Both the position numbers and the translations under genes were made by a program. DNA of 43,775 bases, taken from the NCBI GenBank assembly GCA_030690985.1, contig JAUYFG010000310.1, positions 1 through 43,775 on the forward strand, in the 5' to 3' direction. The notes beneath the pieces were generated by a model. That model did not search any database and was not told the DNA's origin. It was given only the letters and a program-made list of their open reading frames with translations. The DNA comes from Pseudomonadota bacterium (GTDB taxonomy: Bacteria > Pseudomonadota > Gammaproteobacteria > Burkholderiales > Thiobacillaceae). The stretch's first letter is position 1. The number at the start of each line of letters is the position of its first letter. Shown here piece by piece: positions 1 to 43,775 of the stretch.

Positions 1-381
1 ACGCATCCAACCGGCCCGAAAACCGTGCAATCGGGCGCGTAGCGGCGTCACCCAATGGGTGAGCGCCATCGGAGGCGCTAACGCCAGCATCCATGCGCCC
101 TCACGAGGGCCAAGGAGCGGTCAACTGAGGTTTCTAGGATCATGGTTATTCCTTTCTCATCAGCGGTTCTGGTCGCCCCACCTCGCATGGGGGTCGACCT
201 ATCTAGCAAGCAACATGCCACACGCGGCCCATTCTGAGGATGGCCGTGGCGTAGCGCATCGCGGTGATCAGGCTGAATGAGAGGTGGGTCAGAACGACCC
301 CGGATTGCCGTGGGACGGGCCTGGTCCGGGTTATTCATGACCCGGACTCGCTCAGGCGGGAGGTGGCCCGGAGGTGGCCGC
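1..381. other. Left-edge region without a clear gene
   Basis: No recognisable gene lies here. On the minus strand a good ribosome-binding sequence (AAGGAATAACC then ATG at 143) opens a 21-codon frame ending at 78. A second ATG at 69 then stays open to the window edge (23 codons seen, beginning MALTHWVTPL). This could be a leader peptide followed by a gene lying mostly outside the window, but neither product is recognisable. A hairpin with arms GGTCG-CCCC / GGGG-CGACC at 171-199 precedes the 21-codon frame on that strand. Confidence 0.3.
324..347 (-). terminator. Hairpin downstream of the desaturase gene
   Basis: Ten-base arms (gtccgggtta / tgacccggac, one mismatch) around a four-base loop lie 34 bases past the desaturase stop. 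No T-run follows on the minus strand, so it could be a factor-dependent terminator or a 3'-end stabilising hairpin rather than an intrinsic terminator. Confidence 0.35.
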
Positions 382-1557
382 TCAGGCGTAGCGGCGCAGC
401 CGGAACGAAAATTGCGAGAGCGCTTCGATGCCACTGCTTTCGGCGCGCTGGCACCAGTCCTGGAGTTGCCTCACCAACTGCTCGCTGGAGGCGGTGGAGC
501 GGCCCCACAGGGCGATGAGTTCCTGGCGCATCTGATACAGGGTATTGAGGCGCGGGCTTTGCGCCAACAGGGTTTGCAGATGCAGGCGCTCACTGGTTTT
601 CAGATCGGCGAGGTTGCGGCCGAACCAGGCCCGCGCCTGCCTGAGCGTGATGCCTTGGGGCAGGCTGGCGCCCAGTTTCTCGAGTTCTTCGGCATAGGTG
701 CGTTTCATGCCGCGCGCGTAGCGGGTGAGCACGTCGTAACGGTGGGTAGCCACGCTATGCAGCAATTCGACATCGCAGAAGTGCTTGATCTCGCCCCAGC
801 GCACTCTGGGGGCGACTTTTTTGACGTTGGCCAGACCGAAAAACTCCAGGATGCGGATGTAGCCCCAGCCGATGTCGATTTCGTACCAGCGGTTGGAGAG
901 CTTGGCGGAACTGCCGTAGGCGTGATGGTTGTTGTGCAGTTCCTCGCCGCCGATCAGGATGCCCCAGGGCACGATGTTGCTGCTGGCGTCATCGCAGGCG
1001 AAGTTGCGATAACCAAAATAGTGGCCGGCGCCGTTGATGATGCCGGCGGCGAATAACGGCATCCAGAGCATCTGCACCGCCCAGAGGGTCAGGCCGATGG
1101 CACCGAACAGGGCGAGGTCGATGAGCAGCATCAGGGTGATGCCCAGGTTGCGGCGGCCGCTGTAGAGGTTGCGTTCCAGCCAGTCGTCCGGGGTGCCGTG
1201 GCCGTAGCGCTCGCAGGTGGCGGGTTCACTGGCCGCCGCCTGGTAAAGCTCATAGCCGTGCGTCAGCACCGTGCCGATGCCGAGGATGACCGGGCTGTGC
1301 GGGTCTTCGGCGGTCTCGCATTTGGCGTGGTGCTTGCGGTGCACGCTGACCCATTCGCGGGTGACGGCGCCGGTCGTGAGCCAGAGCCAGAAGCGGAAGA
1401 AATGGCTGGCGATGGGGTGAAGATCGAGCGCCCGATGCGCCTGCGCGCGGTGCAGGAAGATGGTGATGCCGGCGATGCTGATGTGGGTCAGCGCCAGGGT
1501 AACCACGACATAACCCCACCAGGGCAGGGCTATCAATCCGTTCAGATATGCGCTCAT
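382..1557 (-). CDS. Acyl-CoA/fatty-acid desaturase (delta-9 type), membrane di-iron enzyme
   Basis: Integral-membrane fatty-acid desaturase of 391 residues that would introduce a cis double bond into acyl chains and so adjust membrane fluidity. All three histidine boxes are visible: HRAQAH near residue 34, HRKHH near residue 71, and HNNHH near residue 205. Hydrophobic segments separate them in the usual desaturase order. Roughly 120 residues after the last box form a charged, helix-rich tail (positions of Glu, Lys and Arg typical of coiled helix). The ATG at 1557 overlaps the stop of the upstream channel gene in an ATGA arrangement, implying translational coupling. The same frame remains open far upstream through the channel gene, but homology to desaturases begins only at MSAYLNGL. 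Substrate (acyl-CoA or phospholipid) cannot be told from sequence. Confidence 0.9.
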   Translation of the reverse strand: MSAYLNGLIALPWWGYVVVTLALTHISIAGITIFLHRAQAHRALDLHPIASHFFRFWLWLTTGAVTREWVSVHRKHHAKCETAEDPHSPVILGIGTVLTHGYELYQAAASEPATCERYGHGTPDDWLERNLYSGRRNLGITLMLLIDLALFGAIGLTLWAVQMLWMPLFAAGIINGAGHYFGYRNFACDDASSNIVPWGILIGGEELHNNHHAYGSSAKLSNRWYEIDIGWGYIRILEFFGLANVKKVAPRVRWGEIKHFCDVELLHSVATHRYDVLTRYARGMKRTYAEELEKLGASLPQGITLRQARAWFGRNLADLKTSERLHLQTLLAQSPRLNTLYQMRQELIALWGRSTASSEQLVRQLQDWCQRAESSGIEALSQFSFRLRRYA

Positions 1558-2867
1558 GCGGGACTCGTGTGGCTGGTAGAGGCGGGATTGTTGGCCGCGC
1601 CGGCCAGATGTACAACCCGTTGCGGATAAGGGATTTCGATGCCCTCGCGCTGAAACCCCTCCCAGATCGCCCAGTTGATGTCCGAGCGCAGTTTCAGCAT
1701 GCCGGCTTCCGGGTGGTCGTTCCAGAACACCAGATCGAGGTTGATGCCGTTGTCGCCGAAGCTGGTCAACTGCACCTGCGGCTTCGGTTCGACCAGGGTG
1801 CCGCCCACCTTGGCCAGCGCCTCCAACATCACCCGCTGCGCCAGCTTCAGGTCGCTGCCGTAGGCTACCGGCACCTGCAGCATCATGCGGTTGTCGCGAT
1901 TGGCGAGGGTGTGATTGACCACCGCCGAGGTAATCAGGGTGTCGTTGGGTACGATGTTTTCGGTGCCGTCCTGGCTGCGAATGACGGTGTAGCGGGTGGC
2001 GATCTGAGTAATCTCGCCGAAATACTGGCCCACCGTGACCATGTCGCCGATGCGAATCGACTGATCCAGCAGCAGGGTGAAACCGGAGACGTAGTTGGCG
2101 GCGATCTTCTGCAAGCCCAGACCGAGGCCGACGCCCAGCGCACCGCCGAATACCGACAGCACCGTGATGTCGATGCCCACCAGCGGCAGGGCGATCAGGA
2201 TCGCCACCACAAGCAGCAATCCGTGCGTCATCTTGCTCAGCGCCAGACGCAGATTGATGTTGTCCGGCATGGCCGTGGCCAGGCGGCCGCCGACCAGCTT
2301 CGACAGCCACAGCGCCAGGGTAATCAGCGCGCCCAGCGAGAGCAGGCCAACCAGCGCGGTGTACAGGGAGAGATGCTGTTTGCCGACGCTGAAGCCGATG
2401 CCGTCGAGCGCGGCGATCACGGCAGCGAGATAGCCGGTGATATGCAGCACCAGGGCGCCCCAGACCAGCCAGGACACCGCGCGTTGCAGCGACAGCAGCG
2501 TGCGGCCCGGCTGGAACACTCGGCGCAGCCCATGCAGCACGGCCTGAATGGCGAAGAAGGAGCCGAGCAGCGGCAAGGCCAGGTTGAACAGGTGTACGTC
2601 CTGCCAATGCCCCAGCACCACGCGGCCGACCAGAATCATCGGCAGCAGGAAGGCGGGAAACCCCAGCCGGCCCCATTCCGAAGGGGACAGATGGATAAGC
2701 TGTTTCTCCTCGCTGATCGCCTCGGTGCGTGTGCGCAATGTGCTCATCAGCAGCCAGGACAGCGCCGCCAGGGCGGCCAGCACGGCCAGTTCGATCAACA
2801 TGGGCCGATTGCCCAGGTTTTCCGTGAGATTCAGCAGCAGGTTTTCGATGTGTTCGGTGCGGTTCAT
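1554..2867 (-). CDS. MscS-family mechanosensitive ion channel
   Basis: A 437-residue small-conductance mechanosensitive channel, longer than the 286-residue E. coli MscS because extra transmembrane helices precede the core. The pore-lining helix is recognisable by its Gly/Ala pattern (VFGGALGVGLGLGLQ) and is followed by the beta domain motif QSIRIGDMVTV and by the family motif RSQDGTENIVPN. These channels open under membrane tension and release solutes during osmotic downshift. ATG at 2867 is chosen because AGAGA lies about nine bases upstream; an in-frame GTG at 2897 would add ten residues. Its last four bases overlap the start of the desaturase gene, so the two membrane proteins are made from one transcript. 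Confidence 0.9.
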   Translation of the reverse strand: MNRTEHIENLLLNLTENLGNRPMLIELAVLAALAALSWLLMSTLRTRTEAISEEKQLIHLSPSEWGRLGFPAFLLPMILVGRVVLGHWQDVHLFNLALPLLGSFFAIQAVLHGLRRVFQPGRTLLSLQRAVSWLVWGALVLHITGYLAAVIAALDGIGFSVGKQHLSLYTALVGLLSLGALITLALWLSKLVGGRLATAMPDNINLRLALSKMTHGLLLVVAILIALPLVGIDITVLSVFGGALGVGLGLGLQKIAANYVSGFTLLLDQSIRIGDMVTVGQYFGEITQIATRYTVIRSQDGTENIVPNDTLITSAVVNHTLANRDNRMMLQVPVAYGSDLKLAQRVMLEALAKVGGTLVEPKPQVQLTSFGDNGINLDLVFWNDHPEAGMLKLRSDINWAIWEGFQREGIEIPYPQRVVHLAGAANNPASTSHTSPA

Positions 2868-2973
2868 CCTGGATTTCTCTGTTGAATGTGCATCCACCCC
2901 TGGAATGCGGCCTGGATGCTGTCGCCAAGGCTTGCCGATGTGCTCACCCCGCGGGTGAAGCCGCGAATCTGCC

Positions 2974-3032
2974 GTAGGAGCGGGCTTGCCCGCGATATTG
3001 CGGTGGTTATCGCGGGCAAGCCCGCTCCCACG
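2974..3032. repeat. Palindromic repeat family C (GTAGGAGCGGGCTTGCCCGCG type)
   Basis: Arms GTAGGAGCGGGCTTGCCCGC and its complement flank a short loop. Other copies are at 11628-11685, 20652-20763 (with a nested cassette), 37078-37154 and, degenerate, inside nirB at 42408-42456. It is a REP-like intergenic hairpin. Confidence 0.85.
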
Positions 3033-3068
3033 TCCACGCCAACTGCGTTTTTTAGGTTCATATGAGAT

Positions 3069-3084
3069 GTAGCGCCGGCGCTAC
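3069..3084. repeat. Palindromic repeat family E (minimal, 16 bp)
   Basis: Perfect palindrome GTAGCGCCGGCGCTAC four bases beyond the rhodanese stop codon. The same 16-mer supplies the argJ stop at 19109-19124. Longer relatives occur at 12750-12799 and inside priA at 9696-9724. Confidence 0.8.
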
Positions 3085-3088
3085 AGGT

Positions 3089-3475
3089 TCAGCACTGTTC
3101 CCAGGGCAACCCGTCGAAGCGCCAGCCGTTGTGGGTGGAGCGCATGTGGTTGTCGTCCAGTTCGCCCTCGAAGCCGTAGAGCACGTTGTAGACGTTCGAG
3201 AAACCGTTCTGCTCCAGATACTCGCCGGCTTCTTGCGAACGGTTGCCGGAACGGCAGATGAGCAGCACCGGGCGATGGTGCGAAGCGGCCATGCGCACCT
3301 GGCCGAGAAAATGCGGGTTCAGTTCCCAGTTGACGCCCTCGTACCAGGGGATGAGGAGAGCTCCCACCGGGTGCCCGACGAACAGGAATTCGACCTCCGA
3401 ACGGCAGTCGATGAACACCGCATCGGCATGGCTTTGCAGAAATTCGTGGGTTTCTTTGGGGGTCAGATGTTGCAT
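3089..3475 (-). CDS. Single-domain rhodanese-like sulfurtransferase
   Basis: A 128-residue one-domain rhodanese. Family features are the N-terminal helix (TPKETHEFL), the DCRSEVEFLFVGHPVGA strand/loop and the six-residue active-site loop starting at the catalytic cysteine in CRSGNRS near residue 87. Such proteins carry sulfane sulfur as a cysteine persulfide; the physiological acceptor is unknown. It lacks a signal peptide, so it is cytoplasmic. The ATG at 3475 is preceded by AAGGAG five bases upstream, which decides the start over a longer in-frame extension that runs into a repeat. Its stop lies just beside a 16-bp palindrome. A conserved WYEGVNWELNP segment between the helices is typical of the group found in sulfur-using proteobacteria. 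Confidence 0.88.
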   Translation of the reverse strand: MQHLTPKETHEFLQSHADAVFIDCRSEVEFLFVGHPVGALLIPWYEGVNWELNPHFLGQVRMAASHHRPVLLICRSGNRSQEAGEYLEQNGFSNVYNVLYGFEGELDDNHMRSTHNGWRFDGLPWEQC

Positions 3476-3533
3476 GGAGGCTCCTTGATGGCCCTGAACG
3501 GGCAAGGGGGTAACGGCAACAACGGGAATATCT

Positions 3534-3670
3534 GTAGCCCGGATGCAGCGATAGCGGAATCCGGGGAAGTGGGGCACCTAAGCTCCCGGATTCCGCTACG
3601 CTGCCCCCGCAAGGGGGACGCCGGATTCGTAAGCGCTGAAGCGCCAACGACTCCGCTGCATCCGGGCTAC
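3534..3670. repeat. Palindromic repeat family D carrying a nested cassette
   Basis: Outer arms GTAGCCCGGATGCAGC / GCTGCATCCGGGCTAC with inner arms around CGGAATCCGGG. A 55-bp cassette (3605-3659) interrupts the right arm between GCTGC and ATCCGGG. Uninterrupted copies are at 28979-29056 and 32675-32710. The metA stop codon TAG (3667-3669) lies inside the right end. Confidence 0.85.
3605..3659 (+). repeat. Nested 55-bp cassette (family I), copy 1
   Basis: Begins with CCCCGCAAGGGGGACGCCGG and ends with CGACTCCGCTGC. An internal small palindrome is built from AAGCGCT and AGCGCC. It is inserted in the right arm of a family D repeat and is flanked by CTGC on both sides. Confidence 0.8.
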
Positions 3671-4740
3671 GAGTAAATGCCAAACGGATCATCCGGGTTC
3701 ACCCCATCCATGAACGGCTTCTTGCGATCGCGGTGGGTCACCTGATACATGCACCCCATCCAGTTGCCGATCACGGCTTCGGCGGTGTCGTGCCAGGTGT
3801 TGTCGAGATTGGCCGCCACCAGGGCTTCCGGGAATGCCGGCAGCGCCTCGCCCGCCGCTACCGCTTTATGCAGATGCTCGCGCCATTCCAGCAGGATGGC
3901 CTGCTCGTGCGGGCGCAGATAGTTGTCCGGGAAGGGCGGCGGGGAGGGCAACTTGCCTTGCGCCGCCAGCAGCGCATCACGCTTGTATTCCTTCAACAGG
4001 GAAATCGTGTCGTATTCCGGATGGCCCTGGAAAAACACCATACGCAGGCCGTCGTGGCTGGTGGCCAGGTGCACCCCCACTTCCTCGCTTTCCACCAGCA
4101 CGCGCAGGCCGGCGGCTTCGAACTGGGCGCGCGAGACATCGTTCCAGCGCGAATGCGGCACATCGAAGCGGGTATTCACATCGCCCACCAGCGGATGCCG
4201 CTTGTCCATCACCCGGTGCGAGAACACGCCCCAGCGCTTGTTCGGCTGCCGCACGCGCGGCTGGCCGTAACGGAAGTGCAGCACCGCATGGGTGGCCAGG
4301 CAGGACAGCAGGGTGGTGGTGACGTTGCCCCAGGCCCAGTCGATGACCTCGCCCAGCGGCCCCCAGAACGGCTCCTTCGACAAATCCTCGCCGGTGACGT
4401 TGGCGCCGGTGATGATCAACGCATCCAGGCCCTGTTCCCGCACTTGTGCAAACGTCTCGTAATAGCGCGCGATATGTGCCGCCGCCTTGTCGCCGCGCGG
4501 GATGGCAGCGAGCGTGAAGGGGTGCACATAGAACTGCGCGATCGGGTTGCTCTCGCCGATCAGCCGGAAAAACTGCCGCTCGGTCGCCTCCAGCGCCGCA
4601 TCCGGCATCATGTTCAGCAGGCCGATATGCAGTTCGCGAATGTCCTGATGCGCCGCCCGCGCCTCAGGCAGCACGATGGTCGTTCCCGCCTCACGCAGGC
4701 GTTGCAGGGCGGGCAAATCGTTATGGGCGACGATGGGCAT
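3667..4740 (-). CDS. metA: Homoserine O-succinyltransferase (MetA family)
   Basis: First committed step of methionine synthesis: acylation of homoserine using an acyl-CoA. The 357-residue length is slightly above the roughly 310 of the E. coli enzyme. The acyl-enzyme cysteine is Cys147 in LLSCLATHA, and the His-Glu pair is His240 and Glu242 in FFQGHPEYD. N-terminal family motif LHIGLLNMMP is at 38-47. Whether succinyl- or acetyl-CoA is used cannot be settled from length and motif alone. The final codons read directly into a palindromic repeat, whose GTAG end provides the TAG stop. An orphan antitoxin gene lies 36 bases upstream on the same strand. The start ATG at 4740 matches the conserved N-terminus. 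Confidence 0.9.
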   Translation of the reverse strand: MPIVAHNDLPALQRLREAGTTIVLPEARAAHQDIRELHIGLLNMMPDAALEATERQFFRLIGESNPIAQFYVHPFTLAAIPRGDKAAAHIARYYETFAQVREQGLDALIITGANVTGEDLSKEPFWGPLGEVIDWAWGNVTTTLLSCLATHAVLHFRYGQPRVRQPNKRWGVFSHRVMDKRHPLVGDVNTRFDVPHSRWNDVSRAQFEAAGLRVLVESEEVGVHLATSHDGLRMVFFQGHPEYDTISLLKEYKRDALLAAQGKLPSPPPFPDNYLRPHEQAILLEWREHLHKAVAAGEALPAFPEALVAANLDNTWHDTAEAVIGNWMGCMYQVTHRDRKKPFMDGVNPDDPFGIYS

Positions 4741-4776
4741 GAAAATCTCCGAAACAGAGTAAACAGAGGGCGTGAA

Positions 4777-5055
4777 TCAATCCTGCGTACCCGGCTCGGC
4801 CAGGCGGGCCGCGCGGCGACGGCGCCCTTCAGCCTTCACCTCGGCCATGCTCAATGGCGTCGCGACGCCGCTTGCCACACCTTCACGGATAGCCTGGCGC
4901 AACTGTTCGAGCTTCGCCGCGCGCAGGTGATCCTGCTCTTCCATCAGGCGCAACGCCTCGCGCACCACCTCGCTGGCCGAGGTATAGCGTCCTGAACTGA
5001 CTTTTTCTCGCACCATGGATTCAAGTTGCGGCGTTAGGTTGATGTTCATCGTCAT
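4777..5055 (-). CDS. ParD/CopG-type antitoxin, without an adjacent toxin
   Basis: A 92-residue ribbon-helix-helix protein of the type II antitoxin ParD family. The N-terminal strand (MTMNINLTP) would form the DNA-binding ribbon, followed by the helix-turn-helix SASEVVREALRLMEE. The C-terminal half is charged (GRRRRAARLAEP) and would normally clamp a ParE or RelE toxin. ATG at 5055 is preferred because AAGGA lies about nine bases upstream; ATG at 5049 is an alternative. No toxin reading frame lies on either side: metA starts 36 bases downstream and the upstream gap is gene-free. It may be a solitary repressor or the remnant of a broken pair. Confidence 0.8.
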   Translation of the reverse strand: MTMNINLTPQLESMVREKVSSGRYTSASEVVREALRLMEEQDHLRAAKLEQLRQAIREGVASGVATPLSMAEVKAEGRRRRAARLAEPGTQD

Positions 5056-5297
5056 GGCGAGCGTCCTTGCGGGAGGGTGTTTCGAAACTAGCCAGGCTGG
5101 CAAAGACTGTCAAACATTGGCAAGCAAAACAGGGGTGGCAAGTAGGGTTTAGCCGTCGGAATAGGGGGTCTCATGGGGGTGGCGCGGGATATTAAGCCGC
5201 AAATGACTACTTCGCGTGCCGTGAAAGCTTGCATCGAAGGCGACTTGCCCGTTTACTTGCGCCTTTTCCGATTCGCCACCGTACATAACGACACCGC

Positions 5298-7262
5298 ATG
5301 ACGCTTTACGACGAATCCTCAATCAAAGTTCTGAAGGGCCTGGAACCGGTGCGCGCGCGGCCGGGCATGTACACGCGCACCGACTCGCCCACCCATGTCA
5401 TCCAGGAAGTGATCGACAACGCCGCCGACGAGGCGCTGGCCGGCTACGCGCGCAATCTCACGGTGCGCGCGCACCTCGATGGCTCGGTTTCGGTGGCGGA
5501 CGATGGTCGCGGCATTCCGGTGGGGCCGCATCCCACCGAGAAGGAGCCGACCGTGGTGGTGGTATTCACCCGCCTGCATGCCGGCGGCAAGTTCGACAAG
5601 ACCAGCGGCGACGGCGCTTATGCCTTTTCCGGCGGCCTGCATGGCGTCGGCGTGTCGGTGACCAATGCCTTGTCCACCCGTTTGAGGGTCACGGTAAAGC
5701 GCGATGGCGAGTTGCACCAGGTCGAATTCGCCGACGGCGGCAAGGTGTCCATCCCGCTGCAAGTGGTCGGCAAGTGCGCGAAAAAAGACACCGGCACCCT
5801 GGTGCGCGCCTGGCCCGACCCGGCGTTTTTCGACAGCCCGCGCATCTCCCTGCCTGAGTTGGAGCGCCTGCTGCGCGCCAAGGCAGTCTTGCTGCCCGGC
5901 GTGACCGTGAAGCTGGTTATCGAGCGCGAGGAGGGCGAGCAGGAAAAAGCCTGGTCCTACCCGAACGGCCTGCCGCAGTACTTGGCGGAATTGCTCAACG
6001 ATGCGGAACCCCTGCTGCCCGCCTTCTCCGGCGAGCGCTATGCCGATGGCGACGGCGGCGGCTATGCCAAAGGCGAAGGCGCGGCCTGGGTGTTCACCTG
6101 GGCGGACGGAACCGGCGCGGCGGAAAGCTTCGTCAACCTGATCCACACCGCGCAGGGCGGCACCCACGAAGCCGGCCTCAAAGCCGGGGTGTTCGATGCG
6201 GTCAAAGCCTTCGCCGAACACCACGGCCTGCTGCCACGCGGCGTCCAGTTGCGCCAGGAGGATGTCTGCGGGCGGATGAGCTTCGTGCTCTCGGCGCGCA
6301 TCCTCGACCCGCAGTTCCAGGGCCAGGTGAAGGAAAAACTCAACTCGCGCGAGGCGGTGAAACTGGTCTCCAGCATGGTGCGCGACCCCTTCGAAGTCTG
6401 GCTCAACGGCCATGTCGAGCACGGCAAGACGCTGGCCGAACTGGCCGCGCGGGCGGCGGCGAGCCGGCTGAAATCGGCGCAGAAGGTGGAGAAGCGCAAA
6501 CAATCCTCCGTGGTGGTGCTGCCGGGCAAGCTGTCCGATGCCAGCGGCAGCGACATGGAAAGCAACGAACTGTTTCTGGTCGAAGGCGATTCCGCCGGCG
6601 GCTCCGCCAAACAGGCGCGTGACCGCGAAACCCAGGCCATCCTGCCCCTGCGCGGCAAGGTGCTGAACACCTGGGAAGTGGAGCCGGAACGCCTTTACGC
6701 CAACAACGAAGTACACGACATCGCCGTTGCCCTGGGGGTGGAACGGCACGCTATCGACGATCATCCCGACCTTTCCGGCCTCAGATATGGCAAGGTAGTG
6801 CTGATGGCGGATGCCGATGTCGATGGTTCCCACATCAACACCCTGTTGCTCACCCTGTTCTTCCGCCACTTTCCACGGCTGGTGGAACAGGGCCGCATCT
6901 GCGTGGCGCAACCGCCGTTGTATCGGGTGGACGTACCGGCGCGCGGCAAGAAGCCGATGCGCCGTTTCTACGCCCTGGACGATGACGAGTTGACGGCGAT
7001 TCGTGACCGCCTGGTGCGCGACGGGGTGAAACCGGAGTCCATCGAAGTGGGTCGTTTCAAGGGCCTGGGCGAGATGAATCCGGAACAATTGCGGGAAACC
7101 GCGATGAGCCCGGCCACTCGCCGGGTCTTGCCGGTGCGGGTGTCGCGCGAAGAAATGGCGGCGGCGATCACCATGTTCGACATGCTCATGGGCAAGGGAG
7201 AGGCCGGCGCGCGCCGGGAATGGATGGAAGCAAAAGGCAACACGGTAGAGGCGGATATATGA
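5298..7262 (+). CDS. parE: DNA topoisomerase IV subunit B
   Basis: ATPase subunit of topoisomerase IV, which decatenates daughter chromosomes together with ParC. The GHKL ATPase motif VIDNAADEAL is near residues 38-47 and a glycine-rich ATP lid (GGLHGVGVSV) near 115. The TOPRIM motifs are LVEGDSAGGSA near 427 and DADVDGSH near 505. The final GYRB-type segment contains RFKGLGEMNPEQL. The 654-residue length lacks the insertion of proteobacterial GyrB and, with DGAYAFSGGLHG, supports ParE over GyrB. No parC lies in the window. The stop overlaps the next small gene (ATGA). The 240-base region upstream shows no strong sigma-70 match that I trust. Confidence 0.93.
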   Translation: MTLYDESSIKVLKGLEPVRARPGMYTRTDSPTHVIQEVIDNAADEALAGYARNLTVRAHLDGSVSVADDGRGIPVGPHPTEKEPTVVVVFTRLHAGGKFDKTSGDGAYAFSGGLHGVGVSVTNALSTRLRVTVKRDGELHQVEFADGGKVSIPLQVVGKCAKKDTGTLVRAWPDPAFFDSPRISLPELERLLRAKAVLLPGVTVKLVIEREEGEQEKAWSYPNGLPQYLAELLNDAEPLLPAFSGERYADGDGGGYAKGEGAAWVFTWADGTGAAESFVNLIHTAQGGTHEAGLKAGVFDAVKAFAEHHGLLPRGVQLRQEDVCGRMSFVLSARILDPQFQGQVKEKLNSREAVKLVSSMVRDPFEVWLNGHVEHGKTLAELAARAAASRLKSAQKVEKRKQSSVVVLPGKLSDASGSDMESNELFLVEGDSAGGSAKQARDRETQAILPLRGKVLNTWEVEPERLYANNEVHDIAVALGVERHAIDDHPDLSGLRYGKVVLMADADVDGSHINTLLLTLFFRHFPRLVEQGRICVAQPPLYRVDVPARGKKPMRRFYALDDDELTAIRDRLVRDGVKPESIEVGRFKGLGEMNPEQLRETAMSPATRRVLPVRVSREEMAAAITMFDMLMGKGEAGARREWMEAKGNTVEADI

Positions 7263-7462
7263 CACAGGAAACACCAGAAACATCAGTAATGCTGTTGGCG
7301 AGCGAAATGGAGGAGCGGCGTTTCTGCTCCAGTTGTGGCCGCACCAAACCGCTCCTGGGCGGTGCCCTGGTGCGCTGCGCGAACGGCGCCAAACGCTGGA
7401 AATGCGCGGATTGTCGCGCCAAGTCGAAGGCGCACCAGGCCACCAAGACGGGTGGCACGTAA
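7259..7462 (+). CDS. Small zinc-ribbon-like protein overlapping parE
   Basis: A 67-residue protein starting in the ATGA overlap with the parE stop, so translation is probably coupled. Two cysteine pairs, CSSC at residues 23-26 and CADC at 49-52, are separated by a hydrophobic hairpin and suggest one zinc-binding ribbon. One further cysteine (Cys40) lies between them. The C-terminus is basic (RAKSKAHQATK), consistent with nucleic-acid binding. I do not recognise a named family. The first 20 residues are low in structure-forming residues and the protein has no signal or membrane segment. A role with topoisomerase IV is suggested only by the overlap. Confidence 0.65.
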   Translation: MTQETPETSVMLLASEMEERRFCSSCGRTKPLLGGALVRCANGAKRWKCADCRAKSKAHQATKTGGT

Positions 7463-7492
7463 TCTGTCGGTATCGGGCAGTTGCGGGTCGTC

Positions 7493-8953
7493 ATGCCCAA
7501 TAAACCATCTCGATGCAGGACACGCCGCGCTTTGATCTGCTTACGGTCGGCGGTTGCGCTTTTTTTTCTCGCTGCCGGCGCCCACGCCGATCTCCCACAA
7601 CCGGTCGCCCAGGCCCTGCGCCAGGCCGGCATTCCCGACAGCAACGTGGCTATCGTGGTACACGACCTCGATGCTGCCGAACCGCTGCTTCTGCACGGTG
7701 GCGAGCGTTCTCTGAACCCCGCTTCGGTGATGAAACTGGTCACCACCCTGGCCACGCTCGACAGTTTCGGCCCCGCGCACACCTTCAAAACCCGTGTATT
7801 GCTGGACGGCACGCTCAAGGACGGCGTTCTCGACGGCCGCCTGATATTGCAGGGCGGCGGCGACCCGTCACTGACCGTGGAGCGCTTCTGGCTATTGCTC
7901 AGGGAAATTCGCGCGCGCGGAGTGCGCGAAATACGCGGCGAGGTGATCCTCGACGGCGGCTATTACCAACTCGACCCAAGCGACCCCGCCGCCTTCGATC
8001 AGGCGCCGCTACGACCCTACAACGCCCCGCCCGCCGCGCTACTGGTCAACTTCAACACGGTGGCCTTGCGCCTGGCCAGCGACGGCATGAACGTCAGCGC
8101 GCGCTTCGACCCGCCGCTTGCAGCCATCACACTCGCCAACCGGTTGACGCCCGGCGATGGTGCCTGCAACGGCCTGCGCGAACAGATGATTCTGGATGCC
8201 GGCAAGCTCACCCTGACTGGTCGCTATGCCCTGGCTTGCGGCGATCAGGCCATCAGCCTCAACCTGCTGCCGCCGGATGCCACCACGGCCGCCTGGTTCA
8301 GCCGTCTCTGGAACGAGCTGGGTGGCCAACTCAGTGGCGGCGTGGTGAGTGGCCAGACACCGATCACGGCGCTGTCGTTACTGGAATTCGACTCACAGCC
8401 GGTCGCGCAACTGGTGCGCGACACCAACAAGTTCAGCAACAACGTCATGGCCAGGATGCTGCTGCTCAACCTCGGCGCCGCCCGATTCGGCGCGCCCGCC
8501 ACCTGGGACAAGGGCGAGCGAGCGCTGCGCGCCTGGCTGGCGGCGCGCGATCTCGACTGCGGCAAGCTGGTGCTGGAAAACGGCGCCGGCCTCTCGCGCA
8601 TCGAGCGCATCTCGGCAGCCTCCCTGGCCAAACTGTTGCGTTGGGCCACCCTGCAACCGGCCTGGTTCGAGTTCGCCGCTTCGTTGCCGGCGGTGGGGTT
8701 GGAAGGCACCCAGAAGAACCGCCTCAACGACTCTGCGGCCCAAGGCCAGGCCTGGCTGAAAAGTGGCAGCCTCGATGGCGTGCGTAACCTGGCCGGTTAC
8801 GCGCGCACCCCGAACGGGCGGCGCCGCGTCGTCGTGTTCCTGATCAACCACCACAACGCCGGTGCCGCTGGCCGCGCTCAGGATGCCCTGGTGGAGTGGG
8901 CCACCGACACCCTGATGGCGGCACCGGAGAACATGGGAAAAGCAGCAAATTAG
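7493..8953 (+). CDS. dacB: D-alanyl-D-alanine carboxypeptidase/endopeptidase (PBP4 type)
   Basis: Periplasmic class C penicillin-binding protein that trims or cuts peptidoglycan cross-links. The catalytic SxxK tetrad is Ser78-Val-Met-Lys81 in LNPASVMKL. The SxN motif is in KFSNNVMAR, and the KTG-like motif is KSGSLDGVR near the C-terminus. Residues 1-32 form a Sec signal peptide: basic start, hydrophobic core VALFFLAAG, and likely cleavage after AHA. The 486 residues match the PBP4/DacB family. ATG at 7493 is chosen because the signal peptide is complete from there; an in-frame TTG at 7481 would only add four residues. It starts 30 bases after the zinc-ribbon gene and is followed by a gene-free, AT-rich gap. 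Confidence 0.9.
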   Translation: MPNKPSRCRTRRALICLRSAVALFFLAAGAHADLPQPVAQALRQAGIPDSNVAIVVHDLDAAEPLLLHGGERSLNPASVMKLVTTLATLDSFGPAHTFKTRVLLDGTLKDGVLDGRLILQGGGDPSLTVERFWLLLREIRARGVREIRGEVILDGGYYQLDPSDPAAFDQAPLRPYNAPPAALLVNFNTVALRLASDGMNVSARFDPPLAAITLANRLTPGDGACNGLREQMILDAGKLTLTGRYALACGDQAISLNLLPPDATTAAWFSRLWNELGGQLSGGVVSGQTPITALSLLEFDSQPVAQLVRDTNKFSNNVMARMLLLNLGAARFGAPATWDKGERALRAWLAARDLDCGKLVLENGAGLSRIERISAASLAKLLRWATLQPAWFEFAASLPAVGLEGTQKNRLNDSAAQGQAWLKSGSLDGVRNLAGYARTPNGRRRVVVFLINHHNAGAAGRAQDALVEWATDTLMAAPENMGKAAN

Positions 8954-9282
8954 CAAGCACTTATGCACATTAATGCGCTTGACTTAACTTCCCGCACCTG
9001 CCTTTGGATAAATTCCACCGCCTAACGTAACTCATTGATTTTCAATAATTTGTTTTGTGCATAAAAAACAGGCCAATGGCATAAGCGCCCGTTCTACAAG
9101 TGTTTTTGACCCTTTCATGACAGCTTGTCCACATGGTTATCCACAGGTTCGGTGGACAACTCGAAAACCTCCTTGAGCGGCATCGGCTTCGGCTTTTGTT
9201 GTGACAAATCACTTTAACTTCGAGCGTTAATTGACTAGCAAGAATGCGGCTCTGCAACATGAAACCTTTGCTTGATTTCGGC
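8954..9282. other. Gene-free AT-rich gap before priA
   Basis: No reading frame with recognisable coding character exists between dacB and the repeat in front of priA. The stretch 8954-9240 is much more AT-rich than the surrounding genes, especially around 9031-9070. It holds several DnaA-box matches, described separately. No convincing intrinsic terminator was seen after dacB. Confidence 0.7.
8961..9159. promoter_or_regulatory. Cluster of DnaA-box-like sites (candidate origin or DnaA-controlled region)
   Basis: Three perfect matches to the consensus TTATNCACA are present: TTATGCACA at 8961-8969 (plus), TTATGCACA at 9056-9064 (minus) and TTATCCACA at 9137-9145 (plus). Near matches are TTGTCCACA at 9125-9133 (plus), TTATCCAAA at 9003-9011 (minus) and TTGTCCACC at 9151-9159 (minus). 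They sit in an AT-rich gap between dacB and priA. This may be a replication origin, a DnaA-titrating site or a DnaA-regulated priA promoter. Most proteobacterial origins lie beside dnaA, which is not in the window. Confidence 0.55.
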
Positions 9283-9357
9283 CGTAGGTTGGGCAAAGCG
9301 CAGCGTGCCCAACGAACCGTCGCAATGTTGGGCACGCTGCGCTTTGCCCAACCTACG
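9283..9357. repeat. Palindromic repeat family A (CGTAGGTTGGGCAAAGCG type), copy 1
   Basis: Near-perfect inverted repeat with 30-base arms (CGTAGGTTGGGCAAAGCGCA and onward) around a short loop, ending nine bases before the priA ATG. Other copies are at 25011-25085, 37166-37240 and 40005-40136. Confidence 0.9.
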
Positions 9358-9365
9358 GTGCCGGT

Positions 9366-11615
9366 ATGAGCTTCATCGCCCGGGTCGCCCTCGACACCCC
9401 GCTCGACCGCCTGTTCGACTATCTGGCGCCGGAGGCGGAGGCGGCCGACATCGGCCGTCGGGTCGAAGTCCCGTTCGGGCCGCGCACGCTGGTGGGCGTG
9501 CTGGTCGAGCTGGCGACGCACAGCGAGGTGCCGGCCGCCGCCCTGAAAGCACTCAAGCACATCGACCGCGACACGCCGCCACTGCCGGCCGAGTTGCTCG
9601 CCCTGGCGCGCTTCGCCGCCGGCTACTACCACCACCCCCTGGGCGCGGTTCTCGCCAGCCTGCTGCCGCCGGCCCTGCGCCGTAGCGGCCGCCAAGTAGC
9701 GCCGGCATCCCTGCCGGCGTCCTATACGCTGACCGCCACGGGGCGCGCCGAGGTTGCCTTGATCGACGCCCGGAAACCCGCGCAATTCGCCCTCGCCGCC
9801 CGGTTTTTGGCAAACCCGGTGGCAAACCCGGCGGCAACCTCGGTGGCCAACCCGGTGGCGCGCGCCGATCTCAATGACCGGGAAAAGGCGCTGCTGCGCG
9901 ATTGGTTGAAACGCGGCTGGCTGCAAGGCCATGTCGTGCCCGTACAGCCGGCGCACGCGGTCCGCATTCCCACGCCCACCCCGGATCAGGAAGCGGCGCT
10001 GGCCGCCATCCGCGCGGCGGGCGCGGGTTTCTCGCCGTGGCTGCTGCATGGCGTCACCGGCAGTGGCAAGACCGAGGTGTATCTGCGCCTGGTCGCCGAG
10101 GCCCTGGCGCGCGGCGAGCAGGCCCTGATCCTGGTGCCGGAAATCCACCTCACGCCGCAACTCAGCGAGCGTTTCGCGCAACGCTTCCCCGGCCGCAACC
10201 TGATCGGCCTGCACAGCGGCCTGGCCGACGGCGAACGGCGCGCCGGCTGGCTGGCGGCCTTGCGCGGCGATGCCGACATCATCCTGGGCACCCGCCTGGC
10301 GGTGTTCACACCGCTGCCGCGATTGGGCCTGATCGTGGTCGATGAGGAACACGACACTTCCTACAAGCAGATGGAAGGCATGCGCTATTCCGCGCGCGAC
10401 GTGGCGGTCTGGCGTGCGCGCCAGGCGGGGGTGCCGGTGCTGCTGGGTTCCGCCACGCCGGCACTGGAAACCTGGAAGAACGCCCGCGCCGGGCGCTACC
10501 GGCTGCTCAGCCTGGCCGCCCGCGCCCATGCCCAGGCCAGCCTGCCGAAAGTGCGCCTGATCGACAGCCGCAACGACCGCCCCAAACAGGGTCTCAGCCG
10601 CGCCCTGCTCACGGCCCTGGAAGCGACCCTGCAACGCGGCGAACAGAGCCTGATATTCATCAACCGGCGCGGTTACGCCCCGACCCTGCTGTGCAACGGC
10701 TGCGGCCATGTGTTTCCCTGCCCGCGCTGTTCCGCGCATCTGGTGCTGCATCGCGCCGGGGTGGGAAATGCGGCCGGCTACCGCCTGGTTTGCCACCACT
10801 GCGGCCTCGATACCCGGCCGCCGGAAGCCTGCCCGGACTGCGGCAGTGTCGATCTGCGCCCGGCCGGCCAGGGCACGCAGCGGGTGGAAGAAACCCTGGC
10901 GGAACACTTCCCGGAAGCCCGCATTCTGCGCATCGACCGCGACAGCGCCGCGCGCAAGGGCGCCTTCTCGGCGATGCGCGACCGGGTGGCGGCGCGCGAG
11001 GTGGATATCCTGGTGGGCACCCAGATCGTCGCCAAGGGCCACGACTTCCCCCACCTCACCCTGGTGGGGGTGATCGGCGCCGACCAGGCCCTGGTGTCGC
11101 CGGACTTTCGCGCCGGCGAGCGCCTGTTCGCGCAGCTCATGCAGGTGGCGGGGCGCGCCGGCCGCGCCGAACACCCCGGCGAGGTGCTGATCCAGACCCG
11201 CTACCCCGGCCACCCCTTGTATCAGTCGGTGGTGCGCCACGATTACCCCGGTTTTGCCGAAGCCGCCCTGCGCGAACGCCGCGCCGCCGACTTCCCGCCC
11301 TTTGTGGCGCAAGCGGTATTGCGCGCCGAGGCGAGTACGGAAGAAGCGGCACTGGGCTTCCTCCTGGCCGCCCGCGAAGTTGGACTGGAGATTGGGCAGG
11401 GAATGGGCCAAGGCGTGGCGCAGGGCGTGGAAATTTTCGATCCGGTGCCGGCGTTGATGGTCCGAATCGCCGGCCGCCACCGCTTGCAACTGTTGCTGCA
11501 AGCCGCCACCCGTAACCGCCTGCAAGCCTTTCTCGGGCACTGGCTGGAAGCCCTGGCGCCGCTGCCGGCGCGCGGCGTGAAGTGGGTGCTGGATGTCGAC
11601 CCGGTGGATGTTTGA
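9366..11615 (+). CDS. priA: Primosomal helicase PriA
   Basis: Superfamily 2 helicase that reloads DnaB at stalled forks. An N-terminal 3'-DNA-binding domain (1-100) is followed by the helicase core with Walker A GVTGSGKTE at residues 229-237 and DEEH at 326-329. The zinc-binding cysteines occur in pairs in CNGCGHVFPCPRC and in CHHCGLDTRPPEACPDC. Length 749 is within family range. Two segments look foreign to the family. Residues 111-119 (VAPASLPAS) come from a family E palindrome at 9696-9724. Residues 148-165 encode a tandem of the type ANPVANP. Both lie in the linker before the helicase core, where they should be tolerated. The start is set by the conserved MSFIARVALDTPLDRLFDY; a family A repeat occupies the immediate 5' region. 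Confidence 0.93.
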   Translation: MSFIARVALDTPLDRLFDYLAPEAEAADIGRRVEVPFGPRTLVGVLVELATHSEVPAAALKALKHIDRDTPPLPAELLALARFAAGYYHHPLGAVLASLLPPALRRSGRQVAPASLPASYTLTATGRAEVALIDARKPAQFALAARFLANPVANPAATSVANPVARADLNDREKALLRDWLKRGWLQGHVVPVQPAHAVRIPTPTPDQEAALAAIRAAGAGFSPWLLHGVTGSGKTEVYLRLVAEALARGEQALILVPEIHLTPQLSERFAQRFPGRNLIGLHSGLADGERRAGWLAALRGDADIILGTRLAVFTPLPRLGLIVVDEEHDTSYKQMEGMRYSARDVAVWRARQAGVPVLLGSATPALETWKNARAGRYRLLSLAARAHAQASLPKVRLIDSRNDRPKQGLSRALLTALEATLQRGEQSLIFINRRGYAPTLLCNGCGHVFPCPRCSAHLVLHRAGVGNAAGYRLVCHHCGLDTRPPEACPDCGSVDLRPAGQGTQRVEETLAEHFPEARILRIDRDSAARKGAFSAMRDRVAAREVDILVGTQIVAKGHDFPHLTLVGVIGADQALVSPDFRAGERLFAQLMQVAGRAGRAEHPGEVLIQTRYPGHPLYQSVVRHDYPGFAEAALRERRAADFPPFVAQAVLRAEASTEEAALGFLLAAREVGLEIGQGMGQGVAQGVEIFDPVPALMVRIAGRHRLQLLLQAATRNRLQAFLGHWLEALAPLPARGVKWVLDVDPVDV
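9696..9724. repeat. Family E palindrome inside the priA coding sequence
   Basis: GTAGCGCCGGCATCCCTGCC followed by GGCGTCCTAT matches the family E arms and is read in frame as VAPASLPAS in the PriA linker. Confidence 0.6.
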
Positions 11616-11627
11616 ACCGTGGCCCCC

Positions 11628-11685
11628 GTGGGAGCGGGCTTGCCCGCGATAGCCACCGTTGTATCGCGGGCAAGCCCGCTCCTAC
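11628..11685. repeat. Palindromic repeat family C, copy 2
   Basis: Intact family C hairpin 12 bases after the priA stop, with a loop around CCACCGTTGT. It could be read in the 5' extension of the next frame but lies upstream of that gene's likely start. Confidence 0.85.
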
Positions 11686-11827
11686 GGCGCGGTTGAACCG
11701 TAGCGTGCGCCGCGCGCACGATTGGCTGAACGTGCGCACGGCGCACGCACCGCTATTGCGGTGCAGCGAAATCCTTGTGTACCCTCAAGCCACGCCCGCC
11801 CTTTCCTCACGCCGCAAGGATGCCCTC

Positions 11828-12742
11828 GTGACCCGCATCAAACCCTCCAGCTTCGCCAAGACCAAATCCCGCGCCGCCCCGAAACCCGCCAAGGAAGCCA
11901 GCGGCATCACTCGGGTGGCGGCCATCCAGATGGCCTCCGGCCCTAATGTGGCGGCCAACCTGGCGGAAGCCGAGCGACTCATCGGCATGGCGGCGGCGGC
12001 CGGCGCCAAGCTGGTGGCACTGCCGGAAAACTTCTCCATCATGGGCCTCAACGACACCGACAAGATCAAGGTGCGGGAACAACCGGGCAAGGGGCCGATG
12101 CAACGTTTTCTCGCCGCCCAGGCCAGGAAGCACGGCATCTGGCTGGTCGGCGGCTCCATTCCGATGGCCTGCGACGATCCCGGCAAGGTGCGCAACGCCT
12201 GCCTGGTCTACGACGACAAGGGCAAGTTGGCGGCGCGCTACGACAAGATCCACCTGTTCGGCCTCGATCTCGGCAACGAGCACTACAGCGAGGAAAGCAC
12301 CATCGAGCCGGGTGACCGCGTGGTGGTGGTGGAAACCCCGTTCGGCCGCCTTGGCCTGTCGATCTGTTACGACCTGCGCTTTCCCGAGCTGTATCGGGCG
12401 ATGGGCGCTGTGGACATGATCGTGGTCCCGGCCGCCTTCACCGCCACCACCGGCCGCGCGCATTTTGAAACCTTGATCCGCGCCCGCGCCATCGAGAACC
12501 TGGCCTACGTGATCGCCCCGGCGCAGGGCGGCTACCACGTCTCCGGCCGCGAGACTCACGGCGACAGCATGATCGTCGACCCCTGGGGCAACATCCTCGA
12601 CCGCCTGCCGCGCGGCTCCGGCGTGGTCGTCGCCGGCCTCAACCCCGACTACCAGGCCGGTCTGCGCACCAGCCTGCCCGCCCTCAAGCACCGCACCCTG
12701 GAGTGCAAGAAAGGCATCAAGGTCGAAGTCATCAAGCCCTGA
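11828..12742 (+). CDS. Carbon-nitrogen hydrolase (nitrilase superfamily, Nit1-like amidase)
   Basis: A 304-residue nitrilase-superfamily enzyme with the catalytic triad Glu67 (LPENF), Lys140 (YDKIHLF) and Cys180 ([10 protein letters not shown]). The pattern of insertions fits the Nit1 branch, whose characterised members hydrolyse deaminated glutathione to alpha-ketoglutarate and Cys-Gly. That substrate is inferred from family only. A GTG start at 11828 is chosen because AAGGA lies about eight bases before it. A longer in-frame extension upstream runs through a palindromic repeat and has no family similarity. The first 26 residues are basic and Ser/Ala-rich, ahead of the conserved domain starting ITRVAAIQM. 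tldD follows 65 bases downstream, separated by a family E repeat. Confidence 0.87.
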
Positions 12743-12749
12743 ACAGTCG

Positions 12750-12799
12750 CGCCGGCCCCCGCCGGCCTCCAACCCCGCCGGCAGGATGCCGGCGCTACG
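12750..12799. repeat. Palindromic repeat family E (extended), between the amidase gene and tldD
   Basis: GCCGGC-rich inverted repeats ending in GGATGCCGGCGCTAC. It ends eight bases before the tldD ATG, leaving no normal ribosome-binding sequence there. Confidence 0.7.
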
Positions 12800-12807
12800 A
12801 GCCCCCC

Positions 12808-14262
12808 ATGAACGCCGTCGACCCCAACCTCTATCTCTTCTCCACCGCCGAATCCACCCTGTTGCTGCCCAATGAGCTTGATCTCACGCAACTCGATGAG
12901 GTGTTCGGCTTGCTCGGCGCGCATCAGGTAGATGACGCCGACCTGTATTTCCAATACTCCCGTTCCGAGGCCTGGAGCCTGGAAGAAGGCCAGGTCAAAT
13001 CGGGCAGCTTCAATATCGACCAGGGTGTCGGCGTGCGCGCCGTAACCGGCGATCGCACCGCTTTCGCCTATTCCGACGACATCAGCCTGAAGGCCATGCG
13101 GGAAGCCGCGACCACGGTGCGCGCCATCGCCGCCGCCGGCCAATCCGCCAGTACGCGAATCGCCAATAAAGTGCGCGGGCGCGCGCTGTACGCGCCGATC
13201 GACCCGCTGGCCTCGCTCACCGAGGCGGACAAGGTTTCCCTGCTGCACCGGCTGGAAAAATACGCGCGCGAACTCGACCCCCGGGTCAGCCAGGTCATGG
13301 CCAGCCTCGCCGGCGAATATGAAGTGATGCTGGTGGCGCGCCTGGATGGTCGCCTGGCGGCCGACGTGCGGCCGCTGGTGCGGGTTTCGCTGCAAGTCAT
13401 CGTCGAACAGGACGGCCGCCGCGAGCAGGGCTCGGCAGGCGGTGGCGGCCGTTTCAACTACGCGCATTTCAGCGATGACCAGTTGCTCGAATACGCGCAG
13501 TTGGCGGTGGCCCAGGCGCTCACCAATCTCGATGCCATCCCGGCCCCGGCCGGCAACATGACCGTGGTCCTCGGCGCAGGCTGGCCCGGCATTCTGCTGC
13601 ACGAGGCCATCGGCCACGGCCTGGAAGGCGATTTCAACCGCAAGGGTTCTTCCGCCTTTTCCGGCCGCATCGGCGAGCGGGTGGCGGCGGACGGCGTCAC
13701 CGTGGTGGACGATGGCACCCTGGCCAATCGTCGCGGCTCGCTCAATGTCGACGACGAGGGCACCCCGACACAAAACACCGTGCTGATCGAAAACGGCATC
13801 CTCAAGGGCTACATGCAGGACGCCATGAATGCCCGCCTGATGGGCATGGCCCCTACCGGCAACGGGCGGCGCGAATCGTTCGCCCATCTGCCGATGCCGC
13901 GCATGACCAACACCTACATGCTGGCTGGAGACAAAGACCCCGCCGAAATCATCGCCTCGGTGAAGAAAGGCCTCTATGCCGCCAACTTCGGCGGCGGCCA
14001 GGTCGACATCACCAGCGGCAAATTCGTGTTCTCGGCGGCCGAGGCTTACCTGATCGAGGACGGCCGCATCACCCGTCCGGTGAAGGGTGCCAGCCTGATC
14101 GGCAACGGCCCCGACGTGCTGACTCGAGTCTCCATGATCGGCAACGACATGAAACTCGACCCGGGCGTGGGCACCTGCGGCAAGGAAGGCCAGAGCGTCC
14201 CGGTCGGCGTGGGGCAACCGACCTTGCGGGTGGATGGCCTGACGGTGGGCGGGACGTCGTAG
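12808..14262 (+). CDS. tldD: Metalloprotease TldD
   Basis: Subunit of the TldD/TldE heterodimeric zinc protease that degrades unfolded peptides and matures some modified peptides. The zinc motif HEAIGH spans residues 265-270, within [13 protein letters not shown]. The C-terminal part carries the family signature around [10 protein letters not shown] and [20 protein letters not shown]. Its 484 residues match the E. coli protein (481). TldE (PmbA), the usual partner, is not in the window. The ATG at 12808 is preceded by a palindromic repeat and has no clear Shine-Dalgarno sequence, so translation may depend on the upstream gene. The stop TAG is followed two bases later by a family B repeat. Confidence 0.94.
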
Positions 14263-14264
14263 TC

Positions 14265-14346
14265 GTAGGATGGGTTGAGCGATAGCGAAACCCATCGATC
14301 CCCCGGTTTCGCCGCCGTGATGGGTTTCGCTATCGCTCAACCCATC

Positions 14347-14350
<4 letters not shown>
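14265..14350. repeat. Palindromic repeat family B (GTAGGATGGGTTGAGCG type), copy 1
   Basis: Near-perfect inverted repeat with arms of about 35 bases between convergent tldD and the histidine kinase gene. Its right end contains the kinase stop (14347-14349). It could act as a bidirectional terminator hairpin. Related copies are at 31158-31239 and 32752-32828. Confidence 0.9.
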
Positions 14351-16287
<1,937 letters not shown>

Positions 16288-16292
16288 GTCAG

Positions 16293-16446
16293 CTAACGTG
16301 CATGGCGGCCAGGCCGCCCCGCATGATGAAACCGGGCGCACCTGTAGCGCAGGCGTCCCCGGATCGCGTCCGGGGCAGGCTCTCGCCTGCTCTTGGCGCT
16401 GAATGCAGGCGGGACGCCTGCGCTACAAGGGCGTGGTTGTTTCACG
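16293..16446. repeat. Tandem repeat family F, unit 1 (154 bp)
   Basis: Begins CTAACGTGCATGGCGGCC, contains an inverted repeat with arms TGTAGCGCAGGCGTCC / GGACGCCTGCGCTAC, and ends TTTCACG. It carries a 24-base insertion (CCGGATCGCGTCCGGGGC region) absent from unit 2. It begins six bases upstream of the kinase start codon. Confidence 0.85.
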
Positions 16447-16576
16447 CTAACGTGCATGGCGGCCAGGCCGCCCCGAATGATGAAACCGGGCGCACCTGTA
16501 GCGCAGGCGTCCTCGCCTGCTCTTGGCGCTGAATGCAGGCGGGACGCCTGCGCTACAAGGGCGAGCATGTTTCACG
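16447..16576. repeat. Tandem repeat family F, unit 2 (130 bp)
   Basis: Direct repeat of unit 1 lacking the 24-base insertion, with only a few substitutions elsewhere. Together the two units fill the 328-base gap between the FIST gene and the kinase gene, which holds no gene. Confidence 0.85.
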
Positions 16577-16615
16577 TCAAGGCATCGGCCCGGCGGCGCA
16601 TCCCGCAGCTTGGCA

Positions 16616-17758
16616 TCACGTTCCCGCCTCGCCCAGCCAGGTGATGGTCATGGTCTGGTTGTGCAGCTTGCACTCGGTGGTTTCCAGGAAGGGGCTGATC
16701 TCACCGTTGGAATAGAAGCCGGCCAGCGCGCAACCCTGGCCGAACACCGCGCCCACCGCCTCGACTTCCTCATCCACCCGATCGCCCATCACCAACTTGC
16801 GGCCGATGCAGGAAATCAGGAGGGCGAGCGACTGGCCATCCGCCCTGGCCATCAGCCGGGCGGCTTGTGCCGCCGCTTCGGCGCCATCCACCAGGGCTTC
16901 GGTGGAGGCGTGCATCAGCTTGAGATAGCCGTCCTGGGGGATGTCGCCGGCCAGGGTCAGGCTGCCGTCACGCTCGTCAACGCCCAGCAGGGTGCGAATC
17001 AAGCCGGTTTCCTCACGCTCGTGCGAGAGGATGGCGAAGGGGAACAGGAGGCCGGAAGTGGGCAGGTCCTTGGCGTATTCGCCGAGATAGCGTTTGTAGA
17101 TGGCCAGCGCCGGCTCGCCGTCCAGTTCGTAGAGCACGTTGCCGGCTGCCCTGGTCGCGCGTCGGGCCGGGCCGAAGCTCTGCCAGCCGCCGAAGGAACC
17201 GTGCGCGAAGCTGACCGCGTCGCCATAGAAGCCGACCGCCAGCATCAGGCGATCCGAGACCACCTCATCCAGCATCGCCCAGGTGCGCGTGAACGCTCCG
17301 TTGTCGCCGGCCAGCCCGCCGGTCAGGGGAATCGACTTGCCCAGCACGGATACCGCGCCGCCGATCAATTCGCTGCCGTTCACGGCCACCCCTTGCGACA
17401 GCAGCAGCACGGCTTTCAAGTCTGGGGCCAGCAATTGCTCGGCCAGGCGCCGGCCGGCGGCGGCGGAGTCATCCATGCCGGCGAAGTCGGTGGCTACCAC
17501 CTTGAAGGGAATTCGCTCGAAGCGAATGGCGGTGACCACGATGCTGTTGTCGCTCACACCCTGGTTGGAGATTTCGCCGGCGGTGGACAACGCCAGCCGC
17601 CGCGCCAGGGGAAATGCCCGTGCCAGGGTGGCGGCGAAAGTGGCGTCGGTGAAAAACGCGGGAGCGGCGAACACCAGCACCAGATTGGGTGAGATTTCCG
17701 CCAGCGGCGCGAGCGCGGCGGCATCCAGCGCGGTAAGGACGGTTTGGCGAACTTGCAT
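16616..17758 (-). CDS. nosP: FIST-domain sensor protein, NosP-like
   Basis: A 380-residue cytoplasmic protein with FIST_N (about 25-215) followed by FIST_C (about 220-360). Recognisable segments are LALSTAGEISNQGV, GGLAGDNGAF and the C-terminal GQGCALAGFYSNGEISP. NosP proteins of this architecture bind haem, sense nitric oxide and control a co-encoded hybrid histidine kinase of the NahK type. Here such a kinase lies downstream on the same strand, so NosP is the best assignment, although haem binding cannot be seen in sequence. ATG at 17758 has GGAG about six bases upstream; the longer in-frame extension is not family-like. The gap to the kinase contains two tandem repeat units. Confidence 0.8.
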   Translation of the reverse strand: MQVRQTVLTALDAAALAPLAEISPNLVLVFAAPAFFTDATFAATLARAFPLARRLALSTAGEISNQGVSDNSIVVTAIRFERIPFKVVATDFAGMDDSAAAGRRLAEQLLAPDLKAVLLLSQGVAVNGSELIGGAVSVLGKSIPLTGGLAGDNGAFTRTWAMLDEVVSDRLMLAVGFYGDAVSFAHGSFGGWQSFGPARRATRAAGNVLYELDGEPALAIYKRYLGEYAKDLPTSGLLFPFAILSHEREETGLIRTLLGVDERDGSLTLAGDIPQDGYLKLMHASTEALVDGAEAAAQAARLMARADGQSLALLISCIGRKLVMGDRVDEEVEAVGAVFGQGCALAGFYSNGEISPFLETTECKLHNQTMTITWLGEAGT

Positions 17759-17870
17759 GATGGCTCCAGGATTTTGTGGACGACACGGCGTTATCGGCAT
17801 GAATCGCGTGGACTTGAACCGGGCAAGCCTCCGCTAAAATCGGCCCATTCCCACCACGACCCTTCTCGCC

Positions 17871-19112
17871 ATGCCCGTCAATCTCTCCGCTCCCGATCCC
17901 GCCTCCCTGCTACCCGTTCCCGGTGTCGAACTGGGCGTCGCTGCCGCCGGCATCAAGAAACCCGGCCGCCGCGATGTGCTGGTGATAACCCTCCCGCACG
18001 ACGCCGAAGTGGTGGGCGTATTCACCCAGAACCGCTTCTGCGCGGCGCCTGTGACCGTGTGCAAGGAACATCTGCACAGCGCGGCAGGCATCCGTGCCCT
18101 GCTGGTGAACACCGGCAACGCCAATGCCGGCACCGGCGAGGACGGCCTGCGCCGCGCCCGCGAAACCTGTGCCGCCGTGGCGGAAAACCTGAACCTGAAA
18201 CCGGAGCAGGTGCTGCCCTTCTCCACCGGCGTGATTCTCGAACCCCTGCCGCACGACAAGATCATCGCCGCCCTGCCCGCCGCTTTCGCCGATCTCAAGC
18301 CGACGAACTGGGCGGCGGCGGCCGAAGCGATCATGACCACCGACATCGTAGCCAAGGCCACCTCCCGCCGCGCCGCGCTGAATGGCGTGGATTTCACGGT
18401 CACCGGCATCGCCAAGGGCTCCGGCATGATTCACCCGAACATGGCGACCATGCTGTCCTTCGTCGCCACCGACGCGCCGGTCTCCTGCGAGGCGCTGGAA
18501 GCCATGCTGCGCCATGCGGTGAACAAGTCGTTCAACTGCATCACGGTGGATGGCGACACCTCGACCAATGACGCCTGCATCCTCATCGCCACCGGCGCGA
18601 ATCCTGCCCAACCCGCGGCACCGGTCATCATGGATGCCGGCGATTCCCGCTTTGATTCCCTCCAGTCCGTCATCACCGAAGTGATGATCCAGCTCGCGCA
18701 AGCCATCGTGCGCGATGGCGAGGGCGCCACCAAGTTCATGGAAGTCCGCGTGGAAGGCGGCAAGGACGAAGCCGAATGCAAACAGGTGGCCTACGCCATC
18801 GCCCGCTCGCCCCTGGTCAAGACCGCGTTCTTCGCCTCCGACCCCAACCTCGGCCGCATCCTCGCCGCCATCGGCTATGCCGGCATAGCCGACCTCGACG
18901 TGGAACGCATCCGCCTCTGGCTGGGCAACGTCCTGGTCGCGGAAAACGGTGGTCGTGCCGCGTCCTACCAGGAAGCAGAGGGTGCCCGCGTGATGGCGGC
19001 GGCGGAAATCGCGGTGCGCGTTGACCTGGCGCGCGGCAATGTTGTCGCTACCGTGTGGACCTGCGATTTCTCCTATGACTACGTGAAGATCAACGCGGAA
19101 TACCGCACGTAG
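17871..19112 (+). CDS. argJ: Bifunctional ornithine acetyltransferase / N-acetylglutamate synthase
   Basis: Arginine synthesis enzyme that transfers the acetyl group from N-acetylornithine to glutamate. The precursor cleaves itself before the nucleophile Thr193 in [13 protein letters not shown], giving alpha and beta chains. The glycine-rich [11 protein letters not shown] near residue 80 is characteristic. The 413 residues match the family. Whether it can also use acetyl-CoA cannot be decided from sequence. The stop TAG (19110-19112) is part of a 16-bp palindromic repeat, and the ribosome-binding sequence of the next gene follows at once. The DUF815 gene starts 23 bases downstream, a frequent neighbour of argJ. 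Confidence 0.95.
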
Positions 19113-19124
19113 CGCCGGCGCTAC
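19109..19124. repeat. 16-bp palindrome (family E) containing the argJ stop
   Basis: GTAGCGCCGGCGCTAC, identical to the copy at 3069-3084. The TAG inside its left end is the argJ stop codon. Confidence 0.85.
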
Positions 19125-19135
19125 AGGGAGACGCA

Positions 19136-20062
19136 ATGAACGGCGATTTCAACGAAGACGAAGACATCCAGCCCACTTATCAGGTCAGCCCGGAACTGGC
19201 GCTCCTGGTCGCCCGCGCCAACGATCTGCTGGCTCGTCTGGATGTCTGGCTGCCGCCGGTGCCGCCACGGGTGGATTGGCGCGTGACCCTGGCCTGCCGC
19301 TGGCGCCGCCAAATGGGGCGCGGCCTGTTGCTGCCGGTAACCACCCTGAATTGCCCGCCCTGGGAGGCGCTCACCGGCATCGCCGAGCAGAAGGCGGAAC
19401 TGGAGCGCAACACCCGCCAGTTCCTCAAGGGTCTGCCGGCCAACAACGTGTTGCTCGCCGGCAGCCGTGGCTGCGGCAAATCCTCGTTGATCAAGGCCCT
19501 GCTGCCACGCCATGCGAAGCAGGGCCTGCGCCTGGTGGAAGTGGATCGCGAAGACTTGATCGACCTGCCCGACATCACCGCGCGTCTGGAAGGCCAGCCC
19601 TGGCGCTTCATCCTGTTCAGCGACGATCTTTCCTTCGAGCCGAATGACGCCGCCTACAAGCCGCTGAAAGCCGCGCTCGATGGTTCCGTGGCGGGGTTGC
19701 CGGACAACGTGCTGATCTATGCGACCTCGAACCGGCGCCATCTGATGCCGGAGTTTTTCGCGGAAAACGAAGCCACCCAACACCTGGGGGGCGAAGTGCG
19801 GCCGGCGGAAAGCATCGAGGAAAAGATCAGCCTGTCCGACCGTTTCGGCCTCACCCTCACCTTCTGGCCGTTCAACCAGGACGACTACCTGGCCATCGTC
19901 ACCGCCTGGGTGGCGGCACTCGGCGGGCGGGAAGACGAAACCATGCGCCAGGAAGCCATCAACTGGGCGATTGCCCGTGGCGGCCGCTCCGGCCGGGTCG
20001 CCCGCCAGTTCGCGGCGGATTGGGTGGGCCGGCAGGGGTTGCGGCGCCGACGCAAGAACTGA
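19136..20062 (+). CDS. DUF815 family AAA-type ATPase
   Basis: A 308-residue ATPase of the DUF815 family. A P-loop (GSRGCGKSSL) lies near residues 108-117, a Walker B-like acidic segment (FILFSDDLSFE) near 155-166 and a sensor-like ATSNRRHLMPEFF near 197. The N-terminal 80 residues are family-specific and helix-rich. No signal or membrane segment is present, so it is cytoplasmic. The family has no established function; its genes commonly sit beside argJ and a MutT gene. Here no mutT follows; a small secreted DUF302-like protein does. ATG at 19136 is preceded by GGGAG, which directly adjoins the palindrome that ends argJ. Confidence 0.85.
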   Translation: MNGDFNEDEDIQPTYQVSPELALLVARANDLLARLDVWLPPVPPRVDWRVTLACRWRRQMGRGLLLPVTTLNCPPWEALTGIAEQKAELERNTRQFLKGLPANNVLLAGSRGCGKSSLIKALLPRHAKQGLRLVEVDREDLIDLPDITARLEGQPWRFILFSDDLSFEPNDAAYKPLKAALDGSVAGLPDNVLIYATSNRRHLMPEFFAENEATQHLGGEVRPAESIEEKISLSDRFGLTLTFWPFNQDDYLAIVTAWVAALGGREDETMRQEAINWAIARGGRSGRVARQFAADWVGRQGLRRRRKN

Positions 20063-20157
20063 ACGCATTTCGCCAATAAGCTGGCATGCGGCTTGCTGCA
20101 ACCTGATCGTGGGATGATGCCCTTGTCGCCGTCATCCCGATGCCGACAGGAGGTTTC

Positions 20158-20625
20158 ATGTCACAGCCTATCCATTCGTTCCTGCTCATCCTGGTTCTGG
20201 CTTGGTCCGGCGCGGCGCAGTCGGCGCGCGCGGGCGAGCCGGAACCCATGCTGCTCACCGCCGGCGCTCAGGGAAGGAGCATGGAACAGGCCGTGGCCGC
20301 GCTGGGCCAGGCCATCGTCAACCACAACTTCACCTTCGTTCGGCAGCAGGCCATCGACAGCCGTCTGGTGCCCTATGACCGGGAAGTGCGCTCGGTGCGT
20401 CTGGTGTATTTCTGCAATTTCGCCAAGATGGACCGCGTCCTGCGCCTGGACCCGCGCGCCACGCAACTGATGCCCTGCCGCGTCACCCTGGTGGAAACGC
20501 CGACCGGGGTAGACCTGATCGCCGTCAACCCGGTCTGGATCACCCAGAATATTCCCGCCCTCCACGGGGAGTGCCAGGAACTGAAGCAGGACTACCTGGC
20601 GATTCTGGAGGAGGCCTCGCTATGA
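20158..20625 (+). CDS. Secreted DUF302-like protein 1
   Basis: A 155-residue exported protein: residues 1-25 form a signal peptide (core FLLILVLAWSGAA, likely cut after ARA). The mature part resembles DUF302, with MEQAVAALGQAI, the strand RLVYFCNFAKM and the LMPCRVTLVET segment. Two cysteines in those positions are usual for the family. Function is not established. ATG at 20158 has a textbook AGGAGG five bases upstream, which fixes the start against an ATG six codons earlier. The TGA stop overlaps an ATG (ATGA) that now opens only a short frame into a repeat. A related gene follows 223 bases later. Confidence 0.78.
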   Translation: MSQPIHSFLLILVLAWSGAAQSARAGEPEPMLLTAGAQGRSMEQAVAALGQAIVNHNFTFVRQQAIDSRLVPYDREVRSVRLVYFCNFAKMDRVLRLDPRATQLMPCRVTLVETPTGVDLIAVNPVWITQNIPALHGECQELKQDYLAILEEASL

Positions 20626-20651
20626 ACCTGGAAACAGCGGCCGACCTCGTC

Positions 20652-20763
20652 GTAGGAGCGGGCTCGCCCGCGATAGCCGCCGTGGTGCCCGCAAGGGGCA
20701 CGCCGGATTCGTACGCGCTGAAGCGCTACGACTCCGCTGTATCGCGGGCAAGCCCGCTCCTAC
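20652..20763. repeat. Palindromic repeat family C carrying a nested cassette, copy 3
   Basis: Family C arms (GTAGGAGCGGGCTCGCCCGC / complement) with a 54-bp family I cassette at 20687-20740 placed in the loop. It separates the two DUF302-like genes. Confidence 0.85.
20687..20740 (+). repeat. Nested cassette (family I), copy 2
   Basis: Begins GCCCGCAAGGGGCACGCCGG and ends CGACTCCGCTGT, inserted in the loop of a family C hairpin. Confidence 0.8.
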
Positions 20764-20848
20764 GACGACCTCACGGAGCCACCCGAAGGGTGAACCGCAG
20801 CAGATGCTCCCGCGCCTGTATCCATACGGGTCAACTGAGGAATCCAGG

Positions 20849-21286
20849 TTGCAGCGTCTAGCCCTGTTGCTTGCCCTGGCCTGGTGCCTGCCCGGCCACG
20901 CGCAGCCGCTTACCGTGAGCAAGGGCGTGGACATGCGCCAGGCGCTGGACGACATCGCCCTGGCCGCCGCCAATCACGAACTGGTGCTGGTGAAGATGCA
21001 ACCCATCGACACCGCCCTGGCCAAGCGCGGCTTCGAGAACCCGCACATCCGCATCCTGTTCATCGGCAACGAATCCGCCGTGCGCTGGGCGGAAGCGGCG
21101 GAACCACGCCTGCTCAACCTGCTGCCGCTACGCCTGACCCTGATCCAGCGGGATGGGCGGATGACGGTGATGAGCGACGATTTCGAGCCCTGGCTGCAGG
21201 AATTCCCGGAAAACCCCGCGCGGCGGATGATCGAGGCCTGGCGGGAAGAGTTGCGCGCCATGCTGGAAGACTTCGTGCGGCAGTAG
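20849..21286 (+). CDS. Secreted DUF302-like protein 2
   Basis: A 145-residue exported protein if translation begins at the TTG at 20849. That start gives a clean signal peptide (MQRLALLLALAWCLPGHA) and has GAGG eight bases upstream. An in-frame ATG at 20804 would give 160 residues but would place a charged segment before the hydrophobic core. The mature part aligns with protein 1: MRQALDDIALAAANHELVLVKMQ, IRILFIGNES and LLPLRLTLIQRDG. It lacks both cysteines of protein 1. The pair looks like an old duplication. A family C repeat with a nested cassette lies between the two genes and may have displaced an original ATGA-coupled start. Confidence 0.65.
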   Translation: MQRLALLLALAWCLPGHAQPLTVSKGVDMRQALDDIALAAANHELVLVKMQPIDTALAKRGFENPHIRILFIGNESAVRWAEAAEPRLLNLLPLRLTLIQRDGRMTVMSDDFEPWLQEFPENPARRMIEAWREELRAMLEDFVRQ

Positions 21287-21353
21287 TCGGCGGCAGGCGT
21301 TCCGGGCTTGGGCGGATGGAAAGGGGCGTGCTGAAACCGGTGGCGTATTCGCC

Positions 21354-22244
21354 TCACAGCCCCAGCGCACTCAGATCGAGCTTCCCTTCGCGCATCGGCG
21401 GGCACCAGAAGTAGGCGCCGCTGACCGGCCGGGTGAAATTGAACAGGGCGTCGCGGATGCCATCCTCGGCGCCAACCATGCGCCGCAGCAGCGCCTCGAA
21501 GGCGGCGAGGGAGTGGCCGAAGGCGACGAACACCAGCCCCGCCGAGCGGGCGTCGGCCCAGGGCATGGAGCGGCGCAGGACGAACGCCTCCGGGGTGAAG
21601 CTCTCCTGGGCGGTGCGTTTCACATGGGCCGATTCCGGGGCATCGTCGATTTCCTCGTTATCCGCTTTGCGGCGGCCGAAAGTCAGATCCTGTTGTTCGC
21701 CGCTCAGGGCGGCAAAGCGGTCCAGCTCATGCACCCATTGCTGCACCGCCACGAAGCTCGCGCCGTCGCGGCCGGGGCCTTGCCCGGTGACCACGGCGGC
21801 GGCCACCGCAGCGTCGTCCTTGGGGTTCTCGGTGCCGTCCTCGTAGCCGGTCAGGTCCAGGCTGGGGCCGTACTGGAAGGCGTCGATCCCCTTATCCAGA
21901 CGCAGCGCCGGGGCGAGGGCCTGTTCCAGGTCGCGGCCACGGTGCAGCAGTTCGCCACGATCATCGCCGCGCAGCCAGCACCACAGGGCAAACGGCGTGG
22001 CGGGAACGGCGACGCCCGCCGTCTCGTAAGTCGGAAAGCCATGCAGACCGTCGATGCCGGCGCCCAGCGCCGCGACCAGGGTGCCGCCCAGCCCGGCCAC
22101 AGTGGCCTCGCCATCGCTGCGGCTGACCAGTGCGATCAGCGCCGCGCGCGCATCGGCGGGGGCAGCCCCCGGTTCCAGCGCGAAAAACAGGTGCCTGGCC
22201 AGGCGTGGAACGGGCGCCAGGATGCCGCTCTGGGGGGTACTCAT
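21354..22244 (-). CDS. DyP-type haem peroxidase
   Basis: A 296-residue dye-decolourising peroxidase of the cytoplasmic/encapsulin-cargo size class. The GxxDG motif is GYEDGTENP at residues 133-141, with catalytic Asp136. The proximal haem ligand is His207 in ESAHVKRT, and the distal Arg lies in FVLRRSMPW near 224. No signal peptide is present. DyP enzymes oxidise dyes and other bulky substrates with hydrogen peroxide; the natural substrate is unknown. ATG at 22244 has AAGGAG six bases upstream, ruling out the ATG at 22250, which would touch the Shine-Dalgarno. The C-terminus lacks an obvious encapsulin-targeting peptide and no encapsulin gene lies nearby. Confidence 0.92.
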   Translation of the reverse strand: MSTPQSGILAPVPRLARHLFFALEPGAAPADARAALIALVSRSDGEATVAGLGGTLVAALGAGIDGLHGFPTYETAGVAVPATPFALWCWLRGDDRGELLHRGRDLEQALAPALRLDKGIDAFQYGPSLDLTGYEDGTENPKDDAAVAAAVVTGQGPGRDGASFVAVQQWVHELDRFAALSGEQQDLTFGRRKADNEEIDDAPESAHVKRTAQESFTPEAFVLRRSMPWADARSAGLVFVAFGHSLAAFEALLRRMVGAEDGIRDALFNFTRPVSGAYFWCPPMREGKLDLSALGL

Positions 22245-22367
22245 GGTCATCTCCTTGTGTGTCATGCGGGAAAGTCTATCCACCCGCGCCGCGCCAGCCT
22301 ACGCCAGCCGCGTGGCAAAACGGGTTACCCTGATAAGCACCTTGAACCCAACTGAAGAGAATTGCCC

Positions 22368-22535
22368 ATGGCCAAACCCAACTATGCATTCGAAAAACGT
22401 CAGCGAGACCTGGCCAAAAAACAAAAGAAGGAAGAAAAGCGGCTGTCGAAAACCGAGTCTCAGCAGCCTCCTGCCGAGGAAGAATCCCCACCACAGCCGA
22501 CGCTGGATGAGGCGGCCGAACAGTCGGACATCTGA
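22368..22535 (+). CDS. Small charged protein of unknown function (55 aa)
   Basis: A 55-residue protein starting MAKPNYAFEKRQRDLAKKQK and ending EAAEQSDI. The N-terminal half is a very basic, probably helical segment (KKQKKEEKRLSK). The C-terminal half is acidic and proline-rich (PPAEEESPPQP). There is no signal, membrane segment or cysteine. The ATG is preceded by GAAGAGA about eight bases upstream. Small proteins with this MAKPNYAFEKRQR-like start are common in betaproteobacteria but I know of no function. It is divergently placed from the peroxidase gene. Confidence 0.65.
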   Translation: MAKPNYAFEKRQRDLAKKQKKEEKRLSKTESQQPPAEEESPPQPTLDEAAEQSDI

Positions 22536-22686
22536 TTACGGCAACAGCGAGACACCATGAAGCGCCCTCTCGAAACCCTCTTCGTCGTCGTGTCGCTGTG
22601 CCAGCAGGACAAACATCGTGCGCACAGCGCACGCTACGGAGGCGCTCCTACGGCAACGCGTTACCCACTACGAATCACATAGCGCC

Positions 22687-24048
22687 TTACTTGATGACCT
22701 TCCAGTCTCTGAGCCGCGTCACCGCGAACTGGGCTTCGCTACCCTGGGCGCCGGACTGTAGATAGCGGGAGTAGTAATTGGCCGCTTCGCGCTTGTTGCC
22801 CATGTTTTCGTTGGCCGCGCCCACGAAGAACAGGGTGCTGGGATTGCCCGGCAGCAGTTTGTCGTAGGCCACGAATTCGGCCAGGGCGGCCTCCGGCTGG
22901 CGCAACGCCAGCTTGGCGAGGCCGGACAGATGTACGGCCTGAGCTTCGCCGGGATAGATCGACTTGGCGGCGGCCAGATAGGGGTCGGCTTCCCGGTTTT
23001 TCTTCTGCGCCATCAAGGCCTTGGCCATCAGCACGTTGGCGGCATAGTCGTCGTGGGTATGGCGCAGGGCCAGGCCGAACTGATCTTCCGCCTGCGGCAA
23101 CTGTTTCTTCGCCATCAGCGCCTCGCCCTTCTGGCAGGACTCCACCGTGGGCTGGATGCGGCGCAGGCCGGCGGTGTTGTCCAGGTAGCGTTCGCGCCGC
23201 GTCGGGCGACCACGCTGGCCGGCATATTTCTGTTCGGCGGTGAGGCGGGCGGTCTGGTAGCGCTCCTCGCTCATCGGGTGGGATGCAAACATGGTTTCCA
23301 GCAGGCCGGGTTTTTGCCGCGATTCGCTGCGCAGCATGTTCATCAGGCCGGCCATGCCATCCGGGTTGTAGCCGCCGGCCACCAGGTAGTCGAGGCCCAG
23401 GCTGTCCGCTTCGCGCTCGTTGTCGCGGCTGTATTTGGCGAGCAGGGCGGAGGCGCCGATCTGGCTCAAGGGTTGCAGCAGGGGCAGGTATTGCCGGCCG
23501 TTTTCCGAACTGGCGATGGCCACGCCGGCGGCGGTGAGCGCCACATTGGCGAGCAACTCCCTGCCGGCGCGTTCCGCCGAGTGGCGCGCATTGACATGGC
23601 CGATCTCGTGTCCGAGCAGGGCGGCGAGTTCGTCTTCATTGTTCATCTCCAGCATGATGCCGCGGGTGACGCCCATGCTGCCGCCGGGAAAGGTGTAGGC
23701 GTTGACGTAATTGGCGTTGAGCACGCGCGCCGAGTAGGGCATCTGCGGGCGCTGCGATTTGCTCCACAGCGTCGTGCCGACTTCCTGCACGTAGCGATTG
23801 AGGCCGGCATCCTGGACCGCGCCGAGGTCGGAGGAAAACTGGTTCGGCGACTGGCGCTTGTCGAGGCTTTTTTCCTGCTCTTCGGACATGCCCACCAGGG
23901 TTTTCTGGCCGGTGACCGGGTCGATCGCACAGCCCGAGAGCGGCAACAGCACGGCGGAGCCGGCAACCCCCATGAGCCAGAGAAAATCACGGCGTGACAG
24001 GGAACCTTCGAGCGAACGGGGGAGGTGGAACGAGGCGGGACGCGACAT
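22687..24048 (-). CDS. M48 metalloprotease with TPR domain, Tat-type lipoprotein (BepA-like)
   Basis: A 453-residue peptidase related to the outer-membrane quality-control protease BepA. The zinc motif HEIGH is at residues 147-151, and a third-ligand candidate Glu lies in DNEREADSLGLDYL near 213. The last 150 residues are tetratricopeptide-like repeats (EDQFGLALRH, EALAEFVAYDKLL). The N-terminus is unusual: SRRDFL at 18-23 is a twin-arginine motif, followed by a hydrophobic core and a lipobox LSGC with Cys40. Export by Tat followed by lipidation is therefore predicted, unlike BepA itself, which uses a Sec signal. ATG at 24048 is the only start giving the full signal. No partner gene lies nearby. 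Confidence 0.88.
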   Translation of the reverse strand: MSRPASFHLPRSLEGSLSRRDFLWLMGVAGSAVLLPLSGCAIDPVTGQKTLVGMSEEQEKSLDKRQSPNQFSSDLGAVQDAGLNRYVQEVGTTLWSKSQRPQMPYSARVLNANYVNAYTFPGGSMGVTRGIMLEMNNEDELAALLGHEIGHVNARHSAERAGRELLANVALTAAGVAIASSENGRQYLPLLQPLSQIGASALLAKYSRDNEREADSLGLDYLVAGGYNPDGMAGLMNMLRSESRQKPGLLETMFASHPMSEERYQTARLTAEQKYAGQRGRPTRRERYLDNTAGLRRIQPTVESCQKGEALMAKKQLPQAEDQFGLALRHTHDDYAANVLMAKALMAQKKNREADPYLAAAKSIYPGEAQAVHLSGLAKLALRQPEAALAEFVAYDKLLPGNPSTLFFVGAANENMGNKREAANYYSRYLQSGAQGSEAQFAVTRLRDWKVIK

Positions 24049-24160
24049 GATTCAACTCGAATAGGGGGGGAATGCCGCTACTTTGCCAGAACGCCCCGGT
24101 TTTGCCGGTGATTTACGCCACTCCGCACGCGTCCCGAAAGCCTGTCGAACCTTGGCCGCC

Positions 24161-24991
24161 TCAACGCGCGGCGGGCGGCGCGACGGTAGAGGGCGTGCCG
24201 GTACGCACGTCACCCTGGAGGCTGAGTTCCTGTGCCGCGCCACCCACTTCGTTGAGGATCAGGACGTTGACGCGGCGGTTGCGGGCACGGCCTTCGGTGC
24301 TGGCATTGGTGTCCAGCGGCTGGTTGTCGGCATAACCGATGGCCACCATGCGGGTAGTGGGTACGCCCAGTTCGGCGAACAGGCGCACCACGCTGCCGGC
24401 ACGCGCCGATGAGAGTTCCCAGTTGGAGGGATAGGCCGGGCTGTTGATCGGTATGTTGTCGCTATGGCCTTCCACCTGGATCGGGTTGTCGACCCCGGAG
24501 AGAACCTTGGCGACCGCCGCCAGGGCCTCTTTGGAGAGGGGTTGCAGTACCGCATCGCCGCTGCTGAACAGCAGGCTGGCGCTGATTTCCACGGTGATGC
24601 CGCGCGGTGACTGGGTCACCCGGACCTTGCCGTCCCGGCTCAGCGGCTGCATGGCTTCGAGCACGTTCTTCGCCACAGTCTTCATCCGCTCCGCCGCCTG
24701 CTGGCGTTCCGGCGTGTTGCTTTGTGGACGCTGCGCCGCAACCCCGATGGGTTTGCCGGAGCCTTGCAGGATCTCGGCATTTTTCGCGCCCATCTTGATG
24801 GGCTTGTCACTGGTGGGTACTTCACGGAAGGCGTCGACCAGCGAGTCCGACATCACCCGGTACTTGCCCTCGTTGATCGAGGATATGGAATACATCACCA
24901 CGAAGAAGGCGAACAGCAGGGTGATGAAGTCGGCGTAGGAAACCAGCCAACGCTCGACGTTTTCGTGCTCTTCTACACGTTTCTTGCGCAT
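24161..24991 (-). CDS. motD: Flagellar stator protein MotD
   Basis: A 276-residue MotB-like stator subunit. It has a short cytoplasmic start, one membrane helix (about 18-38, ADFITLLFAFFVVMYS) and a periplasmic OmpA-like peptidoglycan-binding domain (about 135-255). The helix carries the essential aspartate of the proton channel, Asp21 in YADFIT. The OmpA core shows VEGHSDNIPI, NWELSSARAGSV and GYADNQPLD. MotC and MotD form a second stator set beside MotA/MotB in several proteobacteria. The upstream motC gene is separated by a family A palindrome of 75 bp, which is unusual for a stoichiometric pair. The Ala/Pro tail is typical. Confidence 0.92.
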   Translation of the reverse strand: MRKKRVEEHENVERWLVSYADFITLLFAFFVVMYSISSINEGKYRVMSDSLVDAFREVPTSDKPIKMGAKNAEILQGSGKPIGVAAQRPQSNTPERQQAAERMKTVAKNVLEAMQPLSRDGKVRVTQSPRGITVEISASLLFSSGDAVLQPLSKEALAAVAKVLSGVDNPIQVEGHSDNIPINSPAYPSNWELSSARAGSVVRLFAELGVPTTRMVAIGYADNQPLDTNASTEGRARNRRVNVLILNEVGGAAQELSLQGDVRTGTPSTVAPPAAR

Positions 24992-25010
24992 GGCGGCTAG
25001 TGGCTAGACA

Positions 25011-25085
25011 CGTAGGTTGGGCAAAGCGCAGCGTGCCCAACAAACCGTCGCGATGTTGGGCACGCTGCGCTTTGCCCAACCTACG
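25011..25085. repeat. Palindromic repeat family A, copy 2, between motC and motD
   Basis: Almost the same sequence as the copy at 9283-9357, with matching 30-base arms. It fills nearly the whole motC-motD gap. Confidence 0.9.
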
Positions 25086-25095
25086 CCAGAGCTTC

Positions 25096-25836
25096 TCATG
25101 AAAGATACCCCTGCAACTTGGCTTCGATGATGCGTGGGTTTTCGCCGTTGGCGATGGCCACCATGCCCAGGATGAACAGTTCCTTGTCGGCTACCTGGCG
25201 ACCGACCCAATAGCGCAATTTTCCGGAAATGGGCAGATAGAGCAGGTTGGCAAAGCCGACGCCGTAGATGGTGGCGACGAAGGCGACGGCGATGCCGGAG
25301 CCGAGTTTGGAGGGGTCGGTGAGGTTTTCCATGACGTGGATGAGCCCCATCACCGCGCCGAGAATACCGATGGTGGGCGAATAGCCGCCGGCCGCGAACC
25401 AGATCTTGGCGGCATCGGTGTAGTGGTTCTCATAGGCCTGCAAGTCGACTTCCAGGGTTTCCCGCAACACTTCCGGCTCGGCGCCGTCGACCAGCATCTG
25501 CAAGCCACGGCGATGGAACAGGTCGACTTGCTGCTCGATCAGCGGTTCCAGGGCCAGGAGGCCGCCGCGTCGGGCCTGATGGCTCCACTCGATGATCAGC
25601 TTGAGGGTGTCATGCGGCGCCACGCGCGGCGGCTGGAACACCCACTTGAGCATGGAAAGACCGTCGAGGAAGACCCGGGTACTGCTTTGCAACATCACCG
25701 CGCCCAGGGTGCCGCCGATCACGATCATGAAGGCGGTGAACTGCAACAGGGAACCCATGTGCCCCCCTTCCAGCGCCTGCCCGAGCAGGATGGCGGAGAG
25801 GCCGAGGGTAATGCCGAGAATGCTGGTGATGTCCAT
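25096..25836 (-). CDS. motC: Flagellar stator protein MotC (MotA/ExbB family)
   Basis: A 246-residue MotA-type stator subunit with four membrane segments: near 5-25, 32-50, 148-170 and 180-200. The cytoplasmic loop contains the ALEPLIEQQ and TDAAKIWFAAGGYSPTIGILGAVMGLIHVM segments of the family. ATG at 25836 has AAGGG about six bases upstream; a GTG two codons earlier is the alternative. The gene starts nine bases after the fliA stop, and no chemotaxis genes intervene as they do in Pseudomonas. MotC works with MotD to drive rotation, probably using protons. Confidence 0.92.
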   Translation of the reverse strand: MDITSILGITLGLSAILLGQALEGGHMGSLLQFTAFMIVIGGTLGAVMLQSSTRVFLDGLSMLKWVFQPPRVAPHDTLKLIIEWSHQARRGGLLALEPLIEQQVDLFHRRGLQMLVDGAEPEVLRETLEVDLQAYENHYTDAAKIWFAAGGYSPTIGILGAVMGLIHVMENLTDPSKLGSGIAVAFVATIYGVGFANLLYLPISGKLRYWVGRQVADKELFILGMVAIANGENPRIIEAKLQGYLS

Positions 25837-25845
25837 GCTCACCCT

Positions 25846-26565
25846 TCAGACCGCCGACCATTCGCGCAGACGGCCGCGCAGGCGCGCGATGGCCTGGCTG
25901 TGGAGCTGGCAGATGCGGGATTCGGAGACGCCCAGCACGGTGCCGATTTCCTTGAAGTTCATTTCCTGCTCGTAATACATGCCCATGAGCTGTTTTTCCC
26001 GCTCCGGCAGGATGCCCACCGCCTGCGCCAGCGCCTTCTTGAAGTGGACCGAGGAGAGCACGTCGAACGGCGCCTGGTGGCCACGATCGGCAAAACGTTC
26101 CAGGAAGTCGTCGCCATCGCCTTCGTGCAGGTCTTCGTAGTAGACCAGCTGGGCACCGCGCGCATCGTTGAGCAGATCGAAATAGGCGTGGATGTCGAGG
26201 CCCATTTCCTCGGCGATTTCCTGTTCGGAAGGCGGCCGCTGGTTGCGCTGTTGCAGGTGGTGCACGGCATTCTCGATCTGTCGCCCGGCGCGCCGCACAT
26301 TGCGCGAAGCCCAGTCCGCCTCGCGCAGTTCATCCAGCATGGCACCGCGCACGCGCTGGGTCGCATAGGTCTCGAAATGCGCGCCCTGCTCGCTGTCGTA
26401 GCGGTCGGCGGCATCCATCAACCCCATCAGGCCGGCCTGAATCAGGTCGTCTACCTCCACGCTGGCGGGCAGCCTGGTCATCATGTGGTAGGCAATGCGT
26501 TTGACCATGGGCAGGAACTCCTGGGCCAACGCATTCTTATCCCTGTTTTCCGCTCCAACGACCAT
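25846..26565 (-). CDS. fliA: Flagellar sigma factor FliA (sigma-28)
   Basis: A 239-residue sigma-28 for late flagellar genes. Regions 2.1-2.4 run from FLPMVKRIAYHM to ETYATQRVRGAMLDELRE. Region 3 follows with EQEIAEEMGLD, and region 4 holds the helix-turn-helix MNFKEIGTVLGVSESRICQLHSQAI. The ATG at 26565 shares its A with the fleN stop (TGATG), so the genes are coupled. A GTG one codon earlier is possible. The protein would normally be held inactive by FlgM, which is not in the window. Confidence 0.95.
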   Translation of the reverse strand: MVVGAENRDKNALAQEFLPMVKRIAYHMMTRLPASVEVDDLIQAGLMGLMDAADRYDSEQGAHFETYATQRVRGAMLDELREADWASRNVRRAGRQIENAVHHLQQRNQRPPSEQEIAEEMGLDIHAYFDLLNDARGAQLVYYEDLHEGDGDDFLERFADRGHQAPFDVLSSVHFKKALAQAVGILPEREKQLMGMYYEQEMNFKEIGTVLGVSESRICQLHSQAIARLRGRLREWSAV

Positions 26566-27527
26566 CACGTGCCCTTAATAAAAACGCCGGGCCGGGCCGC
26601 GCTGGGGGCTTGGCGCTTCATGTCCGCCTCTGCGGTCATCCGGCAATACAACCACATGCGCTGCCAATATTGTTCGAATTCGAGTGCTTCACCAACCGGC
26701 TGGCTGGTAAGCCGTTCCGCCATTATGCCCATTTCCGGGCTTCTGCCCGCGCTTCTGCCAGCGCTTCTGCCAGGACTCCCGCCCGCCACATGGGTGCGTG
26801 TTTGCGTATATCCGATCACGTCGGCGTCCGCCTGGATCGGGTGCGCGCCTTCGCGCCGGCGCGGCAGGGTGCCGAGAAAATCGCACTGGATACCGAGAAA
26901 ACGTTGCGCGGTTTCCCGCAGGGCGACAAACAGCGACTCACCCGCCGCCGCTTCCGCACCTTCCACGACCACCAGCCAGGCACTGCCCGGCCATACCGTG
27001 TGCGCGCTCTTCATGACGGTGTAGGCCTCGGCCAGACGGGCTTTGGCGCCGGGCAGCACCAGCACGCGCAAATCCGCCGTGGCCGAGAGGCCTTGCCCGG
27101 AACCGGGCGTGCTGTTGAGCAGCAGCCACTGCGGCGCCTCCGTGTGGCTGCGCCAGCCATCCGCAAGCTGCAAGACTTCGCGCTCGTCCATGTGCGCCAG
27201 AGCTTTGACGCCATCCTGCGCGGCGAGTAGATCGACCCCCTGGCCGGCAGACTGGATGGCTTGCGCCAGATGCCCAGCGCGGACGCCGTCGGCCAGCGTG
27301 TGGCGGGTCAGAATGCCGAGCAGCGAAGCCACGTTATGCGGCGCGGCGGCCTCGTCCAGAATCAGCGCCCGGCTGCCGCGTCGCCCCAGCGCCAGCGCCA
27401 TGCCGGCGGTGAAGCGGGCATTGCGGCGGGCATCCGGGCCGAGAATGCCGACGGCGCGAAACGTCTGGTCGGTGGCGAACAGGCGGCGCAGGCCGGTGGC
27501 CTGATCGAGCGGATCAGCGAGCCGCAC
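26565..27527 (-). CDS. fleN: FleN/FlhG-like flagellar number regulator with degenerate nucleotide site
   Basis: Position between flhF and fliA and the start PLDQATGLRRLF identify this as the FleN/FlhG gene, a MinD-type ATPase that limits flagellar number and antagonises FleQ. The expected deviant Walker A (KGGxGKT) is absent. In its place, near residues 28-40, the sequence reads GILGPDARRNARF, with no GK[ST]. The DALILD-type Walker B is replaced by RALILDEAAAP. ATP-dependent dimerisation is therefore doubtful. Residues about 252-262 hold an Arg/Ser/Ala tandem encoded by a 12-base direct repeat. GTG at 27527 has GGGGAG six bases upstream and overlaps flhF by 14 bases. The protein may be a divergent, nucleotide-free relative. 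Confidence 0.75.
   Translation of the reverse strand: MRLADPLDQATGLRRLFATDQTFRAVGILGPDARRNARFTAGMALALGRRGSRALILDEAAAPHNVASLLGILTRHTLADGVRAGHLAQAIQSAGQGVDLLAAQDGVKALAHMDEREVLQLADGWRSHTEAPQWLLLNSTPGSGQGLSATADLRVLVLPGAKARLAEAYTVMKSAHTVWPGSAWLVVVEGAEAAAGESLFVALRETAQRFLGIQCDFLGTLPRRREGAHPIQADADVIGYTQTRTHVAGGSPGRSAGRSAGRSPEMGIMAERLTSQPVGEALEFEQYWQRMWLYCRMTAEADMKRQAPSAARPGVFIKGT
26741..26773. repeat. 12-base direct repeat inside fleN
   Basis: Unit CGCTTCTGCCAG (or close variants) is repeated about two and a half times, encoding the GRSAGRSA tract. It was probably made by replication slippage. Confidence 0.6.
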
Positions 27528-28968
27528 CCAGGGCTCCCCGTGCGCCTATGGATTCGACGGCGGCGAGGGCGTTTTCCTGCGCCGCCGCCATCAGGATGGG
27601 GTAATCGCCTTCTTCCTGGGTGAACGGCGAATCTGTCTGATTCACCCGGAAGGCGCGGTCGGCCAGATAGGTGGGGTTGGCCTGATGCAGGTCTTCCGGC
27701 ACCCGCTGGCCGTTGGTGACGTAGTGCAGCGGCAGTTCGTGGCGGATCGCCACGTCCAGCACCGGGCCGAAGGTCAGCGCTTCATCGATCTTGGTGAGGA
27801 TGCAGCCGATCAGGCCGGGGCCGCTGTAGGCGCGCGCCACTTCTTCCAGGGTCACGCCCTGGCAGGGTGCGCCCAGCAGCAGCAGGCGTTTCACGCCGCG
27901 CTCTTCGCCGTCGCTTTCGCCACAGAGCAGGGCGATCTGTTCCGCCACCCGTTTGTCGCGCTGGCTCATGCCGACGGTGTCGATCAATACCAGGTGGCGG
28001 CTGGACAGATCGGCCAGGGTCAGTTCCAGATCGCCCTCGTCGCGCACGGCGAATACCGGCGTGCCAAGAATACGGCCGTAGATGCGCAACTGGTCCTGGG
28101 CACCGATCCGATAGGTGTCGGTGGTGACCAGTGCGACCTTGGTGGCGCCGTGGCGCAACACCGCGCGCGCGGCCAGTTTGGCGACGGTGGTGGTCTTGCC
28201 CACCCCGGTCGGACCCACCAGGGCGTAGACGCCACCGCGTTCGACGAGGTCTTCCTCCGGGCCGGCGATACGCAGGTTGTGGCCGATGGCGGACTTCACC
28301 CACTTGAGCGCGCGATTCAGGTCGGCTTCCTCGCGCGGCAGGCTGTCCAGCAACTGGCGCGCGAAGGCACTGGAGAACCCGGCGGCGAGCAGGCGCTTCA
28401 TGGTTTCGGCGCGCAACGGGTCGCGCCGGGTCATGTCGCCCCAGGCGAAGCCGGCCAGTTGCCCTTCCACCAGGCCGCGCAACATACGGATTTCGCGCGC
28501 CAGTTCATGCACCTCGGGCTGTGCCGGCGCTGCCTCCGGCTGCGCTGCTACCGCCGCAGTCACGGGCGCCACCGGCTTCGGCTGCGGCGCGCCGGCCTGC
28601 TGGGCGGCGGCGCGGCTATGCACCTGGCGGGCCGGGGAAGGGCGGATCAATGAGGCATCGCGTTGCGCCAGGTAGTCCGCGAAGGCGGTGAGCTGCGGGC
28701 TGGCGTCCCCCAGCGTCATTTGCTGCGGTGGCGGCGGTTCCGGTGGCGGGGGGGCGGTGGAGCGGGGGGGGCGAGGGGAGTGGGTCAGCACGGTGCCGGC
28801 CGGCTCGGCCTGCGCGGTCAGACTCGCCATGTCCAGATCGGCCACGGCGATGATTTCCACGCCGCCCGCCACCTGCCGGTTGGACAGGATGATGGCGTTG
28901 GCGCCCAGCGCGTCGCGCACCTGGCGCAGGGCGTCGCGGGTGGTGGTGGCGTAGAACTTTTTGATCAT
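27514..28968 (-). CDS. flhF: Flagellar SRP-like GTPase FlhF
   Basis: A 484-residue GTPase that helps place polar flagella. The N-terminal B domain starts MIKKFYATTTRDALRQVRDALG. It is followed by a Pro-rich linker (about 65-150), then the N domain and the G domain. G1 is GPTGVGKTT near 252, G2/G3 include TTDTYRIGAQDQL and DTVGMSQRD, and G4 is TKIDEA. The linker contains a run of prolines encoded by a C/G-rich low-complexity stretch near 28730-28770. The stop overlaps fleN. A family D palindrome lies between flhA and flhF. Polar flagellation is inferred from the flhF-fleN pair. Confidence 0.95.
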   Translation of the reverse strand: MIKKFYATTTRDALRQVRDALGANAIILSNRQVAGGVEIIAVADLDMASLTAQAEPAGTVLTHSPRPPRSTAPPPPEPPPPQQMTLGDASPQLTAFADYLAQRDASLIRPSPARQVHSRAAAQQAGAPQPKPVAPVTAAVAAQPEAAPAQPEVHELAREIRMLRGLVEGQLAGFAWGDMTRRDPLRAETMKRLLAAGFSSAFARQLLDSLPREEADLNRALKWVKSAIGHNLRIAGPEEDLVERGGVYALVGPTGVGKTTTVAKLAARAVLRHGATKVALVTTDTYRIGAQDQLRIYGRILGTPVFAVRDEGDLELTLADLSSRHLVLIDTVGMSQRDKRVAEQIALLCGESDGEERGVKRLLLLGAPCQGVTLEEVARAYSGPGLIGCILTKIDEALTFGPVLDVAIRHELPLHYVTNGQRVPEDLHQANPTYLADRAFRVNQTDSPFTQEEGDYPILMAAAQENALAAVESIGARGALGAAR

Positions 28969-28978
28969 CGGTCAGTGA

Positions 28979-29056
28979 GTAGCCCGGATGGAGCGACAGC
29001 GGAATCCGGGATGGCACAGGCACACCCGGATTCCGCTAAAGCTGCATCCGGGCTAC
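28979..29056. repeat. Palindromic repeat family D, uninterrupted copy
   Basis: Arms GTAGCCCGGATGGAGCGACA / complement in the flhA-flhF gap. It shows what the family looks like without the cassette found at 3605-3659. Confidence 0.88.
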
Positions 29057-29068
29057 AGGTCTTCATCG

Positions 29069-31144
29069 TCATGGATTACCGCCGATCAGGCTGGTAATGC
29101 GGATGGTCTTGCCATCCGGGACTTCAGCGTGGGAGAGCACCTTGAGACCCGGCGCCGAGCGGCGCAGAAAGCGCGCGAGGATGGCGCGAATGGCGGGCGG
29201 AGACAACAAGACGGCGGGTAATCCTGCATTTTCCTGGCGTTCCACAGCCTGCACCGTTTCCCGCACCAGACGTTCAGCCAAACCGGGTTCCAGTCCGGCC
29301 CCCGCGTCTCCCCGGGTGGCCAAGGCCTGCATCAGGATGTGCTCCAGGTTGGGCTCAAGGGCCATTACCGGCAATTCCTGCGCTCCTCCAAAGGTATCGG
29401 AAATGATAGCACGGCCCAGCGCGGCCCTTACGGCGGCGGTCAGTTCGTCCGGGTCCTGGGTGCGGCCGGCATGTTCGGCCAGGGTTTCCAGAATGCTGCG
29501 CATGTCGCGGATATGAACCTGCTCTTCCAGCAGGTTTTGCAGGACTTTCTGGATGCCGGTGACGGAGATCAGCTTGGGGGTGAGGTCTTCCACCAGCTTG
29601 GGATATTGCTTGGCGACGTGGTCCAGGAGTTGCTGGGTTTCCTCGCGGCCGAGCAGTTCCGGCGCATGTTCGTTGATGACCTTGGTCAGATGGGTGGCGA
29701 CCACGGTGCCGGTATCCACCACGGTGTAGCCATAGGTCTGTGCCTGGTCGCGCAGGCTGGCCTCGATCCACACCGCCGGCAGGCCGTAGGCCGGATCGGT
29801 AGCGACCTGGCCCGGTACCGCGCCGAGGACACGGCCGGGATTGATCGCCAGGTACTTGCCGGCGATGGCCTCGCCTTCGGCCACGGTGACGCCTTTCAGG
29901 GTGACGCGATAGCTGTTGGGCTTGAGTTGCAGGTTGTCGCGGATATGCACGGCGGGCACCAGGAAGCCGAGATCCTGGGCGATCTTCTTGCGAATGCCGC
30001 GGATTCGCCGCAGCAGATCGCCGTCCTGATGCCGATCCACCAGCGGCACCAGCCGGTAACCCACTTCCAGACCCAGGCGATCCACCGCCGCCACGTCATG
30101 CCAGCCGACTTCCACCGGCTCCTCCGGCTGCACGGGGCCGGCTTCGACCGGCACCGCCTCCGCTTCGGCGCGCTTACGTTGCAGCAGCATGTAGCCGGCG
30201 CCGGCCAGGGTGCCGCCGATCAACAGGAAAGCGGTGTGCGGCATGCCGGGGATCAATCCCATCAGGGCGAGGATGCCGGCGGTAAGGAAAATGGCCTGCG
30301 GGCGGCCGAACATCTGGGTGAGGATCTGCTGGTTGAGGTCTTCCTCGCTGGACACGCGCGAGACCACGATGCCCGCTGCCGTGGAGATCACCAGGGCGGG
30401 AATCTGCGCCACCAGACCGTCGCCGATCGCCAGCAGGGTGTAGGTCTCCGCCGCCTGGGCCAGGCCGAGATCATGCTGCGCCACGCCGACGATCAGGCCG
30501 CCGATGACGTTGATCAGCATGATGATGATGCCGGCCACCGCATCGCCGCGCACGAACTTGGAAGCGCCGTCCATGGAGCCATAGAAATCGGCTTCCTGGG
30601 AGATTTCCAGGCGGCGGCGGCGGGCATCGTCCTCGCCGATGAGGCCGGCGTTGAGGTCGGCGTCGATGGCCATCTGCTTGCCGGGCATGGCGTCCAGGGT
30701 GAAGCGCGCGCTGACCTCGGCGATGCGGCCGGCACCCTTGGTGATGACCATGAAATTGATCAGTACCAGGATGAGGAACACGATCAGGCCCACGGCGTAA
30801 TTGCCGCCCACCAGGAAATGCCCGAACGCCTCGATCACCTTGCCCGCCGCGTCGGTGCCGGTGTGGCCTTCCATGAGCACCACGCGGGTGGAGGCCACAT
30901 TGAGCGACAGGCGCAGCAGCGTGGTCAGCAGCAGTACCGTGGGGAACACCGAGAATTCCAGCGGCTTCAGGGTGTACAGGCTGATCAGCAGCACGATCAT
31001 CGCCAGCGCGATGTTGAAGGTGAACAGGATGTCCAGCAGGAAGGGCGGCAGCGGCAGCACCATCATGGCCAGGATCATGAGCACCAGGATGGGCGCGCCG
31101 AGCTTCTGCCAGTTCATGGCGTGCTTGAAAGTGGCTTCAGCCAT
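29069..31144 (-). CDS. flhA: Flagellar export gate protein FlhA
   Basis: A 691-residue core of the flagellar type III export gate. The N-terminal half has about eight membrane helices, including the conserved cytoplasmic FHIPEP loop region (ARFTLDAMPGKQMAIDADLN). The C-terminal cytoplasmic half (about 345 onward) forms the nonameric ring that docks chaperone-substrate complexes. ATG at 31144 has GAGG about eight bases upstream; a TTG one codon earlier is an alternative. A family B repeat lies between flhB and flhA. The C-terminus SLIGGNP matches no particular family tail. Confidence 0.96.
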   Translation of the reverse strand: MAEATFKHAMNWQKLGAPILVLMILAMMVLPLPPFLLDILFTFNIALAMIVLLISLYTLKPLEFSVFPTVLLLTTLLRLSLNVASTRVVLMEGHTGTDAAGKVIEAFGHFLVGGNYAVGLIVFLILVLINFMVITKGAGRIAEVSARFTLDAMPGKQMAIDADLNAGLIGEDDARRRRLEISQEADFYGSMDGASKFVRGDAVAGIIIMLINVIGGLIVGVAQHDLGLAQAAETYTLLAIGDGLVAQIPALVISTAAGIVVSRVSSEEDLNQQILTQMFGRPQAIFLTAGILALMGLIPGMPHTAFLLIGGTLAGAGYMLLQRKRAEAEAVPVEAGPVQPEEPVEVGWHDVAAVDRLGLEVGYRLVPLVDRHQDGDLLRRIRGIRKKIAQDLGFLVPAVHIRDNLQLKPNSYRVTLKGVTVAEGEAIAGKYLAINPGRVLGAVPGQVATDPAYGLPAVWIEASLRDQAQTYGYTVVDTGTVVATHLTKVINEHAPELLGREETQQLLDHVAKQYPKLVEDLTPKLISVTGIQKVLQNLLEEQVHIRDMRSILETLAEHAGRTQDPDELTAAVRAALGRAIISDTFGGAQELPVMALEPNLEHILMQALATRGDAGAGLEPGLAERLVRETVQAVERQENAGLPAVLLSPPAIRAILARFLRRSAPGLKVLSHAEVPDGKTIRITSLIGGNP

Positions 31145-31157
31145 CAAGCCACCTCAA

Positions 31158-31239
31158 GTAGGATGGGTTGAGCGATAGCGAAACCCATCATGGCGACGGC
31201 ACGCTGGGTGATGGGTTTCGCTCGCGTTCAACCCCTCCC
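31158..31239. repeat. Palindromic repeat family B, copy 2, overlapping the end of flhB
   Basis: Left arm intact (GTAGGATGGGTTGAGCGATA); right arm degenerate. The flhB stop at 31188-31190 lies inside it, so the last residues of FlhB are repeat-encoded. Confidence 0.8.
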
Positions 31240-32366
31240 GCAGGGTGGCCGCTCGCCGGGTCCAGTTTCGCCGGCACCTGCCAATCCGTCGGTGCGGTCG
31301 GCTGCATCTGCCGCTGCAACTGGTAGACATAGGCCAGCACCTGCGCCACCGCCGTGAACAACGTGGCGGGGATGGCCTCGCCGACTTCCACGTGGCGATG
31401 CAGGGCGCGCGCCAGGGGCGGCGCCTCGACGATGGGTATCCGGTGCTCCCGCGCCAATTCCTTGATTCGCTCGGCTACCAGTTGCGAGCCCTTGGCCACC
31501 ACCAGGGGGGCGGCCATCGCGTTCTCCTCGTACTTGAGCGCCACCGCGAAATGCAGCGGGTTGGTCACCACCACATCCGCCTTGGGCACCGCCTGCATCA
31601 TCCGGCGGCGCGCAGCCTCGCGTTGCAGGGAACGGATGCGCGCCTTGATCTGCGGGTCGCCCTCGGTCTCCTTCGACTCCTTGCGCACTTCCTCCTTGGT
31701 CATGCGCAGTCCGTGGTGGTAATTCCAGATCTGGAACGGCACATCGAGGGCAACGATCAAGGCGAAAGCCGACGCCGCCGCCAGGAAGGTGAACAGGGTG
31801 ATCTGGGCGAAATGCGCGGCGGCGGCCTCCAGCGGCTCCGCCGACAGGGTGAGGATGCCCTCGCGTTGCTTCCAGATCATCCAGCCCGCCACCCCGGCGA
31901 TCAGGCCGCCTTTCATCAGCGCCTTGAATAATTCCACCAACGACTGGCGCGAGAACATGCGCGCCACGCCGGAGAAGAAATTGAGCTTGGACAGATCGAA
32001 TTCCAGCGCCTTGGGCGAGAACACCCAGCCGGAAATCATCAGATTGGCCGCCACCGCCGCGATCACCACGCCCAATGCCAGCGGCAGGAAGAGCACCAAG
32101 CCATCGAAGCTGGCCTGCATGAGGGCGCGCCCCATCATGTCGGGGCTGGCGACATCGACCAGACCGAAACGCATGCCGTTCTGCATCACCCGATACAGGC
32201 CCTGGAACATGAAGACGCCGAGAAACGAGACCACCCCGGCACTCATCAGCAGCACGGCGAGCGAGGCGAGCTCGCGCGAACGCGGCACATTGCCACGCTC
32301 ACGCGCCTGCTCCAGCTTGCGCCCGGACGCTGCTTCCGTTTTTTCGAGATCGCTGTCTTCCGCCAT
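31188..32366 (-). CDS. flhB: Flagellar export switch protein FlhB
   Basis: A 392-residue membrane protein that switches export specificity from rod/hook to filament. Four membrane helices lie in the first 210 residues, followed by the cytoplasmic autocleaving domain. The cleavage site, normally NPTH, reads Asn269-Pro270-Leu271-His272 (VVTNPLHFAVALKY). The Asn-Pro bond remains, but the Thr is replaced by Leu. The last roughly 15 residues (after LDPASGHP) are encoded by a family B palindrome and end within it. The start MAEDSDLEKTE is typical; GAGG lies directly before the ATG, which is unusually close. The gene leads the flagellar block. Confidence 0.93.
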   Translation of the reverse strand: MAEDSDLEKTEAASGRKLEQARERGNVPRSRELASLAVLLMSAGVVSFLGVFMFQGLYRVMQNGMRFGLVDVASPDMMGRALMQASFDGLVLFLPLALGVVIAAVAANLMISGWVFSPKALEFDLSKLNFFSGVARMFSRQSLVELFKALMKGGLIAGVAGWMIWKQREGILTLSAEPLEAAAAHFAQITLFTFLAAASAFALIVALDVPFQIWNYHHGLRMTKEEVRKESKETEGDPQIKARIRSLQREAARRRMMQAVPKADVVVTNPLHFAVALKYEENAMAAPLVVAKGSQLVAERIKELAREHRIPIVEAPPLARALHRHVEVGEAIPATLFTAVAQVLAYVYQLQRQMQPTAPTDWQVPAKLDPASGHPAGGVERERNPSPSVPSP

Positions 32367-32419
32367 CCTCGGGTCCGGTTTGGTGCCGGCTCAAGGTGTT
32401 GATAATGGCGGCGAGTCTA

Positions 32420-32639
32420 GCAGCCTGTCGGACTTTGGAATCGTCGGCTGCGAAACGACCGCAGCGGACCATTTTTCACCAGCTTCTTGCACCCGCAAGG
32501 GGTACGCCGGATTCGTAAGCGCTAAAGCGCCAACGACTCCGCTGCACCATAGTTCGACTATGCGGCTGCAAATCCGGCAAAAACCAGCCTCGCCGGGGCC
32601 GCTTTTCGCTATCGACGACCAAAGTCCGACAGGCTGCCA
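32420..32639. mobile_element. MITE-like element (family J) with terminal inverted repeats and a nested cassette
   Basis: Ends are AGCCTGTCGGACTTTGG and its exact complement CCAAAGTCCGACAGGCT, about 220 bp apart. The interior has no reading frame of note. A family I cassette (32491-32545) is inserted in it. Size, terminal repeats and lack of a transposase suggest a non-autonomous miniature element. Confidence 0.6.
32491..32545 (+). repeat. Nested cassette (family I), copy 3
   Basis: Begins ACCCGCAAGGGGTACGCCGG and ends CGACTCCGCTGC. It lies between CTTGC and ACCATAG inside the family J element. Confidence 0.8.
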
Positions 32640-32674
32640 GTTAATCTCAAGCCGGCAGAGCCGGAACCCAACAG

Positions 32675-32710
32675 GTAGCCCGGATGCAGCCTTCGCTGCA
32701 TCCGGGCTTC
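32675..32710. repeat. Minimal family D hairpin
   Basis: GTAGCCCGGATGCAGC joined through a four-base loop to GCTGCATCCGGGCTTC. It is the shortest form of family D in the window. Confidence 0.8.
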
Positions 32711-32751
32711 CAATCTGGTCATGCCGATTGGCCGCCCCGGGTCCATGAAAC

Positions 32752-32828
32752 GTAGGATGTGGTGAGCGATAGCGAACCGCATCAGGCAGCGGGGTTGATG
32801 CGGTTCGCTATCGCTCACCACATCCTAC
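32752..32828. repeat. Palindromic repeat family B variant
   Basis: Arms GTAGGATGTGGTGAGCGATA / complement with compensating changes relative to family B (GTGGTG/CACCAC instead of GGGTTG/CAACCC). Both arms changed together, which indicates selection or copying that keeps pairing. Confidence 0.85.
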
Positions 32829-32857
32829 GACTGCGCATGAAATGCGACGTTACCGGG

Positions 32858-34666
32858 TCAATGCCGACCCGGCACCACGCCGAGTTGCGGCATGTCCGCC
32901 AGGCCCACTTCCCGCGCATGTTCGACGAAACCCTTGTTACGCCAGAAGAAGGCGCCGGGCATGGTGGTGGGGATGACCAGCACGTAGAACAGGGCACGGC
33001 CCAGGATGGCGGTGGCGAGTACGGTCAGCGCCAGCGGGAGGAACAGCGCCGGACTGTCTGTGAGCGCCGCGCCCAGCGCCAGCAGCAGGCTCAGGCCGAG
33101 GAGGCCGTTGCGCAGCCAGTAGGCATGGCCGAAGGTCGTGGTCTGTTCGTAGAACGAGGCATCGCCCTCCTCGCCCCGGCCACGCAGATCGCGGACATGG
33201 GCGAGCAGGCCGACGCCTTCCAGCAACAGCGCCGATGCGATCAGGCTGGCCAGGCCGCGGCCGAGGTCCGGTGTCAGCGCGTCGAAGCTCATGGCGATCA
33301 AGGCCAGCAGCAGCGCGCCAAGCCCCAGCGCGGTGCCGGAGAAGGCGGCGCCGGTGTGCCAGTGGTCCCAGAACGGCCGCGCCGGGATGCGGTAGAGCTT
33401 GATCATGTAGTAGCCGCCGAAGGCCAGCCCGAGCAGGCCGGCGGCGGTGGCAAGCTGTTTCAACGCACTGGCGAAGGGGAAGCCGTCGACCACGCTGAAC
33501 AAGCCATAGCCCGACAGCCCGGCGAAGAACAGCGACACCCCGGCGATCTCGCGGCTGACCGGCGACAGCCGCCAGTTGTTGAAACCGCGATAGAAACGCA
33601 TCGGCTTGCCCAGGTGCAGGTTGAGTTTGACCAGGCCGAAGGTCATCAGCGCCAGCATCGCGCCCACGGCGGGCAGATAGGCGGCACTGCCGATGAACTC
33701 GATGACCGCCGCCACGCCCAGCCAGGCGCCCAGGGCCAGCATCAGAAAGGCGCCCATCGCGGCCTGCACGCACAGGGTAAAGACGATGTGCGCGTTCTCA
33801 TGCGAACCGAGCAGCTTGGCCAGGTTCCATTCCCGTTTGAAAGCGTGTTTCGGGTCCAGCACCGGGCGGAACGCGCCGTCGCTACCGTTTTTGCCATCCT
33901 CGCGGTGGTATTTCACCGGCGTGCTGTCCACCCGCACCATGTCGCGCTGCGTGGACCGGGTCTGCTGGAAGCGGATATTGGGGTGAGTGATGTCGGGACT
34001 CGGGAAGCCGGGGATTTCGGCTCTGGCCTGGCTGCGCCCTTGCGGAATGTTCTCGATGACGCCGAAGTCCAGCGCATTGCCCAGGCAGGCCGATACACAG
34101 GACGGTTTCAGGCCGACTTCGAGACGGTCCACGCACATGTTGCACTTGGACACCTCGCCCTTGATCGGATCGAGCTGAGGCGCGTTGTACGGGCACACCC
34201 AGGTGCAATAGCCGCAGCCGAAACAGATGTCCGGGTCCTGCAACACTGCGCCGTATTCCGCGAACTTGGTGTAGGCGCGGGTCGGGCAGCCTTTCAGGCA
34301 GACCGGGTCATCGCAATGGTTGCAGGCCATGGAGATGTTGAGGCGCTGGTAGTTCGGATAGGTGCCGCCCTCGACGAAGCCCACCGAGCGGAAGGCGATA
34401 TGCGCCGGGTTGTCGTTCTTCTCCGAACAGGCCGCCTCGCAGGCATGGCAGGCGATGCAGTTATCGGCGTTGAAGTAGAAACCGTGCTGCTTGTAGCGAT
34501 TGGGGTTGGCGCCGATGCCCGCATCGCCGTTGATGTTGAGGCTCAGGCCACGCAGTTCATGGCCTGCCGGCACAGTCTCGATGGACTTGCCGTAGCGGTT
34601 TTGCAGCTTGCTGCCGGTGTCTTGCAAGCGCGCGTAATCGGGCTCGTTGGGGCGGATGGGGAACAT
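32858..34666 (-). CDS. Fused four-cluster ferredoxin subunit and DmsC-type membrane anchor
   Basis: A 602-residue fusion of an electron-transfer subunit and a membrane anchor of the DMSO-reductase type. Residues about 60-230 hold four cysteine motifs for [4Fe-4S] clusters: CIACHACEAAC, CNHCDDPVCLKGCP, CFGCGYCTWVCP and CNMCVDRLEVGLKPSCVSAC. From about 300 a hydrophobic domain with roughly eight helices resembles DmsC, which binds quinol. No Tat or Sec signal is present, so the ferredoxin part faces the cytoplasm. ATG at 34666 has GAGAGG about seven bases upstream. The gene follows a cytoplasmic molybdoenzyme gene, with which it should form a membrane-bound complex. DmsB and DmsC are more often separate proteins. 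Confidence 0.85.
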   Translation of the reverse strand: MFPIRPNEPDYARLQDTGSKLQNRYGKSIETVPAGHELRGLSLNINGDAGIGANPNRYKQHGFYFNADNCIACHACEAACSEKNDNPAHIAFRSVGFVEGGTYPNYQRLNISMACNHCDDPVCLKGCPTRAYTKFAEYGAVLQDPDICFGCGYCTWVCPYNAPQLDPIKGEVSKCNMCVDRLEVGLKPSCVSACLGNALDFGVIENIPQGRSQARAEIPGFPSPDITHPNIRFQQTRSTQRDMVRVDSTPVKYHREDGKNGSDGAFRPVLDPKHAFKREWNLAKLLGSHENAHIVFTLCVQAAMGAFLMLALGAWLGVAAVIEFIGSAAYLPAVGAMLALMTFGLVKLNLHLGKPMRFYRGFNNWRLSPVSREIAGVSLFFAGLSGYGLFSVVDGFPFASALKQLATAAGLLGLAFGGYYMIKLYRIPARPFWDHWHTGAAFSGTALGLGALLLALIAMSFDALTPDLGRGLASLIASALLLEGVGLLAHVRDLRGRGEEGDASFYEQTTTFGHAYWLRNGLLGLSLLLALGAALTDSPALFLPLALTVLATAILGRALFYVLVIPTTMPGAFFWRNKGFVEHAREVGLADMPQLGVVPGRH

Positions 34667-34680
34667 GTTGTGGCCTCTCG

Positions 34681-34731
34681 GTAGGGTGCGCCATGCGCAC
34701 CATTCACATCGGTGCGCATGGCGCACCCTAC
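34681..34731. repeat. Palindromic repeat family H (GTAGGGTGCGCCATGCGCAC type)
   Basis: Near-perfect hairpin with arms of about 23 bases in the gap between the molybdoenzyme and anchor genes. A half copy (GTGCGCGCGGCGCACCCTAC) lies at 37299-37318. Confidence 0.85.
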
Positions 34732-34735
34732 GTAA

Positions 34736-37033
34736 TCAAAACTTCCGCATTTCCATCGACAGCTTCGCCGCCGCCGTCTGATCCTCGATCCGCTCGATGC
34801 GGATGGCGGATTGCTTGTAGGCGGGCTGGCGCGAATGCGGGTCGAGCAGCCCCAAGGTCAGGCGGTTGGCGCAGTCGTGGAAATGGAACGGCAGGAACAC
34901 CATGTTCTTCGGCACCCGTTGCGTCGGCGTCGCCATCGCCACCGCGTCACCCCGGCGCGACACCATGCGCACGTATTCGCCACGCTGGATGCCTAGTTCC
35001 GCCGCCAGATCGGGGCTGATTTCGATGAACGGGATGGGGCTGAACTTGTTGTTGTTGCCGATCTTTCCGGTCTTGGTGCGGCCGTGCCAGTGCTCGATGA
35101 GACGGCCGGTGTTGAGCCAGATGGGGAATTTCTCGTCCGGCACTTCGTTGTTGTCGATGAACGGCAGCGGGATCAGCTTGGCCTTGCCGTCCGCGTAACT
35201 GAAGCTGCCGTCCACGGTGTAGAGGCGCTTGCCGCCTTTCGGGGGCGCTTCGCCGCGAGATTGGTCAAAGGCGGCCTGTTCGGCGCTATAGGGCCACTGG
35301 ATGCCGCGATGCTGTTCGATCAGCTCGTGGTTCATGCCGGAAATGTCGGCGAGCCGCCCCACGGATAAACGGCCCATTTCCAGGAAGATGTCGCCGGCTT
35401 TCTCGGGGAAGTTGACCTTGGCGCCCCGGTTGAAGCGTTCCGCCACCCGGTTGAAGATCCACAGGTCAGGCTGGGCCTCGCCCGGCGGGGGGGTGATCGG
35501 CGTGATGCGGTTGACGCGGCGCTCGGTGTTGGTCATCACGCCGTCTTTCTCCGCCCAGGTGCCGGCGGGCAGATAGACATGGGCGTACTGGGCGCTCTCG
35601 CTGTCCTGGTAGCAGTCCTGCACGCAGCAGAACTCCAGTTTTTCCATGGCTTTGCGGATGCGCGCCGTGTTCGGCAGCGAGGACAGGGGGTTGGTGGCGA
35701 TCAGCCACATGCCCTTGATCTGTCCGGCCTCCATCGCCTGATAGATGTCGGTTTGCAACATGCCGCGCTTCTTCGGGAAGAACGCTGGATCGACGTTCCA
35801 GAACGCCGCCACTTCCTCGCGGTGCTGTGGGTTTTCCAGCACTCGGTAGTTGGGCAGGCCGGAGCAGGACGACCATTCCCGCGTGCCCATCGCGTTGCAC
35901 TGCCCGGTGATGGACAGCGATGTCCCACCGGGTTTGCCAACATTCCCGGTAATCAGCGCCAGGTTGTTGATGCCCACCACGCCATCGGAGCCGTGGGTGG
36001 ACTGATTGATACCCATGGTCCAGATCTGCATCGCTGCTGGAGAGTGTGAGCCCCCTTGCTCACTGCGTTCGCTTCCCCCCGAGGGGGAGCTACGCGCGCC
36101 TTGGAGCGGTCCGGCGGCGCGCGGTCTGGCAAAGGTGCGCGCCACCACCCGAATGGTGTCTTCGTCGATGCCGCAGATTTTCGCGGCGGTGACCGGGTCG
36201 TATTTGGCCACTTCGGCCATCAGCGCTTCGACCCCGTTAGTGTTGGCCGCGATGTAGCGCTTGTCCTCCAGGCCCTCCTTGAAGATCACATGCATCATCG
36301 CGTTCATCAGCACCACATCGGTGCCGGGGGTGATGGCCAGATGCATGTGGGCGTTCTGCGCCAGCATGGTGACGCGCGGGTCGACCACGATGAGGGTGAA
36401 GTTGCGCTGCTCCTGCGCCTCCTTCATGCGCCAGTAGATGATGGGATGCTGTTCCGGCAGGTTGGAACCCCAGGCGATCAGGCAGTCGGTGTGCTCGAAA
36501 TCCTCGTAGCAGCCGGGCGGGCCGTCGGAGCCGAAGCTGCGCTTGTAGCCGGACACGGCCGAGGACATGCACAGGGTGGTGTTGCCGTCGTAGTTGTTGG
36601 TGCCGATCAGGCCACGGGTGAGCTTGCCCAGGGTGTAGAACTCCTCGGTCAGCATCTGCCCGGTGGAGATGATGGCGAAGGCGTCCGGGCCGTGTTCGGT
36701 CTGGATGCGACGGATCTCGTCGTGCAACTTGTCGAGAGACGCATCCCAGGTCGCGGGCTGCCACGGCTCGTGCCAGCGCTCGCGCAGCAGCGGCTGCATG
36801 CCGCGTCCGGCGGAGGTGAACAACTCGTGCTCGAAGATGCCCTTCAGGCACAGCTTGCCCCGGTTCACGTCGGCATCCGCCACGCCGCGCGAGGAGACTG
36901 GCGTGCCTTCTGCGTTGAGGCCGACCTCGATGGAACAGCCGGTGGAACAGTAGCCGCAGGTGGCGTATTTCCATGCCACGATGCCTTTGTCGGCGATCTT
37001 GATCGGGTTCTTCTTTTTGCGTCCGAACAGCAT
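34736..37033 (-). CDS. Second NapA/NasA-like molybdopterin oxidoreductase, catalytic subunit
   Basis: A 765-residue bis-MGD oxidoreductase. The N-terminal [4Fe-4S] site is CGYCSTGCSIEV plus KLCLKG. The Mo-ligand region reads NTTLCMSSAVSGYKRSFGSDG, so a cysteine ligand is expected, as in NasA, NapA and formate dehydrogenases of this branch. No Tat signal precedes it (MLFGRKKKNPIKIADKG), so the enzyme is cytoplasmic. Its partner is probably the fused ferredoxin/anchor encoded just downstream. Residues about 304-330 (AGPLQGARSSPSGGSERSEQ onward) are encoded by an in-frame palindromic insertion at 36050-36125 and are not family-like; they directly precede AMQIWTMGINQ. ATG at 37033 has AGGA seven bases upstream. 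The substrate may be nitrate, but formate or another oxyanion is possible. Confidence 0.85.
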   Translation of the reverse strand: MLFGRKKKNPIKIADKGIVAWKYATCGYCSTGCSIEVGLNAEGTPVSSRGVADADVNRGKLCLKGIFEHELFTSAGRGMQPLLRERWHEPWQPATWDASLDKLHDEIRRIQTEHGPDAFAIISTGQMLTEEFYTLGKLTRGLIGTNNYDGNTTLCMSSAVSGYKRSFGSDGPPGCYEDFEHTDCLIAWGSNLPEQHPIIYWRMKEAQEQRNFTLIVVDPRVTMLAQNAHMHLAITPGTDVVLMNAMMHVIFKEGLEDKRYIAANTNGVEALMAEVAKYDPVTAAKICGIDEDTIRVVARTFARPRAAGPLQGARSSPSGGSERSEQGGSHSPAAMQIWTMGINQSTHGSDGVVGINNLALITGNVGKPGGTSLSITGQCNAMGTREWSSCSGLPNYRVLENPQHREEVAAFWNVDPAFFPKKRGMLQTDIYQAMEAGQIKGMWLIATNPLSSLPNTARIRKAMEKLEFCCVQDCYQDSESAQYAHVYLPAGTWAEKDGVMTNTERRVNRITPITPPPGEAQPDLWIFNRVAERFNRGAKVNFPEKAGDIFLEMGRLSVGRLADISGMNHELIEQHRGIQWPYSAEQAAFDQSRGEAPPKGGKRLYTVDGSFSYADGKAKLIPLPFIDNNEVPDEKFPIWLNTGRLIEHWHGRTKTGKIGNNNKFSPIPFIEISPDLAAELGIQRGEYVRMVSRRGDAVAMATPTQRVPKNMVFLPFHFHDCANRLTLGLLDPHSRQPAYKQSAIRIERIEDQTAAAKLSMEMRKF
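36050..36125. repeat. Family K-related palindromic insertion inside the molybdoenzyme gene
   Basis: A stretch with CCCCCTTGCTCACTGCGTTC and TCCCCCCGAGGGGGAG that matches the layout of the family K units at the nirB start. It is read in frame and adds about 27 residues. Confidence 0.7.
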
Positions 37034-37077
37034 GGTTCTTCCTCTCAGATCACGGTGACACAACATGGCGGTCGGCC

Positions 37078-37154
37078 GTAGGAGCCGGCTTGCCGGCGAT
37101 AGCCACGGTTGCTCGAAGTGCCGGCGTTGCAATCGCGAGCAAGCTCGCTCCTAC
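37078..37154. repeat. Palindromic repeat family C, copy 4 (diverged arms)
   Basis: GTAGGAGCCGGCTTGCCGGC on the left and GAGCAAGCTCGCTCCTAC on the right, with a longer loop than other copies. Confidence 0.8.
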
Positions 37155-37165
37155 GGTTTCAGCGC

Positions 37166-37240
37166 CGTAGGTTGGGCAAAGCGAAGCGTGCCCAACATCG
37201 CGGCGGTTCGTTGGGCACGCGCAGCGACGCCCAACCTACG
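37166..37240. repeat. Palindromic repeat family A, copy 3
   Basis: CGTAGGTTGGGCAAAGCGAA on the left with a partly diverged right arm (GCGCAGCGACGCCCAACCTACG). Confidence 0.85.
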
Positions 37241-37346
37241 CTACTACCGGTAGTGGTTGTCTGTGACAACCGGATAAGCACGATTTCAAGTTCAAAGGTG
37301 CGCGCGGCGCACCCTACATAAGCAATGGATTGCATGGCGCTTCCGC

Positions 37347-39986
37347 TCAGGTTGCCGCCAGCAACTTCTTTAGTTCCGGAATGCAGGAGCCGCAGTTGCT
37401 CCCCGCCTGCAACTTGATGCCCAACGCTTCCACGCTGTTCACGCCCTGGCGAATCGCCTGTTTCAGCGCGTTTTCGCCGACCCCGAAGCAGGCGCAGACG
37501 GTGCGGCCGGCATCCGGCACGTCTCTGCTGGGAAGTCCCATGAGCAGTGCCGAGCGTTCGGCGTCGTTGAGACGGTCTTGCTCGAACAGCCCTTCCAGCC
37601 AGTGGCGCGGCGGCAGGGCGGCGAAGTCGCGGTCGAAGAAGCAGACCATCTCGATCCGGCCATCCCGCATCAACGCGGCGCGGTAGCGGCTGACGCCGCA
37701 GTCCTTCATCTCGATCCAGTCACCGTCGGCGCCGAAGGCCTCGCGTAGCCGTCTGGGCCAGTCGCATTCGCTTTCCGTGCCGGCCAGCTCGTGGCGCCAG
37801 CAAGCGCGGCAGCGCACCCGGGTCCAGTAGCCGGCCTGGGTGCACTCGACCGGCGCGCGCGCCATGACGAAGCCATACCAGGTGGCCGCATAGGGCTCCA
37901 CCGCCACCGGCGTGTGCTTGAACTCAGGCTGGCCGGAAATCTCGTCGGTGACCGCGTACACCAGGGCATCGACCCGCGCCTTGGCGGAGTTCTGACCATT
38001 CCAGTGGATCGGCGCGAACACCGAGCCGGGGCGCTGTTCCGCGCTTTCCACCACCCGCGCCAGCATTTCGCCGCGCCCGTTGCGGATGCGCGCGAGGCCG
38101 CCGTTGCGGACTTCCGCGCGGCGGATGTCGGCGGGGTGCATCTCGACATAGGGTTCGTCGATGTGCGAGAGCAGCCGCGCAGTCTTGCCGCTGCGGCTCA
38201 TGCTGTGCCACTGGTCGCGCACGCGGCCGGTATTGAAGATGAACGGCTGGCTGGCGTTGACCGGCGTGGCCGGGCCGCGCGGCGGCCGCACGATCATGCG
38301 CGCCTTGCCGCTGCCGGTGTAGTAACGGCCCTGGCCGAACAGGCGCGGCGTGCCACGGCCGTTGGCGGTCACCGGCCATTGCACGGGTTCGAGCGCGTCG
38401 TAGTCGGCTGAGTCCAGATGGGTCAGGCCGGCCAGGTTGAAGTCGCGGCGCCCCTCGTTCTCGAACACCGACAACGCCGCGTGTTCGCGAAAAATATCCG
38501 CCGCGCTGTTGCACACAAATGCCTGGGTGTGGCCCATGCGCCGCGCCACTTCATTGACGATCCACCAATCCGGTTGCGCTTCGCCGGGCAACGGCAGGAA
38601 GGGGCGCTGGCGCGAAATGCGCCGTTCCGAATTGGTCACCGTGCCGTCCTTCTCACCCCAGGCAGCGGCGGGTAGCAGCACATGCGCCAGTCTGGCGGTA
38701 TCGGTATGGCGGGTGTTGTCGGACACCACGACGAATTCGCACTGCTTCAGCGCGGCCACTGCGCGATCCGCCTCCGGCAGGCTCACCGCCGGGTTGGTCG
38801 CCATGATCCAGATCGCCTTGATCCGGCCATCGCGCACGGCATCGAACAACTCCACCGCCTTGAGTCCGGGGCGATGGGTGATGTTGGGCGCGTTCCAGAA
38901 GCGGCCGACGCGCTCGATGCACTCCGGCACGAGGTCCATGTGCGCCGCCAGTTGATTGGCCAGGCCACCCACCTCGCGCCCGCCCATCGCGTTGGGCTGG
39001 CCGGTGATGGAGAACGGCGAGGCGCCGGGCAGGCCGACCCGGCCCGTGGCGAGGTGGACATTGATGACGCTGTTTACTTTATCGACGCCGGAGGAAGACT
39101 GGTTGATGCCCTGGGAAAACACCGTGACGCTCTTCGGCGTTTGCGTGAACAGGCGGTAGAACTCGGCCACATCGGCTTCGGCCAAGCCGCAATGCGCCGC
39201 CACTTTCGGGATGTTCAGGCCGCCGACTTCCTCCAGCGCGGCGCCGAAACCCTCGACATGGTTTTCCAGATAGCTCCAGTCGATGCCGCCGTGGTTGTCG
39301 CCCTCCCTGCGCAGATGATTGAGCAGGCCGTTGAACAGCCAGGCATCCGCGCCCGGCTTGATCGCCAGATGCAGGTCGGCAATCTCGGCTGTGGCGGTGC
39401 GGCGCGGGTCGATCAGCACGATCTTCATGCCCGGTCGCGCCTTCTTCGCGGCGACGATGCGCTGGTACACCACGGGATGCGCCCAGGCGGTATTGGAGCC
39501 GGTGAGCACGATCAGATCGGCGATTTCCAGGTCTTCGTAGCAGCCGGGCACAGCATCGCTGCCGAAGGCGCGCTTGTGGCCGGCCACGGCGGAAGACATG
39601 CACAGGCGGGAATTGGTGTCGATGTTGCCGCTGCCGATGAAGCCCTTCATCAGCTTGTTGGCGACGTAGTAGTCCTCGGTCAGCAACTGGCCGGAGACGT
39701 AGAAAGCCACGGCATCGGGGCCGTGTTCGGCGATCACCTGCTGGAAGCGTTGCGCAACGCTGTCGAGCGCGGCATCCCAGGTGACCCGTCGGCCGTCGAT
39801 TTCCGGATGCAGCAGGCGATCATCCAGGCTCAGGGTCTCGCCCAGCGCCGCGCCCTTGGAGCACAGCCGGCCCAGGTTGGCCGGGTGCTCGGGGTCGCCA
39901 CGCACGCTGAAGGTGTCACCGGCGCGGCTCACCAGCACGCCGCAGCCGACGCCGCAGTAGGGGCAGGTGGTGCGGATGGGGGTCAT
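37347..39986 (-). CDS. nasA: Assimilatory nitrate reductase, catalytic subunit
   Basis: Cytoplasmic 879-residue nitrate reductase that feeds nitrite to NirB/NirD. The N-terminal [4Fe-4S] ligands are CPYCGVGC and LCSKG. The Mo ligand cysteine is in SRLCMSSAVAGHKRAFGSD. The C-terminus carries a BFD-like [2Fe-2S] domain with CACFGVGENAL and NCGSC, as in Klebsiella NasA. A Cys-rich segment near residues 735-755 (VRCRACWRHELAGTESEC) precedes it. ATG at 39986 is set by the conserved MTPIRTTCPYC; upstream extension would read through a palindromic repeat, and no strong Shine-Dalgarno is seen. The BFD domain would accept electrons from a diaphorase or NirB-like partner; no separate NasB/NasC diaphorase gene is in the window. 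Confidence 0.95.
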   Translation of the reverse strand: MTPIRTTCPYCGVGCGVLVSRAGDTFSVRGDPEHPANLGRLCSKGAALGETLSLDDRLLHPEIDGRRVTWDAALDSVAQRFQQVIAEHGPDAVAFYVSGQLLTEDYYVANKLMKGFIGSGNIDTNSRLCMSSAVAGHKRAFGSDAVPGCYEDLEIADLIVLTGSNTAWAHPVVYQRIVAAKKARPGMKIVLIDPRRTATAEIADLHLAIKPGADAWLFNGLLNHLRREGDNHGGIDWSYLENHVEGFGAALEEVGGLNIPKVAAHCGLAEADVAEFYRLFTQTPKSVTVFSQGINQSSSGVDKVNSVINVHLATGRVGLPGASPFSITGQPNAMGGREVGGLANQLAAHMDLVPECIERVGRFWNAPNITHRPGLKAVELFDAVRDGRIKAIWIMATNPAVSLPEADRAVAALKQCEFVVVSDNTRHTDTARLAHVLLPAAAWGEKDGTVTNSERRISRQRPFLPLPGEAQPDWWIVNEVARRMGHTQAFVCNSAADIFREHAALSVFENEGRRDFNLAGLTHLDSADYDALEPVQWPVTANGRGTPRLFGQGRYYTGSGKARMIVRPPRGPATPVNASQPFIFNTGRVRDQWHSMSRSGKTARLLSHIDEPYVEMHPADIRRAEVRNGGLARIRNGRGEMLARVVESAEQRPGSVFAPIHWNGQNSAKARVDALVYAVTDEISGQPEFKHTPVAVEPYAATWYGFVMARAPVECTQAGYWTRVRCRACWRHELAGTESECDWPRRLREAFGADGDWIEMKDCGVSRYRAALMRDGRIEMVCFFDRDFAALPPRHWLEGLFEQDRLNDAERSALLMGLPSRDVPDAGRTVCACFGVGENALKQAIRQGVNSVEALGIKLQAGSNCGSCIPELKKLLAAT

Positions 39987-40004
39987 GGCAGGCCAGACAC
40001 AACT

Positions 40005-40136
40005 CGTAGGTTGGGCAAAGCGCAGCGTGCCCAACAAACCGTCGCGATGTTGGGCACGCTTCGCTTTGCACCCGCAAGGGGCACGCCGGATTCGTAAGCC
40101 GCTGAAGCGGACAACGACTCCGCTGCCCAACCTACG
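40005..40136. repeat. Palindromic repeat family A carrying a nested cassette, copy 4
   Basis: Family A arms interrupted in the right arm between CTTTGC and CCAACC by a 57-bp family I cassette (40070-40126). It fills the nirD-nasA gap. Confidence 0.88.
40070..40126 (+). repeat. Nested cassette (family I), copy 4
   Basis: Begins ACCCGCAAGGGGCACGCCGG and ends CGACTCCGCTGC. The inner palindrome is CCGCTGAAGCGG, changed on both sides relative to the GCGCTGAAGCGC of other copies. Confidence 0.8.
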
Positions 40137-40139
40137 GTG

Positions 40140-40484
40140 TTACGCATTTGGGCAACCTTCTTCCGGGGTCAGCGACAGGCTGACCACGCCCTCCACCACC
40201 CGCACCGGATAGCGCGCGGCGCAACCGACATCCGGGGCGACGGCGAGGCCGGTGTCGAGGTTGATCTTCCAGTCATGCAGCGGGCAGGCCACTTTTTTGC
40301 CGTGGACGATGCCTTGCGACAACGGGCCGCCCTTGTGCGGGCATTTGTCGCGCAGGGCGAAAATCTCGTCGTCGACGGTGCGGAACACCGCGATCTCGCC
40401 GGCCGTGGTCTTGACGACACGGGCGCCCTGGCGGGGGATGTCGTCGATGTGGCCGATCTGGAGCCAGTTTTCGTTGTGAGTCAT
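40140..40484 (-). CDS. nirD: Nitrite reductase small subunit NirD, Rieske type
   Basis: A 114-residue Rieske-fold small subunit of NAD(P)H nitrite reductase. Cluster ligands are all present: CPH in RDKCPHKGGPL and CPLH in VACPLHDWKINL. It should therefore carry a [2Fe-2S] cluster, unlike enterobacterial NirD, which lacks the ligands. ATG at 40484 has AAGGA about nine bases upstream. A family G palindrome lies between it and nirB, and a family A palindrome with a nested cassette lies between it and nasA. It works with NirB to reduce nitrite to ammonium in the cytoplasm. Confidence 0.93.
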   Translation of the reverse strand: MTHNENWLQIGHIDDIPRQGARVVKTTAGEIAVFRTVDDEIFALRDKCPHKGGPLSQGIVHGKKVACPLHDWKINLDTGLAVAPDVGCAARYPVRVVEGVVSLSLTPEEGCPNA

Positions 40485-40507
40485 GAAATGGTTTCCTTTC
40501 GTTATTC

Positions 40508-40607
40508 CGTCATTCCCGCGAAAGCGGGAATCCAGGTTGTTCATCAAACTCGGGCTTTAAAGCACATCAGATTGACGAACTGGATTCCCGCCTACGCGGG
40601 AATGACG
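40508..40607. repeat. Palindromic repeat family G (CGTCATTCCCGCG type), copy 1
   Basis: Arms CGTCATTCCCGCGAAAGCGG / complement (CTGGATTCCCGCCTACGCGG) about 100 bp apart. The nirB stop (40592-40594) lies in its right end. A second copy ends the window at 43673-43775. Confidence 0.88.
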
Positions 40608-43294
40608 GTGAGGTGCGTGAACTCATGCTTCTGCTCGCCCTCGGCGCGCGCCTTCCACGGGTCCACCTGCACGGGCTTCTGAGAAATCAGGAAGCGTTCG
40701 GCCAGCAACTTGCGATTGCCTTCGTCTTCCACCAATCTGGCCTTGATGTGCGCCAGGCCGACCCGTTCCACCCAGGGTGCGGTGCGTTCCAGGTAGTGAG
40801 CTTCCTCGCGGTAGAGCTGGGCGAAGGCGCCGGCGAACTCCAGCACCTGCTCCTCGGTTTCCACCTTGGAGAGCAGATCGGTGACGCGCACCTTGATGCC
40901 GCCGTTGCCGCCGACATGCAGCTCGTAGCCGGAATCGACGCAGACCACGCCGAAATCCTTGATGGTGGCTTCGGCGCAATTCCTTGGACAACCCGACACC
41001 GCCAGCTTGTACTTGTGCGGCATCCAGGAACCCCAGGTGAGTTGTTCCAGCTTCACCCCCAGGCCGGTGGAATCCTGGGTGCCGAAGCGGCACCACTTGG
41101 CGCCGACACAGGTTTTCACCGTGCGCATGGCCTTGCCGTAGGCGTGGCCGGAGACAAAACCGGCGGCGGAGAGGTCAGCCCACATGGCCGGCAAGTCTTC
41201 CTTCTTCACCCCGAACAGGTCGATACGCTGGCCGCCGGTGACTTTCATTTCCGGCACGTTGAATTTCTCCGCCACATCGGCGATGGCGCGCAGTTCTTTG
41301 GGGTTGGTGAGGCCGCCCCACATCCGAGGCACCACCGAGAAGCTGCCGTCTTTCTGAATGTTGCCGTGGGCGCGTTCGTTGATGTAACGCGACTGGGCAT
41401 CGTCCTGATATTCGGTCGGCCAGGCGCAGAGCAGGTAATAGTTGAGCGCGGGGCGGCACTTGGCGCAGCCGTCCGGCGTCTTCCAGTCCATGAAACGCAG
41501 CGTTTCGGGCAGGGTCTTCAGGTCGTTCGCGACGATGGCGGCACGGATTTCGTCGTGGCTGTACTCGGTGCAGCCGCACAGCGGTTTCTTCGAGGGCGCC
41601 ACGGAATAGTCACCGCCCACGGTGGCCGCCAGGATGGTTTCCACCAGGCCGGTGCAGGAGCCGCAGGAGCCGGAGGCCTTGGTATGGGCGCGCACCTCGT
41701 CCAGGGTGAACAGCTTCTTCTCGCGCACGGCCTTGATGATGTCGCCCTTGCAGACGCCGTTGCAGCCGCAGATTTCGGTGCTGTCGGGCATCGCCATGAT
41801 CCGGGTCTTCTCGTCGCCGTGGCCGCCGCCGTGTCCACTATCGCCGAGGTGGTGGCGGCCGAACAAGAGCTTGTCGCGGAAGTCGGAGACATCGGTGTGG
41901 TCGCGCATCAGCTCGAAGTACCAGGTGCCATCGAGGGTGTCGCCGTAGAGCACGGCACCGGCCAGTTGGTTGTCCTTCAGCACCAGCTTCTTGTAGGAAC
42001 CGCGCCCGACGTCCTGGAACACGATTTCCTCATGCCCCTTGCCACCCATGAAGTTGCCGGCGGAGAACAGGTCGATGCCGGTGACTTTCAGCTTGGTCGA
42101 GGTCATCGAGCCGCCGTATTGCGCCACGCCGTGTTCCGCCAGATGGTTGGCGCATACCTTGGCTTGCTCGAACAGGGGTGCTACCAGGCCATAGGCGATG
42201 CCGCGATGGCTGACGCATTCGCCCACGGCATAGATGCGCGGGTCATAGGTCTGCATGGTGTCGTTGACCACCAGGCCACGGTTGCAATAAAGGCCGGCGG
42301 ATTCGGCCAGGGCGGTGTTGGGGCGGATGCCGACCGCCATCACCACCAGGTCGGCGGGGATTTCGGAGCCGTCGTTGAAGCGGATGGCGCCGACGCGCGA
42401 GCCATCCGTAGGAGCGGGCTTGCCCGCGATGCCACCGTCGCCATCGCGGGGAAGCAACGCCGACGTCTGCTTCTTCAGCAAAAACTTCAGCCCTTTCTCT
42501 TCCAGGTTCTTCTGCAACAGGCGCGCGGCCGGTTCGTCCAGTTGCCGGTCGAGCAACCAGTCGCCGATATGCACCACGGAAACCTCCATGCCGCGCAGCT
42601 TCAAGCCATTCGCCGCTTCCAGGCCGAGCAGGCCGCCGCCGATCACCACGGCATTTTTGAATTGCCCGGAGGCGGCAATCATCGCGTCGACGTCGGCGAT
42701 GTCGCGGAAACCGACCACGCCGGGCAGGTCCGCGCCCGGCACCGGCAGGACGAAGGGCTTGGAGCCGGTCGCCAGCAGCATGCGGTCGTAAGCGGCGACG
42801 GTGCCGTCGTCGGCTTCCACGGTGCGGCGCTTGCGGTCGATCTTCACGATCTTCTTGCCGGTATGCAGGGTGATGCCGTTGGCGGCATACCAGTCACGCG
42901 GGTTCAGGATGATCTGTTCCACCGTCTGCTCGCCGGCCAGCACCGGCGACAACATGATGCGGTTGTAGTTGGGGTGTGGCTCATCGCCGAACACCGTGAT
43001 GTCGTAAAGGTCGGGAGCCGACTTGAGCAGCTCTTCCAGGGTGCGCATCCCGGCCATGCCGTTGCCCACCAGTACCAGTTTCATCCGCGCCGCACGGCCG
43101 CCCGAAGGCGCGGATTGCGCCCCCTCGGGGGGCAGCGAAGTCGTTAGTGCTTTAGCGCTTACGAATTCGGCGTCCCCCTGTTGCGGGGGCAGCGGAGCGT
43201 GGGGGTCGTTTATCCGCGCCGCCCGGTCGCCCGAAGGCGCGGATTGCGCCCCCTCGGGGGGCAGCGGAGCGTGGGGGTTGTTCATCGTTGCCAT
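40592..43294 (-). CDS. nirB: NAD(P)H nitrite reductase large subunit NirB
   Basis: Sirohaem nitrite reductase, 900 residues from the ATG at 43294. The order is FAD/NAD(P)-binding domain (LVLVGNGMAGMRTLEEL), two BFD-like [2Fe-2S] regions (CGCNGVCKGDI, CGSCTGL; CGCTEYSHDEI, CAKC), ferredoxin-like halves, then the sirohaem/[4Fe-4S] ligands CVGAKWC and SGCPRNC. Conserved sequence begins only at MKLVLVGNG (ATG 43084). The 70 residues before it are encoded by two family K repeats plus a nested cassette. The strong AGGAAGGA lies before 43294, so that start is preferred. A family C remnant adds PRDGDGGIAGKPAPTDGS (about 280-297). The last residues TVIPA and the TAG come from a family G repeat. Confidence 0.92.
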   Translation of the reverse strand: MATMNNPHAPLPPEGAQSAPSGDRAARINDPHAPLPPQQGDAEFVSAKALTTSLPPEGAQSAPSGGRAARMKLVLVGNGMAGMRTLEELLKSAPDLYDITVFGDEPHPNYNRIMLSPVLAGEQTVEQIILNPRDWYAANGITLHTGKKIVKIDRKRRTVEADDGTVAAYDRMLLATGSKPFVLPVPGADLPGVVGFRDIADVDAMIAASGQFKNAVVIGGGLLGLEAANGLKLRGMEVSVVHIGDWLLDRQLDEPAARLLQKNLEEKGLKFLLKKQTSALLPRDGDGGIAGKPAPTDGSRVGAIRFNDGSEIPADLVVMAVGIRPNTALAESAGLYCNRGLVVNDTMQTYDPRIYAVGECVSHRGIAYGLVAPLFEQAKVCANHLAEHGVAQYGGSMTSTKLKVTGIDLFSAGNFMGGKGHEEIVFQDVGRGSYKKLVLKDNQLAGAVLYGDTLDGTWYFELMRDHTDVSDFRDKLLFGRHHLGDSGHGGGHGDEKTRIMAMPDSTEICGCNGVCKGDIIKAVREKKLFTLDEVRAHTKASGSCGSCTGLVETILAATVGGDYSVAPSKKPLCGCTEYSHDEIRAAIVANDLKTLPETLRFMDWKTPDGCAKCRPALNYYLLCAWPTEYQDDAQSRYINERAHGNIQKDGSFSVVPRMWGGLTNPKELRAIADVAEKFNVPEMKVTGGQRIDLFGVKKEDLPAMWADLSAAGFVSGHAYGKAMRTVKTCVGAKWCRFGTQDSTGLGVKLEQLTWGSWMPHKYKLAVSGCPRNCAEATIKDFGVVCVDSGYELHVGGNGGIKVRVTDLLSKVETEEQVLEFAGAFAQLYREEAHYLERTAPWVERVGLAHIKARLVEDEGNRKLLAERFLISQKPVQVDPWKARAEGEQKHEFTHLTVIPA
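42408..42456. repeat. Degenerate family C repeat inside nirB
   Basis: Left arm GTAGGAGCGGGCTTGCCCGC intact; right arm decayed after ATCGCGGG. It is read in frame on the minus strand as GIAGKPAPT. Confidence 0.8.
43082..43209. repeat. Family K repeat with reversed nested cassette, at the nirB start
   Basis: GC-rich element with TTGCGCCCCCTCGGGGGGCAGCG. A reversed family I cassette (43132-43179) splits it before GAGCGTGGGGG. It adjoins ATGAAA at the conserved nirB start. Confidence 0.75.
43132..43179 (-). repeat. Nested cassette (family I), copy 5, reversed
   Basis: On the minus strand it starts with CCCCGCAACAGGGGGACGCC and ends with CGACTTCGCTGC. It is the most diverged copy and is read in frame in NirB as QQGDAEFVSAKALTT. 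Confidence 0.75.
43212..43284. repeat. Family K repeat, second unit, at the nirB start
   Basis: Direct repeat of the flanking K unit without a cassette. On the minus strand it starts at ATGAACAACCCC just after the likely start codon and ends at the next unit's ATAAACGACCCC. Confidence 0.75.
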
Positions 43295-43400
43295 TTGTAT
43301 TCCTTCCTGTGAAAGTCGTCCCAGAGACCCTCGACTCCCCCCGGAGGGAGGGGTTGAGGGAAACGAGTGCGGCGTGACGCCGCGCCCGTTTCAACAAAAA

Positions 43401-43434
43401 AACGGCATCCGCCCCAAATGGGGAGGACGCCGTT
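43401..43434 (-). terminator. Intrinsic terminator in the nirB leader (attenuator)
   Basis: On the minus strand, arms AACGGC-TCC-CCCC and GGGG-GGA-GCCGTT pair around an ATTT loop, with a G:T pair and one T:C mismatch. They are followed by seven T (43402-43396). It lies about 28 bases into the predicted transcript and 100 bases before the nirB start, so it would stop transcription unless countered. Confidence 0.8.
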
Positions 43435-43441
43435 GTCCAGG

Positions 43442-43457
43442 TTCTCTGAGGCGAGAA
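43442..43457 (-). promoter_or_regulatory. Small 5' hairpin upstream of the leader terminator
   Basis: TTCTC and GAGAA pair around a six-base loop GCCTCA at the very start of the predicted transcript. Position and loop size resemble the first hairpin of two-hairpin antitermination leaders, but the loop lacks the A1/G4 bases known for ANTAR-protein targets. Confidence 0.5.
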
Positions 43458-43471
43458 GTCCGGCAAACAAT

Positions 43472-43489
43472 AAGCAATGCTCATGCCAA
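43472..43489 (-). promoter_or_regulatory. Sigma-54 promoter of the nirB operon
   Basis: Minus strand TTGGCATGAGCATTGCTT matches the -24/-12 consensus TGGCAC-N5-TTGC, with GG and GC exactly 12 bases apart. Transcription should start near 43461-43462, giving a leader of about 170 bases. Confidence 0.8.
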
Positions 43490-43540
43490 GTTCATGTTCA
43501 CAACAAAACCGCGACTTGGAACACGATTTCGCACATCGAT

Positions 43541-43555
43541 GCACCAGATGAGTGC
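43541..43555. promoter_or_regulatory. NtrC-like enhancer site
   Basis: GCACC-N5-AGTGC fits the NtrC dyad GCACY-N5-RGTGC, centred about 85 bases upstream of the predicted start. A neighbouring half site (GCACC at 43561-43565) could form a second, weaker site. Confidence 0.6.
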
Positions 43556-43672
43556 GCGATGCACCGGCATGGGATGGCTCTGCCCCATGCTGATACAGGG
43601 GTTATTGGGGGGCGAAACTTCCCTGCATGGGGTGCACGGCAAATTTGTTCTGACGATAACCCATTGAATTAC

Positions 43673-43775
43673 CGTCATTCCCGCGCAGGCGGGAATCCAG
43701 TGTGTTCATCAAATCAGTTTTTTAACGGCCTGATTAGACGGAGGAATCTGGATTCCCGCCTGCGCGGGAATGACG
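43673..43775. repeat. Palindromic repeat family G, copy 2 (window end)
   Basis: CGTCATTCCCGCGCAGGCGG on the left and complementary CTGGATTCCCGCCTGCGCGG on the right; it ends exactly at the window edge. It lies upstream of the nirB promoter region. Confidence 0.88.

What the first reader, a model, noticed from the sequence alone, without database searches (positions are those of the whole stretch)
3605..43179. A roughly 55-bp cassette occurs five times, each nested in a different repeat family
The cassette (core CCGCAAGGGG, CGCCGGATTCGTA, inner small palindrome, ACTCCGCTG) lies at 3605, 20687, 32491, 40070 and, reversed, 43132. Its hosts are families D, C, J, A and K. For D, C and A, an uninterrupted host copy elsewhere in the window shows exactly where the cassette went in. 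The join regularly follows and ends with TGC or TGT. Inner palindromes differ between copies by paired changes. It behaves like a minimal mobile or gene-converted unit that targets other hairpins. It may itself derive from a family D arm (GGATTC...CCGCTGC) split by a smaller insert.
Basis: seen in the sequence. Interest (0 to 1): 0.82.

Follow-up and report, generated by a model that had tools for sequence, protein, structure and literature searches.

The report
Tiny double-hairpin mobile DNA cassette
A 54-63-letter piece of DNA that folds into two small hairpins has spread to at least 140 places in this bacterium's genome, landing letter-exact inside other repeats, next to copies of itself and in frame inside working genes, so it looks like an unusually small mobile DNA element whose mover is not yet known.

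Summary
The five cassettes are real and belong to a family with at least 140 copies in this 3.96-Mb genome (a lower bound), probably a Thiobacillus relative (inferred). Each is 54-63 nt: hairpin 1 (15 nt) abutting hairpin 2. Hairpin 2 keeps its pairing through paired changes. Empty sites show exact insertion without deletion: empty hosts for 16 of 44 host clusters, and orthologous empty sites in relatives for the window's J and K cassettes and for in-frame insertions in holA, a cytochrome-d1-type gene, nirJ and cobQ. Tandem arrays occur. Sites tend to be (T)G^C/T. Hairpin loops are enriched about fivefold (12 of 73 contexts against 3.0%), but most independent contexts show no such hairpin. Many copies sit in GTAG-type REP tips; cassettes within a host class are near-identical, so a few founding insertions were probably amplified or converted. 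No mover is identified: 29 of 32 RAYT loci tested lack a cassette; 3 have one against 0.7-1.3 expected. Closest kinds: Rickettsia palindromic elements, mitochondrial double-hairpin elements, REPs (REP tag test failed). Verdict: new variant of a known kind.

The parts
3604..3658 (+). cassette 1, type I, 55 nt; hairpin 1 at 3604-3618, hairpin 2 at 3619-3658; host D
3534..3670 (+). host D: inverted GTAGCCCGGAT...ATCCGGGCTAC repeat, cassette in the second arm after CGCTG
   Evidence: whole D unit not aligned (2-nt join) in relative G016
20686..20739 (+). cassette 2, type I, 54 nt, in the loop between inverted C REPs
   Evidence: empty host at window 11632-11689
20651..20764 (+). host C: inverted pair of GTAGGAGCGGGC REPs
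   Evidence: not aligned at the orthologous place in G019 and G016
32490..32544 (+). cassette 3, type I, 55 nt, in J element
   Evidence: orthologous J in G006 lacks exactly 55 nt
32421..32636 (.). host J: MITE-like element with inverted ends CAGCCTGTCGGACTTTGG
   Evidence: not aligned at the orthologous place in G019, G016, G008, G009
40069..40125 (+). cassette 4, type I, 57 nt, in host A after CTTTG
   Evidence: empty A hosts at 9283 and 25011
40006..40135 (+). host A: GTAGGTTGGGC...GCCCAACCTAC repeat; relatives G022, G017, G007, G019 have other sequence there
43133..43189 (-). cassette 5, 57 nt, in frame in the N-terminal extension of a NirB gene, between K repeat units
   Evidence: 57-nt gap in G006 and G019; empty K unit in window 43232-43278
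40592..43294 (-). nitrite reductase large subunit NirB with K repeats and cassette 5 in its N-terminal extension
   Evidence: TIGR02374, 934.5 bits, residues 73-881 of 900

Best explanation
The cassette is a non-autonomous mobile element made only of two adjacent hairpins. Shown: unit limits, exact insertion without deletion at the sites aligned, the site tendency (T)G^C/T for type I, tandem stacking, in-frame presence in conserved genes, and structure kept by paired changes, with a mismatch near the base of hairpin 2 and, in most subtypes, a TxC mismatch. Inferred: it moves as a folded single strand, cut 3' of TG at its own 3' end (CTG) and at the target, by a TnpA/RAYT-like HUH enzyme acting in trans. 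Also inferred: when it lands in the tip of a REP hairpin, the REP system (or gene conversion between REPs) multiplies the composite, so the cassette hitchhikes to high copy number.
For: 140 copies; 16 of 44 host clusters with gapless empty hosts, the cluster whose flank is another cassette not counted. Orthologous empty sites: J 55 nt, K 57 nt; holA 54 nt, NirF-like 2x57, nirJ 3x57, cobQ 57 nt. Covariation: 92.4% of cells paired, 8 of 19 pairs with changes on both sides against 4.0 +- 1.3 in shuffles, 29 cells against 7.5 +- 2.2. DNA folding z -1.64 to -3.31 for the five window copies. Site tendency and G/Y match. Cassettes within seven host classes (70 of 140 copies classified) 0.963 alike, 0.807 with shuffled labels, maximum 0.848 of 1000. 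C, H2 and A host REPs lie in three of the four own RAYT loci, at densities above the window's. Cassette and RAYT counts correlate over 23 genus genomes, rho 0.58. Cassettes near 3 of 32 RAYT loci against 0.65-1.29 expected, P 0.03-0.14.
Against: 29 of 32 RAYT loci tested have no cassette (32 of the 58 matches), so cassettes are not the regular flanks of these genes. Genome G021 has 17 pattern matches and no Y1_Tnp match at 93% completeness. The RAYT correlation is not corrected for kinship. Further standard pair types are no more than in shuffles (15 against 14.3). The holA site does not follow the TG^Y tendency, and type II contexts show none. The match of first base to right flank is not predicted by a simple IS200/IS605 scheme. 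One C-tip site with orthologous flanks (C26) lacks one REP arm as well as the cassette in G017 and apparently in G006, so whether composites insert as units is undecided.
Confidence: 0.55

Rival explanations
1. Copying by template switching: replication stalls at hairpins, the nascent end pairs with TGC/TGT of another cassette, copies it and returns by the same short homology. No dedicated enzyme is needed.
For: G-Y or TG-Y repeated on both sides of many type I insertions; hairpin contexts enriched; tandem arrays; the NirF-like host site itself ends in CCGCTG like the cassette.
Against: The ends are the same in the great majority of the copies listed; random short homology should give variable ends. 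In the holA, nirJ and cobQ alignments the flanks share none to two bases with the unit's ends.
Confidence: 0.25
2. A site-specific recombinase with a two-base core (IS110-like or serine type) integrates a small circle; G-Y on both sides is the shared core.
For: Both-side match in 37 of 65 type I contexts against 22.2 in shuffles, 0 of 2000 as high; no deletion and no clear duplication.
Against: No IS110 transposase match in this genome, which has the most cassette pattern matches of 101 searched; 6 of 23 genus genomes have one. Type II contexts show no match (4 of 9 against 3.7 in shuffles). Serine recombinases were not searched.
Confidence: 0.12
3. The cassette is an ordinary extra stem-loop of REP elements, spread only by REP movement and gene conversion, with no mobility of its own.
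For: High similarity within host classes; many copies in REP tips.
Against: Exact insertions in cobQ, nirJ, NirF-like and holA genes, in the J element and between K units, with empty orthologs; tandem arrays in genes.
Confidence: 0.05

Closest known systems
Rickettsia palindromic elements (RPE)
   Same: Short palindromic repeats inserted in frame in many unrelated genes (passages of PMC10969869 and PMC3733652)
   Different: About 150 bp in the review passage against 54-63 bp here; here two abutting hairpins, tandem stacking and nesting in REP tips; no sequence comparison was made
Double-hairpin elements and GC clusters of fungal mitochondria (GC42)
   Same: Tiny hairpin elements; stems vary less than loops; a two-base target; presence or absence between strains (passages of PMC4478555); single elements and tandem arrays (a title cited there)
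   Different: Mitochondrial and with an AG target; here a bacterial chromosome, G^Y tendency, inside genes in frame
GTAG- and CGTC-tagged REPs, REPINs
   Same: Hairpin repeats in high copy; some lie in genes and some inside palindromes (abstract and passages of PMC3733652)
   Different: No GTAG or CGTC unpaired tag at the ends, two hairpins instead of one, not the regular flanks of RAYT genes
IS200/IS605-derived miniature elements
   Same: Hairpins with irregularities at the ends, insertion 3' of a short motif without target duplication (recalled)
   Different: No autonomous partner with these ends was found in the loci examined; only about 55 nt
Insertion sequences that target REPs
   Same: REPs serve as insertion targets (PMC1525189, search listing with start of abstract only; IS1397 and IS621 recalled)
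   Different: Those are coding insertion sequences (recalled)

Membership tests
REP (GTAG or CGTC class) | Unpaired GTAG or CGTC tag at one end of a single stem-loop | tested here: not met
   Type I units mostly begin YACCCGC, YCCCCGC or TGCCCGC and end CGCTG; two stem-loops abut. Some type II copies contain GTAG, but inside the unit between the hairpins
REP / REPIN | RAYT gene regularly flanked by the repeat | tested here: not met
   3 of 32 RAYT loci have a cassette within about 1.5 kb, 29 do not; 0.65-1.29 expected
Rickettsia palindromic element | In-frame insertion in conserved genes with empty orthologs | tested here: met
   holA, NirF-like, nirJ, cobQ, nirB extension. But 115 of 140 copies have a length divisible by 3 anyway
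Rickettsia palindromic element | Length near 150 bp | tested here: not met
   Units are mostly 54-63 nt
Rickettsia palindromic element | Sequence of a known RPE family | not tested
   RPE sequences were not compared
Double-hairpin element | Two hairpins, mobile, small | tested here: met
Double-hairpin element | Resident of mitochondrial DNA | tested here: not met
   Bacterial chromosome
Classical MITE | Terminal inverted repeats and target-site duplication | tested here: not met
   The ends pair within each hairpin; the holA site has no duplication. For type I, a 1-3 base repeat G-Y or TG-Y cannot be told from a shared core
IS200/IS605 derivative | Ends shared with an element coding for TnpA | tested here: inconclusive
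   Cassettes near 3 of 32 Y1_Tnp loci; ends split around a gene were not searched

The most novel reading that the evidence does not exclude
Bacterial chromosomes carry a class of element reduced to two hairpins, about 55 nt, which transposes precisely by an enzyme in trans, inserts in frame into genes, and reaches high copy number by riding in the tips of REP hairpins that the RAYT system copies: a parasite of a parasite.
Probability: 0.35. Interest if true: 0.82.

Novelty: new variant of a known kind. Interest (0 to 1): 0.6.

Why it matters
It would be among the smallest precisely mobile DNA units in bacteria (my judgement, no survey made). Because genomes with different copy numbers at the same gene site exist (0, 1 or 2 in the NirF-like gene; 0 or 3 in nirJ), how such elements move, stack and become part of proteins can be tested directly. 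Nesting in REP tips gives a natural test of whether RAYTs copy whatever the hairpin carries. The five window copies alone show three kinds of nesting: REP, MITE-like element and coding repeat.

Tried and rejected
RAYT neighbourhood: cassettes in 3 of 32 RAYT loci. I first took this for chance; with each genome's own density 0.65-1.29 are expected, P 0.03-0.14, so it is a slight, undecided excess, and not regular flanking. IS110: no match in this genome. Rfam: no match in the window at gathering thresholds. A flank-palindrome score over 35 nt was too blunt (score of 10 or more in 12.9% of 116 sites, 3.0% of shifted points; 5 of 44 clusters) and was replaced by a stem score at the insertion point. 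A supposed orthologous empty site, L163 against C111, proved on alignment to be another copy of a longer repeat around the C REP pair. Four C-tip sites were queried in 7 relatives; only C26 showed clear orthologous flanks on both sides, and the result is undecided. Literature: Thiobacillus with repetitive extragenic palindromic gave one paper, unrelated by title; nested insertion with repetitive extragenic palindromic and hairpin gave none; small dispersed repeats of cyanobacteria gave no relevant title among the 10 listed of 400. Rows dropped: 10 of 49 cluster representatives, divergent or of odd length, the window's K copy among them, were left out of alignment A1. Of 137 matches, 104 were used; 16 of 220 sites were dropped there as inner tandem junctions. 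Bookkeeping: one search missed 4 window copies, added; a notebook entry gives 18 of 44 clusters with empty sites, the right count is 16 (queries were the first six members of each cluster).

Full report
Observation. The five cassettes are present at the stated places. The core 13-mer has five matches at up to one mismatch; at up to two mismatches there are 6 against 1.63 expected, and 0 of 100 shuffles reach 6. The genome has 77 matches of a 17-mer at up to 2 mismatches, its reversed control 1; some of the two-mismatch ones are ordinary sequence. The covariance model built from 39 cassettes finds 140 matches at E <= 0.01; only 150 of 4170 first-look candidates were scored, so 140 is a lower bound.

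Anatomy. The unit is mostly 54-63 nt: hairpin 1, positions 1-15, then hairpin 2 to the 3' end. In the 39-row alignment 92.4% of cells pair; 8 of 19 pairs show changes on both sides (shuffles 4.0 +- 1.3), 29 cells (7.5 +- 2.2); further pair types do not exceed shuffles (15 against 14.3); sliding the partner by 1-3 columns drops pairing to 51% or less. Hairpin 1 pairs less well (79.5% of cells) than hairpin 2 (96.0%). The structure was drawn by me from these sequences, which favours it over slid versions. Rows were one per similarity cluster, 39 of 49 representatives of 167 cassettes; 10 divergent or odd-length ones, including the window's K copy, were left out. The base pair at the 3' end flips from C-G (type I, ends CGCTG) to G-C (type II, ends CGCTC). 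Some type II copies have a wholly different stem (GTGGTTG/CAACCAC), and hairpin 1 also occurs as CACCAGTTCTTGGCA. DNA folding gives two hairpins in all five window copies, z -1.64 to -3.31.

Insertion. Tandem neighbours merged, the 140 matches make 126 sites; 116 have 30 nt on both sides and fall into 44 host clusters. For 16 clusters a gapless empty host exists in the 912,893 bases held, leaving out one cluster whose flank is itself a cassette. These 16 clusters hold 86 of the 116 sites. Orthologous tests with relatives of the genus: the J cassette (55 nt) is missing from the same J element in G006, and the K cassette (57 nt) from the NirB gene in G006 and G019. For A, C and D the relatives examined lack the host repeat or have other sequence there, so these do not separate host from cassette insertion.

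Genes. One query with five sites was searched in 23 genomes, and 20 stretches were fetched and aligned. holA carries 54 nt, absent in G006, G022, G019, G016; G008 and G009 have a diverged stretch there that I read as a remnant. A cytochrome-d1-type gene (PF02239; NirF-like is my reading) has two 57-nt units, one in G021, none in G006, G019, G016, G022. nirJ has three units, none in G016, G019, G022. cobQ has one, none in G022, G016, G019, G007, G006, G012. Names come from Pfam and NCBIfam. The fifth site, a DDE transposase gene with a 56-nt unit, showed no simple empty ortholog. Since 115 of 140 copies have a length divisible by 3, in-frame presence alone does not show selection.

Target. From 220 sites (116 own, 104 from other loci) 204 enter 74 independent host contexts, 65 type I and 9 type II; 16 whose right flank is the next tandem unit were dropped. 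Type I: left base G in 48, TG in 29; right base C in 40, T in 18; first cassette base equals first right-flank base in 47 against 31.8 in shuffles, both ends match in 37 against 22.2; the last base matches the left flank no more than in shuffles (47 against 46.1). Type II shows no match (4 of 9 against 3.7). The holA site has neither duplication nor TG^Y. Stem score of 7 or more around the point: 12 of 73 contexts, 3.0% of random TG^Y points, 3.8% of random points, Mann-Whitney p 0.004. So hairpins are favoured, yet most contexts show none.

Why REP tips dominate by copy. Contexts with stem score 6 or more hold 87, and the C-tip context (score 5) 29, together 116 of 203 sites. Seven host classes set by simple flank rules take 70 of 140 copies; within them cassettes are 0.963 alike against 0.807 with shuffled labels, and 17 of 26 C-tip copies are identical. 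That fits few founding insertions followed by copying of composites or by conversion. The host families H2, C and A occur in three of the four RAYT loci of this genome (4, 5 and 5 arms; A also 5 at a second) at densities above those of the window, so the REP system is a plausible copier; this is inference.

Mover. The genome has four Y1_Tnp matches; 66 of 101 genomes searched, own included, have one. Cassette and RAYT counts correlate over 23 genus genomes (rho 0.58; 0.50 in the 16 at 90% completeness or more), uncorrected for kinship; four genomes have cassettes without RAYT, three the reverse. Of 58 Y1_Tnp matches in the genus 32 loci were searched with the model: 3 have a cassette within about 1.5 kb, against 0.65-1.29 expected from each genome's density, P 0.03-0.14. 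IS110 has no match here. The enzyme is therefore not identified.

Distribution. Pattern matches in 23 of 101 genomes, 4 of 52 genera; with the model, 36 of 399 genomes of the order, 17 of 158 genera, with stricter filters and 14 candidates scored per genome. Named records with exact matches (86 stretches) include Thiobacillus thioparus DSM 505, T. denitrificans RG, and Hydrogenophilales, Gallionellaceae and Sulfuriferula assemblies. That the window's genome is of this kin is inferred from these.

Literature. Seen as passages: PMC10969869 (RPE in frame in genes), PMC4478555 (GC42 hairpin elements, AG target), PMC3733652 (abstract, outline and passages: tagged REPs, intragenic REPs, REPs inside palindromes). 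PMC1525189 only in a search listing. Searches whose listings showed no description of this element. Subscription papers are not held, so absence from print is not shown.

Check. Mended: the RAYT neighbourhood is not plainly chance, the copy count is 116 of 203, and the dropped rows are told.

Noticed in passing
window 32421-32636: J element: about 216 bp with inverted ends CAGCCTGTCGGACTTTGG, CTAG-like flanks, further copies in the genome; present at the same place in G006, not aligned there in G019, G016, G008, G009. Looks like a MITE.
   Followed up: partly
window 43080-43269: K repeat: direct repeat in the N-terminal extension of NirB; G006 and G019 have it too, without the cassette.
   Followed up: partly
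window 16292-16576: Repeat units of 65-70 bp holding CTGTAGCGCAGGCG/CGCCTGCGCTACA REP arms.
   Followed up: no
L038 and L217 (contig C154): Two genes about 2 kb apart, nirJ and a cytochrome-d1-type gene, carry three and two cassettes in frame; relatives aligned have one or none.
   Followed up: yes
L163 around 1000-1200, L188: A longer inverted repeat (GGCTCTG...CAGAGCC) encloses a C REP pair, with and without the cassette: nesting three deep.
   Followed up: partly
L015: Two tandem cassettes joined on the left to a D arm and on the right to a C arm: recombination between copies or an assembly chimera.
   Followed up: no
L096, L110, L131, L137, L146, L151: Cassette between similar flanks (CAAAAG^AYC) in Thiobacillus, Hydrogenophilales, Sulfuriferula and a record labelled Rhizobium: an old shared insertion, transfer or mislabelled bin.
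   Followed up: no
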